Of a stretch of 64,000 nt of DNA, positions 1-64,000 are shown piece after piece. The stretch's first letter is position 1. The number at the start of each line of letters is the position of its first letter. The position numbers and the translations under genes were made by a program. Below the pieces are notes generated by a model. That model made no database searches. It was not told the origin of the DNA and saw only the letters and a list, made by a program, of their open reading frames with translations. Source of the DNA: Vibrio alfacsensis (GTDB taxonomy: Bacteria > Pseudomonadota > Gammaproteobacteria > Enterobacterales > Vibrionaceae); NCBI RefSeq assembly GCF_003544875.1, contig NZ_CP032093.1, positions 1,922,001-1,986,000 on the forward strand. The letters run 5' to 3'.

Positions 1-232
1 GTACCTATTTGCTATTGTGGGGGCAGAAAAACTGTTGAAGATTGTCCCAGAGGGCACTCATGATCATGAGAAATTCATCAAACCAGCCGAAATGATGAAA
101 ATGATCGACCAAACTGATCTGGCAGAAATGGGCATTACGGGTTTGCACTACAACCCTCTAAATGACAGCTATAAGCTAGGCCGCAATGTGGATGTGAATT
201 ACATCGTGCACACCACAAAGTGTTCACTTTAA
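1..232 (+). CDS. ubiG: UbiG, 3-demethylubiquinol O-methyltransferase (C-terminal part only)
   Basis: The gene enters from the left edge; the open frame begins at base 2 and stops with TAA at 230-232. The visible tail carries the family's C-terminal signature: a [17 protein letters not shown] stretch, then [17 protein letters not shown] and a VNYIVHT ending, very close to the end of E. coli UbiG. UbiG is the SAM-dependent enzyme performing both O-methylations of ubiquinone synthesis at the inner membrane. The SAM-binding domain lies outside the window. A hairpin terminator candidate lies about 100 bases downstream, before nrdA, matching the E. coli order ubiG-nrdA-nrdB-yfaE. Confidence 0.95.
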
Positions 233-327
233 GTTAAAGCGCTCACTACGCGTTAAAGAGCTCACGATAAATTTTTCTCAATGAATAAAGCATAAAAGAC
301 TCTGTCTTGTTAAGTATGCCATTCACT

Positions 328-357
328 AAAAGCGGTAGCACAAATGCGCCGCTTTTT
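328..357 (+). terminator. Candidate terminator after ubiG
   Basis: An 8-bp stem (AAAAGCGG at 328-335 with CCGCTTTT at 349-356) has a further GCA/TGC pairing inside it and leads into a T run at 353-357. It is the first plausible rho-independent stop after ubiG and would insulate it from the nrdA promoter region. Confidence 0.55.
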
Positions 358-554
358 GCCAGTTTCTGAAGAAAAAAGTGCACTAGATTCCATTTTAACC
401 ACTCCATTTTAACAAACAAAACTGTCAAAGATCAAGGAAAATATTTTACATGCGGTTATTTATGAACCGATCTGAAAAGCGACATTTTCCCCTTTCAAGT
501 GAGCCCTTTTCTCATCGGTTAGTGTTCACTTACTGTTTTTTTTCTTTTTGTTAG

Positions 555-563
555 TTATCCACA
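555..563 (+). promoter_or_regulatory. DnaA box upstream of nrdA
   Basis: TTATCCACA is the exact high-affinity DnaA box, about 200 bases upstream of the nrdA start. In E. coli, DnaA binds the nrdAB promoter region and ties ribonucleotide reductase expression to replication initiation. The same role here is inference from sequence and position. Confidence 0.65.
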
Positions 564-632
564 AGTCATCCAAAAGCTGCGCCTTGATAAATTGGCTCAA
601 TAGCACTATCTTGTAACCCGCAATCCAATTAA

Positions 633-669
633 CCCCTATATCTTGTGTTTCAGCTACAATATATAGATA
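633..669 (+). promoter_or_regulatory. Tandem NrdR-like boxes upstream of nrdA
   Basis: Two sites resemble the NrdR consensus (ACACWATATATWGTGT). The first, 633-648 (CCCCTATATCTTGTGT), matches at 13 of 16 positions; the second, 654-669 (CTACAATATATAGATA), is weaker at about 10 of 16. Their starts are 21 bases apart, about two helical turns, as expected for cooperative NrdR binding, though many tandem sites have three-turn spacing. The rest of 233-765 (about 530 bases) holds no credible gene. Confidence 0.55.
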
Positions 670-765
670 GACTTTGATCACAAAGCCGCCGCAACCTTTA
701 CAAGGTTTGCACATAAACCAACAAAAATACGGCTTTTATCAGTTTTCTTAGGGAAATAAAGCAGA

Positions 766-3048
766 ATGAACCAAAAACTTACCGTCACTAAGCGTGATGG
801 CCGCAAAGAAAGTATCGACCTGGAAAAAATCCACCGAGTTATCACTTGGGCCGCAGAGGGTCTAAGTAACGTTTCGGTGTCTCAGGTAGAACTGCGCGCA
901 CATATCCAATTTTACGAAGGTATTACCACGTCAGATATCCACGAGACGATGATCAAATCTGCTGCAGACTTGATTTCAGAAGAGACTCCGGATTATCAAT
1001 ATCTAGCTGCTCGCCTAGCGGTATTCCACCTACGTAAAAAAGCGTATGGTCAATACGAGCCGCCTGCTCTGTATGATCACGTATCTCGCCTTGTGGATTT
1101 AGGTAAGTACGACAGCCACATTCTGGAAGATTACACAAAAGAAGAACTTGATGAGCTTGATGCGTACATCGACCACAAGCGCGATCTCGACTTCTCTTAC
1201 GCCGCTGTAAAACAGTTAGAAGGTAAGTACTTCGTTCAGAACCGTGTATCAGGTGAGATCTACGAAAGTGCTCAGTTCCTCTACATTCTTGTTTCAGCTT
1301 GCTTGTTCGCAAACTACCCGAAAGAAACGCGCCTTGACTTCATCAAGCGTTTCTACGATGCGACGTCAACATTTAAGATTTCTCTACCTACACCAATCAT
1401 GTCTGGTGTACGTACTCCTACTCGTCAGTTCAGCTCATGCGTACTGATCGAGTGTGGTGATAGCCTCGATTCTATCAACGCGACGGCGAGCTCAATCGTT
1501 CGTTACGTTTCTCAACGCGCTGGTATCGGCATCAATGCGGGTCGTATCCGTGCGCTCGGTTCTGAAATCCGTGGTGGTGAAGCATTCCACACAGGTTGTA
1601 TCCCATTCTACAAATACTTCCAAACCGCCGTTAAGTGCTGTTCACAGGGTGGTGTTCGTGGCGGTGCAGCAACAGTATTCTACCCACTATGGCACGGTGA
1701 AGCTCGCTCACTGATGGTTCTTAAGAACAACCGTGGTGTTGAAGAGAACCGTGTTCGTCACATGGACTACGGTGTTCAGTTGAATAAACTGATGTACCAA
1801 CGTTTGGTTGAAGGTGGCAATATCACGCTATTCTCACCATCTGACGTACCAGGTCTATACGACGCATTCTTCGAAAACCAAGCAGAATTCGAACGCCTAT
1901 ACGTTCAATACGAAAATGATCCTGCAATCAAGAAAGAAACGGTTAAAGCGATCGAAATGTTCACGCTGCTGATGCAAGAGCGTGCTTCAACGGGCCGAAT
2001 CTATATTCAGAACGTGGACCACTGTAACACTCACAGCCCATTTGACTCTGAAGTTGCGCCTGTTCGTCAATCTAACCTTTGTTTGGAAATTGCACTTCCG
2101 ACGAAGCCATTGACTAACGTTGAAGATGATTCAGGCGAAATTGCACTTTGTACGCTTTCTGCGTTCAACCTTGGTGCGATCAAGTCTCTAGACGATTTTG
2201 AAGAACTGTCTGAACTTGTGGTGCGTGCGCTAGATGCACTGCTTGATTACCAAGACTACCCACTACCGGCTGCTTATAAGTCAACAATGAACCGCCGTAC
2301 TCTAGGTGTAGGTGTCATCAACTACGCATACTACCTAGCGAAGAATGGCGTGAAGTACTCTGACGGCAGTGCGAACAGTCTGACTCACCGTACATTCGAA
2401 GCCATTCAATATTATCTATTGAAAGCATCGGTAGCACTTGCGAAAGAGCAAGGTAAATGCCCACTGTTCCATGAAACGAACTACGCGAAAGGGCTATTAC
2501 CCATCGACACGTACAAAAAAGACGTTGATCTGATCTGTGACGAAGCTCTGCAATACGACTGGGATAGCCTACGTCAAGAGATCATGGAACATGGTCTACG
2601 CAACTCAACGTTGACGGCGCTAATGCCATCTGAGACCTCTTCTCAGATCTCTAACGCAACAAACGGTATTGAGCCACCACGTGGTTATGTGTCAGTGAAA
2701 GCATCAAAAGACGGCATCTTGAAACAAGTTGTGCCTGATTTCACAGAGCTTAAAGATAACTATGAACTGCTGTGGAACATTGGCGCGAATGATGGTTACC
2801 TGCATCTTGTTGGTATCATGCAAAAATTCATTGACCAGGCGATTTCTGCAAACACAAACTACGATCCGTCACGCTACGAAAGTGGTAAGGTACCAATGAA
2901 GAAACTACTTCAAGACCTACTCACTGCGTACAAGTTTGGTGTAAAAACACTTTACTACCATAACACACGCGATGGCGCGAAAGACGACCAGAAAGACGCG
3001 GTTCAACCGCAAGATGATGATTGTGCAGGCGGCGGTTGTAAGATTTAA
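766..3048 (+). CDS. nrdA: Class Ia ribonucleoside-diphosphate reductase, alpha subunit
   Basis: The 760-residue protein has the usual length of NrdA. The N-terminal ATP-cone is visible (LTVTKRDGRKESIDLEKIH), followed by the ten-stranded barrel with its catalytic-site cysteine (QFSSCVLIECGDS) and glycine-rich segments (RAGIGINAGRIRALGS). The C-terminus ends in DCAGGGCKI, the swinging cysteine pair that re-reduces the active site. It converts NDPs to dNDPs with NrdB in the cytoplasm, the ATP-cone sensing dATP/ATP. The start at 766 follows an AGGGA motif. It is the first gene of nrdA-nrdB-yfaE, with DnaA and NrdR-like sites upstream. Confidence 0.98.
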   Translation: MNQKLTVTKRDGRKESIDLEKIHRVITWAAEGLSNVSVSQVELRAHIQFYEGITTSDIHETMIKSAADLISEETPDYQYLAARLAVFHLRKKAYGQYEPPALYDHVSRLVDLGKYDSHILEDYTKEELDELDAYIDHKRDLDFSYAAVKQLEGKYFVQNRVSGEIYESAQFLYILVSACLFANYPKETRLDFIKRFYDATSTFKISLPTPIMSGVRTPTRQFSSCVLIECGDSLDSINATASSIVRYVSQRAGIGINAGRIRALGSEIRGGEAFHTGCIPFYKYFQTAVKCCSQGGVRGGAATVFYPLWHGEARSLMVLKNNRGVEENRVRHMDYGVQLNKLMYQRLVEGGNITLFSPSDVPGLYDAFFENQAEFERLYVQYENDPAIKKETVKAIEMFTLLMQERASTGRIYIQNVDHCNTHSPFDSEVAPVRQSNLCLEIALPTKPLTNVEDDSGEIALCTLSAFNLGAIKSLDDFEELSELVVRALDALLDYQDYPLPAAYKSTMNRRTLGVGVINYAYYLAKNGVKYSDGSANSLTHRTFEAIQYYLLKASVALAKEQGKCPLFHETNYAKGLLPIDTYKKDVDLICDEALQYDWDSLRQEIMEHGLRNSTLTALMPSETSSQISNATNGIEPPRGYVSVKASKDGILKQVVPDFTELKDNYELLWNIGANDGYLHLVGIMQKFIDQAISANTNYDPSRYESGKVPMKKLLQDLLTAYKFGVKTLYYHNTRDGAKDDQKDAVQPQDDDCAGGGCKI

Positions 3049-3089
3049 TCTTCCCGACACTAAACAATCCACAGAACCAAATTATCGAG

Positions 3090-3111
3090 AACCTCCCTCT
3101 AAGGGGAGGTT
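3090..3111. repeat. GC-rich palindrome between nrdA and nrdB
   Basis: AACCTCCC and GGGAGGTT form perfect 8-base arms around a six-base loop. The wording (CCTCCC...AAGGGGAGG) resembles the longer palindromic element at 9065-9109, suggesting one dispersed REP-like family. It sits in the 82-base nrdA-nrdB gap, where it could stabilise or attenuate the upstream message. Confidence 0.5.
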
Positions 3112-3130
3112 TAAAAGGAATTGAGGCATT

Positions 3131-4264
3131 ATGGCTTACAGTACTTTTAACCAGAACAAAAATGACCAACTAAAGGAACCAATGTTCCTAGGTCAATCCG
3201 TTAACGTTGCACGCTACGACCAGCAAAAGTTCGAAATTTTTGAAAAGCTGATCGAAAAGCAATTATCTTTCTTTTGGCGCCCAGAAGAAGTTGACGTGTC
3301 AAGCGACCGTATTGACTACAACAAACTGCCAGATCACGAGAAGCATATCTTCATCTCAAACTTGAAGTATCAAACGCTCCTAGATTCAATCCAAGGTCGC
3401 AGCCCGAACGTTGCGCTTCTTCCACTTGTTTCTCTGCCAGAGCTAGAAACATGGATTGAGACTTGGTCATTTTCTGAAACGATTCACTCTCGTTCATACA
3501 CGCACATCATTCGCAACATCGTGAACGACCCAAGTGTCGTGTTTGATGACATTGTTGAGAACGAGCACATCCTAAAGCGTGCAAAAGACATCGCGCACTA
3601 CTATGATGACTTGATCCAAACAACGAACGATTACCATCGTTACGGCGAAGGTTCGCATGTTATTAACGGCGAAACCGTTAAGATCAGCCTTTACGAGTTG
3701 AAAAAGAAGCTCTACATCTGTTTGATGTCTGTGAACGCACTAGAAGCTATTCGTTTCTATGTAAGTTTCGCATGTTCATTTGCCTTCGCTGAACGTGAGC
3801 TGATGGAAGGTAACGCAAAAATCATCAAGCTCATCGCTCGTGACGAAGCGCTGCACTTGAGTGGAACTCAGCATATGATTAACTTGTTGCGTAACGGCCA
3901 AGATGATTTCTCTTTCATGCAAATCGCAGAAGAAGCAAAACAAGAGTGTTTTGACCTATTCAAAGAAGCCGCAGAGCAAGAGAAAGAGTGGGCAGAATAC
4001 CTCTTCAAAGACGGCTCTATGATCGGTCTAAACAAAGACATCCTAAGCCAATACGTTGAATACATCACAAACATTCGTATGCAAGCGGTTGGCCTACCTG
4101 CGGCATACCCTAATGCAACGACAAACCCAATTCCTTGGATTAATGCGTGGTTATCATCAGATAACGTTCAAGTTGCACCACAAGAAGCAGAAATCTCTTC
4201 TTACCTTGTTGGTCAAATTGATAATGAGATCAGCGCTAACGACTTTGAAGGATTTGAGCTGTAA
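3131..4264 (+). CDS. nrdB: Class Ia ribonucleoside-diphosphate reductase, beta subunit
   Basis: The 377-residue protein is the radical-generating di-iron subunit. The key segment [18 protein letters not shown] supplies iron ligands Glu116 and His119 and the radical Tyr123; further ligands come from a DDIVENEH segment and from RDEALH. It passes the tyrosyl radical to NrdA through its C-terminal tail. The start follows AAGGAATTGAGGCATT, 82 bases after nrdA. The stop overlaps the next start by one base (TAATG), implying coupled translation with the ferredoxin that maintains its cofactor. Confidence 0.98.
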
Positions 4265-4542
4265 TGCCAACAATCAAAATCAACAAACTTATCAGCATTG
4301 AATCCAATCCATCCAATACGATTTTGGAGACGATGGAACAAGCTGGTCTGCTGCCTGAATACAATTGCCGCGATGGTCACTGTGGTGCTTGCCGCTGTAA
4401 GCTGGAGTCTGGCGAAGTGGAGTATGTTGGTTTTGCAATGGCTTACACACAAGCGGATGAAATTCTGCCTTGTATCTGTAAAGCGAAATCCAGTGTTTCA
4501 CTGAGCGGTGTTAACTATACGATGAAAGAAAAACGCGCATAA
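4264..4542 (+). CDS. yfaE: 2Fe-2S ferredoxin YfaE, cofactor maintenance for NrdB
   Basis: This 92-residue plant-type ferredoxin has the cluster pattern C-x4-C-x2-C (YNCRDGHCGACRCKL) plus a distal cysteine in EILPCICK. In E. coli, YfaE delivers electrons to the NrdB di-iron site to make or regenerate the tyrosyl radical. Its ATG overlaps the nrdB stop codon by one base, so both are probably made in ratio. A strong terminator follows. Confidence 0.93.
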   Translation: MPTIKINKLISIESNPSNTILETMEQAGLLPEYNCRDGHCGACRCKLESGEVEYVGFAMAYTQADEILPCICKAKSSVSLSGVNYTMKEKRA

Positions 4543-4564
4543 GTTTAGTTCTAGTGAATACTAA

Positions 4565-4592
4565 GAAGCCAAGGCGATTGCCTTGGCTTTTT
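4565..4592 (+). terminator. Terminator of the nrdAB-yfaE operon
   Basis: Perfect 9-bp stem AGCCAAGGC/GCCTTGGCT with a GATT loop, followed by five T bases. It also lies at the convergent end of the minus-strand CinA-family gene. Confidence 0.88.
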
Positions 4593-4631
4593 GTTATCTG
4601 TGTATCTGTAAATCTGTAAGTTGAGCATCGC

Positions 4632-5864
4632 TTAAAGCGCACTATTCGGGATGTGCATCTCTTTCACTTTCTCAAGAAATGCATATCGAGCGGACATCGG
4701 TTTACGTTCCAAGTAGCGCCTTAGCAAGTCGAGCGCCACTGCACTAATAACTTTCACCAGGTCATCACGCTGATACTTTCTTGATAGCTTATACAATGCC
4801 CCCCACTCTCCTGCCTCTGTGGAGAGCGCCACAGAAAAGACACTATCGTCAATATTTCCTGTCACCAACGCTAAGTCTGTTCCGCATTTCTCACGCGTCG
4901 CACCGGCAAACGCAAATGTCGCTGCAAGCGGATCATTTTCATCCAAAATCGTAGCATGCTGACCCGACAACACCCAACCATGACCAAATTGTTTTGCTAT
5001 GTTTTCGTTCCCGTTGAGCCAATAGGTTAAGTGTCCTGCACTGCTCTTTTCAGAAACTGACAATGTTAACCGTTTATCCGCCAACAGTTGTCCAACATAA
5101 TCCACCATGGGCATATCGACACTCACGGTATTGGTTTCAAGATGCTTGTGAATTATCTGCATGAGCTTCACGCGCTGTTCTACTTGATTCGATGGACCAA
5201 ATAATTTTACTTCAATGAATGGCAAATAAGAGCGATAACCCAGTTCGTAACCTTGAGGAAGTTTCATTTGGTCAAGCGTATCTGAAATCCCGGATTCAGA
5301 AAGTCCAAACGTGTAAATACGACTACAAAACGAGCTTTCCACTTCAGGGAAGTGTTTCTTTAAATCCGGTAAAATCTGAGTTTCAGCCATAAGTTTAAAT
5401 TCACTCGGTACACCCGGGGTGAAATAAAATATCGCATCGTTGATCAGCATTTTAAAGCCACAAGCCGTACCAATAGGATTGTCTACAATGTCCGCAATTT
5501 CGGGCAACATAGCTTGTTTTAAATTGCTGTCAGGCATAGGAATACCACGTCGAGCATACATGGCTTCTAAGTGTTCTAACCATTCTCTAAACAGTACCAA
5601 TTTACAATCAGCCGCTCTTGCCGCTGCCGTTGCACTCATGTCATCCGTCGTGGGACCTAAACCGCCATTAACGATCACAACATCATTATTGAAGCTCAAC
5701 ATCAGGAATTCTTCGATTAGGCTAGATAGTTTATCACCGACTGTAGAGCGTTTGGTTAAGCCAAAACCATGTTGATAAAATAAGCTAGATAACCACGCCG
5801 CATTCGTATCAACAATATCACCGTGAAGCACTTCTTCACCGGTACTAAGCATAGCAATTTTCAC
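4632..5864 (-). CDS. yfaY: CinA/YfaY-family protein (NMN deamidase-related)
   Basis: About 410 residues from the chosen GTG start. The N-terminal molybdopterin-binding-like (COG1058) domain begins KIAMLSTGEEVLHGDIVDTN and contains VIVNGGLGPTTDDMSA, as in CinA and E. coli YfaY. The C-terminal half is a diverged CinA amidohydrolase-like region, so NMN deamidase activity should not be assumed. An upstream ATG at 5894 is in frame, but GTG at 5864 has AGGAG six bases upstream and matches where the conserved domain begins, so it is preferred. It converges on the nrd operon. Confidence 0.88.
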   Translation of the reverse strand: MKIAMLSTGEEVLHGDIVDTNAAWLSSLFYQHGFGLTKRSTVGDKLSSLIEEFLMLSFNNDVVIVNGGLGPTTDDMSATAAARAADCKLVLFREWLEHLEAMYARRGIPMPDSNLKQAMLPEIADIVDNPIGTACGFKMLINDAIFYFTPGVPSEFKLMAETQILPDLKKHFPEVESSFCSRIYTFGLSESGISDTLDQMKLPQGYELGYRSYLPFIEVKLFGPSNQVEQRVKLMQIIHKHLETNTVSVDMPMVDYVGQLLADKRLTLSVSEKSSAGHLTYWLNGNENIAKQFGHGWVLSGQHATILDENDPLAATFAFAGATREKCGTDLALVTGNIDDSVFSVALSTEAGEWGALYKLSRKYQRDDLVKVISAVALDLLRRYLERKPMSARYAFLEKVKEMHIPNSAL

Positions 5865-6112
5865 AACTGACTCCTGAAATTGGGCAACATTCACTTTTTT
5901 TCGACTTAATGCCTATATCATTTTCATTTTATTAGACTAATCTCTTATACCTAAGCAACCTAAACCGATGCCTTTCAACAAGAATTCTGCACCTTAAAGT
6001 CACTTAGGTATATCTATTTGTTGAGATTAAATTTAGGTCAACTATTTTCATGGCTGTGCTTTTAAGGGATAATTGTGCGCCAGATCATTAAACCAACAAC
6101 TCGGAGACCTCT

Positions 6113-7030
6113 GTGTCAAAATCATCCATGTTCAAGAAGACTTTTAGCGGTCTCGTACTGACAGCGTCTGCAGCCGCAAACGCTAGCCAATATGACATGA
6201 CTCGCCATAGTGAGTTTTCTTACACACCTGATTGTTTGTCAGGTTACTGCGAAACGACCACGCTGTATAGCTTCGAACCTCAAAATCGCCGCTTCGCAAT
6301 GGGACTGGATAGCAATGACTCACTTGATCTTGATGCTGGTCTTCAACCGAAACATCTTATTGTCCCAAAAGACAAAGATTGGGATTACCTTATGGGGCAA
6401 ACTTACACCATTTTAGGTCTAAGTGTTGCTACTGTTGGTTTGATGACGTTTCTACCAGAAAGTATTACCAAATGGGACGACGATGATCGTGACATGAGTA
6501 AGCTCGGCAGTAAGTGGAAAGACAATGTATCAAGTGGCCCTGTGTGGGATCGTGACGAACACTTTCTTAACTACATCATGCACCCATACTTTGGTGGGGT
6601 TTACTACACGGCAGCACGTCACGCAGGTTACAACGAATTCGAATCGTTCTTATACTCTGCAACCATGTCGACATTCTTTTGGGAATATGGTGTAGAAGCG
6701 TTTGCCGAAGTTCCATCATGGCAAGATATTTTCATTACGCCATTCTTCGGTGCAGTGGTCGGCGAAATGATGCTCAGCGCGGAACAAGATATTATTGCTA
6801 GCGGTGGAGAAGTCATGGGTTCAGAAACCATGGGTGATGTATCACTATTCTTCCTAAACCCTGTCGGCCATATTCACTACTGGGTGTCAGACGCTTGGGG
6901 CGGCAGCGCAGAATTCCAGTTCGCCTCTTCTCCTTGGTTTGGTAACCAGGATGCGGCTAAATTCGCAATGAATGCTGGAGCAAGCTACGATCGCCAATTC
7001 TATGGCTTTGAGATGAAAGTCTCTTTCTAA
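6113..7030 (+). CDS. DUF3943 family exported protein
   Basis: The 305-residue protein starts at GTG with CGGAGA ahead. Residues 1-25 look like a signal peptide (KKTF..., hydrophobic core, AANA before SQYD). The mature part contains HPYFGGVYYTAARHAGY and FFWEYGVEAFAEVPSWQD, segments typical of DUF3943 proteins, and ends in alternating aromatic residues (FYGFEMKVSF), consistent with an outer-membrane-associated protein. No biochemical role is established to my knowledge. It is flanked by its own terminator and appears monocistronic. Confidence 0.8.
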   Translation: MSKSSMFKKTFSGLVLTASAAANASQYDMTRHSEFSYTPDCLSGYCETTTLYSFEPQNRRFAMGLDSNDSLDLDAGLQPKHLIVPKDKDWDYLMGQTYTILGLSVATVGLMTFLPESITKWDDDDRDMSKLGSKWKDNVSSGPVWDRDEHFLNYIMHPYFGGVYYTAARHAGYNEFESFLYSATMSTFFWEYGVEAFAEVPSWQDIFITPFFGAVVGEMMLSAEQDIIASGGEVMGSETMGDVSLFFLNPVGHIHYWVSDAWGGSAEFQFASSPWFGNQDAAKFAMNAGASYDRQFYGFEMKVSF

Positions 7031-7069
7031 GTGATTGAGAATATTTAAAGCAAAGAAACACATTCAAAT

Positions 7070-7093
7070 AGCAGTCTCCGGACTGCTTTTTTT
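7070..7093 (+). terminator. Terminator after the DUF3943 gene
   Basis: AGCAGTC/GACTGCT stem with a TCCG loop and a seven-T tail. Confidence 0.88.
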
Positions 7094-7279
7094 GTGCCCT
7101 AAGCGTAGTTTTCATTATTTGCGTCGCGAATTAGTGTGAAAAATTGACCTTTATCAAACATTACCCTCTCTCAGCACCTACACTGAAATAAAAGGACTTA
7201 TTCCAATAACTTAAGTTCCAATCACTTCAGCGATGCGTAAATGCGTGCCGCGTCCAAACCTTATCTGGGAGGGGACATT

Positions 7280-7792
7280 ATGAACACTGTATTTATCGTA
7301 AACTTCGTCGGTCAGGCTTCACCTGCGACCATCAAACAACTTGCGGCGGTCACACATGAAAATGGGGGCAAATGGTTAATCAGTAAAGTGAACTTTATTG
7401 AAGACCAAGTGGCTGGCGTGATTAAAATTGAGCTTCCTGAAGAAAACGCCGAGACAGTAAAAGACGCGTTCTCTGCTTGTCAAACCCTAGTCGTGAAGTT
7501 CGTCGACTCCGGCCCTCATTCACACCGTGAAGAGACGATATTTCAGTTACGTTTAGATGCCAATGACCGCGGAGGCATCGTCAACGAGATCACTCATGTA
7601 CTTGATAGCCAAGGTATATCTATACTTGATATGGACTGTCAGCGAGTATTCATTGCTGGCGGCGGTGGTATAAGTTCCAGTTTGTTTAGCGCAAAATTGG
7701 CCATCAAATTACCAAGTGAACTTGAACTCGATGACGTGGTGAATGAGCTTGAATCACTAAGTGAAGACACTCGCGTGATTGTAGAAAGCTAA
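7280..7792 (+). CDS. ACT-domain protein, GcvR-like
   Basis: About 170 residues with two ACT-like modules: an N-terminal one (TVFIVNFVGQASPATIKQLA) and a second (FQLRLDANDRGGIVNEITHVL) with the ligand-site pattern DRGGIV. The layout resembles GcvR, the accessory repressor of glycine cleavage in E. coli, but similarity is loose and the ligand unknown. ATG at 7280 is preferred over an in-frame ATG at 7241 because a strong GGGAGGGG lies just ahead. It ends at a bidirectional terminator shared with nspC, so it is convergent with the norspermidine operon. Confidence 0.75.
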   Translation: MNTVFIVNFVGQASPATIKQLAAVTHENGGKWLISKVNFIEDQVAGVIKIELPEENAETVKDAFSACQTLVVKFVDSGPHSHREETIFQLRLDANDRGGIVNEITHVLDSQGISILDMDCQRVFIAGGGGISSSLFSAKLAIKLPSELELDDVVNELESLSEDTRVIVES

Positions 7793-7852
7793 TCGCTGGA
7801 TTCTAGGGTATTTTCGAACGATATCTCGTATAGCTAGTCATTCACGAAGTAC

Positions 7853-7881
7853 AAAAAAGAGCAGCCATCGCTGCTCTTTTT
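7853..7881. terminator. Bidirectional terminator between ACT gene and nspC
   Basis: AGAGCAGC/GCTGCTCT stem with a CATC loop, A run on the left and T run on the right. It can end transcription from both the ACT gene (+) and the norspermidine operon (-). Confidence 0.85.
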
Positions 7882-7906
7882 ACGTTTCCAGCGGGTGGAT
7901 GAGTGG

Positions 7907-9040
7907 TTATTTCACCGTCCACTGAGATAACGAGCGTTTGAAATCTGAGTAATCAAATTCGTTTAGTTTTTGAATCTCACCATTTGAACGTTGGCAATAC
8001 ACAGATGGCATACGCAAGCCATTAAACCAGTTCAACTTCACCATGGTGTAACCCGCACTATCTAGAATATGCAGACGCTGGCCGATCTCCAGTGGTTGTT
8101 CAAAGTTCGCCACACAGAACTGATCACCCGCTAGGCAAGAGCAAGAACCAATCACGTACTCGTGCTCGCCGTTTTCTGATGCTTCTAGGATAGACGCAGG
8201 CTCATTGTAGATAAGGGTATCCAAGCGGTGAGCTTCCGTTGCCGAATCCACAATCGCCGTCTTCTTCACGTTTTCAACAATATCTACAACGGTCACGACA
8301 AGGTCGGTCGTTTTTGTGATGATTGCCTCTCCCGGTTCTAAGTACATTTGTACTCCGTGCTTTTTCGAGAACGCTTTCAGCGCTAAGCCTAACTTCTCGA
8401 TGTCGTAGCCCGGCCATGTGAAGAATACACCACCGCCCATACTGACCCATTCAAGTTTATTCAGGTATTCGCCAAACTGTTCCGAGATCGAATCCAACAA
8501 GGCGATGAACGCGTCCACGTCTTTGTTCTCACAGTTCATGTGGAACATCACACCATCAATGCCATCGAATATTTCCGGCTTAATGTGGTCAGCTTGTACG
8601 CCAAGTCGAGAGAACTGACGAGCAGGATTCGCTAAATCTTGCCCCGCGTAACTTACACCTGGGTTTAAGCGCAAGCCAATAGACGCTTTGCCCTCAACAA
8701 TATGACGGTAAGCTGCTAGCTGTGACTGTGAGTTAAAAATCATCTTGTCACAGATATCAGCGACTTCTCGCACATCGTCTTCACTGTAGCCAACGCTGTA
8801 TGCGTGCGTTTCACCACCGAAAGTTTCGTAGCCAAGCTTCACTTCAAACGGACCAGAGCTAGTCGTGCCATCTAAGTAAGGCTTGATGATGTCGAATACA
8901 CCCCATGTTGAGAAGCACTTCAGTGCCAACACCAGCTTTACACCAGAAATGTCTTTTAGCTGCTTCGCTTTTTCTAGGTTCTCAACCAACTTATCTTCAT
9001 TGATCATGAAGTACGGGGTTTTAAGTTGCTCTTTACTCAT
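7907..9040 (-). CDS. nspC: Carboxynorspermidine decarboxylase
   Basis: The 377-residue PLP enzyme has alanine-racemase/ornithine-decarboxylase fold features. The PLP lysine is near residue 41 in [12 protein letters not shown], and the C-terminal [11 protein letters not shown] loop is typical of NspC. It decarboxylates carboxynorspermidine to norspermidine (and the spermidine analogue), the last step of the route encoded upstream. In V. cholerae this enzyme is needed for norspermidine synthesis and normal biofilm formation. It is the last gene of the three-gene minus-strand operon, 147 bases after the dehydrogenase, that gap holding a palindromic repeat and a hairpin. Confidence 0.96.
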
Positions 9041-9064
9041 AACTAACCATTTTCATCACACGTT

Positions 9065-9109
9065 AACCCCTTTAACGTCCCCTTTAAGAAAAGGAGACCG
9101 GGAGGGGTT
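9065..9109. repeat. REP-like palindromic element between the dehydrogenase and nspC
   Basis: AACCCCT near 9065 and AGGGGTT near 9109 form outer arms, with CCCCTTT/AAGGAG-type inner arms. The wording matches the smaller palindrome at 3090-3111. A second hairpin (AGCAGTCA at 9128-9135 with TGACTGCT at 9149-9156) lies in the same gap. Such elements between operon genes often protect or trim mRNA ends; that role is inferred. Confidence 0.5.
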
Positions 9110-9187
9110 CAACTCAAATACGACAAAAGCAGTCACGGCTTTTGACCATGACTGCTCGAATTATCTAAACAAGTTTAATAATAAAAC

Positions 9188-10441
9188 TTATTTGTTCAGT
9201 TCGTGAATCAGCGGTAAGCCTTGACCTGCCTCCAATTCCTGAACGTGCCAATCTAGACCAATTTCTGGCATGGTTTCTAAGAACAAATCTGGGTCTAATT
9301 GCTCCATGTTGAACACGCCTTTGTCAGCCCAATTGCCACGGAAGAATTGCAGTGCAGCAGTGATCGCAGGAACGCCTGTGGTGTAAGCGATCGCTTGGTG
9401 CTCAACGTCTTCGTACGCGACTTCATGGTCCGCGTTGTTATAAATAAACACGCTGCGCTCTTTACCGTCTTTCTTACCTTGAACCCAAGTACCGATACAC
9501 GTTAGGCCAGTGTAGCCAGGTGCTAGAGACGTTGGATCAGGCAACATCGCTTTTAACACGTGTAGAGGTTGAACGACTGTACCGTCGTGTAGCGTTAGTG
9601 GTTCTGGACTTAGTAGGCCAATATCACGCATTACGTTGAAATAGTTTAGGTAACGGTCACCGAAACCCATCCAGAATTCAATGCGTTTTGCCGGGATGAA
9701 TTCTTTCATTGAGCGAACTTCATCGTGTGCCATTGAGTAAACTTTGTGTGAACCACAATTCGGGAAATCAAACTCTAGCATACGAGAGTGGCAAGGCACT
9801 TGTTTCCACTCGCCGTTTTCCCAGTAGAACGAGTCGCCTTGGATCTCAAGCATGTTCGTTTCTGGGTCAAAGTTGGTTGCAAACTTCTTACCATGGTCGC
9901 CTGCGTTCACATCCATTACGTCAATAGAATCAATGTCATCAAACAGATGCTTGGCTGCGTACGCCGCGAATACCGATACTACGCCAGGATCGAAACCAGC
10001 GCCTAGGATACCCGTGATGCCCGCTTCTTCAAACTTCTCACGGTAGCCCCATTGCCAATCATAAGCTTCAGGCACTTGCTGACCTTCAGAACATAGGTCA
10101 ACGGCCACAGATGTGTCTAGGTATGAAACTTTTGCTCGGTAACACGCTTCCATGATTGGCATGTTAACCCACGGAGGACCCGCGTTAATTACGAGATCCG
10201 GTTTTACTTCTTCAATAAGAGCAACCAGAGAATCTACGTCGTCAGCGTTCACTGCACGCGCTTCTAGTTTCTTAGCTGAATCTTTCAGGTTGTTTTTCTT
10301 CTGAATCGATTCGATGATCTTCTCACACTTACCGATAGTACGTGATGCGATTGTGATATCACCCAGAACGTCGTTGTTTTGTGCTGCTTTATGTGCAACA
10401 ACCCAGCCAACGCCGCCTGCACCAATCTGTAGAACTGCCAT
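9188..10441 (-). CDS. Carboxynorspermidine dehydrogenase (saccharopine dehydrogenase family)
   Basis: The 417-residue protein starts with a Rossmann motif (VLQIGAGGVGWVVAHKAA) and has the saccharopine-dehydrogenase-like middle (INAGPPWVNMPIMEACYRA, GAGFDPGVVSVFAAYAAKH). Known Vibrio homologues condense 1,3-diaminopropane with aspartate semialdehyde and reduce the Schiff base with NADPH to carboxynorspermidine. Position between the diaminopropane-making fusion enzyme and nspC supports that role over true saccharopine metabolism. Confidence 0.93.
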   Translation of the reverse strand: MAVLQIGAGGVGWVVAHKAAQNNDVLGDITIASRTIGKCEKIIESIQKKNNLKDSAKKLEARAVNADDVDSLVALIEEVKPDLVINAGPPWVNMPIMEACYRAKVSYLDTSVAVDLCSEGQQVPEAYDWQWGYREKFEEAGITGILGAGFDPGVVSVFAAYAAKHLFDDIDSIDVMDVNAGDHGKKFATNFDPETNMLEIQGDSFYWENGEWKQVPCHSRMLEFDFPNCGSHKVYSMAHDEVRSMKEFIPAKRIEFWMGFGDRYLNYFNVMRDIGLLSPEPLTLHDGTVVQPLHVLKAMLPDPTSLAPGYTGLTCIGTWVQGKKDGKERSVFIYNNADHEVAYEDVEHQAIAYTTGVPAITAALQFFRGNWADKGVFNMEQLDPDLFLETMPEIGLDWHVQELEAGQGLPLIHELNK

Positions 10442-10459
10442 AGTTTTCCGTTACCTTTA

Positions 10460-13366
10460 TTAAACTAGCTCAACTGCTAGCGTGTTGATTTTCAAGAGCA
10501 AAGATTCAAAGTCCGCTGTCGTTAGACAAGGATTCAAAATCGTAAATTTAAGAGCGGTCTTACCATCAACGATGGTTTCACCAAGAACTGCGATACCGCG
10601 AGTCAGCGCTTCAAGACGCAATGCTTTATTTAGTTCATCTAAATCTGCAGATGCGTTGTTTATATGGACATTTGCGGCACGGACGTTTGTTGCGCGGAAT
10701 AGAACCGTAGAAAGTGCTGGGTCAGCCAGAAGTTCAAACTGATCGTGTGCGCGAATCATGTCAGCCACTTGTTGTGTTTGTGCTAACAAGTGATCGTACA
10801 TATCGCCAAGTACTTTAGGACCCACGTTTTGCATCGTCATAAAGACTTTCAATGCATCAAAACGCTTCGTGGTTGCGATGGATTTGTCGACCAAGTTTGG
10901 CAGCTCATCGTGTTCACGGTTTAGGTAGTCCGCATGATGAAGTAAAAACTTGAAGTTCGACTTGTCATTCACCAGCAACGCACCACAGCTGATTGTTTGG
11001 TAGAAGAGTTTGTGGAAGTCGACACTGATCGAGTGTGCACGCTCTACACCTTTCAGGCGTGATTTGTGGCTACTTAGGATCAATGCGCCACCGTAAGCAC
11101 CATCAACGTGCATCCACATCTCATGTTTCGCGGCCATATCAGCAATGAAATCGAGATCGTCGATAGCACCGTGGTCGGTCGTGCCCGCCGTGCCAACAAT
11201 GGCGAATGGGATCAGACCGTCTGACTTCGCCTGGGTTAGAACTTGATCTAACTGAGTAACATCCATTGTACCGTCAGTGTTCGCATCGACGGTCATCACC
11301 GCTTTCTCACCCAGCCCCATCCAAGAAGCAGACTTTTGAACCGTGAAGTGTGATTTCTTCGAACATACAATGCGCAGTTTGTCTGCGTAATCGGGCAGAC
11401 CCAACTTCTGAATAGAGTGACCGCTTAGCTTATCTGCAATCCAATCGCGCGCCAGCATTAAGCCCATCTGGTTGCTTTGCGTACCACCGCTAGTGAAAAT
11501 ACCGTCGGCCTGATTACCTAGCTCGTATTTATCGCACAGCCAGCCGATCACTTTTTGTTCAACGTAAGTCGCTGACGATGCTTGATCCCATGAATCCATT
11601 GATTGATTCAACGCTGCAATCATGGCTTCTGCCGCTACCGCAGGCATCAATGGAGGCGTGTGTAGGTGAGCAATACAATCAGGGTGTTGAGTGAAGATGG
11701 CATTCTTTGCAACGAGTTCAGCCGCCTCATCAATCACAGATTTGAGCGGTGCGTTCTTGTTATCCAAATCAACCGAGTTGATAGCCGCTTCGAGTAATTT
11801 AGGATCCATTCCTGAGTATGGCGTGTTGACCTGCTCAAACACCGACTTCATTGCTGCAGTCATGTGGTTCATCACTGACGCAAACTCAGTACCACCAAGT
11901 TCACCGGTTTGAATGAAGTGCCTTTTCCACTCTTCTTGTGGGTCTGTTTCAATGTGACTACCACCCGCCGCGATAATTGCGTCTTCCAATACTCGGAGGG
12001 CAAAATCGATTTGCTCAAAAGAGATAATGAGCGGAGGAAGGAAACGGATGACTGAACCGTCGCGGCCGCCCTTTTCTACCATCAATCCACGCTCAAGCGC
12101 CGCACGTTGAATAGCAAGAGTAAGTTGGCCATCTGACAAAGGCTCACCGAACTTGTTTAGTTCGCCATTTGGGTTCTTAATCTCAACGCCAAGCATTAAG
12201 CCTTTGCCGCGTACATCTGCAATACAGTTAACGCGTTTTTGAATGCTCTCAAGACCAAAGCGTAAGTACTGACCGGCAACGTTCGCATGTTCAACAAGGT
12301 TGTCGCGTTGGATGATTTCTAGTGCTTTTGCACCTGAGACCATTGCGAGTTGGTTGCCACGGAAAGTACCCGTATGCTCGCCAGGCTTCCATGTGTCGTG
12401 TTGTTTGTTGATCACCAATAATGACATTGGCAAACCACCACCGATTGCTTTAGACAAACATAAAATATCAGGCACGATACCGGCTTCTTCGAATGCGAAA
12501 TTATGACCAGACTTGCCAACACCACATTGAATTTCGTCGAAAATCAGCAAGATGCCGTGATCGTCACAAATGCGTCGCAACTCACGTAGCCAGAATGCAG
12601 GAGCAGGAATAACACCACCTTCGCCTTGTACTGGCTCGACAATGATCGCAGCGGGCTTCATGATGCCTGCCTCATCGTCATTCAATAAACGTTCTATGTA
12701 ACGAATACTCGCTTTCGCGCCCTCGTCACCGCCTAAACCAAATGGACAACGTAAGCTGTATGGGAAAGGCATATAGTGTACGTCTGACATCAAACCGGTA
12801 CGACGAGCCTTAGTGCCCAAGTTACCCATCATACCCATGGTGCCATTCGTCATACCATGGTAGGCACCACGAAAAGCAAACATAGTGTTACGGCCCGTGG
12901 TTTGTTTAGCGAGCTTAATCGCTGCTTCAACGGCATCAGCCCCTGACGGACCACAGAATTGAACAACACAATTATCACTCATATCTTGAGGAAGAAAGTC
13001 TTTCACTGACTTGATGAAATGCGTTTTCGCCGATGTTGCAATATCAAGTGTCTGATACGGTAAGCCCGCATCCAACTGTTCTTTTAGTGCTTGGTTAATT
13101 TCTGGGTGGTTATAACCCAAAGCTAGCGTGCCTGCACCAGCTAAGCAGTCCAAGAAGATTTGACCTCGAGAATCTTCCACCAAACAGCCATAAGCTTGTT
13201 TGATCGCAATCGGTAAGCGACGAGGATAAGAACGAACTTCAGATTCATGTTCCTCCTGCTCAATCAAAATTTGATCCGGCGTTAAATCATAGACCCCGTC
13301 AACAATAGGAATCTGAGCAGAAAAGAAATTTGCGATAGTATTATCGACTTCAAAGGCAGTGCTCAT
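10460..13366 (-). CDS. Fused diaminobutyrate aminotransferase / L-2,4-diaminobutyrate decarboxylase
   Basis: The 968-residue fusion holds two PLP enzymes. Residues about 30-480 are a class III aminotransferase (FDEIQCGVGKSG, PLP lysine in LSKAIGGGLP) making 2,4-diaminobutyrate from aspartate semialdehyde. Residues about 490-968 are a group II decarboxylase (HVDGAYGGAL, PLP lysine in SVDFHKLFYQT) making 1,3-diaminopropane. The fusion is known in Vibrio as the entry to norspermidine. Start ATG at 13366 follows AAGGGA. It is the first gene of the operon, and the roughly 600 bases upstream hold no gene but several hairpins and a possible uORF. Confidence 0.95.
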   Translation of the reverse strand: MSTAFEVDNTIANFFSAQIPIVDGVYDLTPDQILIEQEEHESEVRSYPRRLPIAIKQAYGCLVEDSRGQIFLDCLAGAGTLALGYNHPEINQALKEQLDAGLPYQTLDIATSAKTHFIKSVKDFLPQDMSDNCVVQFCGPSGADAVEAAIKLAKQTTGRNTMFAFRGAYHGMTNGTMGMMGNLGTKARRTGLMSDVHYMPFPYSLRCPFGLGGDEGAKASIRYIERLLNDDEAGIMKPAAIIVEPVQGEGGVIPAPAFWLRELRRICDDHGILLIFDEIQCGVGKSGHNFAFEEAGIVPDILCLSKAIGGGLPMSLLVINKQHDTWKPGEHTGTFRGNQLAMVSGAKALEIIQRDNLVEHANVAGQYLRFGLESIQKRVNCIADVRGKGLMLGVEIKNPNGELNKFGEPLSDGQLTLAIQRAALERGLMVEKGGRDGSVIRFLPPLIISFEQIDFALRVLEDAIIAAGGSHIETDPQEEWKRHFIQTGELGGTEFASVMNHMTAAMKSVFEQVNTPYSGMDPKLLEAAINSVDLDNKNAPLKSVIDEAAELVAKNAIFTQHPDCIAHLHTPPLMPAVAAEAMIAALNQSMDSWDQASSATYVEQKVIGWLCDKYELGNQADGIFTSGGTQSNQMGLMLARDWIADKLSGHSIQKLGLPDYADKLRIVCSKKSHFTVQKSASWMGLGEKAVMTVDANTDGTMDVTQLDQVLTQAKSDGLIPFAIVGTAGTTDHGAIDDLDFIADMAAKHEMWMHVDGAYGGALILSSHKSRLKGVERAHSISVDFHKLFYQTISCGALLVNDKSNFKFLLHHADYLNREHDELPNLVDKSIATTKRFDALKVFMTMQNVGPKVLGDMYDHLLAQTQQVADMIRAHDQFELLADPALSTVLFRATNVRAANVHINNASADLDELNKALRLEALTRGIAVLGETIVDGKTALKFTILNPCLTTADFESLLLKINTLAVELV

Positions 13367-13439
13367 ACTACATAGTCCCTTGAATTATAATTATTCTCTT
13401 TCCTATATTTATTTTTATTAATATTAAATAGTAGGAAAT

Positions 13440-13487
13440 AGATACACCTCCGCACCGCCGAAGCAAAACGACAGGTACAGATACACC
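13440..13487 (-). repeat. Nine-base direct repeats in the norspermidine operon leader
   Basis: AGATACACC on the plus strand occurs at 13440-13448 and 13479-13487; on the sense (minus) strand it reads GGTGTATCT twice, 39 bases apart, within 130 bases of the operon start codon. The copies follow a GTCTCA/TGAGAC hairpin at 13488-13505. They could be paired regulator sites or alternative RNA pairing partners; neither is established. Confidence 0.35.
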
Positions 13488-13507
13488 GTCTCAGGTAAGT
13501 GAGACTT

Positions 13508-13735
13508 TTAACGATGTTGAGGAATAATCAAGGCTCCGTAATGCACCCGTTTTGAAGAACTGGACATTTCGGTAAAATGAAGCTGATTAGTGTGTGTGTG
13601 TTAAAAAGTTTCAATGTTGGGTTTCCCATAAACATGCTGAACTTGCAGCATTAGTATCCCGTCTATCGACAAATGGCTTTGCCAATACCTACCCTACGTA
13701 ATGTCACAATCAGCTTGAATGGTCATTACGCGTAT
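13508..13735 (-). promoter_or_regulatory. Structured leader region of the norspermidine operon (candidate attenuator)
   Basis: On the minus strand, in order: a 7-bp stem (13697-13703 with 13724-13730), a 6-bp stem with 6-base loop (13634-13639 with 13646-13651), then an overlapping hairpin (ATGTT and GGG arms, 13614-13635) followed by five T (13603-13607). Next comes a 19-codon reading frame starting ATG at 13567 and stopping at 13508, two bases before another hairpin. The frame (MSSSSKRVHYGALIIPQHR) lacks a clear Shine-Dalgarno. I do not recognise a known riboswitch class here. The rest of 13367-14105 shows no credible gene. Confidence 0.35.
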
Positions 13736-14105
13736 CCCCCAGAGATGTGCCGTATAATTACGCTCCGAGATTGCGCGGAAATTTATCACAAATTAAAATC
13801 ATCTGGCAATAATTTTTCACATATCACTCATAAATGATACTAAGCCGAATAATACGTAAGCAGTGAGTTATGCCAAGAGAAGCACTTGAGAAAAGCATGT
13901 ATTTCAGCAAACTAATGATTCTAATCAATATGTTATAACGCGCGGATCAGCGATTTTGACAAGCAAAATGAACAAATTTTTACTATGACCAGTCTTACTT
14001 GTGTATGAGATGTGTATTAGAACAGACAGAGGTGAACGGGTATTGTTCTGGATGAGATTGGGAAAACAACGAATGGAACGCACATTTAGACAAATGTTCA
14101 GATAC

Positions 14106-14134
14106 TAAAAAGCCCAACATAAATGCTGGGCTTT
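14106..14134 (-). terminator. Terminator of the tRNA cluster
   Basis: On the minus strand AAAGCCCAGCAT and TGTTGGGCTTT pair (one G-U) around a short loop, followed by a run of T (plus-strand A at 14107-14111). It lies just beyond the last tRNA-Gly. Confidence 0.85.
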
Positions 14135-14140
14135 GAAGTT

Positions 14141-14216
14141 TGGAGCGACACACGAGGTTCGAACTCGTGACCTCAACCTTGGCAAGGTTGCGCTCTACCA
14201 ACTGAGCTAGTGTCGC
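14141..14216 (-). tRNA. tRNA-Gly(GCC), second copy
   Basis: A 76-base cloverleaf read on the minus strand: acceptor GCGACAC/GTGTCGC, D-arm AGCTCAGTTGGTAGAGC, anticodon loop TTGCCAA giving GCC, T-arm with GTTCGAA, and encoded CCA. It is identical to the copy at 14395-14470. Confidence 0.96.
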
Positions 14217-14227
14217 AATGTTTGAGA

Positions 14228-14314
14228 TGGTGCCCCGGGCCGGACTTGAACCGGCACAACGCGAACGTCGAGGGATTTTAAATCCCTTGTGTCTACCAAT
14301 TCCACCACCAGGGC
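14228..14314 (-). tRNA. tRNA-Leu(TAA)
   Basis: An 87-base type II tRNA on the minus strand with a long variable arm. Acceptor GCCCTGG pairs with CCGGGGC, the anticodon loop TTTAAAA gives TAA, and CCA is encoded. It corresponds to leuZ in the E. coli glyW-cysT-leuZ cluster. Confidence 0.96.
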
Positions 14315-14394
14315 ACACAAATTTCTTTGTGATGCCTTTACAGAAAAGTAAAACACCATCCGATACCGCTAAAAAAGCCATATCTTTAAATTTT

Positions 14395-14470
14395 TGGAGC
14401 GACACACGAGGTTCGAACTCGTGACCTCAACCTTGGCAAGGTTGCGCTCTACCAACTGAGCTAGTGTCGC
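14395..14470 (-). tRNA. tRNA-Gly(GCC), first copy
   Basis: Same 76-base sequence as the copy at 14141-14216 on the minus strand, anticodon GCC, CCA encoded. Two identical Gly genes flank tRNA-Leu, whereas E. coli has one in this cluster. Confidence 0.96.
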
Positions 14471-14504
14471 ATTTATTCTCGAAAGTCATTCACTTTCAAA
14501 AGAA

Positions 14505-14578
14505 TGGAGGCGCCTCCCGGAGTCGAACCGAGGTCCACGGATTTGCAATCCGCTGCATAGCCACTCTGCCAAGGCGCC
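14505..14578 (-). tRNA. tRNA-Cys(GCA)
   Basis: A 74-base minus-strand cloverleaf: acceptor GGCGCCT/AGGCGCC, anticodon loop TTGCAAA giving GCA, T-loop GTTCGAC, CCA encoded. It is the first gene of the cluster, nearest the promoter. Confidence 0.96.
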
Positions 14579-14645
14579 ATTTTTGTGAATGAAGTTAACT
14601 TCTTTCACCACCCTTTCAAGCCGTGCTCTCTTGGGTACGGGATGC

Positions 14646-14673
14646 ATTCTACGGATTCGAGCATTCGAGTCAA
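14646..14673 (-). promoter_or_regulatory. Promoter of the tRNA cluster
   Basis: On the minus strand TTGACT (14668-14673) and TAGAAT (14646-14651) are separated by 16 bases. A GC-rich stretch (GCATCCCGTACCC) follows the -10 box, like discriminators of stringently controlled stable-RNA promoters. The remaining DNA to 14985 is A/T-rich and holds no gene apart from the pgsA terminator. Confidence 0.75.
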
Positions 14674-14929
14674 CACTATTTTTAGTTTTTTAAATCGTTT
14701 GACCACAATTTGTTCGAAACACCGTAAATTGCTTGGTTTTAATACTAAAAAATCCCAAATACACTTGTTTATCATGAATATTGGACTACTACGCTAGCGA
14801 ATATCAATAAAAGATCTTCCCTTATTATCATTAAGTATTACTTGTTAAATGCGACATTTAATATGAAGAAAACAAAACAAGACTTAGATCACATTCACAT
14901 TCACATTCATGATGATTTTATTCTGGGAT

Positions 14930-14955
14930 AAAAAGCAGGCCATCAAGCCTGCTTC
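14930..14955 (-). terminator. Terminator after pgsA
   Basis: Minus-strand AGCAGGC/GCCTGCT stem with a TTGATG loop, followed by a T run (plus-strand A at 14930-14933). The tRNA cluster therefore has its own promoter downstream. Confidence 0.8.
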
Positions 14956-14985
14956 TTAAAATGCTATTCGTACGAGCGGTAACAA

Positions 14986-15543
14986 TCAGTGATGCTCTTC
15001 ATTGAGCAAGTCATCTTTCGCTGCAGCGAGATACTGAACCATTGACCAGTAAGTCAGGAAGGTCGCAACGTAAAGCGCACCAAAACCAACCCATACCATC
15101 CAATCGTCGTAACGCCAAATCAGAACCCACAGTGCGAACATCTGTGAAACGGTCTTCACTTTCCCTACCCATGAAACAGCAACACTGGCTCGTTTACCAA
15201 TTTCAGCCATCCATTCACGCAATGCAGAGATAATGATTTCACGCGCTATCATAGTCACTGCTGGGATAGTGACCCAAATCGTATGGTAATGTTCAGTAAT
15301 CAAAATTAAGGCTGTGGCGACAAGTACTTTATCCGCAACCGGATCGATAAAGGCACCAAAGCGAGAGGTTTGGCCCAATTTTCGGGCTAACATGCCATCT
15401 AACCAATCCGTAAAGCCTGCAACCCAAAATACCATTGCGGCGGCAAATGGTGCCCAAGAGTAAGGTAGATAGAAGACAACCACAAAAACTGGGATTAGGA
15501 ACAGTCTTAGTAGGGACAGAATGTTCGGGATATTCAAACGCAT
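14986..15543 (-). CDS. pgsA: CDP-diacylglycerol--glycerol-3-phosphate 3-phosphatidyltransferase
   Basis: The 185-residue inner-membrane enzyme makes phosphatidylglycerophosphate, the committed step to phosphatidylglycerol and cardiolipin. The CDP-alcohol phosphotransferase signature is intact ([20 protein letters not shown], then VAD), fitting DGx2ARx8Gx3Dx3D. Several hydrophobic helices flank it. It follows uvrC by 46 bases in the same orientation, as in E. coli uvrY-uvrC-pgsA. Confidence 0.97.
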
Positions 15544-15589
15544 TTTATTATTCTCTTACACATTGCGGCTTAATGTTGCGGGATTTTCT

Positions 15590-17422
15590 TTATTGTTTCA
15601 ATGCTTGGAAAATAATTTCTGCCAAAGAGTGGCTAATTCCTGGCACTTTGGCGATTTCTTCGACACTCGCACGCTTCAATTCCTGTAAACCGCCCATATA
15701 TTTGAGCAAAGCTTGGCGACGTTTCGGTCCTACACCCTCAATTCCTTCTAACGCACTGGTTCTTCTCGTCTTTCCACGTTTCGCTCGATGACCTGCGATT
15801 GCATGATTATGACTCTCATCTCGGATATGTTGAATCAAATGCAATGCTGGTGCATCACTTGGCAAATTAAACTCACCACCATCTACGGTAATTAAGGTTT
15901 CAAGACCTGGTTTACGGGTCACCCCTTTGGCAATACCGATCATGGTTGGACGCTTTGGCCAATCTCCCCAATATTGCGAAATAATTTCATGTGCACGGTT
16001 GAGTTGACCTTTGCCACCATCAATAAAGATGATGTCCGGTATTTTCTCGACATCCAACTGTTTAGAATAACGGCGCTCTAATGCTTGTCCCATCGCAGCA
16101 TAGTCATCGCCTCCGGTTATCCCTGTGATGTTATAGCGACGATACTCTTGCTTGACCGGCCCCTCACTATTGAAGACTACACAAGAGGCGATAGTACTCT
16201 CCCCCATCGTATGAGAGATATCAAAACACTCCATACGAGTAATGGACTCTAAACCCAACACTTCTCGTAATGCTTTAAAGCGTTGGTTAATGGTCATCTT
16301 ATGGTTAATCTTCGCAGTAAGCGCGGTCAGAGCGTTTGTATTGGACAACTTCAGATAACGGCCACGAGAACCCGTTGGTGATGTGTGGAAACGTATTTTA
16401 CGCCCTGCTACATCACTTAGCGCTTGCTGAAAAGAAGCGATGTTCTCTCCCAACTCTTGATTCAAAATGATACGTGTCGGGATCGTACGAGCTTCATTGT
16501 GGCTCAAATAGTATTGAGATAAGAAACTATCAAAGACTTCCTGTTGACTTGTATTGTGAGGGATCTTAGGAAAATGACTTCGACTTCCAAGCACTTTACC
16601 TTGGCGAATCATCAGAATGTGTATACAAGCGATGCCTTTTTCTTGTGCAAAACCTAATACATCCATGTCATCCAAAGTATCCTCAGATACAAACTGCTGC
16701 TCTTGCACTCTTCGAATCGCTTGGATTTGATCTCGAAACTTGGCCGCATCTTCAAAACGAAGTTGTTGACTAGCTTGTTCCATCTTCACAATCAGCTGTT
16801 CTAGAACTTGCTTGTCTTTCCCTTGTAAAAATAAACGAACGAAGCCCACTAATTCTGCGTAGTCTTGATCAGATATGATTGTGCTGACACATGGGCCTGC
16901 ACAGCGACCAATTTGATACATCAAACAAGGACGAGTTCGGTTGGAATAGACCGTGTCTTCGCATTGACGGACGGGAAATATTTTCTGTAGTAAATGCAAC
17001 GTTTCGCGAACCGCCCCTGAGTCGGGATACGGACCAAAATACTCACCTTTACGCTTTTTCGCACCACGATGCATCGACAACCGTGGATGTTTGTGGCCAC
17101 TTATAAAAATGTAAGGGTAAGATTTATCATCGCGCAAAAGCACGTTGTATTTGGGCAAATACTGCTTGATGTAATTATGCTCAAGGATAAGTGCTTCTGT
17201 CTCCGTATGCGTGACAGTGACATCAATTTTGGCAATATTACTAACGAGGGCGCGAGTTTTCTCGCTGTCGACTTTCTTACGAAAATAACTAGAAAGGCGC
17301 TTTTGAAGATCTTTGGCTTTACCGACATAAATAACAACAGCCTCGGCGTTGTACATTCTGTAAACGCCGGGCTGATGAGTGACTGTCTTGAGAAAGGAAG
17401 CCGAATCGAAAATAGGATTCAC
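15590..17422 (-). CDS. uvrC: Excinuclease ABC subunit C
   Basis: The 610-residue protein has an N-terminal GIY-YIG nuclease domain ([21 protein letters not shown] region), a central cysteine-containing segment and UvrB-binding UVR motif ([19 protein letters not shown]), an RNase H-like endonuclease domain ([21 protein letters not shown]) and C-terminal helix-hairpin-helix repeats ([16 protein letters not shown]). It makes both incisions in nucleotide excision repair. The start is GTG at 17422, one base after the uvrY stop (TTTAGCGTG), so translation is probably coupled. Confidence 0.97.
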
Positions 17423-17423
17423 G

Positions 17424-18068
17424 CTAAAGGGTCTCGGTATCCAGCATTCCGTGGCGGATCGCTAAGTGTGTTAACTCAACGTCACCGTTAATGTCCAGTT
17501 TATTAAACAAGCGATAGCGGTAACTATTGACTGTTTTTGGACTTAAATTCAATTGTTCAGAAATATCCGTTACTTTCTGGCCTTTGGTGATCATCATCAT
17601 GATCTGCAATTCACGCTCTGAAAGGTCTTTAAATGGATTTTCTGACGCAGGCGAGAATTGACTCAATGCCATCTGCTGCGCTATTTCCGGAGAAATATAA
17701 CGTTGTCCACTTTTAACCACACGAATGGCATTGACCATCTCGTCGGGACCTGCACCTTTGGTTAAGTAACCAGAAGCACCCGCCTGCATCACCTTAGTTG
17801 GGAACGGATTTTCCGTATGAACGGTCAAAACGATAATTTTTACATCAGGATTCACGCGAAGAATTTTCTTTGTGGCTTCTAAACCGCCGATACCCGGCAT
17901 GTTCATATCCATCAAAACGACGTCGGCATGATTACTACGACACCATTTTACTGCTTCTTCACCGCTGTCAGCTTCTCCTGCTACGTTCATTCCACGGACG
18001 TCTTCAATAATACGTCGTATCCCTGTGCGAACCAGCTCGTGATCATCTACAAGGAAAACATTTATCAA
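17424..18068 (-). CDS. uvrY: UvrY/VarA (GacA-type) response regulator
   Basis: The protein has a receiver domain ([16 protein letters not shown], phospho-Asp in [13 protein letters not shown], lysine in GYLTKGA) and a C-terminal LuxR-type HTH ([32 protein letters not shown]). Known Vibrio VarA, with VarS, activates CsrB-type sRNAs that titrate CsrA and feed into quorum sensing and virulence. The frame opens at 18107, but TTG at 18068 gives the conserved beginning [11 protein letters not shown] and has GGAGA upstream, so it is preferred. Confidence 0.94.
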
Positions 18069-18568
18069 ACTTGTATCTCCACACTTGGTTTGGCTCTGCA
18101 CCCACATAATGGTAATTAAATGTGGATATCAGTATGAGGCCTTATACTAACGCATTAGGCACAAAATTGCTTTCTTTGAATATGTGCTGAAACGCAAACT
18201 TTAGCAAGAACTTATTCACCAGCCACTCAATTGTTCAAAAGAGCAGAATGCAGAACCAATTTTAAATATTACGCTAATTAACAACATAAACGCCCATAAA
18301 TCAAGAAACTAAGTTTCATATTGTTCAGTTAAGCTCAATATCTAGAACAAATGGTCATTAGTTAAGCAATCGTTTCCCTATCACCCTACTTCATGAATAG
18401 TACTATCTCATTACGATTTGCTCGTGCGAGTCCATTTAACCTCAACTTGGGATTAAAATCTATATTGCCCAATTTATGAGTAATTTAATCAAATACAAAA
18501 GTCAACACGGCTATTTTAGATGGGCAATGAGACAAAAAGACAAGTCAATCGCGGGTCGATAGCGTTCA

Positions 18569-18592
18569 TTTTAACGACATTAGACGTTAAAA
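18569..18592. promoter_or_regulatory. Inverted repeat upstream of polB
   Basis: TTTTAACG and CGTTAAAA form perfect 8-base arms around an eight-base spacer, 99 bases before the polB start. It could be an operator or an RNA hairpin. I see no LexA box (CTGT-N8-ACAG type) in the 620 bases upstream of polB, and no gene in 18069-18690. Confidence 0.35.
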
Positions 18593-18690
18593 GCGCCGTT
18601 TTGAATGGCTTCGATTATCCCGAGTTGAGGCTATTTAGGCCATTGAGTGATAGAATCATTACTTATTTAGATTGTTAAGGTTTCCCACTC

Positions 18691-21054
18691 TTGAATATCC
18701 AGCAAGGCTTTCTTCTGACTCGACAAGCTCGAGATATAAAAGGAAAAACACAAATAGAGCTTTGGCTGTCAACAGATAACGGCCCAACTCAACTGCTGAT
18801 TCAAGAAGAAAAACCGGTATTTTTTCTCCAGAATGGTCATATTGAACAAGTCAAAAAGTTGGCTCAAGCTCATCATATTACTTGTGATATTCGCCCGTTA
18901 GAGTTAAAGAATTTCCAACTCAAGCCACTCGCAGCCTGCTATTCGCACACTACCCGAGATGCATTGGCGCTGCAGGATCTACTAAGCCAAAATGAACTGA
19001 CGCACTACGAGGGCGATATACGACTCGCGGATCGCTACTTAATGGAGCGCTTCATTAAAGGAAGCATGGAGTACACCGGCAATATACAAATTCAAAATGG
19101 TTTCCAACGAGTCCTAAATGCCAAATGTCGCCGTGGTGAATACCAACCGAAACTTCATGTCGTTTCACTCGATGTAGAGTGTTCTGAAAAAGGCATTTTA
19201 TACTCCATTGGGTTAGACAGCCCTGCTGACTCTCGCGTCATCATGATCGGTGAACCTGAACCGGCAGAAACGTCGATTCAATGGGTAAAAGACGAACGTG
19301 CCTTGCTTGAAGCATTGATCGCTTGGTTTAACAGTTTTGATCCAGATGTAATTATCGGTTGGAACGTTATTGATTTTGATTTTCGCTTACTGCATAAGCG
19401 TGCTGAGTGGCATAACATGAAGTTAATGCTTGGCCGTGCTGATCAAGCGAGTTTTTTCCGTAGCTCAGCTCAAAGTCAACAAGGGTTTATCTCCATACCT
19501 GGGCGTGTCGTTCTAGATGGTATTGATACCTTAAAGACGGCGACCTATCACTTTCGCTCTTGGTCACTGGAATCGGTCTCTCAAGAACTGCTCGGTGAGG
19601 GTAAAGAAATTCATAACGTGCATGACCGAATGGATGAAATCAATCGCATGTACCGTTCCGATAAACCCTCGTTAGCAAAATACAACTTGCAAGATTGTGT
19701 GTTGGTAAACAAAATCTTCAATCATACCCACCTACTTGATTTTGCCATTGAGCGCTCTCGCTTAACTGGTGTCGAGCTTGATCGCATTGGCGGTTCTGTT
19801 GCTGCGTTTACTAACTTATATTTGCCACAGATTCATCGCGCGGGCTATGTGGCACCAAACCTACACCCAGAAGATTGGATTGCGAGTCCCGGCGGTTATG
19901 TAATGGACTCAATACCCAACCTGTACGAATCTGTTTTAGTCTTAGACTTTAAGAGCCTTTACCCCTCTATTATTCGCTCATTTCTCATTGACCCAATGGG
20001 GTTGATTGAGGGCTTACAACAAGAAATTGGCAAACTCGACCATCAATCTGTCCCCGGCTTTCGAGGCGGTCAATTTCATCGCACCAAACACTTCTTACCA
20101 GAGATGATCGAAAACCTCTGGGCAGCCAGAGATATCGCAAAGAAAAATAACGAAAAAGCATTCTCTCAAGCAATTAAGATCATCATGAACTCATTTTATG
20201 GTGTTTTAGGCTCTTCTGGTTGCCGCTTCTTTGATACACGCCTCGCGTCTAGCATCACTATGCGTGGACACGAGATCATGAAGCAAACCAAGGTGCTCAT
20301 CGAAGAGAAAGGCTATCAGGTGATTTATGGTGATACGGACTCGACTTTTGTGTCTTTAAATGGCGCGTTTAGCCAAGCAGACGCAGATAAGATTGGTAAT
20401 GAGTTGGTCGACTATATCAACCAATGGTGGAGTGACCACTTGCGTCGCGAGTACAATCTAAACTCGATCCTTGAACTCGAATATGAAACCCACTATCGCA
20501 AATTTTTGATGCCGACGATTCGTGGTGCAGAAACTGGGTCTAAAAAACGCTACGCGGGTTTAATTGGAGAGGGTCAGCACGAGCGCATCATCTTTAAAGG
20601 ACTCGAAAGCGCACGAACAGATTGGACACCATTAGCACAGAAGTTTCAAAACACGCTGTATCAAATGATATTCCATGGTGAAGATCCGAGTGATTACGTT
20701 CGCGAGGTTGTAGAAAAAACCAACAGCGGCGAGTTCAATGATCAGCTGGTGTATCAAAAACGTCTGCGCCGCAAGTTACACGAATACCAAAAGAATATCC
20801 CCCCACAAGTACGAGCTGCGCGCATAGCGGATGATATCAACGCAAAACTAGGACGCCCTTTACAATATCAAAACCGTGGACGTATTGAATATTTGATCAC
20901 CGTAAATGGCCCTGAGCCTAGAGAATACTCATCAAGCCCAATCGATTATCAACACTATATTGATAAGCAGTTAAAACCTGTCGCTGATGCGATCTTGCCG
21001 TTTATTGGTACCGATTTTGAGCAATTGTCTGCCCCACAGATGGGGCTATTCTAA
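18691..21054 (+). CDS. polB: DNA polymerase II (family B)
   Basis: The 787-residue protein matches the usual Pol II length. The exonuclease ExoI motif is intact (VSLDVECSEKG), as are the polymerase motifs A (VLDFKSLYPSI), B (KIIMNSFYGVLG) and C (VIYGDTDS). It is an accurate repair and translesion-bypass polymerase used in replication restart. The start is TTG at 18691, matching the conserved beginning MNIQQGFLLTRQ, with AAGG upstream. It is monocistronic and converges on the nucleotidyltransferase-like gene. Confidence 0.97.
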   Translation: MNIQQGFLLTRQARDIKGKTQIELWLSTDNGPTQLLIQEEKPVFFLQNGHIEQVKKLAQAHHITCDIRPLELKNFQLKPLAACYSHTTRDALALQDLLSQNELTHYEGDIRLADRYLMERFIKGSMEYTGNIQIQNGFQRVLNAKCRRGEYQPKLHVVSLDVECSEKGILYSIGLDSPADSRVIMIGEPEPAETSIQWVKDERALLEALIAWFNSFDPDVIIGWNVIDFDFRLLHKRAEWHNMKLMLGRADQASFFRSSAQSQQGFISIPGRVVLDGIDTLKTATYHFRSWSLESVSQELLGEGKEIHNVHDRMDEINRMYRSDKPSLAKYNLQDCVLVNKIFNHTHLLDFAIERSRLTGVELDRIGGSVAAFTNLYLPQIHRAGYVAPNLHPEDWIASPGGYVMDSIPNLYESVLVLDFKSLYPSIIRSFLIDPMGLIEGLQQEIGKLDHQSVPGFRGGQFHRTKHFLPEMIENLWAARDIAKKNNEKAFSQAIKIIMNSFYGVLGSSGCRFFDTRLASSITMRGHEIMKQTKVLIEEKGYQVIYGDTDSTFVSLNGAFSQADADKIGNELVDYINQWWSDHLRREYNLNSILELEYETHYRKFLMPTIRGAETGSKKRYAGLIGEGQHERIIFKGLESARTDWTPLAQKFQNTLYQMIFHGEDPSDYVREVVEKTNSGEFNDQLVYQKRLRRKLHEYQKNIPPQVRAARIADDINAKLGRPLQYQNRGRIEYLITVNGPEPREYSSSPIDYQHYIDKQLKPVADAILPFIGTDFEQLSAPQMGLF

Positions 21055-21110
21055 ACATACTTATGCGAAGCCATGATCTCAATCAAAAACGACTTCGCGT
21101 AAGTGTAGAA

Positions 21111-21902
21111 TCAACCAATTCGAAATTCGGTTTTTTGATATTGCTTCACCAACCAATCACCGAAGACGTCAATGAGCCCAACTACCGAACGCTTAGGGAT
21201 ACTCCGACCTGAAAGTAAAATACCAAGGCGTTCAATCTCAACTTGCTTTTCTGGGTGGTACTTTAAAAATACCGCCCCACACTCGATAGGATCATCAAAC
21301 CAACGCTTATCTCGGTACATCACCAACGAATAGGATGCTCTTAGCAACTTCTTAGCGATCACCACTTGCGCACTCACTAACTCGTCAATACTTTGCGCTT
21401 GAGCTATCTTAGTTCGATAAACCGTTAGCCAGTCTTGCACATCCATATTCCAGTGCTTGGCTATCTCCCAACTTGGCTCATAATCCCCAAAGCAATCACT
21501 TAAATCATTGCCATAGACGCATACACAACAATGTTTCAGCATAAAGCCCCAAGTAAAGATGCTATCTAGATTCGCGACGTCACTGACGACAGCAGTGCGG
21601 ATCGATACGCCCTTTACATGTGGGTATCCCTGCTGAGCACGCCACTTAACCGTATTGATTAACGTCGCACGATTGCTTTCAAAGGCCGTTTTTGTCACCA
21701 CGACCAAATCAAGATTAGATTGACCTGAAACCGCCGTCTTTCGTGCCACACTTCCATAAACATATACACTATGAAGATTAGGCCCAAGCCCACCTTTTAG
21801 ACACATGATAACTTCACGGATCAACGGCGCGAACTCTGGTTGAAACGGTTGCTGTGGATTAATTACAGGGAGAGACATGAAAGAAAACGCGAACTCAAGC
21901 AT
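21111..21902 (-). CDS. Nucleotidyltransferase-fold protein with altered active site
   Basis: This 263-residue protein has the polymerase-beta/MNT pattern VYGSVARKTAVSGQSNLDLV. In active members two acidic residues normally follow as S-D-x-D; here the first is Asn (S-N-L-D). The C-terminal part is helical, as in aminoglycoside adenylyltransferase-like proteins, so it may be a diverged regulatory nucleotidyltransferase or a substrate-binding relic. No function is assigned. The start is uncertain: ATG at 21902 and ATG at 21878 both lack a clear Shine-Dalgarno. It stands alone between polB and efpL. Confidence 0.7.
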   Translation of the reverse strand: MLEFAFSFMSLPVINPQQPFQPEFAPLIREVIMCLKGGLGPNLHSVYVYGSVARKTAVSGQSNLDLVVVTKTAFESNRATLINTVKWRAQQGYPHVKGVSIRTAVVSDVANLDSIFTWGFMLKHCCVCVYGNDLSDCFGDYEPSWEIAKHWNMDVQDWLTVYRTKIAQAQSIDELVSAQVVIAKKLLRASYSLVMYRDKRWFDDPIECGAVFLKYHPEKQVEIERLGILLSGRSIPKRSVVGLIDVFGDWLVKQYQKTEFRIG

Positions 21903-22064
21903 ATTACAAACGATGGGTTATATGATCCACTAGCCTTGCGTTTGAATCAAGCCCGTTACAATGCTTATTGATGATCGAATTACTGCGATGAATTTTGGTG
22001 CCAGATAACAAAGTTGGGTATATAATCACAAAGTTTTGCTTAATAAGTGTAATAGGAAAATACA

Positions 22065-22631
22065 ATGCCAAAGGCAAGTGAAATCAAAAAAGGCTTCGCA
22101 ATCGAGTCTAATGGTAAAACTCTTCTAGTAAAAGACATCGAAGTAACGACTCCTGGTGGTCGTGGCGGTTCAAAAATCTACAAAATGCGTTGTACTGATC
22201 TAACGACAGGCGCACGTGTGGATGAGCGTTACAAGTCTGATGACGTTGTTGACACAGTAGAAATGAACAAACGTGCAGTAATGTACTCATACGCTGATGG
22301 CGATGAGCACATTTTCATGGACAACGAAGACTACTCTCAATACACATTCAAGCACAATGAAGTTGAAGATGAGCTTCTATTCATCAATGAAGACACGCAA
22401 GGTATCCACATTATCCTAGTAAACGGCGCTGCTGTTGGTATCGAGCTTCCATCTTCTGTTGAACTTGTTATTGAAGAAACAGATCCATCAATCAAAGGTG
22501 CATCTGCTTCTGCACGTACTAAACCAGCACGTTTTGCTTCTGGCCTTGTTGTTCAAGTTCCAGAGTACATCGCAACTGGCGAGCGTGTAATTGTGAACAC
22601 AACTGAACGTAAGTTCATGAGCCGAGCATAA
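22065..22631 (+). CDS. efpL: Elongation factor P-like protein EfpL (YeiP)
   Basis: The 188-residue protein has the three-domain EF-P fold. The tip loop reads TTPGGRGGSK, with Arg where EF-P carries a modified Lys, typical of the YeiP/EfpL branch. This branch is reported to help ribosomes through polyproline and other difficult sequences without lysine modification. RBS AGGAAA precedes the ATG. The stop is two bases before the yciU start, implying a two-gene unit. Confidence 0.94.
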   Translation: MPKASEIKKGFAIESNGKTLLVKDIEVTTPGGRGGSKIYKMRCTDLTTGARVDERYKSDDVVDTVEMNKRAVMYSYADGDEHIFMDNEDYSQYTFKHNEVEDELLFINEDTQGIHIILVNGAAVGIELPSSVELVIEETDPSIKGASASARTKPARFASGLVVQVPEYIATGERVIVNTTERKFMSRA

Positions 22632-22633
22632 GC

Positions 22634-22954
22634 ATGTCTGATTTGATTTCTTACGACGACGTTATCGACGCAGCGTACGACATCTTCCTTGAGATGGCTC
22701 CAGACAACCTAGAGCCTGCTGATGTCATTCTGTTTACTGCACAATTTGAAGATCGCGGAGCGGCCGAACTTGTTGAAACTGGTGATGACTGGGTTGAACA
22801 TGTTGGTTTCGAAGTAGACAAAGAAGTGTATGCAGAAGTTCGTATCGGCCTAGTAAACGAGGAAAATGACGTACTTGATGACGTATTTGCTCGTATGCTA
22901 ATCAGTCGAGATCCTGAACATAAGTTCTGTCATATGCTTTGGAAACGTGATTAA
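22634..22954 (+). CDS. yciU: YciU (DUF440), putative double-stranded-DNA mimic
   Basis: The 106-residue, strongly acidic protein matches E. coli YciU and H. influenzae HI1450 (AYDIFLEMAPDNLEPADVILF, VFARMLISRD, HKFCHMLWKRD). Its acidic surface led to the DNA-mimic proposal, with HU-like proteins as suggested partners. It is translationally linked to efpL and followed by a strong terminator. Confidence 0.92.
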   Translation: MSDLISYDDVIDAAYDIFLEMAPDNLEPADVILFTAQFEDRGAAELVETGDDWVEHVGFEVDKEVYAEVRIGLVNEENDVLDDVFARMLISRDPEHKFCHMLWKRD

Positions 22955-22976
22955 AACGTTCACCAATCTTGCATTC

Positions 22977-23006
22977 AAACACCAGCCTCGTGCTGGTGTT
23001 TTTTTT
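22977..23006 (+). terminator. Terminator after efpL-yciU
   Basis: CACCAGC/GCTGGTG stem, CTCGT loop and an eight-T tail. Confidence 0.92.
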
Positions 23007-23019
23007 ATGTCTAAATCCC

Positions 23020-23086
23020 AAGCTCTAAGCTCTAAGCTCTAAGCTCTAAGCTCTAAGCTCTAAGCTCTAAGCTCTAAGCTCTAAGC
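23020..23086. repeat. Heptanucleotide tandem repeat (AAGCTCT), about 9.6 copies
   Basis: Nine perfect consecutive copies of AAGCTCT from 23020 to 23082 are followed by a partial AAGC. The array lies in the intergenic DNA between the yciU terminator and the convergent rluB terminator, outside any gene. Perfect copies imply recent expansion by slippage, so copy number probably varies between strains. Confidence 0.97.
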
Positions 23087-23157
23087 AGTGTAAAAATTCG
23101 TTTCAAAGGCAATAGGTAAGAAAGTAAAACAAGGGATAAAAATAAAATAATGGATAA

Positions 23158-23187
23158 GAAAAGGCCTGCCAATTGGCAAGCCTTTCA
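23158..23187 (-). terminator. Terminator after rluB
   Basis: On the minus strand AAAGGCTTGCC and GGCAGGCCTTTT pair around an AATT loop (one G-T mismatch), ending in T. Confidence 0.8.
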
Positions 23188-23203
23188 AATGTTTCGCTAA
23201 TCA

Positions 23204-24142
23204 TTAACGATGCTTATTGCGTCCACCTTGTTCGCCAGCCGATTTACCTGGCTTACGACGAGACGGATTATTGCTGCGACCTTTCGGTGCGCTTACTCGC
23301 TCTTCATGGCGCTTAACTGCACGGCGAATTTTTTGGCTACGTGCACGTTCACGCTTGCGTGATGTATTTTCTTTATCAAGATCAAGCATGGTTTCTTTCT
23401 CTGGACGAAGTTCTACTAACTCGCGTAGGTAGTTTACTTCTTTCAGATCAAGCTCCATCCAACCGCCACGTGGCAGTTTTTTATCTAGATAGATGTCGCC
23501 GTAACGAACACGCTTCAAGCGGCTCACTGTCGTTTCTTGCGATTCCCACAGACGACGTACTTCACGGTTACGACCTTCGTTGATCACGACATAAAACGTG
23601 TGGTTCATACCTTCACCACCCGCATATACCACGTCTTCGAAACGCGCTAGACCATCTTCTAGCTCGACTCCGCGAACGAGATTTTTTACTTTTTGTTCTG
23701 TAACGTCACCGAAAACACGAACAAGGTATTCACGTTCAACTTGGCGACTTGGGTGCATTAGGCGGTTAGCCAATTCACCATCAGTAGTGAATAGCAACAA
23801 GCCTGAAGTATTTGCATCAAGACGGCCCACTGAAATCCAGCGAGAACCACGAATCTTTGGCAGACGATCAAAAACAGTGCGACGACCTTCCGGATCGTGA
23901 CGAGTACATAGTTCACCTTCCGGCTTGTAGTATGCCAGTACGCGACAAATCACTTCTTCTTGTGCCTTTGCAGACACAACGTGACCGTCGATTCGAACTA
24001 CGCTGTTCTCATCTTCTAGTCTCTCACCAAGTTTAGCTACCATGCCATTTACACTAACGCGACCAGATTTGATTAACGCTTCAATCTCGCGACGAGAGCC
24101 GTGGCCAGCACGTGCTAATACTTTTTGTAACTTTTCGCTCAT
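23204..24142 (-). CDS. rluB: 23S rRNA pseudouridine(2605) synthase RluB
   Basis: The 312-residue protein has an N-terminal S4 RNA-binding domain ([21 protein letters not shown]) and the RsuA-family catalytic motif ([20 protein letters not shown], Asp in RLD), plus [10 protein letters not shown]. The last ~70 residues are a basic Lys/Arg-rich tail typical of RluB. It modifies U2605 in the peptidyl-transferase region of 23S rRNA. It lies near yciO and the trp region, as in E. coli. Confidence 0.95.
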
Positions 24143-24343
24143 TTATCTACCTATGTGTCGTCTTCACAGACGTCGAGACCGAAATTGGCCTTCATTATGC
24201 AAGTTACCCAGTTAATGGGATTTTTTCAGTCGGATATTATACGAGATTCTCAAATTTAATGTAAGCAAAATCGACCAAAGAATCGCTCATCAAATTCTCG
24301 AAAAATTCCATTCTCTTTTTGTGATTCTGTGACAAGTAATCAC

Positions 24344-24368
24344 AAAAAAGGAGGCAAACATGCCTCCT
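24344..24368 (-). terminator. Terminator after rnm-yciO
   Basis: Minus-strand AGGAGGCA/TGCCTCCT stem with a TGTT loop and a T-rich tail (plus-strand A at 24344-24349). Confidence 0.88.
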
Positions 24369-24426
24369 AACGTTTTTGACTGTATAAATAAACAACCGTT
24401 ATCAACGTTCTTAATCGCTAAAAATA

Positions 24427-25047
24427 TTACTCAAACGGAGCTGGATCACCGGCACCTACACGAGCAATTACCGCGTCGCCTTCACTAAAATCAACAACCG
24501 TTGTCGGCTGTTCACCAAGGTAACCGCCATTAAGAATCACGTCGACTGCGTGCTCTAGCTTGTCACGAATGTCTTCTGGGTCCGATTCCGTTACGTCATT
24601 GCCAGGCAAGATAAGCGAGGTAGACATCATTGGCTCACCCAATGCTTCTAACAAATCCAACGCGATACGGTTGTCCGGAACACGAATACCAATCGTCTTG
24701 CGTTTCGCATTCATTAAGCGACGCGGCACTTCTTTTGTACCTTTGAAGATGAATGTGTAAGGACCCGGTGTGTTATTTTTTAGTAGTCGGAATGCCGAGT
24801 TATCAACACGTGCATACAGAGAAAGCTCCGACAAATCTCGGCACAACAAGGTAAAGTTGTGTTTGTCATCCAGACGACGGATCTGACAAATTCGTTCCAA
24901 CGCCTGTTTGTTCTCCAATTGACAGCCTAGTGCATAACCTGAATCGGTTGGATACACAACCACGCCACCACTACGAATGATTGCTACTGCTTGACTGATC
25001 AAGCGAGCCTGTGGGTTTTCTGGATGAACGTAAAAAAACTGGCTCAT
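24427..25047 (-). CDS. yciO: YciO, TsaC/YrdC-like protein
   Basis: The 206-residue protein has a YrdC fold (IIRSGGVVVYPTDSGYALGCQ region, KRKTIGIRVPDN). The true threonylcarbamoyl-AMP synthase of tRNA t6A formation is TsaC; YciO is a paralogue with only weak or unclear activity in vivo, so the exact substrate is open. It starts 37 bases after rnm in the same direction, probably co-transcribed. Confidence 0.93.
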   Translation of the reverse strand: MSQFFYVHPENPQARLISQAVAIIRSGGVVVYPTDSGYALGCQLENKQALERICQIRRLDDKHNFTLLCRDLSELSLYARVDNSAFRLLKNNTPGPYTFIFKGTKEVPRRLMNAKRKTIGIRVPDNRIALDLLEALGEPMMSTSLILPGNDVTESDPEDIRDKLEHAVDVILNGGYLGEQPTTVVDFSEGDAVIARVGAGDPAPFE

Positions 25048-25084
25048 TGTAATTCCTCATTATCGAGCCTCTCGGCTCTATATT

Positions 25085-25954
25085 TTATGGAGTCTTAATT
25101 TCGTTGCTATTCAACGAGGGATCAATTCCCCAATCTTTCCAAACTGGTTCTACGCCCGCAGGTAACCAGAGGTTTCTTCCCAACTCCATCCACGGTGATG
25201 GATAGTGAAAATCGCTGCCTTGGGAAGCTAATAGTTTGTATTGTATAGCATAATCCGCCAAAGTGCGCCTTTCTTGTTGCGCTTGTTGAGGTTGTGCTAC
25301 TTCCATCGCATCACCGCCCGCTTCAACAAACGCAGCTAATAGACGTTTTACCCACTTAGCTGTCAGTTGATAACGCCCAGGATGCGCTAACACCGCATGT
25401 CCACCAGCGGCATGAATGGCATCGACGGCTTCTTTCATCGAACACCAGTTTGGTGGTACATATCCTGGATTCGTGCGCGTTAGATATTTCTTAAATACCA
25501 TCTGCATGTTCTTAGCGTAGCCATTATCTACTAACCATTTTGCAAAATGAGCTCGTGTAATTGGCGCGTCCCCTGCAATGTGTTGGACTTCTTCTAAAAC
25601 CCCCTCTCGCGTCGCTTTCTGCAATCGCTCGGCGATCATTTCAGAGCGCGCAACGCGATGCGCTTTTTGTTGTTGGATAAGATTTGTCAACGCTGGGTTT
25701 TTAGGATCCACATTCAATCCAACAATATGGATATCTTTGTTCTGCCAAACCGTGGAAATTTCGATACCGTCGATGATTTTAATCGGAAGATTATTCTCTT
25801 CTACGTATTGCTTGGCCGGAGCTAAGCCGTCAACCGTATCATGATCCGTGATCGCCAACACCTCGATATCAAAACTTAGTGCCCTATCCACCAAATCACT
25901 CGGTGTAAATCGACCATCCGAGGCAGTAGTGTGGCTGTGTAAATCAATTCTCAT
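25085..25954 (-). CDS. rnm: RNase AM, PHP-domain 5'-3' exoribonuclease
   Basis: The 289-residue protein (formerly YciV/TrpH) has PHP metal-binding motifs: [13 protein letters not shown] at the start, [10 protein letters not shown] near residue 40, and [10 protein letters not shown]. The E. coli enzyme matures the 5' ends of rRNAs and degrades short RNAs. It is divergent from trpL with under 100 bases between start codons, so its promoter lies next to or over the trp operator. Confidence 0.93.
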
Positions 25955-25983
25955 TTTTTTGTCGTTTTAATGCTGTTTTGGGG

Positions 25984-26015
25984 TTGACTTTTAACCTGCG
26001 CACTAGTTTACTAGT
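25984..26015 (+). promoter_or_regulatory. trp promoter and TrpR operator
   Basis: TTGACT (25984-25989) and TTTACT (26007-26012) are 17 bases apart. The -10 box is embedded in ACTAGTTTACTAGT (26002-26015), which differs from the E. coli trp operator core at one central base. Tryptophan-bound TrpR should therefore block polymerase here, as in E. coli. Confidence 0.9.
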
Positions 26016-26049
26016 ACGCAAATACGAAGTACCTATTGTAAGGCTTACT

Positions 26050-26175
26050 ATGTTACAAGAATTTAACCAAGACCAGAAAGCGAAAGTTTCAGTTCGTCTC
26101 AATAAGACGAGTTCTGCTGATCTAGCTTGGTGGCGCACTTGGACAAGTTCTTGGTGGGCGAACGTGTACTTTTAG
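26050..26175 (+). CDS. trpL: trp operon leader peptide
   Basis: The 41-codon frame MLQEFNQDQK... ends in AWWRTWTSSWWANVYF, with five Trp codons at positions 27, 28, 31, 35 and 36. Ribosome stalling at these codons under Trp shortage would favour an antiterminator over the attenuator downstream. It is longer than the 14-codon E. coli peptide. ATG at 26050 is chosen because it lies downstream of the promoter; an in-frame start at 25978 precedes the -35 box and cannot be used. Confidence 0.93.
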   Translation: MLQEFNQDQKAKVSVRLNKTSSADLAWWRTWTSSWWANVYF

Positions 26176-26195
26176 TTTAGAGAATTAAATGTCGC

Positions 26196-26228
26196 AAAGC
26201 CCGCTAGTTCAGCGGGCTTTTTTGTTTT
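26196..26228 (+). terminator. trp attenuator
   Basis: Perfect 8-bp stem AGCCCGCT/AGCGGGCT with an AGTTC loop, then a run of six T, 23 bases after the leader stop codon. It is the classical intrinsic attenuator ahead of trpE. Confidence 0.92.
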
Positions 26229-26350
26229 GTCGTCCACCTCACACTTAACTGCTTAAACATTCATCAATTTTGACTGCGACTCGATTGGGTGAACGTTTGC
26301 TTTATGCGACTATGTACGACAGGAAGATACAACAGCTATAAGGAGGTCTT

Positions 26351-27916
26351 GTGAACAAGGCCATAGAGATTAAAACGCTTGGACAGTTAGAGGTGATAAC
26401 AACACCTGTTCCTTATACTCAAGATCCAACGCGCTTGTTTCACACATTATGTGAAAACAAAACGGACAGTCTATTACTAGAGTCCGCTGAAATTGATTCA
26501 AAGCAAGATCTAAAGTCGTTACTTATCGTCGATTCGGCCGTTCGCATGGTTTGCTTTGACCATACGGTTACCATGACCGCGTTAACAAACAACGGCAAAA
26601 ACCTACTAACGCACCTCTACCAAAATGTGCGCGGTGAAGTCACTCGTCAATTCAAAGACAACACGCTTACTTTAGAATTCACTCAACCATGTGACACTCT
26701 CGATGAAGATTCCCGCTTGCGTGAGGCCTCCTCTTTTGATGCGCTGCGCTTGATTCAACACAGCTTTGATATTTCTAAGCAAGACAAACACGCGATTTTC
26801 CTTGGTGGTCTGTTTGCTTACGACTTAGTCGCGAACTTCGAGCCACTTGGCGATGCAGAAGCAACCAACCAATGCCCAGATTACGTTTTCTACATAGCGG
26901 AAACGTTGTTGGTTGTGGATCATCAAACGGAATCTTGTCAGCTTCAGGCCACATTGTTTGTTGATGATTCAGAAAAAACAACGATTGAAACTCGAATCGA
27001 AGAAATTAACGCTCAATGTGCTGCGCCAAAACGGCTACCAAGTGCAGAGCAAATCGCAGATATCACGGTTGAACCAAGCGTCTCTGATGAAGACTTCTGC
27101 CAAATCGTTCGTGACTTAAAACAGTTCGTAGTGAAAGGCGATGTATTCCAAGTCGTACCATCTCGTCGATTCACTCTACCTTGCCCGTCACCACTCGCGG
27201 CATACAAAGAGCTTAAACAAAGTAACCCAAGCCCTTACATGTTCTACATGCAAGATGAGCTGTTCACTCTGTTTGGCGCATCACCAGAAAGTGCGCTTAA
27301 GTACGAAACCGACACCAACCAAATTGAAATCTACCCAATCGCGGGCACGCGTCGCCGTGGCAAACGTCCGAACGGTGAAATTGACTTTGATTTAGACAGC
27401 CGTATCGAACTTGAACTGCGCACCGACAAGAAAGAAAACGCAGAACACATGATGTTGGTTGACCTAGCACGTAACGATGTAGCGCGTATTGCTCAAGCTG
27501 GCACTCGCCACGTGGCAGACCTATTAAAAGTGGACCGCTACAGTCACGTAATGCACTTAGTATCACGCGTGGTCGGTCAACTACGTGAAGACCTAGACGC
27601 GCTGCACGCTTATCAAGCTTGTATGAACATGGGCACGCTAACAGGCGCACCTAAGATTCGTGCAATGCAGTTGATTCGCGATGTAGAGCGCGCACGACGC
27701 GGTAGCTACGGCGGTGCTGTTGGTTACCTTACCGGCGAAGGTACATTAGATACTTGTATCGTGATCCGCTCAGCGTACGTTGAGAACGGTATTGCTCAAG
27801 TTCAAGCAGGCGCAGGCGTGGTGTTCGACTCTGACCCACAAGCGGAAGCAGACGAAACGCGCGGCAAAGCACAAGCGGTAATCTCTGCTATCCAAGCAGC
27901 GCATAAGTCACGATAA
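26351..27916 (+). CDS. trpE: Anthranilate synthase component I
   Basis: The 521-residue chorismate-binding protein makes anthranilate with TrpG. Catalytic-domain motifs are present (PSPYMFYMQ, YPIAGTRRRGKRPNGE, MMLVDLARNDVARI, GTLTGAPKIRAMQLI). The N-terminal LLLESAEI near residue 38 corresponds to the LLES element of the Trp feedback site. The start is GTG at 26351 behind a consensus AAGGAGG. Confidence 0.97.
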   Translation: MNKAIEIKTLGQLEVITTPVPYTQDPTRLFHTLCENKTDSLLLESAEIDSKQDLKSLLIVDSAVRMVCFDHTVTMTALTNNGKNLLTHLYQNVRGEVTRQFKDNTLTLEFTQPCDTLDEDSRLREASSFDALRLIQHSFDISKQDKHAIFLGGLFAYDLVANFEPLGDAEATNQCPDYVFYIAETLLVVDHQTESCQLQATLFVDDSEKTTIETRIEEINAQCAAPKRLPSAEQIADITVEPSVSDEDFCQIVRDLKQFVVKGDVFQVVPSRRFTLPCPSPLAAYKELKQSNPSPYMFYMQDELFTLFGASPESALKYETDTNQIEIYPIAGTRRRGKRPNGEIDFDLDSRIELELRTDKKENAEHMMLVDLARNDVARIAQAGTRHVADLLKVDRYSHVMHLVSRVVGQLREDLDALHAYQACMNMGTLTGAPKIRAMQLIRDVERARRGSYGGAVGYLTGEGTLDTCIVIRSAYVENGIAQVQAGAGVVFDSDPQAEADETRGKAQAVISAIQAAHKSR

Positions 27917-27932
27917 GGAATAGGGTTCAGAG

Positions 27933-28541
27933 ATGGCTAATATCATTTTTATCGACAACTTTGACTCGTTCACCTACAACCTTGTGGATCAGTTCCGCTC
28001 GCTAGGTCACTCAGTCAAGATTTACCGAAATAACATCCCAGCGCAAACCATTGAACAAGCGGTAAACAAGCTTGAAAACCCAGTGGTTCTGCTATCACCA
28101 GGTCCTGGTGCACCGTCAGAAGCTGGCTCAATGCCAGAACTTATCCAGCGCATGAAAGGCAAAGTGCCGATGATCGGCATTTGTCTTGGTCACCAAGCGA
28201 TTGTTGAAGCGTACGGCGGCACCGTCGCTGGCGCGGGCGAAATCATTCACGGTAAGGTCTCTATGATGGAGCACCAAAACCATGCGATTTATCAAAACCT
28301 ACCATCACCACTGGCGATTGCACGTTACCACTCGCTGGTTGCGACCAAGGTTCCTGAGAGCCTAACCATCACAGCAGAAGTGGATGACTTGGTAATGTCT
28401 GTTGTACATGAAGAAGATAAAGTTTGCGGGTTCCAGTTCCACCCGGAATCTATTATGACGACCTACGGAGCAACACTGTTGGCCAATGCCATTGAATGGG
28501 CACTTGAAGAACAAACTTCAGCAAGCCCACTCAGTGCTTAA
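27933..28541 (+). CDS. trpG: Anthranilate synthase component II (glutamine amidotransferase)
   Basis: The 202-residue class I glutamine amidotransferase has nucleophile Cys in [15 protein letters not shown] and the His/Glu pair in FQFHPESIM. It supplies ammonia to TrpE. Unlike in E. coli, it is separate from the phosphoribosyltransferase encoded next. Confidence 0.97.
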
Positions 28542-28578
28542 AAAGCGCTTGGCACATAAGAAATTTAGGAGAGGAAAT

Positions 28579-29589
28579 ATGGAAGCAATCATCAACCCTA
28601 TTATTACCAAATTGTATGAGCAAGAGTCTCTGACTCAGGAAGAGAGCCAACAGCTGTTCGACATAATTATCCGTGGCGAATTAGACCCAATTTTGATGGC
28701 ATCAGCACTGACTGCACTAAAAATCAAAGGCGAAACACCGGATGAAATTGCAGGCGCGGCGAAAGCGTTGCTGGCAAACGCAAACCCATTCCCTCGCCCA
28801 GATTACGATTTCGCAGATATCGTCGGTACTGGCGGTGACGGTCACAACACCATCAATATTTCAACCACTGCGGCGTTTGTTGCGGCGGCATGTGGTCTAA
28901 AAGTGGCGAAACACGGTAACCGTAGCGTTTCAAGCAAATCTGGTTCTTCTGACCTTCTTGACTCGTTTGGTATCAACCTAGCCATGAGCGCCGAAGATAC
29001 GCGCAAAGCGGTAGACGATATCGGTGTGGCTTTCCTATTCGCACCTCAATACCACGGTGGTGTGCGCCATGCGATGCCAGTGCGTCAAACCATGAAAACA
29101 CGCACTATCTTCAACATTCTTGGTCCACTGATTAACCCTGCTCGTCCTAACATCGAATTGATGGGCGTTTACAGTGAAGAACTGGTTCGTCCTATCGCTG
29201 AAACCATGCTACAAATGGGTATGAAGCGCGCCGCTGTGGTACACGGCAGCGGTTTGGATGAAGTCGCAATTCACGGTGAAACAACCGTTGCAGAGATCAA
29301 AGACGGTGAGATCACAGAATACAAACTAACGCCTGCAGACTTCGGTCTAGAAGCACACCCACTAGAAGCGATCAAAGGTGGCGATCCTGAAGAAAACAAA
29401 GCGATCATCACTCATATCCTGACGGGTAAAGGCACTGATGCACAATTAGGTGCAGTCGCGGTTAACGTTGCTCTGCTAATGCGTCTATTCGGCCATGAAG
29501 ATTTAAAAGCCAACACGCAACAAGCGATTGAAGCAATGAATTCAGGCAAGGCATACCAATTGGTACAGCAACTTGCCGCACACGCTTAA
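28579..29589 (+). CDS. trpD: Anthranilate phosphoribosyltransferase
   Basis: The 336-residue enzyme joins anthranilate and PRPP. The PRPP-binding glycine-rich motif is [17 protein letters not shown], followed by [17 protein letters not shown]. An upstream in-frame start at 28486 lies within trpG; ATG at 28579 has GGAGAGG just ahead and gives the family's usual beginning. Confidence 0.97.
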
Positions 29590-29596
29590 GGAATTG

Positions 29597-31042
29597 ATGA
29601 AGATGACTGACTTCAACACTCAACAAGCCGACAATCTGTCTCAACACGTTTCTAAGAAAGAAGCAGAGATGGCAGAGGTTCTTGCCAAAATCGTACGAGA
29701 CAAATACCAATGGGTAGCAGACCGTAAAGCGTCACAACCACTGAGCACATTCCAATCGGACTTGCTTCCATCTGATCGCAGTTTTTACGATGCATTGAGT
29801 GGAGAAAAAACGGTATTTATTACGGAATGTAAAAAAGCATCCCCATCAAAAGGCTTGATTCGCGATGACTTCGATTTGGATTACATCGCGTCGATTTATA
29901 ACAACCATGCTGATGCGATTTCAGTTCTAACCGATGAGAAATACTTCCAAGGTAACTTTGATTTTCTTCCTCAAGTGCGTGGTCAAGTCAAACAGCCAGT
30001 TCTGTGTAAAGACTTCATGGTAGATACCTACCAAGTTTACCTAGCGCGTCATTACAGCGCCGATGCTGTGCTACTGATGCTTTCTGTTCTCAATGACGAA
30101 GAGTACAAAGCCTTAGAAGAAGCTGCACATAGCCTGAACATGGGCATCCTGACCGAAGTAAGTAATGAAGAAGAACTTCATCGAGCCGTTAAGTTAGGCG
30201 CACGCGTTATCGGTATTAATAACCGTAACTTGCGTGACTTGAGCACGGATTTACATCGCACCAAAGAGCTGGCACCGACGATTCGCGAACTCGCACCAAA
30301 TGCGACCGTGATTTCCGAATCGGGTATTTACACGCATCAACAAGTTCGTGATTTAGCGGAATACGCAGATGGATTCTTAATTGGCAGCTCGCTGATGGCA
30401 GAAGACAACCTAGAACTTGCTGTACGCAAGGTGACGCTTGGAGAAAACAAAGTGTGCGGTTTGACGCATCCAGATGATGCTGTCAAAGCTTACCAAGCAG
30501 GGGCTGTATTTGGTGGCTTGATCTTCGTAGAAAAATCGAAACGCGCGGTTGATCTTGAACGTGCCCGCATGACGATGAGTGGCGCACCGCTTCGATATGT
30601 CGGCGTTTTCCAAAATCACGACATTGACTTTGTTACTTCCATTGTTACGTCACTTGGGTTGAAAGCGGTGCAGCTGCATGGCCAAGAAGACCAAGCTTAC
30701 GTCAACAAGCTGAAAACGGAATTACCGGATGGCGTTGAGATTTGGAAAGCCTACGGCGTCACCGATACGAAACCAGCATTGCTTGCAGACAACATCGACC
30801 GCCACCTGCTAGATGCACAAGTTGGCACTAAAACCGGCGGAACCGGACACGTGTTTGACTGGTCCCTTATCGGCGACCCTAGCCAAATTATGCTAGCTGG
30901 CGGACTGTCGCCAGAAAATGCCCAACAAGCCGCAACACTCGGTTGCTTGGGATTAGATTTAAACTCTGGTGTAGAAAGTGCTCCGGGTAAGAAAGATTCA
31001 CATAAGTTGCAATCTGCGTTTAGTGCAATTCGCAGCTATTAA
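29597..31042 (+). CDS. trpCF: Fused indole-3-glycerol-phosphate synthase / phosphoribosylanthranilate isomerase
   Basis: Two TIM barrels are fused. The TrpC half shows ITECKKASPSKGLIRDDF and GINNRNLRDL; the TrpF half shows KVCGLTHPDDAVKAYQAGA, VGVFQNHD, LHGQED and MLAGGLSPENAQQA. It isomerises phosphoribosylanthranilate and closes the indole ring. AAGGA sits just ahead of ATG at 29597; a second ATG at 29603 is an alternative. Confidence 0.95.
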   Translation: MKMTDFNTQQADNLSQHVSKKEAEMAEVLAKIVRDKYQWVADRKASQPLSTFQSDLLPSDRSFYDALSGEKTVFITECKKASPSKGLIRDDFDLDYIASIYNNHADAISVLTDEKYFQGNFDFLPQVRGQVKQPVLCKDFMVDTYQVYLARHYSADAVLLMLSVLNDEEYKALEEAAHSLNMGILTEVSNEEELHRAVKLGARVIGINNRNLRDLSTDLHRTKELAPTIRELAPNATVISESGIYTHQQVRDLAEYADGFLIGSSLMAEDNLELAVRKVTLGENKVCGLTHPDDAVKAYQAGAVFGGLIFVEKSKRAVDLERARMTMSGAPLRYVGVFQNHDIDFVTSIVTSLGLKAVQLHGQEDQAYVNKLKTELPDGVEIWKAYGVTDTKPALLADNIDRHLLDAQVGTKTGGTGHVFDWSLIGDPSQIMLAGGLSPENAQQAATLGCLGLDLNSGVESAPGKKDSHKLQSAFSAIRSY

Positions 31043-31139
31043 ATGGTTTGAAGCTCAAAATTATAGTTGTAGTTAAAATTAAAGTGGTAGCGAAAATTCA
31101 AATTATTCGCAGCTAAAAATTACGAGAAGGAATATCACG

Positions 31140-32330
31140 ATGGCAAAACTGAATGCCTACTTTGGCGAATACGGCGGTCAGTACGTTCCGCAAATTCTAG
31201 TTCCAGCGCTAGATCAACTAGAGCAAGCGTTTATCGATGCGCAAGAAGATCCTGAATTCCGCAGTGAATTCATGACATTACTTCAAGAGTATGCGGGTCG
31301 TCCTACGGCATTAACTCTAACTCGTAACCTAACCAAAGACACGAAAACTAAACTGTACCTAAAACGTGAAGATCTACTTCACGGCGGCGCGCACAAGACA
31401 AACCAAGTGTTGGGTCAAGCGTTGCTTGCGAAACGTATGGGTAAAAACGAGATCATTGCAGAAACAGGTGCAGGGCAGCATGGCGTAGCAACCGCACTCG
31501 CGTGTGCATTGCTTGGGCTTAAGTGTCGCGTTTACATGGGAGCAAAAGACGTTGAGCGTCAAAGCCCGAATGTTTTCCGCATGAAACTAATGGGTGCTGA
31601 AGTGATTCCTGTACACTCTGGTTCGGCAACACTGAAAGACGCCTGTAACGAAGCACTGCGCGACTGGTCTGCAACTTATGAAGATGCTCACTACCTACTT
31701 GGTACAGCTGCAGGTCCTCACCCATTCCCAACGATCGTTCGTGATTTCCAACGTATGATCGGTGAAGAAACGAAGAATCAGATTTTGGCTCGCGAGGGTC
31801 GTCTGCCAGATGCCGTTATCGCGTGTGTGGGAGGCGGTTCAAACGCTATCGGTATGTTTGCTGACTTCATTGAAGAAGAGAGCGTTCGTCTAATAGGTGT
31901 TGAGCCTGCTGGTAAAGGTATCGATACTGACCAGCATGGTGCGCCGCTCAAACACGGCAAAACAGGCATCTTCTTTGGCATGAAAGCACCATTAATGCAA
32001 GACCCTAATGGTCAAGTGGAAGAGTCATACTCTGTCTCTGCTGGCTTAGACTTTCCATCGGTAGGACCACAGCACGCACACCTTAATGCGATTGGTCGAG
32101 CAGAATATGACAATGTCACCGACGATGAAGCCCTAGATGCGTTTCAAGAGATTGCTCGTAATGAAGGCATTATCCCTGCTCTAGAATCTTCCCACGCTTT
32201 AGCGCATGCGTTGCGTATGGCTCGTGAGAACCCAGAAAAAGAACAATTGTTGGTTGTGAACCTATCAGGTCGTGGTGATAAAGATATCTTCACTGTGCAT
32301 GCCATCCTAGAAGAAAAAGGAGCGATCTAA
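31140..32330 (+). CDS. trpB: Tryptophan synthase beta subunit
   Basis: The 396-residue PLP enzyme has PLP lysine in [17 protein letters not shown] and the phosphate-binding glycine loop [12 protein letters not shown]. It condenses indole with serine. GAAGGAATATCACG precedes the ATG. The stop overlaps the trpA start (TAATG), implying coupled, equimolar synthesis of the alpha2-beta2 complex. Confidence 0.98.
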
Positions 32331-33136
32331 TGAGCCGTTATGAAAAGATGTTTGCGCGCCTAAACGAGAAAAACCAAGGCGCATTTGTACCGTTCGTAAC
32401 GGTTTGCGATCCAAATGCCCAGCAGTCATACAAAATCATGGAAACCTTGGTGGAATCTGGTGCTGATGCTCTTGAGCTCGGCATCCCATTTTCTGATCCA
32501 CTAGCCGATGGCCCAACCATCCAAGGCGCTAACATTCGCGCGTTAGATTCAGGTGCAACGCCAGATATCTGCTTCGAGCAAATCAGCAAGATCCGAGCTA
32601 AGTACCCAGAGCTGCCTATTGGCCTATTGATGTACGCAAACCTTGTGTACTCACGCGGAATTGAAAACTTCTATGAACGATGTGCAAAAGCAGGCATCGA
32701 TTCAGTACTGATTGCCGATGTACCGACCAATGAAAGTGCAGAGTTTGTCGCGGCAGCGGAGAAATTTGGCATTCACCAAATCTTTATCGCCCCACCAACA
32801 GCCAGTGACGAAACACTAAAGCAAGTATCTCAGCTAGGCGGTGGTTACACTTACCTGCTTTCTCGCGCAGGCGTAACAGGTGCAGAGACCAAAGCAAACA
32901 TGCCTGTCGGTCATATGCTAGATAGGCTGAATCAATTCAATGCACCGCCAGCACTACTTGGCTTTGGTATTTCTGAACCCGCGCAAGTAAAAGAAGCACT
33001 TGAATCTGGTGCCGCCGGCGCAATCTCAGGATCAGCCGTAGTAAAAATCATTGAAGTTCACGTTGAACAGCCACAGGTTATGCTCGACAAACTTAAAGAG
33101 TTCGTAGTAACGATGAAAGCTGCAACACAAAAATAA
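32330..33136 (+). CDS. trpA: Tryptophan synthase alpha subunit
   Basis: The 268-residue TIM barrel cleaves indole-3-glycerol phosphate. Catalytic Glu lies in [19 protein letters not shown] and catalytic Asp in VLIADVP; the phosphate site includes [10 protein letters not shown]. It is the last gene of the operon, with a terminator following. Confidence 0.98.
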
Positions 33137-33154
33137 CGGATTACAGAACTAAAA

Positions 33155-33202
33155 ATATGAGATCGATTCCTTAAGCGCCATGTGGGGTCGATCTTTTTTT
33201 TA
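33155..33202 (+). terminator. Terminator of the trp operon
   Basis: AGATCGA/TCGATCT arms, extended by TCC/GGG-type pairing, enclose a loop and are followed by an eight-T run. Confidence 0.85.
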
Positions 33203-33281
33203 ACATTTCATTTCAAAGTGCCCTCCTTTCTTACTATCTGTTTTATAAACAACACCAGCTAAAACATCAGCCAGATCGATA

Positions 33282-33293
33282 GCAAACGATTGC
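33282..33293. promoter_or_regulatory. PurR-like palindrome upstream of the symporter
   Basis: GCAAACGATTGC resembles the PurR core GCAAACGTTTGC with one base off perfect symmetry. It lies about 180 bases ahead of the symporter start, a usable distance for a repressor only if a promoter lies close by. No gene is supported in 33137-33471. Confidence 0.3.
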
Positions 33294-33471
33294 AATTGGC
33301 TAATAAATTATCATCAATCAAGGTTTTCTCACTTAGCGAACCAGTTTGTACCGATTTTGTATTGCTAATTGTGAATGATAAGTGTAAAACTCAACCCGAT
33401 ATAATTATCCAAATAACAACATTAGATTGGTGGGTAATTTTAGGAATTTACATATTATTAGCACAGAGGTT

Positions 33472-34734
33472 ATGGAAGTGTTAAAAGAAAAGAGTTTGCT
33501 AAACAACATTGGCGTTCAAGTCGTCATTGCAATGATCTTGGGTACTGCCGTTGGTGCCGTTATGGGTCAAAGCGCAACAGTATTTGCACCATTAGGCGCA
33601 ATTTTTATCAATTTGATCAAAATGTTAGTCATCCCATTGGTTGCTGTCGCATTGATTTCAGGTGCTGCTGGTCTTGGTAACAGTCAATCTGCTGGTAAAG
33701 TGGGCCTTGTTACCCTTGGTTACTTTGGCTTAACGTCGGCGCTGGCTGTCGCTCTAGCTTTAGTCATGGGCGAGATCTTCAAGCCAGGTATGGGCATCGA
33801 CATTAGCGGCGTTGAGGGAATGTTCTCTGCTGAGTACGCTTCAAAAGGTGATTTACCTACTTTCTGGGCAACCATCACTGGTATGATCCCAACCAACGTT
33901 TTCCAATCACTGAATGAAGCCAATATTCTACAGATCCTCGTATTCTGTATGTTCTTCGGCATTGCTATTTCTAAGCAAGCAAAAGAACGCCGCGACCCTA
34001 TCATCAACGGTGTCAACTGTATTGTTGATGCGATGGTTTGGATGATCAACAAAGTGATGATCATTGCACCAATCGGTGTATTTGGTCTAATGGCAGAAGC
34101 CGTGGGTACGTTTGGTTTCGGCGCACTCATGGTCGTGTTCAAACTGTTCCTCGTCTACGTTGCCGCGATTCTGATCTTTGGCTTCGTTGCATACCCATTG
34201 ATGGTTCATATTTTCACTAAGACATCGGCGAAGAAGTTCGTCTCTGCGATGAAAAAACCACAAGCGGTTGCATTGTCAACAGCATCTTCTATGGCTACTC
34301 TGCCAGTAACGATGGATACTTGTGAGAAAGAGCTTGGCGTAAGAAACTCAACCGCTTCGTTCGTTCTGCCACTAGGCGCAACCATCAACATGTCTGGTAA
34401 TGCCATCTACTACGGCTTAGTTGCTATCTTCTTTGCGCAGCTATTCAACATTGATTTGAGCATGGGAGCTTACATTGCGATCATCGTCACCTCTACGTTA
34501 GGTGCGGTAGGTCAAGCAGGTGTCCCTGGCCCATCATTCTTGGTTGTAGCAGTACTGTTAGCCGCAGGTATTCCTATCGAGGGTCTACCACTGCTGTTCG
34601 CTCTTGACCGCATCTTTGACATGATTCGCACTGCTCTAAACATCACCGGTGATGCTGCATGTGCGGTGATTGTAGACGCTTTAGTAGAAGAAGAAGTTGC
34701 AGAACAAGCGGAGCTTCAAAAACAAGAAGCTTAA
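33472..34734 (+). CDS. Dicarboxylate/amino acid:cation symporter (DAACS, GltP-like)
   Basis: About 420 residues with the SLC1/DAACS architecture: eight or so membrane segments, the serine-rich re-entrant loop (ALSTASSMATLPVTMDTCE) and NMSGNAIYYG, with a TM8 motif DRIFDMIRTALNITGDA. Such proteins import glutamate, aspartate or C4-dicarboxylates with Na+ or H+. The start is ambiguous: ATG at 33472 is close to AGAGG, while GTG at 33478 has better spacing. It is monocistronic. Confidence 0.9.
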   Translation: MEVLKEKSLLNNIGVQVVIAMILGTAVGAVMGQSATVFAPLGAIFINLIKMLVIPLVAVALISGAAGLGNSQSAGKVGLVTLGYFGLTSALAVALALVMGEIFKPGMGIDISGVEGMFSAEYASKGDLPTFWATITGMIPTNVFQSLNEANILQILVFCMFFGIAISKQAKERRDPIINGVNCIVDAMVWMINKVMIIAPIGVFGLMAEAVGTFGFGALMVVFKLFLVYVAAILIFGFVAYPLMVHIFTKTSAKKFVSAMKKPQAVALSTASSMATLPVTMDTCEKELGVRNSTASFVLPLGATINMSGNAIYYGLVAIFFAQLFNIDLSMGAYIAIIVTSTLGAVGQAGVPGPSFLVVAVLLAAGIPIEGLPLLFALDRIFDMIRTALNITGDAACAVIVDALVEEEVAEQAELQKQEA

Positions 34735-34785
34735 ATAATTAGAGGCTGAGTTGTAAAAGGCACAGACTTACAGATATTTGATCTC

Positions 34786-34812
34786 TAGCCGCTCCTCATG
34801 AGCGGCTTTCTT
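34786..34812 (+). terminator. Terminator after the symporter gene
   Basis: AGCCGCTC/GAGCGGCT stem with a CTCAT loop, then TTCTTTAT. Confidence 0.8.
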
Positions 34813-34920
34813 TATAGCCTATAACAACAAGTTTTCATCTCCCTATTCCCTCTCACTATTCACATTAACGGAGATTCCGTTAGACTGTCTTCAACTCAAC
34901 AACTAAGTAGTTTGTGAAAA

Positions 34921-35448
34921 ATGAAGCAAATCCTTGATTTTATTCCACTCATTATTTTCTTTGCTCTATATAAGATGTACGACATCTATGTTGCGACCGG
35001 AGCACTCATCGTTGCAACCGCCATCCAATTGGTTCTGACTTTTGCTCTGTACAAAAAAGTCGAAAAAATGCAGCTGATTACGTTTGTTATGGTCGCTATC
35101 TTTGGTGGGATGACGATATTTCTCCATGATGACAACTTCATTAAATGGAAAGTCACTATCGTTTATGCCGCATTTGCAATTGGTTTAGCAGTGAGCCACG
35201 CAATGGGCAAATCCGCAATTAAAGGCATGTTAGGTAAAGAGATCACATTACCGGAAACCATTTGGACCAAAATAAATTGGGCTTGGGTTGGCTTCTTCAC
35301 ATTTTGTGCGGGCTTAAATGTCTATGTCGCGTTTAATCTTCCTCTGGATGTATGGGTCAACTTCAAAGTGTTTGGTTTACTTATCGCGACATTCGCTTAC
35401 ATGATTGCGACTGGTTTTTATATCTATAAGCACATGCCCAAAGAATAA
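34921..35448 (+). CDS. yciB: Inner-membrane protein YciB (septation protein A family)
   Basis: The 175-residue, very hydrophobic protein has about five membrane segments and family motifs [19 protein letters not shown] near the start and [13 protein letters not shown] near residue 120. YciB homologues affect envelope integrity and division; the mechanism is unsettled. Its last codons (KHMPKE-stop) lie inside the first copy of a 19-base tandem repeat. Confidence 0.95.
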
Positions 35449-35504
35449 GCATATGCCAAAAGAATAAGCATATGCCAAAAGAATAAGCGCATACCAAAAG
35501 AACA
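35429..35504. repeat. Four tandem 19-base repeats spanning the yciB stop codon
   Basis: Units at 35429, 35448, 35467 and 35486 read AGCATATGCCAAAAGAATA or near variants. The first unit is the 3' end of yciB itself, so the coding end has been duplicated into the 3' untranslated region. Units two and three are identical, implying recent expansion. Because the unit carries the stop, YciB length is unaffected. Confidence 0.95.
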
Positions 35505-35588
35505 GCGTGAACAAAAAGAAAACGCCTCCGACATATCGGTTGATGATTAAAACTCAATTTTGCTATAATCCAATAATACCGATTAATT

Positions 35589-35613
35589 ACAGCGACCCTA
35601 GGGTCGCTGTTTT
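35589..35613 (+). terminator. Terminator after yciB
   Basis: ACAGCGACC/GGTCGCTGT perfect stem with a CTAG loop, then TTTT. Confidence 0.82.
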
Positions 35614-35686
35614 GTTGCTTGCGCCATAAACTTGGGCGTATTTTGAGCTTCATTTTTGCATATTTTTAATTTGGGATGTCATCATA

Positions 35687-36082
35687 ATGAGTGAAAACGG
35701 TCAGTCACCTAAAGGGCAATTGCTACTAAGAACCCTAGCAATGCCAGCCGATACCAATGCTAACGGCGATATCTTCGGCGGTTGGATCATGTCTCAACTA
35801 GACCTAGCAGGCGCCATTCTAGCGAAAGAGATTTCCTCTGGGCGCGTCGTAACGGTTTCTGTTTCTAGCATCACCTTTAAAAAACCGGTTAGTGTGGGTG
35901 ACGTGGTATGTTGCTATGGTGTCTGTACTAAAATTGGTCGTACTTCGATGAGCGTGGATCTTGAGGTCTGGGTAAAACCGGTAAAAGTCGATGCCGTAGA
36001 AGACCGTTTCATGGTTTGTGATGCGACTTTTAACTACGTTGCAATTGATAGTGATGGCAAGCCTCGTCCAATCAATAAGTAA
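35687..36082 (+). CDS. yciA: Acyl-CoA thioesterase YciA
   Basis: The 131-residue hotdog-fold protein has the helix motif NANGDIFGGWIMSQLDLAG with catalytic Asp, and SITFKKPVSVGDVV. YciA hydrolyses a broad range of acyl-CoAs in the cytoplasm. It lies near yciB and yciI as in E. coli. Confidence 0.95.
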   Translation: MSENGQSPKGQLLLRTLAMPADTNANGDIFGGWIMSQLDLAGAILAKEISSGRVVTVSVSSITFKKPVSVGDVVCCYGVCTKIGRTSMSVDLEVWVKPVKVDAVEDRFMVCDATFNYVAIDSDGKPRPINK

Positions 36083-36202
36083 TAGACGTTCGTATTACAA
36101 CGAATTGCGAAGAAAGCACTCACAAATTCAAATGTTGGCTTGTGAGTAGCACAAAAAAGGCGTTAAATTAGGAGTTTACCTCCTCAATTAAGGAACTATG
36201 CC

Positions 36203-36499
36203 ATGTGGTACGTCATTTTTTCCCAAGACGTAGAGAACTCGTTAGAAAAACGCTTGAGTGTTCGTCCTCAACACCTTGAGCGCTTACAACAGCTTCAAGA
36301 CGAAGGTCGCCTGCTCACAGCAGGCCCTATGCCAGCCATTGATTCTGATAACCCTGGTGAAGCTGGATTTACTGGTTCAACGGTTATTGCAGAGTTTGCG
36401 TCATTAGAAGATGCACAAGCATGGGCGGATGCCGATCCTTATATCGCGGCAGGCGTTTATGAAAGCGTGATCGTAAAACCGTTCAAGAAAGTATTTTAA
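36203..36499 (+). CDS. yciI: YciI family protein
   Basis: The 98-residue YCII-fold protein has the family elements [20 protein letters not shown] (conserved His), LLTAGPMP and [12 protein letters not shown]. The His-Asp dyad suggests small-molecule chemistry, but the substrate is unknown. Its stop is three bases ahead of the pilotin ATG. Confidence 0.92.
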
Positions 36500-36502
36500 G
36501 TT

Positions 36503-36903
36503 ATGAAAAATTACTGTGTCTATTCCTCGCCTTTGGTGCACTTGCAGGCTGTTCATCAAATGATGATAAGCAACGCCAACTTGAGTTGATGGCTTCAAAC
36601 CGTGCAGGAGTATTGTCTGCAGGATTGCCGCTTGAATACGGCCCACTTAAAATCATGCGCATTTCTGCCAATAAAAACGTAGTAGAAATGATGATGATTT
36701 ATAACGACGATGCTCTCGGTGCCAAGCCATTAAACCAAGTGCTGAATACCAGTATTTACTCATACTGTAACACGCCAGCCGTTCGTGAACAGATTGATAT
36801 GGGCTTGCTGTATCGCATTAAGATCCGCAATTCACGTGGTCAATTGATGGCAGATGAATTGGTTTCAGAGCAAAGTTGTACGGCAACTCAACAGCCACAG
36901 TAA
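36503..36903 (+). pseudogene. AspS/GspS-beta type II secretion pilotin lipoprotein, frame broken near the start
   Basis: The main frame (visible from an internal ATG at 36586) encodes the AspS pilotin body (ASNRAGVLSAGLPLEYGPLK, IYNDDALGAKPLNQ) with the cysteine pair in SYCNT and EQSCT. Reading that frame upstream gives KLLCLFLAFGALAGCSSNDD, a lipoprotein signal with lipobox LAGC, but it lacks a start codon. The expected ATG at 36503 is one base out of frame behind a five-A run (36506-36510); six A would restore it. AspS-type pilotins guide the GspD secretin to the outer membrane. The defect may be a sequencing error. Confidence 0.85.
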
Positions 36904-36950
36904 TTATCTCGCCAATCGATTTCATTCAATTCGGCGTGAACTAAACAGAT

Positions 36951-36980
36951 AAAAGCGAGGACAGATAACCTCGCTTTTTT
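36951..36980. terminator. Bidirectional terminator between the pilotin gene and metE
   Basis: AAAAGCGAGG (36951-36960) and CCTCGCTTTT (36969-36978) pair around an eight-base loop. The A and T flanks allow termination in both directions. Confidence 0.88.
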
Positions 36981-37023
36981 ATGCCATATTAATCGTAGTC
37001 AGTAACGGTTTATTATTGCTTAC

Positions 37024-39309
37024 TTATAAGTCTAACTCTGCACGTAACTTCTTCGTTGCAGACACCAAGTTCGATAGTGCAGCTTCAGTTTCTGCCCAAT
37101 TTCGAGTCTTCAACCCGCAGTCTGGATTAACCCACAAACGCTGAGGTGGGATTTTCTCCGCCGCTTTCTTAATAAGACTTTCAATCCATGCCTCTGTCGG
37201 AATATTTGGCGAATGAATATCATACACCCCCGGACCAATTTCATTGGGGTAATTAAAGTCTTCAAACGCTTTGAGCAATTCCATGTTTGAACGGGAAGTT
37301 TCAATCGTAATGACGTCTGCATCCAACGCTGCGACAGAGTCGATGATCTCATTAAATTCGCTGTAGCACATGTGAGTATGAATTTGAGTTTCGGATCTAG
37401 CGCCTGCGGCTGAAATCTTAAACGCGTCTACCGCCCATTTTAAATACTCATCATGGTCACGTTTTTTCAAAGGCAAGCCTTCACGAATTGCAGGCTCATC
37501 AATTTGGATAATGTTGATTCCCGCGCTTTGTAAATCGGTCACTTCATCACGCAGTGCAAGGGCAAGTTGCTGTGCAATCTGTTTGCGAGAGATATCTTCG
37601 CGTGGGAATGTCCAACACAGAATCGTCACTGGGCCTGTAAGCATGCCTTTCATCTTCTTTCTTGTGAGTGATTGTGCGTAAGTAGACCACTCGACGGTAA
37701 TCGGTTTTTCACGTTCAATATCGGCAACCACTATCGCAGGCTTAACACAACGTGAACCATAGCTTTGTACCCACCCAAACTTGGTCGTTTGGAAACCATC
37801 TAAGTTTTCGGCAAAGTATTCCACCATATCATTGCGCTCTGCCTCACCATGAACGAGGACATCTAGATCGAGCGCTTCTTGTCGCTTGACCGCATCAGCG
37901 ATGTGACCCTTAAGTGCCTGTTTATAATCTGCTTCAGACAATTGACCATTTCGGAACGCGTTTCGTTGTACTCGAATTTCTCCCGTCTGTGGAAAAGATC
38001 CAATTGTTGTGGTTGGTAAAAGCGGCAAGTCGAGGACTTCAGCCTGATGTACAGCTCGCTCCAAATAAGGTGCACTTCGCTGTGCAAGTGATGCACTGAT
38101 GCTATTCAAACGAGACTGAACCTGAGGCTTATTTACATGCGTTGCGGTTTTACGATCTTTAATTGGTTGGCTATAAGTGTCGCAAGCTAAAATCGCATTT
38201 TTATCACCATCGAGCGCTCGTCCCAATAACGCCACTTCAGAGACTTTCTGCTTCGCAAACGCAAACCAGCTCCTCACTTCCTCACTCAGCGCAGGTTCTA
38301 AATCTAAATCCACTGGGCTATGAAGCAGTGAACAAGACGTTGCGATCCACAACTTATCACCAAGTCGCTCTTTAACAGGTTGCAAGCGCAGGAGCTGTTC
38401 ACTCAGATCAGAACGCCACACATTACGACCGTTAACAACGCCCGCAGAAAGCACCCAATCATCGGGCAATTTTTCGACGACCTCCTCCAATTGCTCAGGT
38501 GCAGCCGACAAATCAACGTGTAATCCATCCACACTCAAACCAACAATCTTATCTAACGTGTCGCTAACGGAATCAAAGTAAGTAGTGAGCAATACCTTTA
38601 TGTCGCAGCGAATGACTTGATAAGCCAGTTTAAACGCATCGGCCCACTTATCTTCAAGTTCAAGAGACAAAATAGGCTCATCAATCTGCACCCATTCCAC
38701 TCCCTGACTTGCCAGTTTAGCAAGTATGGCTTGGTAAGCCGCAAGTAAACGAGGAAGCAATGCGAGGCGATCAAAGCCCTCCTCAACCTCTTTTCCCAAA
38801 TATAAGTAACTCAATGGCCCTAATAATACTGGCTTGACACTATGGCCCGCTTTAACCGCTTCATTCACTTCTTCAAACAGTTGTGGCCAACTCACTTCGA
38901 AAGTATCGTCTTTACTAAACTCCGGCACAATATAGTGATAGTTAGTGTTGAACCATTTCGTCATATCTGAGGCAGCAGCGCCTGAACACCCACAATCAGC
39001 TTTCGATTGACCACGACCTACTGTAAATAGCGTGTCCAAATCAGGAAAACCTGTCGCATGACGTTTTGGAACATGCCCAAGAAGTAATGTCGTCGCTAAT
39101 ACGTGATCGTACCAAGCAAAATCCCCTGCTGTTGTAAAACTAAGCCCGGCTTCTGACTGTATGTTCCAGTTTTTATCGCGTAGCGTTGCTCCTACATGTT
39201 TCAGTTCCGCTTGGTTGATTTCACCGCGCCAATATTTTTCCTGTGCAAATTTGAGCTCACGTTTTTCTCCAATGCGAGGATAGCCAAGAATATGCGTTGT
39301 CGTTGCCAT
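37024..39309 (-). CDS. metE: Cobalamin-independent methionine synthase
   Basis: The 761-residue protein has two barrel domains. The C-terminal catalytic half carries zinc ligands in HTHMCYSEF (His, Cys), a later Glu and VNPDCGLK (Cys), plus [17 protein letters not shown]. It transfers methyl from methyltetrahydrofolate polyglutamate to homocysteine. It is divergent from metR with MetJ boxes between. Confidence 0.97.
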
Positions 39310-39392
39310 GTCCGTATTCCTTATTCACTGTTTTATCTTAAGGCAGAACATCAAGAACTTTCGTAGGTGATTTACGTGAAGAACATTTATTA

Positions 39393-39518
39393 AGATGTCT
39401 GGATGGCTAAAACTATCACTCCCATTGTCTGAATGAACAACCTCCAATTATTCAACGTGTTTATTAGAAAAATTCATGGTCATGTTCATTAAGTCAATAA
39501 TTAGCCGTCTAGACGTTT
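39393..39518. promoter_or_regulatory. MetJ (met box) sites between metE and metR
   Basis: AGCCGTCT and AGACGTTT at 39503-39518 are adjacent met boxes, each 7 of 8 to AGACGTCT. A second, weaker pair AGATGTCT and GGATGGCT lies at 39393-39408, nearer metE. MetJ with SAM should repress both genes. I could not place an exact MetR site (TGAA-N5-TTCA). Confidence 0.72.
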
Positions 39519-39584
39519 ACATATCCGGATGATATGGGTAAGTTAAGAATACTCATGACAGGGAAATAAGGATGAAAGAGATTC

Positions 39585-40496
39585 ATGGTAGAATTAAAAC
39601 ATTTGCGCACCCTCACTTCGTTAAGAGATACCGGGTCACTCACTGCGACCGCGACAGCATTGCACCTGACGCAATCTGCTCTCTCTCATCAAATTAAAGA
39701 TCTGGAATCTCGTATTGGTGGGCAATTGTTTTTACGCAAAACTCGCCCGGTTAAGTTCACATCGGAGGGCGAGATCTTGCTTCGCCTTGCTGACGATATC
39801 TTGCCAAAACTGGCAATGGCAGAAAACGATATTGCAAGCTTAAAAGAAGATGTAAATGGTCGGCTGCACATGGCGATTGAATGCCACTCTTGCTTTCAGT
39901 GGCTAATGCCTGCCCTCAAGGAATACCAACTCACTTGGCCAAGCGTCACATTAGACTTTTCTTCTGGTTTCGGATTTGAACCTCTACCCGCGCTATTAGC
40001 CGGAGAGCTAGACTTAGTCATCACCTCCGATATTCAACCACGTTCAGAAGTGCATTACGAACCCCTGTTTGATTTTGAAATGCGATTAATCACTTCTACC
40101 ACTCACCCTTTGGCCAATAAAGATACGATAGAACCGGCTGATCTTACCGATCAAACCATGCTTTCTTACCCAGTACAAAAACAAAGGCTCGATGTCGTGA
40201 AACACTTCTTGCAACCGGCAGGTATTGAGCCTGCAAAATGGAAACAGGCGGATAACACGCTAATGCTTGTGCAAATGGTATCGGCAGGATTAGGGGTCGC
40301 GGCACTCCCAAACTGGGCAATTTCAGAGTTTTCTCGCCAAGGGTTAATAACCAGTAAACCTTTTGGTGACGGACTATGGCGTCGTTTGTTTGCAGCAACG
40401 CGACATTCAGAGAAAGATAAACGTTATCTACAAGCGTTTTTTGCAACCGCACGTCAACAATGCAAAAGCCACCTTGACGAAATCAAAGTAGCTTAA
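39585..40496 (+). CDS. metR: MetR, LysR-family activator of methionine genes
   Basis: The 303-residue protein has an N-terminal winged HTH (TGSLTATATALHLTQSALSHQIKDLE) and a periplasmic-binding-like effector domain (MAIECHSCFQWLMPALK, LDLVITSDIQP). MetR uses homocysteine as coactivator for metE. Divergence from metE and the shared met boxes support the assignment. Confidence 0.95.
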   Translation: MVELKHLRTLTSLRDTGSLTATATALHLTQSALSHQIKDLESRIGGQLFLRKTRPVKFTSEGEILLRLADDILPKLAMAENDIASLKEDVNGRLHMAIECHSCFQWLMPALKEYQLTWPSVTLDFSSGFGFEPLPALLAGELDLVITSDIQPRSEVHYEPLFDFEMRLITSTTHPLANKDTIEPADLTDQTMLSYPVQKQRLDVVKHFLQPAGIEPAKWKQADNTLMLVQMVSAGLGVAALPNWAISEFSRQGLITSKPFGDGLWRRLFAATRHSEKDKRYLQAFFATARQQCKSHLDEIKVA

Positions 40497-40516
40497 GTCA
40501 TAATAAATAATTGAGA

Positions 40517-40717
40517 TTAGCGTTCGTAAGATTTGAATTGATTGGTGAGTGGGTCATATTGATAACCGAGCATATCAAGTTTACCCACAACTGATTCAAC
40601 GTCCATTTCATACATTGAAACGAGATCTTCAAAGCTGTCGCACTCTAAGCGCAGCTTCTCATTAACGATACCTAGCAAAATAATGCTATCCCAGTTCGTA
40701 ACATTGCTTAAATCCAT
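40517..40717 (-). CDS. DUF4250 small protein
   Basis: The 66-residue protein has the family pattern SIILLGIVNEKLRLECDSFE, then KLDMLGYQYDPLTNQF. No function is known to me. It is convergent with metR. Confidence 0.8.
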   Translation of the reverse strand: MDLSNVTNWDSIILLGIVNEKLRLECDSFEDLVSMYEMDVESVVGKLDMLGYQYDPLTNQFKSYER

Positions 40718-40782
40718 CGCGACACTCCTCTAAACCAAGGTGTTTAACCTCTATTCTGCTCAATGTCGATACCACATTGATA

Positions 40783-40849
40783 TGAGGTTATTTAGTAAGC
40801 GTAGACTCAATCTAATGATTTAAAAGTGAGCTTGGTCTAAATAACCTCA
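40783..40849. repeat. Perfect 13-base inverted repeat
   Basis: TGAGGTTATTTAG (40783-40795) and CTAAATAACCTCA (40837-40849) are exact inverted arms around 41 bases, between two minus-strand genes. It could be a stem-loop after the membrane-protein gene, a pair of regulator sites, or the remnant of a small element; nothing between the arms looks like a gene. Confidence 0.7.
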
Positions 40850-40884
40850 ACTTATTATCTTGATGGACCCAACTTCAGTTTTGC

Positions 40885-41595
40885 TTAAGCACCAAGTTGG
40901 AACAAACCTTGTAAACTCGTCATGGAAGCAAGTGCAAGTACCAATGCCGCCGCCAACTGAACCTTATTTGCTGTTTTGTGGGTGAATATGTGCCAGCACC
41001 AAACCACGATCGCAATCACCAACATTGCCAGTGACGCTAAAATGTGTTGTGTCACAGAGTGCAGTGTTGCTTCATCTAGCTGATAGGCAGAGAACAACGT
41101 CATCACCACCAGCATCATACCGGAGACAACGCCTGTCACTGGTAAAATTCGGTGGAACGCTTGTAAACGACTGCGTGCAATGACCAAAAGTAACTGTGCA
41201 AAAACGGCACCAAGAAAGAAAACCATCAATGCCATCGACGCGCCAGCTGCCCAATGAGGCTGTTCGAATATTTGGATGCTCACATAGGCAAAAGCCAAAC
41301 CATTGGCTAAATGCAGAGCCCATAGCGGGCCTTTTTCGCGGGTTTTCTTGGTCTGAACTTGAGAGTAGAAGTAGAAAATCGCAAACACGATCATGAATGC
41401 TTCAATTCGAAGTGACGCCACTGCTAACCAAAGTACGCCAATCGACGGCAGCATCTTGTGCAAACGTCCACGTTGCCCCGGACAAATATCGCCCTTAATC
41501 ATAAGCAGCGTTAACAGCGCTTGTGCGCCAAACAACATTGGAGGAAAAGTTAACAGCAGTTGTTGAATCATGTTGAATACAAACTCAAAAGTCAT
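40885..41595 (-). CDS. Predicted seven-helix membrane protein of unknown function
   Basis: The 236-residue protein has about seven hydrophobic segments, for example LLLTFPPMLFGAQALLTLLM and ALMVFFLGAVFAQLLLVIA. Short basic loops such as CPGQRGRLHK and HTKK-like segments fit an inner-membrane topology. I do not recognise a family motif. Confidence 0.65.
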   Translation of the reverse strand: MTFEFVFNMIQQLLLTFPPMLFGAQALLTLLMIKGDICPGQRGRLHKMLPSIGVLWLAVASLRIEAFMIVFAIFYFYSQVQTKKTREKGPLWALHLANGLAFAYVSIQIFEQPHWAAGASMALMVFFLGAVFAQLLLVIARSRLQAFHRILPVTGVVSGMMLVVMTLFSAYQLDEATLHSVTQHILASLAMLVIAIVVWCWHIFTHKTANKVQLAAALVLALASMTSLQGLFQLGA

Positions 41596-41670
41596 TTTGG
41601 GATGGCGATAATATCAAATCACTTATCGCCAAACCACCTAAACCCAACATCGCTATTCTGTAAATGGTAG

Positions 41671-43323
41671 CTAAACTGACGCTAAATAACTCAGCACATC
41701 CTCTTGGGTCAATAAACCACGAAACTCATTTTGAGAATCGCACAAAACCCAAGGAAACGGGGAGCCAACGTTAATATTTTCTTTAATTGTCGACACAGAC
41801 GAATCAACACTGACACTCGCAAACTCGGTATCCATAATTTTACTTAAGGGATGCTCCCAAACATGTAATTTCATTTTGGTACATGTATTTGCTTCCATTT
41901 CTGCACTCAAATATTGTTCGAGTCGTTCTTTGGTCACCAAACCGATGCATCTATTTGAATCCATCACTAACAGGGGCACCTGCGGTTGAAGATTCACAAA
42001 CTCCATCGCCAAAGAAAGCGGTGCATTCTGCTTTAAACGTCTAATATTTGAATGACAGAACGTTAAGAGTGGTGACTCCGATAATTGTTCCTGGACCACA
42101 TTATCAAAAAGTGTCTCATAAGATATCTTGGTTTTAAACGCACTCAGTGGAACGGCAGGTGAAAACAAAAAGCCTTGCATATAATCAACACCAATTGAAG
42201 CTAATACGTTGAGTTCTTGCTCATTTTCAACACCCTCTGCCACAACTTTTACATTTAACTTGTGCGCCAGTTCTGTGATCATTTTAACGATATTGTAACT
42301 GGTACTGTCGACCACAATATCTTTAATGAACTTACGGTCAATTTTGACTAAATCGAACTGATCTTCTTTAAGGTAAGCGAACGATGAATACCCCGTTCCA
42401 AAATCATCAATAGCAACATCGATCCCTAACTTCCTTATTTGCTCCAAAGCAACACTATGCTCCTGATCTTGTTCAAAATAGGCGGTTTCTGTCAATTCAA
42501 TAGTGATGTTGCTTGGGTTAACCCCACTCTCTAAAATGATCTCAAAAGAGCTTTGTAAAACTTGTAGTGCATTCAATTTGGTATTTAACGAACGATTAAT
42601 GGTTAAACCAACTTCCGCACCGTAAATACCCTGAATATCAGGCAATTGGCTTAGTGCACTTTTACAAACAACGTCATCTAGTGCAGAGATCAGCTCTAGG
42701 TCCTCGATGATCGCAATCATCTCTTGAGTATCAAAGGTCTCTGTTTCATTAGAAAAACGAGCCAACGCCTCAAACTTGACGACATTGCCCGTGCTCACTT
42801 CAACGATTGGCTGAAAATAAACATCAACCGCTTCATTCTCTATTACCTTGTGTAAAAAATCTTCAAGGTAAAACCGCTTAACCAACTCACTATGTAACTC
42901 GCTGCTATAAAAATTGAAATAACTGCGATCGTCAGCACTCGATGAAACCATGGCTTGTGCGGCATGGGCAATCGCATGTCCAGCGGTTTGAGCATCATAA
43001 CCTAATACCGCCACACCGGTTTGGCCCTCAACAATCGTAGAATACACACTCGATCCAACTTCGTTTTTCAAATCCGCTAAAAAACCACGCAAAACCATCT
43101 GAATCAAACGCAATGGGCTCAGCCACTGGCACTGTGGCGTTTGTAAACATATCGCAAAAACATCTCGCGATAATTGGCCAGAAAGGCTCACATGGCGACT
43201 TCGCATAATGTAGTCAGAAAAACATAACTGTTGCTCTAATCTAGATTGAGAGGAAAAAGCAGGCCTAAACGTAATCACTACGCTAATATTTTTTGAACGA
43301 CTACATTGAGCCAAATTGATCAA
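41671..43323 (-). CDS. c-di-GMP protein, C-terminal part: degenerate GGDEF, EAL, CBS pair
   Basis: This 550-codon frame opens with a TTG that is not a natural beginning; reading upstream in frame gives FCTDIS and LPPRKEFEEQL, a GGDEF-domain start. The GGDEF site is degenerate (SRDVFAICL). The EAL domain is intact: KFEALARF, ELTETAYF, IDDFGTGYSSF, VKIDRKFIKD, VVAEGVEN, MQGFLFSP, so phosphodiesterase activity is plausible. Two CBS-like segments follow (LLVMDSNRCIGLVTKE, RGLLTQEDVLSYL). It belongs to the same gene as 43320-44129, separated by one missing base near 43435. Confidence 0.85.
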   Translation of the reverse strand: MINLAQCSRSKNISVVITFRPAFSSQSRLEQQLCFSDYIMRSRHVSLSGQLSRDVFAICLQTPQCQWLSPLRLIQMVLRGFLADLKNEVGSSVYSTIVEGQTGVAVLGYDAQTAGHAIAHAAQAMVSSSADDRSYFNFYSSELHSELVKRFYLEDFLHKVIENEAVDVYFQPIVEVSTGNVVKFEALARFSNETETFDTQEMIAIIEDLELISALDDVVCKSALSQLPDIQGIYGAEVGLTINRSLNTKLNALQVLQSSFEIILESGVNPSNITIELTETAYFEQDQEHSVALEQIRKLGIDVAIDDFGTGYSSFAYLKEDQFDLVKIDRKFIKDIVVDSTSYNIVKMITELAHKLNVKVVAEGVENEQELNVLASIGVDYMQGFLFSPAVPLSAFKTKISYETLFDNVVQEQLSESPLLTFCHSNIRRLKQNAPLSLAMEFVNLQPQVPLLVMDSNRCIGLVTKERLEQYLSAEMEANTCTKMKLHVWEHPLSKIMDTEFASVSVDSSVSTIKENINVGSPFPWVLCDSQNEFRGLLTQEDVLSYLASV

Positions 43324-44129
43324 TTGCTCTTCAAACTCTTTTCTGGGCGGTAAAAATGCAGAAAACTGCCCCCGATTCTCGCCAGCATTAATTTTCTTCC
43401 ATAATAACGATGTGGAGATATCGGTACAAAATCGAAATAAAGTGTTTGGCCAGAGATGAAGTTAATACGATAGATACTATGGTAATGAACCTGATTGCTG
43501 CCATTTTTAGTACGGCTCATCAAACTTCCGTTCCAATAGCCTTTGCTGTCAATTTCTTTCCATAATTGTTCGTAGAACTCTTCGCCATGCTGTTCTGAAC
43601 GAAAAAAAGAGGTTTTTTCGCCAATTAATTCATCACGCAGATAACCCATTTGGTATTGAAAAGCACTGTTGCATCCAATAATGCACAGATTTTGATCCGC
43701 TACCGAAATTCCTACGTTAGGTAAATCAAAAACCGTATCTAGAATGTTCGCGATATCCTCCAACCCTGAAATACACACTTGAGGAATCAAAATACCTCGG
43801 ATTTCATGATCATTAAGGCGCTCAAAACGGATATCGACGAGCACGAGGACCCCTGGATTTGGCATCAAACAACACGAGAGAAATCCATCTTCTTCGCTTG
43901 TTTCACTATCCACAATTTTTTGTTTGATCTCCTCAATCTGGCTCGTACGCGAATGCTTAAGCAGATCGTCAATGCCATTTATGGGGTGTGGTAAGTGAAA
44001 AGCCGACATAATTTGTTGTTGATCCGCAACAAATTCACAGGTGTCGGTATCGTAGTACCATTCTATTGCCCGACTTCCCTCGGGTGTTACATGCACATCT
44101 CCTTGTGCAGTAGCCAGTAATTTTGCCAT
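43320..44129 (-). CDS. c-di-GMP protein, N-terminal PAS part (frameshifted from the EAL part)
   Basis: From ATG at 44129 (GGAGG six bases upstream; an in-frame TTG at 44135 is less likely), the protein has a region of unknown fold and a PAS domain (DVFDLPNVGISVADQNLCII, GYLRDELIGEKTSFFRSEQH, WNGSLMSRTKNGS). After SGQTLYF the frame runs into unrelated wording and stops at 43320. The alternative frame from that point gives RFCTDISTSLLWKKINAGEN, the expected PAS-to-GGDEF linker. One extra T in the TTT run (plus-strand A, 43435-43437) would join the two parts into one protein of about 820 residues. Confidence 0.82.
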   Translation of the reverse strand: MAKLLATAQGDVHVTPEGSRAIEWYYDTDTCEFVADQQQIMSAFHLPHPINGIDDLLKHSRTSQIEEIKQKIVDSETSEEDGFLSCCLMPNPGVLVLVDIRFERLNDHEIRGILIPQVCISGLEDIANILDTVFDLPNVGISVADQNLCIIGCNSAFQYQMGYLRDELIGEKTSFFRSEQHGEEFYEQLWKEIDSKGYWNGSLMSRTKNGSNQVHYHSIYRINFISGQTLYFDFVPISPHRYYGRKLMLARIGGSFLHFYRPEKSLKSN

Positions 44130-44398
44130 TACCAACCTCCAGCCTAATTCAGTTATCTTATTGGTTTTTAAGTAACCATTTCGTATTTATATTGCTGAAC
44201 CTAATGATTTCCTAGCCTGGCATACACTAACTCATATATGCACAACGTTTAGTATAGGTATAAACATTGTTTTGTGTACAGAAGCTTGTTTATTTAAAAC
44301 ACAACTTTTGTGCGCCTAACGACTATTTAAGCTAACCGTTACTATGTGGATATTTTGTTAACAAACCCAGCAGAGAGCTAGGCAACTAGAGCAATTAC

Positions 44399-44428
44399 AG
44401 TATCAGTGCTCAATAATAGTATCAGTGC
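44399..44428. repeat. Direct repeat upstream of ygiQ
   Basis: AGTATCAGTGC occurs at 44399-44409 and 44418-44428, a 19-base period (about two helical turns), suggesting paired regulator sites. A TATAAT at 44538-44543 lies 29 bases before the ygiQ start. The rest of 44130-44571 holds no gene. Confidence 0.4.
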
Positions 44429-44571
44429 GATTGATAATCGCCGTCTCTCTGGGCTTAATATTGTTCTTAACACTCTCCATCTTTTGATTACTTGGGCATA
44501 AAGTCATTTGGGTATAGATACCTGATCACCAAATCGCTATAATTCGCGCTCCCTGGAACAGAGAGCAAAAT

Positions 44572-47001
44572 ATGACCAACGACATTATTCCTATTCATGA
44601 GTACAAAAAATACTGGGCTGAGTGTTTTGGTACGGCATCATTCTTGCCGACCAGCCGCAAAGAAATGGATGCCCTAGGATGGGATAGTTGTGACATCATC
44701 ATCGTCACGGGTGACGCATACGTGGACCACCCGAGCTTTGGTATGGCGATCATCGGCCGCCTTTTAGAGGCACAAGGTTTTCGTGTAGGTATCATTGCTC
44801 AACCAGAATGGCAAAATAAAGATGCATTCATGCAACTTGGTAAGCCAAATCTGTTCTTCGGGATCACGGCGGGCAACATGGATTCCATGATCAACCGCTA
44901 CACTTCTGATAAAAAGCTTCGTCATGATGATGCTTATACACCAAACAATGAAGGCGGCAAACGACCAGATCGTGCAACCTTGGTTTACTCGCAACGATGT
45001 CGTGAAGCCTACAAAGGCACGCCTATCTTACTAGGTGGCATTGAGGCAAGTTTGCGCCGTGTTGCGCACTATGATTACTGGTCTGATAAAGTCCGCCGCT
45101 CAGTTCTGCTTGACGCAAAAGCAGATATTCTATTGTTCGGTAACGCAGAACGTGCCTTGGTCGAAGTGGCCCATCGTCTAGCGGATGGTGAAGACATTTC
45201 TACCCTCACGAATATCCGCGGTACTGCAGTTAACTTGTCTGCGGAGCCAGCTGGCTACACGATCATCGATTCTTCTCGCATTGAGAAGCCACGTAAGGAA
45301 GCATTCGTACCGAAGAACCCTTACGAAGTAGAAACGGAATGTGAGACGAAAAAGGAGGAGCCCGTTGCTCAACCAATTACGATTCGTCCATCACGTCATG
45401 ACGCGGCAACCACTGCTGTGCGCCTGCCTCCTTTCGAGAAGCTTAACAACGACCGTATCCTGTATGCGCACTCAAGCCGTGTGATGCACTTGGAAACGAA
45501 CCCATACTCTGGCCGCGCTCTCATTCAGCGTCATGGTGACCGTGAACTTTGGGTAAACCAAGCACCAATTCCATTGACGACAGAAGAGATGGACTATGTA
45601 TTCGGCTTGCCGTTTGCGCGTGTTCCGCATCCGATGTACGGCAAAGCAAAAATTCCTGCCTACGACATGATCAAGACTTCGGTTAACATCATGCGTGGCT
45701 GTTTTGGTGGTTGTTCTTTCTGTTCAATTACCGAGCACGAAGGTCGTATCATTCAAAACCGTTCTCAAGACTCTATCATCAATGAGTTGGAAGAGATCCG
45801 CGACAAAGTTCCGGGCTTTACGGGGACGATTTCTGACCTTGGCGGCCCAACAGCCAACATGTACCGCCTTGGCTGTAGCGATCCAAAAGCAGAAGCGAAT
45901 TGCCGTCGCCCATCTTGTGTGTTCCCGGGCATCTGTAACAAGCTCAACACCGATCACAAACACACCATCGATCTTTACCGTGCAGCACGTAAAGTAAAAG
46001 GCGTGAAGAAAGTCATGATCGCTTCTGGCGTGCGTTACGACCTTGCGATTGAATCACCAGAATACGTAAAAGAGTTGGTGACTCACCATGTTGGCGGCTA
46101 CTTGAAGATTGCTCCTGAGCATACCGAAAAAGGCCCACTGGATCTGATGATGAAGCCGGGCATGGGCACCTACGATCGCTTTAAAGAGATGTTCGAGAAG
46201 TACAGCGCGGAAGCTGGTAAGAAGCAGTACCTGATCCCTTACTTCATCTCTGCACACCCAGGGACCGAAGACGAAGACATGCTGAACTTGGCACTGTGGT
46301 TGAAGAAAAACAACTTCGAGTGTGACCAAGTACAAAACTTCTACCCATCGCCGATGTGTAATGCAACGTCGATGTACTACTCAGAGACCAACCCTCTGAA
46401 ACGCGTGAAGTACAAACAGCGCGAAGATGTGCCAGTAGCAAAAGGTGAACGCCAACGTCGCCTGCATAAAGCACTACTTCGCTACCACGATCCAGCCAAC
46501 TGGCCAATGATCCGTGAAGCACTTATCAATATGGGCAAAAAGCACCTGATCGGTGATAAGCCTAGCTGTTTGGTTCCTGCTGAAGATGTGGATGCACTGA
46601 CACCTGCGCAACGCCGTAAGTCCGGTCGTCACGGTGCAAACCGATTCGCAACTAAGCACACTAAAAACCAACCGGGTTTTGGTGGTCACTTGAACAAACG
46701 CCCTGAGGGTGGCTCTCGCGATGGCAAGCCTGCAGGCAATCGTAACGGTTCTGGTAAAGCACAAGGCGGACAAAATGGCCAAGGCCGTGCTAACCAAAAC
46801 AATGGTGCAAATGGCCAACGACCAAGCAATGGCCAACGCCCTAATTCCGGATCACGAACTGGCGGTAACAACCCAAACCGTTCAAATGGTGCAGGCTCTC
46901 AAGGTAAAAGTCATTCTCAAGGTCAAGGTCGTTCGCAAGGGCAAAGCCGTCCACAAGGACAAGGAAAGCCAGCCGGACAACGTAAACCTAAGCATCGTTA
47001 A
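44572..47001 (+). CDS. ygiQ: YgiQ family radical SAM protein
   Basis: The 809-residue protein carries the radical SAM cluster motif [13 protein letters not shown] and a preceding B12-binding-like N-terminal region ([17 protein letters not shown]). Residues from about 690 are a low-complexity Gly/Gln/Asn/Arg-rich tail ending in basic [10 protein letters not shown], longer than in E. coli. The substrate is unknown. Confidence 0.93.
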
Positions 47002-47035
47002 GCGAGTGCCGTCAATTCAATAAAACTTGAATACT

Positions 47036-47072
47036 AAAGGGCTCCAGAGATACCTCTGGAGCCCTTTGTTTT
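47036..47072. terminator. Bidirectional terminator between ygiQ and the flavoprotein gene
   Basis: Perfect 14-bp stem AAAGGGCTCCAGAG/CTCTGGAGCCCTTT with an ATAC loop, followed by GTTTTG. Confidence 0.92.
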
Positions 47073-47098
47073 GTCTAAATCTTGTTTAGAAAGAAAGC

Positions 47099-48421
47099 TT
47101 ATTTCGCTACGTTACCCGCCACGTTTAGTGCATCCCAAGTACGTGCAAATGGTGGAGCATAACAGAAGTCCATGTAGCCTAACTGCTGTGTGGTCATCTT
47201 CGCGGTGATGGCAACGGCCAATGCGTTGATTCGGCCCACGGCACCTTTCTTACCAACGATTTCGCCGCCAAGTAACACGTTGGTTTCTGAGTGGTAAACC
47301 AGCTTCACTTTGATGTCTTCTTGACCTGGGTAGTAATCCGTTTGGTTCTTATCCGAGATGGTCGAAACTTTCACTTCCAAGCCATGCTCTTTCGCGATAA
47401 GCTCGGACACGCCTGTGCATGCCAGTTCGTAGTCCAGCACTTTCAAACAAGACGAACCTAAGAAGCCTGTCATGTAAGTGTCTTTGCCTGATAGCTTATC
47501 CGCCATCATGCGAGCTTGTTTATTTGCGGTGGTTGCAAGCGGAACGTATACCGATTTACCTAGCGCCATGTGGTGAACCACTGCACAGTCACCCACTGCA
47601 TAAATGTGCGCATCTTCCGTTGCGCCAAACTCGTCCACGAGTAACGCGCCGTTAGCGGCTTTTGGTAACTCGAACGCTTCTGTGTTTGGCTTAAAGCCTA
47701 GTGACATGATCACCACATCCGCTTCCACATTACCGTTGTCGGTTTCTACGATGTAACCACCCTGCTCGGCATCGCGAATCGCCGATACGCTGCAACCGGT
47801 TTTTAGCTCAGCGCCAGATTCTCGAATCGCGCCTTCTACCATTTCAATCATTTCAGGGCTGAACTGGCGACTCATCACATGTTGTTCGCGTTCGATGATA
47901 GTAACGTGCTTACCTAATAAATGCGCCGCATCGAACACTTCTAGACCGATAAAGCCACCGCCGATAACGCAAACACGTTGTTTGTTGCTGTCCTTAAGCG
48001 CTTCTTTTACTGCCAAGCCATCTTCCATACTGGTTAGCGTGTATACGTGCTCTGGGTTGAACTCACCGAACGAAGGAACGATTGGACGCGCACCCGTTGC
48101 GATAATCAGCATATCGTAATCAATGATGCTTTCTTCGCCTTGTTGACGAACGCTGATCTGCTTTTTAGCTTGATCAAGTGCCACCATTTCAGTTTCAACA
48201 CGTACATCTAAGCCGGATTTGATCGCTTGTTCTGGCGTACGAGAAATCATGCGCTCGGTGTCATCAAACATGCCACCAGCGAAGTAAGGTAAACCACACG
48301 CGCCAAATGAGATGTAATCGCGCTTGTCCAGCACAATCACTTCATCCGATGGCTGATTACGTTTGTATTTCGCTGCGAAACTCATACCAGCAGCGCTACC
48401 GCCTACGACAACAACTTTCAT
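47099..48421 (-). CDS. CoA-disulfide reductase-like FAD/NAD(P) oxidoreductase
   Basis: The 440-residue flavoprotein has an N-terminal FAD site (KVVVVGGSAAGMSFAAK), the single active cysteine at residue 42 in YISFGACGLPYF, an NAD(P) site (VCVIGGGFIGLEVFDAA) and the second FAD motif (HIYAVGDCAVVH). This places it with CoA-disulfide reductases, NADH oxidases and polysulfide reductases. Being next to a cystine-type transporter suggests disulfide handling, but that is inference. Confidence 0.87.
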   Translation of the reverse strand: MKVVVVGGSAAGMSFAAKYKRNQPSDEVIVLDKRDYISFGACGLPYFAGGMFDDTERMISRTPEQAIKSGLDVRVETEMVALDQAKKQISVRQQGEESIIDYDMLIIATGARPIVPSFGEFNPEHVYTLTSMEDGLAVKEALKDSNKQRVCVIGGGFIGLEVFDAAHLLGKHVTIIEREQHVMSRQFSPEMIEMVEGAIRESGAELKTGCSVSAIRDAEQGGYIVETDNGNVEADVVIMSLGFKPNTEAFELPKAANGALLVDEFGATEDAHIYAVGDCAVVHHMALGKSVYVPLATTANKQARMMADKLSGKDTYMTGFLGSSCLKVLDYELACTGVSELIAKEHGLEVKVSTISDKNQTDYYPGQEDIKVKLVYHSETNVLLGGEIVGKKGAVGRINALAVAITAKMTTQQLGYMDFCYAPPFARTWDALNVAGNVAK

Positions 48422-48457
48422 ATTTATTACCTAAAATAACCTGAACTCAGGAACGGA

Positions 48458-48480
48458 AGAGCACCCACATTGGGTGCTCT
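48458..48480 (-). terminator. Intercistronic hairpin after the cystine transporter gene
   Basis: AGAGCACCC/GGGTGCTCT 9-bp stem with a five-base loop. The minus-strand tail (TCCGTTCC) is poor in T, so it may attenuate or stabilise the message. Confidence 0.5.
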
Positions 48481-48495
48481 AAGTTAAGTTTAGAA

Positions 48496-49901
48496 TTATA
48501 CCGCCGCTTCTTTTGTTACTGTTTCAGTAACATCTGCGTTGTATTGCTCAGTGTTTAGTGAGCCATTCTTCTTCGCGGTAACAACACCTGACAACATAGA
48601 GCCAGAGATGTTAAGCGCAGTACGTGCCATGTCGATTAACGCTTCGATAGAAACCAGAATCGCCACAACCGTAATGTCTAGACCCATGATGGTTAGTACT
48701 GCTACTGCTGCAAACGTTGCACCGCCACCCACACCTGCGATACCGAATGAAGCAATCGTGATAACCGCAATCAGTTGTAGGATGAAGCTTAGGTCAACAG
48801 GCATGCCCATCACTTGTGCAGCCATGATAGCGAGCATTGCTGGGTAGATACCCGCACAACCGTTCTGACCGATACTGGTACCGAATGTTGCTGACATGTT
48901 TGCCGTTTCTTCGTCCACACCTAGACGTTGAGTTTGAGTTTCAACGTTCAGTGGAATAGCCGCCATGCTTGAGCGAGAACCGAAGCCAAATACTAGCACT
49001 GGCCAGATTTTCTTCATGAACTTCGCAGGAGACAGACCGAACATAGACACCATCACGAAGTGGATAGCGAACATTACACCGATTGCCACGTAGCTTGCTA
49101 GTAGGAAGCGACCCATTTCTGCTAGTGCGAATAAATCGTTTGTCATCATGAACGTGGTCATCAGAGCAAATACACCGTAAGGCGTCAGCTTTAGAATTTC
49201 ACGAACCATTGAAAGTACCACTTCTTTTGCAGAGTTGATGAAATCAACAAAGCTTTGCACTTTTTCAGGCTTACGGTTTTTCACTTGCAGGATACAGTAG
49301 CCAAGGAACATACCAAACAATACGGTTGATAGTGTTGAAGTACGCTCCGAGCCCGTTAGCATGTCAAAAATGTTGGTTGGGATGATAGACAGCGCCATAC
49401 CTGACAGGCCACTATTCGTCATTGCATCTTGCGTTGCGACTAGTGCATCACCACGAGCTTCAATTGCACCGTTAGAGCCAATGGTACTGACGAGTGCGTT
49501 TGCATCGATACCGAATAGGTAGATACTTGCGATACCAACGCCAGCTGAAATAGCACAAGTGAAAAGTAGAATACCGATGATTTTTGGTGCAATACGTGAT
49601 AGCGCACCACCGCCCTCTACGTTCATGATCGAAGAGATCATCGCCACAAATACGAGTGGGATAACGATCATTTGTAGAAGCTTAATATAGCCTTTACCGA
49701 ACACAGAAATCAGTTCAGCAAAACCTGCCGTTGCCACGTTACCAACGCCAAACACCAACTGAATCGCACCGCCGAATAACAAACCCGCCGCAAGTGCGCT
49801 TAGTACGCGGAAGTTAAAACTTTCTTTTGTTTCTTAAAGTTCGCGAGTAATGCATAAAATCCAAAAAACAGGATGCTTAATCCAATGAATGAAACGCTCA
49901 T
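48496..49901 (-). pseudogene. tcyP: TcyP-type L-cystine transporter, frame broken near residue 27
   Basis: The long frame (48496-49782) encodes a DAACS-fold transporter of the TcyP/YdjN branch (KLLQMIVIPLVFVAMISS, FGSRSSMAAIPLNVETQ, GTSIGQNGCAGIYP). Its apparent start lies inside a helix. A proper start, ATG at 49901 with GGAG upstream, begins MSVSFIGLSILFFGFYALL but hits a stop after about 33 codons. Past 49830 the transporter frame reads FNFRVLSALAAGLLFGG. One added base in the T runs at 49821-49828 joins them. Reported TcyP imports cystine with high affinity. The defect may be technical. Confidence 0.85.
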
Positions 49902-49941
49902 GAGAATCTCCTATTGATACCCATTTATATCCGACAATCGG

Positions 49942-50325
49942 TTATTTTTTGTATGCTATGGCTTCAACTTCAACCAAGGCGTCTTTTGGTAGTCTTGCAG
50001 CTTCAACGCAAGAACGAGCAGGTGCATTCTCTGTGCCGAACACTTCCGTGTACACTTCGTTAAATGCAGCGAAGTTTTCCATATCGGATAAGAAGCAGGT
50101 CGTCTTCAGTACCGTGTCTAAACCCGCACCGCTTGCTTCTAAAACCGCTTTTAAGTTTTCTAAAGACTGACGCGCTTGCTCTTTGATGCCGCCTTCAACA
50201 AACAGCATGGTTTCAGGAACCAAAGGCAATTGGCCTGAAGTGTAAACCATCTCGCCATAAGCCGTACCTTGAGAGTAAGGACCAATGGCTGCAGGGGCTT
50301 GTTCAGTGGCAATAATCTGTTTCAC
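49942..50325 (-). CDS. RidA-family enamine/imine deaminase
   Basis: The 127-residue YjgF/RidA protein has [21 protein letters not shown] and the conserved Arg in [22 protein letters not shown]. RidA removes reactive 2-aminoacrylate made by PLP enzymes acting on serine or cysteine, which fits a cystine-uptake setting. It follows the regulator by 32 bases on the same strand. Confidence 0.92.
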
Positions 50326-50357
50326 AATAAAACTCCTAACTAATTAAAATGATAAAT

Positions 50358-51023
50358 TTATTCTGATTTAAACTCGCGGATAAACTTGTAGACAGCCTGA
50401 CGACTGATCCCAAGTTGCTCTGATACTTGTGTGGTCGTTTCTTTTAGCTCAAACACGCCGTTATCAAACAAACAACGAATAATGGCTTTGTTACGACCTT
50501 TGCATGAGATCGTCGCGTCTTGCTCGACTTCGACTATTGCCGCGCTCAATGCCTGCTTGATCACATCATTTGCGTTATTACTGAATGTCTCACTGACTAG
50601 GGTTTGTGACACATTGCACTGAGGCAAAAGCGTTTTAACGATCTCCGGAAATGGGTATGACAAGTTCATATTGATGCAGAGCATACCAATCGGCTTTTGC
50701 CCGGGACCGGCCAAAATACACGAGGTCGATTTAAGTAATGAACCATCGGCAGCATTGGTGAAGTAGCTTTTTGGTGAGACTTCTCCAGTCTTCTCAAACG
50801 CTCGCCACATTCTTAAGCCTAAGTCGGTAATTGGTGAACCGATTTTACGGCCGGTGTGATGGCCATTTACGATCTTCACCACTGAATTTTCCAGACTTTC
50901 AAACGAATGAATGACCACCTCGCAATAAGGGCCAATTAAGTCGGCAACAGTGTCAGCAACTCGGAAATAGTTGCTTAAGTACTGTCGATCTTCATCGCTG
51001 AATCGAACTTGATTTACACTCAT
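50358..51023 (-). CDS. YheO/DauR-like transcriptional regulator
   Basis: The 221-residue protein has an N-terminal YheO PAS-like domain (LIGPYCEVVIHSFESLENSV, TSCILAGPGQKPIGMLCINM) and a C-terminal HTH (TTQVSEQLGISRQAVYKFIREF). P. aeruginosa DauR of this family senses D-amino acid metabolism. Being first in a run with RidA and the cystine-type transporter, it probably controls them. Confidence 0.87.
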   Translation of the reverse strand: MSVNQVRFSDEDRQYLSNYFRVADTVADLIGPYCEVVIHSFESLENSVVKIVNGHHTGRKIGSPITDLGLRMWRAFEKTGEVSPKSYFTNAADGSLLKSTSCILAGPGQKPIGMLCINMNLSYPFPEIVKTLLPQCNVSQTLVSETFSNNANDVIKQALSAAIVEVEQDATISCKGRNKAIIRCLFDNGVFELKETTTQVSEQLGISRQAVYKFIREFKSE

Positions 51024-51405
51024 TATTTTGGTTTACAATTTTGAACTCAATGACAATAAACTACTTCTTTAGAGTTAATTCAGCAATGCTAAGTAAACTT
51101 CTGTAAACCGAAATAAACGTACAAAATCGCAGCAAAATGTGTTTTTCATTTAAATTTGCGTACAAATTTCGAACTAGATCACCAAAAACCAGCAATTAGG
51201 TTTAATTTTTTAAATCCCATCAAAGTTTAAATATTTAAAATATAAAGTTGCATTTTGAGCACTTTACTGATCTAGAACAAATTTTCACCTCAATAAAAAT
51301 CGATCTACACGACCGGCGGCTAACAATAAGACGACGGAGATCTCAAAAGACGAGAGCTCAAGATTTCTATTACCCCTACCCTGTTACCAAAATAAAACAA
51401 ATATA

Positions 51406-51435
51406 ATAAAAAGACCGAGCTTATTGGCTCGGTCT
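51406..51435 (-). terminator. Terminator after the chemoreceptor gene
   Basis: Minus-strand AGACCGAGC/GCTCGGTCT stem with a six-base loop, then TTTTTATT. It lies in 51024-51496, which shows no gene and is A/T-rich. Confidence 0.88.
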
Positions 51436-51496
51436 AGTGGGTTATTCAATGTTAATGAGAATCATGATCGGCAAGTCATGGACATTAAAACAACCA

Positions 51497-53593
51497 TTAC
51501 GACAACTTAAACTTGCTCAACTCGTCATGCAGATCGGTTGCTTTCATTGTGAGTTCATTGCTGATTTCTACCGATGAGGTCATGGTGTCCATTACCTCTA
51601 CTGCCGTGTCATTGATGATCACAACGTTACGGTTGATCTCTTCTGCGACTGAGCTTTGCTCTTCAGCCGCTGACGCAATCTGGTTGTTCATATCATTAAT
51701 CACATCAATAGCCTGATTGATCTCTGATAACGCCAAATGAGCAGCCTGTGTTTCACCCTTTGTATCAATGGCTTGCTTTTGGCTTTGTTCCATCAGTACG
51801 ACAATAGAATGCGTTTCTTGCTCTAATCTGGATAGCATAGTGCGAATCTCTTCCGTCGAGCCTTGAGTGCGATTTGCAAGGTTACGTACTTCGTCAGCAA
51901 CCACCGCAAATCCACGACCAGCTTCTCCTGCACGGGCAGCCTCAATCGCCGCATTGAGTGCAAGTAGATTGGTTTGGTCAGCGATGCCTCCAATCTCACT
52001 CAAAATACTCTGAATCGCCGTGCTTGACGCCACAAGATTTTGAGTTTGTTGCTGAGCATCATTCACTTGTAGGGCTAAGCTGCCGACTGCATTTGCGGCG
52101 TTGCTCATGCGAGCCATGCCATCTAGGCTGTTGCTCTGCACTTGGCTTGCAGCTGCAGCAGCTTGAACCGCAGAGTTTGCGACTTCGTGCGCGGTTGCGC
52201 TCATTTCATTAATCGCCGTTGCCAGCGAGTTAACTTCATTGACTTGAGCATTGAGTTGATCGCGTGACACTTCTGCACGAGCTTGACCCTCAGCGGCACT
52301 TTTATCCACTTGATCCGCTGTCGCCATAACGGTCAATAGCATTTCTTGCATGCGGAATAAGAAAGTATTAAACCAATGTGCAAGTTGCGCCGTTTCGTCT
52401 TTACCCTTGACCTCAATACGATAAGTCAGATCGCCCTCGCCCTGTGCCGCGTCTTTGAATCGCTCAACCAGGTTGCTGAGTACGTTGCCCAAAGAGTTCG
52501 CAATATAAGCCATTGCCGCGATCCCAATCAGAGCGGCGATGATCCCAGCCCATACGCCTTGCTCTAGTGCTTTGGCATTCTGCTCATCACTCCATGCTGC
52601 ATATTCGTCAACGCTTTTTTTCAAATGAGTCGTTGGAACCGACACCATCACCACCCATGGCGCATCGCTCGTATCAATCGATGTAATGGCATACTCTTCT
52701 CCACCAAACGTCACTAAGCCAGCACCTTGTCGCTTGGCAATAGATTGGATCTTAGTCCATTGCGTGGCTAATTCTGAGGACACTTTTTTACCAACCATAC
52801 TTGCAGAGCGGCTGTCGGCTAAGGTAATACCTTTCCATGAGGTAATAAGGATTTTTCCCTGACCATCAAACAAATGACGCGCAAATTGTTCACTTTGGCT
52901 TTGCAGCTCATGCAGCGACAAGTCGAAACCTAATGAGCCGATAATTCTGCCATCTTGTTTGATTGGTTGGCTAATGGTCGTAATGAGCTCTTGTTTGCCA
53001 CGAACCATGTACATATACGGTTCCATCACAAACGTTTTACCGGTTTGGTAAGGCATCAAATGCCAATCATCAATTCGCTCACCGTTGCTATTTAGCGCTG
53101 TATTATTAAAGCTCTCCATTGCAACCGCATCGAAGCTATTTTTAGAATTTGGGGAGAAGAAAGGGGCAAGATAGCCTTGGCTATTAAAACCATCTGCCGG
53201 ATTCAATGTTGCTTGTTGTGGCCACGTTTTATCTTGCCACACCATATAGCCCGCAAATACGGCCTTATTTTGTGCTTCTAGCGCCGCGATAAACTGTTTA
53301 ACAATAAGATCTGGCGCTGCATTTGTTTTTGAACTCAATTCTAGAATAGAACGCGCTTGCTTGAGGTTAGCTAATACAGGATGAAGCTGGTTTGCAACAT
53401 TCAACCCTTGCTGAATCGCGGTGTTTTGTAAATCCGTTGTAGTCGCATCTGTCAGTTGCGTTTTGACTTTCGCCGTGACTTGTTCACTCACATCGGTAAA
53501 AGCGTTGGTTGTCATCCCCATCGCAATCAATAGGGTGAACGCCATCGCGCCGCCCGCACTGACTGCAATTCGCGTACGTATACTATTAAACAT
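51497..53593 (-). CDS. Methyl-accepting chemotaxis protein with periplasmic Cache domain
   Basis: From ATG at 53593 (an in-frame start at 53641 adds an atypical N-terminus) the protein is about 698 residues. It has an N-terminal membrane anchor ([19 protein letters not shown]), a dCache-type periplasmic sensor ([24 protein letters not shown]), a second membrane helix, a HAMP domain ([20 protein letters not shown]) and the signalling hairpin tip ([20 protein letters not shown]). It likely senses a small ligand such as an amino acid. The 480 bases upstream, 53594-54073, show no gene. Confidence 0.93.
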
Positions 53594-54073
53594 GTTCGTC
53601 TCTATCGCTGATGATAGCAATCTCAGTAAACAACCGGTCATTCTCGCGTGTTATAACGCTTTAAAATGCTCAGCAGTTACCGTGATTGATATGAATTGAT
53701 CATTAAAATTTTCGTGGATTTTAAACAAGAAAAGCGAACAGAAGATGTAAGAACATTAATGGGAAAGAAATGGAAAAATAAACTTTATTAACAACGATAA
53801 CTATCAGGCTGATTGATGCTCATCAGTAGTAATTTTAAACTCAAATCACCCTTATAAATTAAACTATAACCAACTGTATTTATTATGTTTTTATAGAATC
53901 TCAGTTACTCTAAATTCTTAATGACAAAACTACTATTAGCTTGATAACAAAAGAATCCACACAACAAGAAATGTGACTTATATCTCAATTTATTTTTATA
54001 ATTGGATTTATCGATACTTTTCAATTCGTTACTTGCCCACAAAGCCAAAGGTTTGATAGCCTAGGACGAGCCT

Positions 54074-54454
54074 TTAACGAAATACCCACTTAGTGCTTAA
54101 TAAGTAGTTACTCACCATCCCCGTTAGTATTCCCATGACCAATGCCACATACACCATCAAATCTTGAGTCCCTAGTACCAGCGTTACTCCTTTGAATACG
54201 ATGAAATTTGGTAACGCACTGATACAGGCGCATGCCATAAATTTTTGCCACTGTACCAATGGGTTGTATTTTTCAGCGTGAGAAAAAGTGAGTTTACGAT
54301 TGCCAAACCAAGTTGTCGTCGCGGCAAACAAAAAAGCGATGCCACGAGCGATCATTAGCCCCATGCCGAACCATTGGTACAACGCCGTAAACATGAGTGT
54401 GTCGACGACAAAGCCGACACCTCCCACGAACGCGAATTTAAATAAGCTTCTCAT
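54074..54454 (-). CDS. GtrA-family membrane protein
   Basis: The 126-residue protein has four hydrophobic segments and the GtrA pattern FAFVGGVGFVVDTLMF and TTWFGNRKLTFS near the middle. GtrA proteins are thought to flip undecaprenyl-phosphate-linked sugars. It is the last gene of the GtrB/ArnT-like/GtrA set. Confidence 0.9.
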   Translation of the reverse strand: MRSLFKFAFVGGVGFVVDTLMFTALYQWFGMGLMIARGIAFLFAATTTWFGNRKLTFSHAEKYNPLVQWQKFMACACISALPNFIVFKGVTLVLGTQDLMVYVALVMGILTGMVSNYLLSTKWVFR

Positions 54455-54457
54455 GCC

Positions 54458-55864
54458 CTACCCTGTGACACAGGTATAAAGCGAGCGCTTTGATTTGGCA
54501 GTAAACTCAGGGGAGCAGCTCAAGGCTTGCTTGTGAATCAAAGCATCCACCTCATCCGATTTACCAATTAAGTGAAACGTTTTCAGGTTGTTAAGTACGT
54601 TTACACTGTCGAGTTTCTTCGCTTGCCCTTGACTGTAAAACTGGCCGGAAAATGGGCGTTTACCAACATAGAAAGCAGGTGCACTATCAACTATGTTTTC
54701 AAATATCACGCGGTCACTCTTACTGTCTGCCTTACCCATATTCAGTACTAACATCGCGATCATCAGCAATGCGGGTAACACCGCTGCGGTGCCGGTCAGC
54801 CATTTAAAGTCGTGCTTATCCACCAGCATAGCAATCAAGATACCTAACGCTGGCACGCCCGGTAGTACATAAGCAGGAAGAATATTCCCTGCCATCGTAA
54901 ACAAGATCATAGGTGAGATTAACCAGCACATTAAGAAACTAAATAGCCCTTGATGATCTGTCTCGATTGCTTTCAATACGTTACGGCGTTTCCACGCCAA
55001 TATCGGCAATACAAGTGACCAAGGCGCTGCTGACTGTAGCCAGAACAGCCAAATCATACCGCGTGGCTCATCATGAGCAGAACCATATAAGTCCCCCTCC
55101 CAGCCGCTCACAACAAAACGCTTAAAGTGTTCACCAACGATAAAATAATCAATGAAACCCGGCGTCGCACGTTCTGCCATAATGTACCAAGGTAAGGCAA
55201 CCACCAGCATCAGAGCCAAGCCGGATAAGAGCGGAAATCGTTGCCACAGCGCTTTAAATGCACCAAAGAAACCATGCTGCAGTACAAGCCATGGAAATAC
55301 AGCTATCCCCATAATCACAATGGCGACAGGCCCTTTAGCTAATAAGCCACACGCCAAGCCAAAGAAGCCCAAGTAGCCCCACAATCGACTGTGTTTATCT
55401 TTGCCCAACCAACAATAATAAAAACCGACCATCGATATCGTCATTGCTAACGTCAGAGCCATATCCGTCATGACTGCGCCAGCAGCGATAGAGAAAATGC
55501 CACACGTGGCCAGCACTAACGCAGCAATCAGTGCACTGAAGCCTGCTCGATAAGCCATAAAAGCGACCAATACAATCGTCGCAACGCCCGCTAGCCAATG
55601 AGGAGCTCGCACTGCGAATTCATTCAAGCCAAAGAGTTCAATGCCGTACGCACTCATCCATGTAAACAGCGGCGGTTTACCCCAGAAAGGCACGCCATAA
55701 TCAAATTGGGGTGTCAACCAGTTACCCGTTTCCACCATCAAACGCGCCATTTCACCATAACGTGCTTCAGTGGTGTCCATCAAAGGGTAAGCCGCGAGTG
55801 AAATGAGGCGAAGTACAAGAGCAAATGCCAATAACAACCACAGGTGGGTTTTATTAATACTCAT
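54458..55864 (-). CDS. ArnT-like GT39-type glycosyltransferase
   Basis: The 468-residue polytopic protein begins LWLLLAFALVLRLISLAAYP and has the periplasmic-loop motif MDTTEARYGEMARLMVETGN with the catalytic-type Asp and Glu-Ala-Arg-Tyr, then FWGKPPLFTW, as in ArnT/PMT transferases. It would transfer a sugar from undecaprenyl phosphate to an envelope acceptor; whether this is lipid A or another molecule is unknown. Confidence 0.87.
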   Translation of the reverse strand: MSINKTHLWLLLAFALVLRLISLAAYPLMDTTEARYGEMARLMVETGNWLTPQFDYGVPFWGKPPLFTWMSAYGIELFGLNEFAVRAPHWLAGVATIVLVAFMAYRAGFSALIAALVLATCGIFSIAAGAVMTDMALTLAMTISMVGFYYCWLGKDKHSRLWGYLGFFGLACGLLAKGPVAIVIMGIAVFPWLVLQHGFFGAFKALWQRFPLLSGLALMLVVALPWYIMAERATPGFIDYFIVGEHFKRFVVSGWEGDLYGSAHDEPRGMIWLFWLQSAAPWSLVLPILAWKRRNVLKAIETDHQGLFSFLMCWLISPMILFTMAGNILPAYVLPGVPALGILIAMLVDKHDFKWLTGTAAVLPALLMIAMLVLNMGKADSKSDRVIFENIVDSAPAFYVGKRPFSGQFYSQGQAKKLDSVNVLNNLKTFHLIGKSDEVDALIHKQALSCSPEFTAKSKRSLYTCVTG

Positions 55865-55866
55865 GA

Positions 55867-56907
55867 TTACGCGGTTTCTCCTAATTTAAACTTTAAAGGC
55901 GGGATGGTTTGATGCTTTGCCGGTTGCTCGTAAACGGATTGAACGAGATACAGTGGGCGTTGTTTGGTTTCGACAAAAATACGACCGATGTACTCCCCTA
56001 ATAAGCCGATAGACAGTAGCTGAATGCCTCCCAACGCAAGCTGCACTACCATCATTGATGGATAACCAGAAACGGGTTCACCAAACACCACCGTTTTCAT
56101 CACGATAAATGCGCCATAAACAAAGGCACTCAACGCAACAAGTCCACCAACGACCGTCGCTAAGCGCAGTGGTCGAATAGAGAATGACGTAATGCCGTCC
56201 ATCGCGAGACCAATGAGTTTGAGGTAGTTCCATTTGGTTTCGCCACAAAAGCGAGCATCACGCTCAAATTGAACCGTTGCCTGCTTGAATCCCGGCCAAG
56301 AAAAGATGCCTTTCATATATCGATTGCGCTCTGGTAACGCATTAATGTGTTTAACGACTTCTGCGCTCAATAGACGGAAATCACCGACGTTCTCCGGTAC
56401 ATCTAATTTCGCCATGCTATTAAGCACTTTGTAAAAGCAAGCGGCCGAGAAGCGTTTGAACCAAGTTTCACCGTGGCGTTCGCTGCGCTGCATGTTAACC
56501 ACGTCATAACCCTCGCGCCATTTAGAGACCATTTTTGGAATAAGCTCTGGCGGGTCTTGCAAATCCGCATCAATCACGATCACCGCTTCACCTCGGCAAT
56601 GCTCTAGACCGGCACTCATCGCCGATTCCTTACCGAAGTTACGACTAAGCGCAATACATCGAATGTCACTCGCGGACTGCATAAAGTTCTGTGCAATCAT
56701 TAAACTGTTATCTTTGCTGCCGTCATCAACATAGATAATTTCACAGAGTTCAGGCATACCATCCAATACAGCAGTTAAGCGGCGATGAAATTCAGGTAAG
56801 ACTTCTTGCTCATTAAAGAACGGCACTACAACAGACAAAACTGTTTGAGACTCAGAGTGTTGGCTCACCTTTGAAAAGGTTGCTTCGTGAATATTGAAGG
56901 TTGTCAT
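55867..56907 (-). CDS. GtrB/ArnC-like polyprenyl-phosphate glycosyltransferase
   Basis: The 346-residue GT2 enzyme has VVPFFNEQEVLPEFHRR, IIYVDDGSKDNS, VIVIDADLQDPPELIP and CFYKVLN near the middle, with two C-terminal membrane helices. It should load a nucleotide sugar onto undecaprenyl phosphate for the ArnT-like enzyme. GGAAGAG precedes the ATG. It is first in the operon and divergent from the two-component system. Confidence 0.92.
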   Translation of the reverse strand: MTTFNIHEATFSKVSQHSESQTVLSVVVPFFNEQEVLPEFHRRLTAVLDGMPELCEIIYVDDGSKDNSLMIAQNFMQSASDIRCIALSRNFGKESAMSAGLEHCRGEAVIVIDADLQDPPELIPKMVSKWREGYDVVNMQRSERHGETWFKRFSAACFYKVLNSMAKLDVPENVGDFRLLSAEVVKHINALPERNRYMKGIFSWPGFKQATVQFERDARFCGETKWNYLKLIGLAMDGITSFSIRPLRLATVVGGLVALSAFVYGAFIVMKTVVFGEPVSGYPSMMVVQLALGGIQLLSIGLLGEYIGRIFVETKQRPLYLVQSVYEQPAKHQTIPPLKFKLGETA

Positions 56908-57064
56908 GCTACTCTTCCACTGTATCCGATGAATGGATGCAGCTTACAAAGAACGGCGTGAAAGAGTTGTTGTTGACATCTTTTTCACACCCTTAGTGCA
57001 TAATGTTCGGTTAAGGCACATATCACCAAGTAACCTCAAAAAACACCGAATTGGAGAGCAATAC

Positions 57065-57741
57065 ATGAAACGTGTTCTGTTAGTGGAAGATAATCGAGAA
57101 ATTGCAGGTATGCTGTTCGATTATTTTGAGTGTGCAGGTATGGAACTCGACTATGCGGACAACGGTGAACTCGGCCTTAAATTAGCGATGGAAAACACAT
57201 TCGATATCATCTTACTCGACTTGATGTTACCTCGTATGGATGGCCTCACTGTCTGCAATAAACTCCGCGATGCCGGCAACAACACACCCATTTTGATGCT
57301 CACTGCGCTCGACAGCAGAGATGATATGCTCAAAGGGTTCCAACACGGTGCCGATGATTACCTCACCAAACCGTTTGATCTGGATATTCTAGAAGCGCGC
57401 ATGACCGCATTGATTCGTCGTTACCGTGGCACCGTGGCATCGAGCAAATTGGTATACGGAGAGGTGTCTATTGACCAAAAAACCCGTAAAGCGTATCGCC
57501 AAGACAAATTACTTGCCTTAAACCCAACCACTTACGCCATTTTAGAAATGCTAGTGAAAAGTGCCCCCGATCTGGTTACCCGTGAAGAAGTGGCGTTTCG
57601 CCTGTGGCAAGAAAACGAGCCAAATAATGACGTATTGCGTAGCCATATCTATCAACTACGTAATCAATTAGACAAACCGTTCGAAAACACTTACTGATGA
57701 CCATCCCTAAAGTGGGTTTCCGTTTGGAGTCTGGGGCATGA
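57065..57741 (+). pseudogene. OmpR-family response regulator, last codons frameshifted
   Basis: ATG at 57065 follows GGAGAGCAATAC. The receiver domain has VLLVEDNRE, phospho-Asp52 in IILLDLMLPRMDG and Lys in DDYLTKPF. The winged-helix domain (LALNPTTYAILEMLV, VLRSHIYQLRNQLDKPF) stops abruptly at 57697. The next frame continues as LMTIPKVGFRLESGA, the normal OmpR-type ending, and terminates in a TGA overlapping the kinase ATG (ATGA at 57738-57741). One added base in the T run at 57691-57692 or A run at 57684-57687 restores it. It may be a sequencing error. Confidence 0.9.
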
Positions 57742-59024
57742 TTCACCGATTACTATCGAGTTCACAAAGCACGCAAAGTATGACGGGTCGCCTTGCGCTG
57801 TTTTTCTCTCTAGTCTCGGTTGTCATTGGTATTTTCTGTTTTTGTATCATCACAGGCTCGCTGCTTTGGTCGGAAGATCGAGTCGGTGAACGCCGCATCA
57901 TGATCGACAAAAAAGAAGCCATAGAACATTTTCAAGCTTATCCCGATCAAGGCAGTCTTAAACTCGATTTATTGACCATCGCCTATAATGATGTCGCGTT
58001 AGTCCCAAAAGAGTACCAATCGTACCTCATTGGCAAAAAACACTTTCTTGATGAAGTTGGGGATGAACGGTATTCAAGAATGATCTATATGAGTACTTAC
58101 ACTTACCAAGGTAAAGAGCATCCCATCATTCTTATCTCACTTATCGATGAAGTCGAAATTACGTCTGAAGAATTCATTATGGTGGTCGCCATGGTGCTTT
58201 CTGTGGTGGCGGTGCTGATTTTTTTATTCGGCAATCTATTACTCAAGCTTTCTCAACGCTTAATCGAACCCGTTAACTCGCTTAAAAATCAATTGGATCA
58301 GCACCAAGGTGACCCAACGCAAACTTTTAGTGTGCCAGAGGGCTCCGCTAAGGAATTTCAAGCACTGGCAACGGAGCTCAATGAGTACAGGCATAAAATC
58401 AACCAGGTCATCAAACGAGAACAAGCCTTTGCTCGCTATGCCAGTCATGAGTTACGCACACCACTGACCGTCATGAAAGGCTCAAGTAGTATGCTAGCAA
58501 GAGGTGCCAATACGGATTTTCAATCACGACAAGTTCATCGTATACAAGGTGCAACACAACAAATGTCGACCATGGTTGATGCACTACTTGGCTTAGTTCG
58601 TTATGAGCGCAACACGGATGATTCACCAAAACGAAGTATCACTGAACAAGAGATCAAACAAATCATTGCGCAAAGCCAAGCGCAAGCCGATGAAAAGAAC
58701 CTTGATTTTGATATACAAATCGATGGCCATCCGACAACGCGAGCAACCAATGCTGTGCTGACTATTATTTTAGGTAACCTTGTCCGTAATGGCATCGCGG
58801 CAACACCATCCGGTGCTATTCACGTCCACATGGACGATAAGCAAATTTCAGTTCGAGATCAAGGCGATGGGCTTTCTGATATTCCCCACTCCGATGGTCA
58901 TGGCTTAGGGTTAATGATTGTCGATGACTTATGTCAACGATATGGCTGGCAATTTAAAATCGCTACACACCCAAAAGGCGGCTGTGAGGCTGTGATTAAA
59001 ATCGCTTCGGAACATCAAGCGTAA
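57738..59024 (+). CDS. Sensor histidine kinase
   Basis: The 428-residue protein has an N-terminal helix (LALFFSLVSVVIGIFCFCII), a short periplasmic segment, a second helix near 150-175, a linker, the phospho-His box (ARYASHELRTPLTVMKG) and an ATPase domain (ILGNLVRNGIAA, VRDQGDGL, DGHGLGLMIVDD). The start overlaps the restored stop of the response regulator, indicating coupling. The divergent glycosylation operon is the obvious candidate target. Confidence 0.93.
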   Translation: MIHRLLSSSQSTQSMTGRLALFFSLVSVVIGIFCFCIITGSLLWSEDRVGERRIMIDKKEAIEHFQAYPDQGSLKLDLLTIAYNDVALVPKEYQSYLIGKKHFLDEVGDERYSRMIYMSTYTYQGKEHPIILISLIDEVEITSEEFIMVVAMVLSVVAVLIFLFGNLLLKLSQRLIEPVNSLKNQLDQHQGDPTQTFSVPEGSAKEFQALATELNEYRHKINQVIKREQAFARYASHELRTPLTVMKGSSSMLARGANTDFQSRQVHRIQGATQQMSTMVDALLGLVRYERNTDDSPKRSITEQEIKQIIAQSQAQADEKNLDFDIQIDGHPTTRATNAVLTIILGNLVRNGIAATPSGAIHVHMDDKQISVRDQGDGLSDIPHSDGHGLGLMIVDDLCQRYGWQFKIATHPKGGCEAVIKIASEHQA

Positions 59025-59131
59025 CCGAAGCGATCTTGCCATAAATACATGAGGTCTCGATTTGTGCCTGACAAACGTTAAAATTGTCGCAGACCAAGGC
59101 CTCAAGAATATAGATATGACGTTTTATTCGC

Positions 59132-59179
59132 TCTAGTTTTATTTTGTTCTAGTTTTATTTCGTTCTAGCTTTCTTTTGT
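59132..59179. repeat. Three tandem 16-base repeats abutting the LRR-kinase stop codon
   Basis: Units at 59132, 59148 and 59164 read TCTAGTTTTATTTTGT with a few changes, and a fourth TCTA begins at 59180. The array directly adjoins the TAG of the minus-strand kinase gene. The HK-side region also carries an ATCGCTTCGG/CCGAAGCGAT hairpin over the kinase stop near 59001-59034. Confidence 0.9.
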
Positions 59180-59180
59180 T

Positions 59181-60419
59181 CTAAATGTGCAGTTCTGCTA
59201 GGCGTTGATATTCATGACACCCTACTTCCGATTGCTCACAAACAGACAACAAATCATCAATGAAAAATCGTAACGCGCGAGATTCAATCGTTCTGATTGC
59301 CGTTTGCTGCTCCTGTGATAAATAACCATAAATACTTGCCGCACCAAAGTCGCCAAATATCATCTGACCCTGCGCATTAACCAAAGTATTGTGCGCATAC
59401 AAGTCGCCATGACACACTTTGTTGTCGTGCAAGTGGTGAAACACATCAATCATCTGTTCAACGATTAGAGTAATCTGCTTAATTGTCAGTGAGAAGCCTG
59501 CAGGAAAAGTATCTCTTGTGCAGGTATCTAGTGTTGGTGGCAAGCCTAAGTTGTAGTAGCTGTCTGGAATAAGCTCCATCACCAACGCAAGCTCAGTAAC
59601 GTCATCAAGTTGTGCAATCGACTTCACCAAGTTGTTATGCTGCCCCGCCTGTAAACAGGCTTCGAGCTCATCCTGAGGAAAACCATCACTGGTCACTTCA
59701 CCTTTGAATACTTTCACAGCAACTTCATTTGGAAAATCGTAATCCAAATCCAGCCAATTGGCATGAGAGATCACCCCACTCGCCCCTTGCCCTAGCACGT
59801 GATTGAGTGAATAGCTGCTCTTCGAGACTTTAGGCACACTGTCTAACGAAGAGGGATGCAGACAAAAAGGATTCCCTGCGAAAGCACACCACGCCAGCTT
59901 TGGTAGCTGCGTCAATACATTGGGGAAACATTCAAGTTGGTTGGCAGAGAGGCGAATTAACTCCAAGTTAACCAAGTTTTTCATGCTGCTTGGCAGTTGC
60001 TTTATTTGGTTTCCTGCTAGCGCTAGCTTTTGCAATCTCGGCCTTTCACCTAAGCTATTTGGAAGTGTTTCAATTTCATTATCAGTCAAAATTAACCAAC
60101 GTAACTGAGCAGGAAGTGACGCTTCACTTACTGTTTTAATTTTGTTGGTTTTAAACCCGACCATCTCAAGATTTGGCAATTTTCCCAACACATCTGGCAG
60201 ATGCGTGAATCGGTTGTTAGAAGCAAAGATGATTTTTAGCTTCGTCAGCTTTTCCAGTGCTTCAGGAAGCTCCGAAAGCGAGTTACCCGATAAGTCTAAC
60301 ACTTCCAGTGTGTCTGCAAGCTCTATAATCTCCATAGGAAAATCCGTTAGCCCCTCAGCTAACTTGAGTTGTTTGATTCCTAATAATTGCCCTGATTTTA
60401 GTTGTTCTAGAGTTTGCAA
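59181..60419 (-). CDS. Leucine-rich-repeat protein kinase-like fusion
   Basis: The 412-residue protein has about seven LRRs in residues 15-190 (TLEVLDLSGNSLSELPEALE type) and a C-terminal kinase-like domain. Kinase elements: glycine loop LGQGASGVISHA, VAIK-type Lys in EVAVKVFK, catalytic loop VCHGDLYAHNTLV (HGD in place of HRD) and DFG in IFGDFGAAS. No signal peptide or membrane helix is seen, so it is probably cytoplasmic. The C-terminus is short after DFG and ends at a tandem repeat; truncation is possible. The 255 bases upstream hold only an 11-base tandem duplication near 60488. Confidence 0.85.
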   Translation of the reverse strand: MQTLEQLKSGQLLGIKQLKLAEGLTDFPMEIIELADTLEVLDLSGNSLSELPEALEKLTKLKIIFASNNRFTHLPDVLGKLPNLEMVGFKTNKIKTVSEASLPAQLRWLILTDNEIETLPNSLGERPRLQKLALAGNQIKQLPSSMKNLVNLELIRLSANQLECFPNVLTQLPKLAWCAFAGNPFCLHPSSLDSVPKVSKSSYSLNHVLGQGASGVISHANWLDLDYDFPNEVAVKVFKGEVTSDGFPQDELEACLQAGQHNNLVKSIAQLDDVTELALVMELIPDSYYNLGLPPTLDTCTRDTFPAGFSLTIKQITLIVEQMIDVFHHLHDNKVCHGDLYAHNTLVNAQGQMIFGDFGAASIYGYLSQEQQTAIRTIESRALRFFIDDLLSVCEQSEVGCHEYQRLAELHI

Positions 60420-60674
60420 ACCTAAGCTTTCCTATTGTCTGAATTGAGGCGCGCAGTTTACGTGGCTTAAACTAGAAAAGCGAGAACAGAGAAGCAACAG
60501 AGAAGCAACAGAAATACTGAGCTTTCTATAATTTAAGCACTAGGAGTACAAACAGGTTTAACGTAACAAGAAGAAACTAAAATGCAGAAGTAGTGGCTTT
60601 TATCTGTCTTTATTGACGTTACACTACGTGCCCTCTCAACCAAAAGGTCACGTGGTAAGCACGTCAGTAGTCGC

Positions 60675-61571
60675 ATGAAACTCTCTGAAAGCCCAATCAC
60701 TCAGCATTGCTATAATGGCCACACCTTCTTCATCAAACGTGATGACATGCTGCATTCTCATTTTTCTGGGAACAAAGCGCGAAAGTTTATGGCGTTATTG
60801 GAAGAACAGAATAGCAACATTCGCACCGTGATCAGCTATGGTTCCGCTCAATCGAATGCCATGTATTCTCTGGCTGCTCTAGCACAAATTAAAGGCTGGC
60901 AGTTTGAGTTTTATGTTCAACACATCCCATCATGGTTGAAGCAATTCCCCTTAGGTAACTATCGTGGCGCCGTTGATCTAGGGATGCAAATCACTGCGAT
61001 GCAAGAGGTCGAGTCCAAGCTTCACCCAAGTGAATACATCAAACAGGTTCGTGGACTTGATGAAACAACACTATTCATACCAGAGGGTGGACGAGCCAGT
61101 ATTTCTGAAGCCGGCGTAAAGCGACTCGCTATGGAGATCCTTGACTGGACACGGTTAGAGGGCAACAAACAGTTTGTGGTGGCATTACCATCAGGTACAG
61201 GGACGACGGCACTGTATTTAAGTAAGCATCTCAAACCTCATGATATAGAAGTGCTCACCTGTGCTTGCGTTGGGGATTCAAACTACCTAACCGAACAATT
61301 CAATATGCTCGAACAGGAAAACCACCCAACCATTCTGGCTGTGCGCGACAAGCATCATTTTGGTCGTTTATATCAAGGTGATTACGAAACATGGCAAGCA
61401 TTGCATGATCAAACTCATATTGAATTCGACCTGCTTTATGACCCTTATATGTGGCAATGTTTGCAACCATGGCTAGCGGAGAACGAAGACAAAACCCTCA
61501 TCTACATTCATCAAGGCGGGTTACTTGGCAACGAATCGATGCTGCCAAGATATCAGCGTGAGTTCGACTAA
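60675..61571 (+). CDS. D-cysteine desulfhydrase / ACC deaminase family PLP enzyme
   Basis: The 298-residue fold type II PLP protein has FFIKRDDMLHSHFSGNKARK with the PLP lysine, SYGSAQSNAMYSLAALA and the phosphate loop ALPSGTGTTALYLS. The family includes D-cysteine desulfhydrase and ACC deaminase; sequence alone does not separate them. It is monocistronic. Confidence 0.85.
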   Translation: MKLSESPITQHCYNGHTFFIKRDDMLHSHFSGNKARKFMALLEEQNSNIRTVISYGSAQSNAMYSLAALAQIKGWQFEFYVQHIPSWLKQFPLGNYRGAVDLGMQITAMQEVESKLHPSEYIKQVRGLDETTLFIPEGGRASISEAGVKRLAMEILDWTRLEGNKQFVVALPSGTGTTALYLSKHLKPHDIEVLTCACVGDSNYLTEQFNMLEQENHPTILAVRDKHHFGRLYQGDYETWQALHDQTHIEFDLLYDPYMWQCLQPWLAENEDKTLIYIHQGGLLGNESMLPRYQREFD

Positions 61572-61666
61572 CTAAGAGCTATTGGCTAACTGAAATCCGT
61601 TAACTGAGGTCTGTTGACCTTTCGAGCTGATTATTACAAAGAAAGATAAGCAGACCCTAACTTCAA

Positions 61667-62209
61667 CTATTTAATTAGCGTCAAAATCTCTTTGAATTCT
61701 GGCGCACGACAATCTTCGACCATTTCATACAAGCACATTTCTACGCCAGTTAAACCAACACCACTTGCGGTCAGTTTTGCCAATGCTAGTGCTTTGTTCG
61801 CAGCCGTTCGAGAAGAGATCCCATCCGTTACTAGCTCTACTCGGAAACCCATTTGGCGCAGCGAAACCGCAGTCTGATACACACAAATATGCGCTTCAAT
61901 CCCGCACACCAACCATGTGTCGACGTTGGTATTCTCTACCGCAAGTTTAAACGTGGACGCTTTGCAGCCATCAAACGTGTACTTCGCGATTGCTAGATGG
62001 TCGGTTGCCAACACTTCACGAATAGGCTCTACCGTTGGCCCCAAACGCTCAGGATTTTGTTCTAGCCAAACGATGGGTAAATCCAGTGCTTTCGCCCCTT
62101 TTACCAACTTAGTGATATTTTCAATCAAGGCCTCGCTTTCGTGCATTAAGCTAGCAAGCTTACCTTGCACATCGACAACAATTAAACCGGTGGTGTTTTT
62201 CGACAGCAT
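61667..62209 (-). CDS. Isochorismatase-family hydrolase
   Basis: The 180-residue protein has the family triad: Asp in LIVVDVQGKL, Lys in IAKYTFDG and Cys in VCGIEAHICVYQTA. Relatives include YcaC and nicotinamidase-type enzymes; the substrate is not assigned. Confidence 0.9.
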   Translation of the reverse strand: MLSKNTTGLIVVDVQGKLASLMHESEALIENITKLVKGAKALDLPIVWLEQNPERLGPTVEPIREVLATDHLAIAKYTFDGCKASTFKLAVENTNVDTWLVCGIEAHICVYQTAVSLRQMGFRVELVTDGISSRTAANKALALAKLTASGVGLTGVEMCLYEMVEDCRAPEFKEILTLIK

Positions 62210-62321
62210 ACTTACATCCTATGAAACGCGCCCATGAAAGGCCCATGAGAGATAGAGACAATGTATCAAAATCTCCCTTTAACCTAATAAACCAATCATG
62301 CAAAGTCATTGTTCGCTCACG

Positions 62322-63182
62322 CTATTGGAATTTTTCTCGAAATAGCTCAATCAAAGCTTTCACTTTATTTGGTAAAAAAAGATTAGACGGATAGATCAAC
62401 GTCAGATGTTGTTGCAAATGTGAGTACTCTGGCAGCACTTCAACGAGCTGGCCATCTTCTAGCGCGGGCTTAGAATGTACCTGAGGAATAAAAGCGATGC
62501 CGTTGCCCGCAATCGCCATTAAGCGCAATAGGTTCAAATCATCCGATTTCACAGTGACATGGTATTTGGGATCCAACAAATCTGCGTTATAGCGGTTGGT
62601 CAATAAACGGTGATACTCAAGATCATCTATGCTTTCAAGCGGAGGATGGGTATCAAGATACCCTTTCGAGGCGACAAAATGGCTTCGATATGGCAATAAA
62701 CTAAACTGCACGTAACTGTCATCAGAGACTTTCGCCACACTCGGTAACAGCTGAAGATCAAACGCCTGACGCTTAAGATCAACACTCTCTTGGTGATTTT
62801 CAATCTCCACCGACATATCAGGATAACGCGTGGTGTATTCATTAATGATCGAGTTAAACGCCGCAGAGCTCATCAATGCCGATGGGATAGCTAACCGTAC
62901 TTTTCCTGTCAGTTCCTGCTGATAGTCGTCCATCACATTCAAACCTTGCTGAATATGTTCAATCGGTTGCCCTACTAACTCAAATAGGCGCTTCCCGTGC
63001 TCTGTTAGCTCAATGGTTCGCGTGGTACGAATCAACAATTGGCAGCCCAAAGCTCTTTCTAATTCTTGCAAACGACGACTCACTTTCGAGCGTTGCAATT
63101 GGTTGGCCTCTGCCGCTGCGCTGATGCCGCCATGTACGATGGTTTGGCTCAACAGATAAAGATCATCAAAACTAACGTTCAT
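62322..63182 (-). CDS. LysR-family transcriptional regulator
   Basis: The 286-residue protein has an N-terminal HTH (GGISAAAEANQLQRSKVSRRLQ) and the LysR effector domain (GKVRLAIPSALM, GIAFIPQVHSK). It is divergent from the membrane fusion protein gene with about 110 bases between starts, so it probably controls that exporter. Confidence 0.92.
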   Translation of the reverse strand: MNVSFDDLYLLSQTIVHGGISAAAEANQLQRSKVSRRLQELERALGCQLLIRTTRTIELTEHGKRLFELVGQPIEHIQQGLNVMDDYQQELTGKVRLAIPSALMSSAAFNSIINEYTTRYPDMSVEIENHQESVDLKRQAFDLQLLPSVAKVSDDSYVQFSLLPYRSHFVASKGYLDTHPPLESIDDLEYHRLLTNRYNADLLDPKYHVTVKSDDLNLLRLMAIAGNGIAFIPQVHSKPALEDGQLVEVLPEYSHLQQHLTLIYPSNLFLPNKVKALIELFREKFQ

Positions 63183-63295
63183 TGTCCTACTTTTAGGTCA
63201 TTCATGTTCTTATTTCGATTCTACTGAAATGTGATCAACTTCTCTATAATTCGCTCTATTATTTGCTTGCCAGCATCAAAATTCGGGAATCTCTT

Positions 63296-64000
63296 ATGAC
63301 AGCGGATCATAAATTCAAACACTGGATGCGAACACTTATTGTCCTATTCATTGTACTATTTTTCTACATTATCATTGCTGATCGCCATGCTCCCATTACC
63401 ACAGAAGGGCGCGTTCAAGGCTACGTAGTCCAAGTCGCACCAGAAGTTTCAGGCAAAGTCACCGAGGTGTTAATTGATAACAACCAATCGGTCCTCAAAG
63501 GCGATGCCTTGTTTAAAATCGACGATCGCAAATACAAAATTGCTCTTGAACAAGCTAAGTTGTCTTTGCAATCCGCGTATGAGAAAGAAGCCACACTTTA
63601 CTCTCAACGCGAGGCGGCCATTGCCAACATCACTCGAGCTCAAGCCACTTACAATAATGCACATCGTGAGTACATGCGTTTGCAAAAACTGTCGAGTCAA
63701 AAAGTCATCTCTCAGTCCACTCTCGATAATGCTTTTGCACAAAACCAAGTTTCTCGCTCGGCACTCAAAGCCGAACAGCAAAATTTAAAAGTGATTGAAG
63801 CGCAGTTGGGCGCAAAAAAAGGTCAGAGTACTGCAGTAAGAATCGCACAAAATGGGATTGAAAAAGCACAACTTGATCTTGCTAATACCGAGGTGCTGGC
63901 ACCAAGTGATGGCGTAGTAACCAACTTACAGTTGGAAGTCGGATCCATGGCAAACACCAACATGCCAATGCTGACATTTGTGCCGACAGGCTCCATGTGG
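63296..64000 (+). CDS. HlyD/EmrA-type membrane fusion protein (cut by window end)
   Basis: The frame opens at ATG 63296 (GGGAATC upstream) and runs off the window. An N-terminal membrane anchor (TLIVLFIVLFFYIIIADRH) is followed by the lipoyl half-motif (VQVAPEVSGKVTEVLIDNNQ), a coiled-coil hairpin with many Gln and Ala, and the second lipoyl half (LAPSDGVVTNLQLEVG). It is the periplasmic adaptor of a tripartite or MFS-type exporter. The divergent LysR gene is the likely regulator. Confidence 0.9.
   Translation, partial: MTADHKFKHWMRTLIVLFIVLFFYIIIADRHAPITTEGRVQGYVVQVAPEVSGKVTEVLIDNNQSVLKGDALFKIDDRKYKIALEQAKLSLQSAYEKEATLYSQREAAIANITRAQATYNNAHREYMRLQKLSSQKVISQSTLDNAFAQNQVSRSALKAEQQNLKVIEAQLGAKKGQSTAVRIAQNGIEKAQLDLANTEVLAPSDGVVTNLQLEVGSMANTNMPMLTFVPTGSMW

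What the first reader, a model, noticed from the sequence alone, without database searches (positions are those of the whole stretch)
36503..57741. Four genes in 21 kb each lack one base in or next to an A/T run
The pilotin (36506-36510), the PAS-EAL protein (43435-43437), the cystine transporter (49821-49828) and the response regulator (57684-57692) are each repaired by adding a single base to a short homopolymer. In every case the repaired frame gives a strongly expected feature: a lipoprotein signal, a PAS-GGDEF linker, a proper start with RBS, and an ATGA overlap with the kinase. None of the genes in the first 36 kb shows this. A shared technical cause, homopolymer under-calling in this part of the assembly, is the simplest reading; a slippage-prone strain is the alternative.
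Basis: partly seen in the sequence, partly recalled or inferred. Interest (0 to 1): 0.7.

Follow-up and report, generated by a model that had tools for sequence, protein, structure and literature searches.

The report
Sequencing errors, not broken genes
Four Vibrio genes look broken by a missing base, but the same kind of gap turns up in many other places of this genome record and hardly ever in other strains of the species, so these are almost certainly sequencing errors rather than mutations.

Summary
In detail: all four genes step out of frame relative to intact relatives, in or beside a short A/T run. It is not special to this 21 kb. The record is a 3-contig genome of Vibrio alfacsensis. 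Against one relative, 39 distinct places in about 505 kb of aligned chromosome 1 coding DNA lack bases; 5 of 12 RND genes are split, on both chromosomes, against 0 of 10 in the relative. On the plasmid, where two other strains agree, this record has 49 shortened and 2 lengthened A/T runs among 556. Shortened runs crowd into two 16-kb patches, and the record's own branch has an ordinary transition/transversion ratio. One of its two tuf copies carries five gaps. Best reading: homopolymer under-calling in an insufficiently corrected assembly. A mutator strain is the rival, since mutL is itself split in the record, but spectrum and patchiness speak against it. No reads were available, and patchiness on the chromosome was not significant. 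An artefact; low interest beyond a data-quality warning.

The parts
36503..36903 (+). GspS/AspS-type T2SS pilotin gene; ATG 36503 is one frame off from the protein body; A run at 36506-36510
41671..44129 (-). PAS-EAL-CBS protein gene, split into an upstream PAS piece (to about 43428) and a downstream EAL piece; T run of the coding strand at 43428-43431
48496..49901 (-). SDF-family (cystine/dicarboxylate-type) transporter gene; first 27 or so codons in another frame; step between about 49833 and 49816 among short A and T runs
57065..57741 (+). OmpR-type response regulator gene; last about 17 codons in another frame; step at 57684-57691 (A run 57684-57687)
57738..59024 (+). histidine kinase gene (HisKA, HATPase_c), open; its ATG overlaps the end of the regulator's displaced frame

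Best explanation
The four frame breaks are consensus errors. The genome record was built from reads that under-call short homopolymers (mostly A/T runs of 5 or more), and it was not fully corrected, so runs are written one base short in many places, in genes and between them, on all three replicons. Shown: one-directional shortening of runs against two other strains, its patchiness on the plasmid, split genes on both chromosomes, a same-species-like intact copy of the PAS-EAL gene, and a tuf copy with five gaps beside an intact one. Inferred: that the reads are of a long-read type, that the patches are stretches of thin coverage or failed polishing, and that the living strain has all four genes intact.
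For: Plasmid C3 lacks single bases against BOTH other strains at 98 places and has 10 single extras; strain VA-1 alone lacks 9 and has 11 extra, 04Ya108 lacks 8 and has 2 extra. A/T runs of 5 or more: 49 short, 2 long of 556; the same test gives 1 long of 506 for VA-1 and 1 short of 506 for 04Ya108. Two 16-kb patches hold 38 short of 135 runs, the rest 11 of 421 (the patches were chosen after seeing the bins). Independently of that choice, 45 of the 98 fall in one 16-kb span, against a maximum of 26 in 2000 shuffles. Lacks do not follow divergence: 48-64 kb has 315 C3-specific substitutions and no lack. 34 of 49 short runs are in coding DNA; indels not a multiple of 3 are in coding DNA in 77 of 123 (C3) against 10 of 36 (VA-1 v 04Ya108) (coding = ORFs of 100 aa or more). 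Chromosome 1: 42 of 45 break rows in G000 are net losses; in the reverse scan 18 of 25 rows say G072 is the longer. RND genes 5 of 12 split v 0 of 10. One tuf copy has 5 gaps in 1197 aligned bases against its twin, four losses and one gain. Published long-read errors match: deletions most often after runs of four to five, most commonly A/T (PMC12007338, passages read).
Against: No raw reads and no statement of the sequencing method were available. Clustering on the chromosome is not significant, and the reference-free run spectrum shows only a mild deficit (ratio of A/T runs >=5 to runs of 4: 0.42-0.49 in five G000 pieces v 0.50-0.51 in three G072 pieces) with no visible patch in the window. 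The coding share of C3 indels (77 of 123) is below the coding share of the plasmid (0.89), so some C3 indels are probably real. mutL is split in the record, as a mutator would show. Single domains of large families are mostly open (PF00005: 2 of 85 rows, one gene, hold stops; none of the 7 PF00133 rows of G000).
Confidence: 0.95

Rival explanations
1. The strain is a true mutator: mismatch repair (MutL) is lost, runs slip, and the four genes are really broken in the living cell.
For: mutL lies in two frames in the record (residues 1-160 and 161-680 of the G072 protein), while another V. alfacsensis assembly has a full-length (672 aa) copy, 98% identical over the queried part (P0231).
Against: mutS is open. 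Transition/transversion ratio of C3-specific substitutions is 1.91, against 2.10 and 1.87 in the other strains; loss of MutL is known to raise transitions strongly (recalled). Shortening is patchy on the plasmid and nearly all losses. 29 of the 98 single-base lacks stand at a run of 0 or 1 of that base as written. One tuf copy has five gaps in 1.2 kb. The mutL break is of the same kind as the others and so is itself suspect.
Confidence: 0.03
2. Ordinary, independent real frameshifts (pseudogenes) in this strain, some or all four.
For: An intact copy elsewhere only shows that another isolate is intact. G072 also has a few breaks of its own (7 of 25 rows are losses).
Against: The density (39 places in 505 kb; 5 of 12 RND genes) is well above that of the relative, and the same signature appears on the plasmid against two strains that agree with each other.
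Confidence: 0.02
3. Programmed frameshifting, transcriptional slippage or phase variation at A/T runs.
For: Each site lies at or beside a run.
Against: Relatives encode the same proteins in one frame. The four genes are unrelated. The runs are only 3-5 bases long as written, and the same shortening occurs outside genes (15 of 49 short runs).
Confidence: 0.005

Closest known systems
Gene-fragmenting indel errors of long-read bacterial assemblies (Kastor paper PMC12007338, passages read; Homopolish paper PMC8011154, only the start of the abstract seen in a search listing)
   Same: Deletions dominate, sit mostly in A/T runs, break open frames widely, and remain in finished-looking assemblies.
   Different: Here errors are patchy on the plasmid (two 16-kb stretches), and the sequencing method of the record is not known to me.
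Mismatch-repair-deficient mutator genomes (recalled; papers seen only as a listing)
   Same: Run slippage; a split mutL in the record.
   Different: No transition excess, nearly one-directional, patchy on the plasmid, and includes gaps outside runs.

Membership tests
Homopolymer under-calling in a long-read-type assembly | Runs shortened far more often than lengthened | tested here: met
   49 short v 2 long of 556 A/T runs >=5; 98 v 10 single-base differences
Homopolymer under-calling in a long-read-type assembly | Effect rises with run length | tested here: met
   A/T runs of 3, 4, 5, 6, 7, 8+: 0.0, 0.2, 6.9, 11.8, 15.4, 42.9% short (the last is 3 of 7)
Homopolymer under-calling in a long-read-type assembly | Absent from independently sequenced strains | tested here: met
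   the same test finds 1 long of 506 runs for VA-1 and 1 short of 506 for 04Ya108; 04Ya108 was sequenced on PacBio RS II and assembled with HGAP (PMC9345347, passage); how VA-1 was sequenced I did not check
Homopolymer under-calling in a long-read-type assembly | Blind to coding frame | tested here: inconclusive
   34 of 49 short runs in coding DNA; 77 of 123 v 10 of 36 for indels between the other two strains, but below the 0.89 coding share
Homopolymer under-calling in a long-read-type assembly | Accurate reads of the same strain contradict the record | not testable with these tools
   no reads held
Mismatch-repair mutator | A mismatch-repair gene is lost | tested here: inconclusive
   mutL split in the record, mutS open; the split may be an error
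Mismatch-repair mutator | Excess of transitions on its branch | tested here: not met
   ts/tv 1.91 v 2.10 and 1.87 (plasmid only)
Mismatch-repair mutator | Slippage spread over the genome in proportion to runs | tested here: not met
   plasmid: 38 of 135 runs short in two patches v 11 of 421 elsewhere; on chromosome 1 no significant clustering, which by itself would be compatible with a mutator
Programmed frameshifting or phase variation | Site and split frame conserved in relatives | tested here: not met
   relatives have one frame

The most novel reading that the evidence does not exclude
The strain truly lost MutL and is eroding: hundreds of real one-base losses in A/T runs, concentrated in hot stretches, are inactivating secretion, c-di-GMP, transport and signalling genes in a living Vibrio.
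Probability: 0.02. Interest if true: 0.5.

Novelty: not a real feature. Interest (0 to 1): 0.1.

Why it matters
The whole-genome search tool holds one genome per species, and this is the one for its species there. Anyone reading it will find false pseudogenes, a false 'hypermutator' mutL genotype, split RND genes, a broken tuf copy and an apparently split infB. Gene-content or pseudogene studies that use it would be misled. As biology it is ordinary.

Tried and rejected
(1) Reference-free detection of patches by the ratio of long to short A/T runs: only a mild deficit and no patch visible in the window. (2) Clustering of chromosome breaks: not significant at 10, 20 or 40 kb bins (291, 243 and 565 of 2000 shuffles). 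(3) Essential genes as proof: infB has an open frame of 702 aa against 901 in G072 and lies in two frames, but the pieces overlap in a repetitive stretch and the length differs by more than one base, so I do not lean on it. The other broken genes that I recognised by eye (pyruvate kinase, asd, argG, gshA, topB, adhE, prfC) are not all strictly essential or may have a second copy (recalled). (4) C1:500-540 kb of G000 against C1:480-640 kb of G072: nothing aligned; the family places suggest that this part is inverted in G072. (5) A regular-expression look at the pilotin start in 11 relatives' DNA matched only the window's own sequence and was dropped. (6) Some of the 45 rows are probably not gene breaks (ORFs of 85-103 aa, an upstream extension of mutS); they were not removed, in either direction. 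(7) The grouping of the 20 G000 rows into 12 genes (7 open, 5 split) was made by eye; the weak C3 row (E 1.5e-8, stops inside) was left out. (8) 'Same species' for P0001 rests on 98% identity; its source gives no name. The pilotin search found a protein named V. alfacsensis at only 87% (P0133), which I cannot explain and did not use. (9) Split rows of 75-110 aa ORFs at 40.3-40.6 kb look spurious: a conserved 66-aa frame on the other strand there is unbroken against four relatives, and the neighbouring LysR gene is whole against one 303-aa relative.

Full report
What was checked. The window is G000:C1:1922001-1986000 of a 4.91-Mb, 3-contig Vibrio genome. Twenty kb of its plasmid are about 98% identical to plasmids of Vibrio alfacsensis strains 04Ya108 and VA-1, and the larger piece of its mutL is 98% identical to a MutL named V. 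alfacsensis, so the species is V. alfacsensis. That it is the record of strain CAIM 1831, called the 'database strain' in PMC9345347 (passages read), is my inference.

The four sites. 2579 ORFs of 60 aa or more from 76 fetched loci were laid on the window. The transporter splits against 35 of 36 aligned ORFs, the response regulator against 13 of 13, the PAS-EAL protein against 4 of 4. The other rows were short ORFs or weak overlaps. The pilotin is a subtler case: only its start codon is displaced, and no ATG, GTG or TTG lies in the body frame before the upstream stop. Pfam names: T2SS pilotin, PAS and EAL and CBS, SDF symporter, Response_reg and Trans_reg_C, HisKA kinase. An 819-aa intact protein 98% identical to the EAL piece exists in another data set; comparing it with the window places the break at the T run 43428-43431.

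Is the region special? Not clearly. One relative (G072, 3 contigs) was compared with 984 kb of G000 chromosome 1 (584 + 200 + 200 kb). About 505 kb aligned as coding DNA. In G000 there were 45 break rows, 42 of them net losses, merging to 39 distinct places; in the reverse direction there were 25 rows, of which 18 say that G072 is the longer and 7 that it is the shorter. Broken genes that I recognised by eye from the relative's proteins include pyruvate kinase, asd, argG, gshA, topB, adhE, prfC and an RND pump; mutL was confirmed by Pfam. Whole-genome domain searches extend this. PF00873 RND genes: 5 of 12 are split in G000 (3 on C1, 2 on C2) and 0 of 10 in G072, where one has an internal stop. 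PF00990 GGDEF domains: two are split in G000 (C1 793 kb and 1743 kb) and no such pair is seen in G072 apart from one pair that is alike in both genomes. PF00009: three of 18 G000 rows hold stops, all in one tuf copy; none of 15 in G072. PF00005 (own genome only): 2 of 85 rows, one gene. PF00133: no stops in either genome.

The decisive comparison. The plasmid of the same assembly can be compared with two other strains of the species: 184 and 176 indels for C3 v VA-1 and C3 v 04Ya108, but 42 for VA-1 v 04Ya108. Over 143,133 positions aligned to both, C3 lacks single bases against both at 98 places and has 10 extras. Among 556 A/T runs of 5 or more with one length in both other strains, C3 is short in 49 and long in 2, with a steep dependence on run length. 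Two patches of 16 kb hold 38 of the 49. The patches do not follow substitution density, and the C3 branch has an ordinary transition/transversion ratio. That branch carries about twice as many substitutions as each of the others (2320 v 1226 and 1181), with a peak at 148-156 kb that looks like a divergent segment and is not one of the patches.

The mutator rival. mutL is split in the record, mutS is open, and another V. alfacsensis assembly has a full-length MutL. Without reads this cannot be closed, but the patchiness on the plasmid, the absence of a transition excess, the gaps outside runs (29 of 98) and the five gaps in one tuf copy beside an intact twin point to consensus error. The mutL break is most simply one more error.

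Fit to the literature. Passages of PMC12007338 describe long-read assemblies in which deletion errors follow runs, most often of four to five bases and most commonly of A or T, and in which correction cut pseudogenes from 23.3 to 5.6%. The pattern here is of that kind.

Limits. No reads and no method statement for this record; chromosome 2 was tested only by domain families; patchiness on the chromosome was not demonstrated. The coding share of C3 indels (77 of 123) lies between that of indels between the other strains (10 of 36) and the coding share of the sequence (0.89), so some are probably real.

Noticed in passing
L199:2496-4507 (G000 C1 about 252.5-254.5 kb): mutL is in two frames in this record; a full-length copy exists in another V. 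alfacsensis assembly (P0231). A reader of the record could wrongly call the strain a hypermutator.
   Followed up: partly
L201:3198-4390 (G000 C1 293.2-294.4 kb): One of two tuf copies carries five gaps against the intact copy at C1 138.6 kb; one gap has neighbouring substitutions and lies outside any long run.
   Followed up: yes
G000 C3 (L109, L135-L142): The related plasmids of VA-1 and 04Ya108 are annotated with an exosortase A/PEP-CTERM exopolysaccharide system and many acyl-CoA-type catabolic genes, which seems unusual for a Vibrio plasmid.
   Followed up: no
G000 C3 148-156 kb: 500 C3-specific substitutions in 8 kb against 8-105 per 4-kb bin elsewhere: probably a divergent or recombined segment, not an error patch.
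   Followed up: no
window 43100-44135: This part of the PAS-EAL gene has a DNA match at E <= 1e-20 in only 8 of 227 genus genomes, its own included, so it is fast-evolving or patchily present.
   Followed up: no
L095-L099 (G000 C1 1782-1875 kb): Hardly aligns to the G072 stretch that flanks the window's counterpart; several short ORFs at about 1842-1858 kb hit one G072 place, perhaps repeated cassettes or mobile DNA.
   Followed up: no
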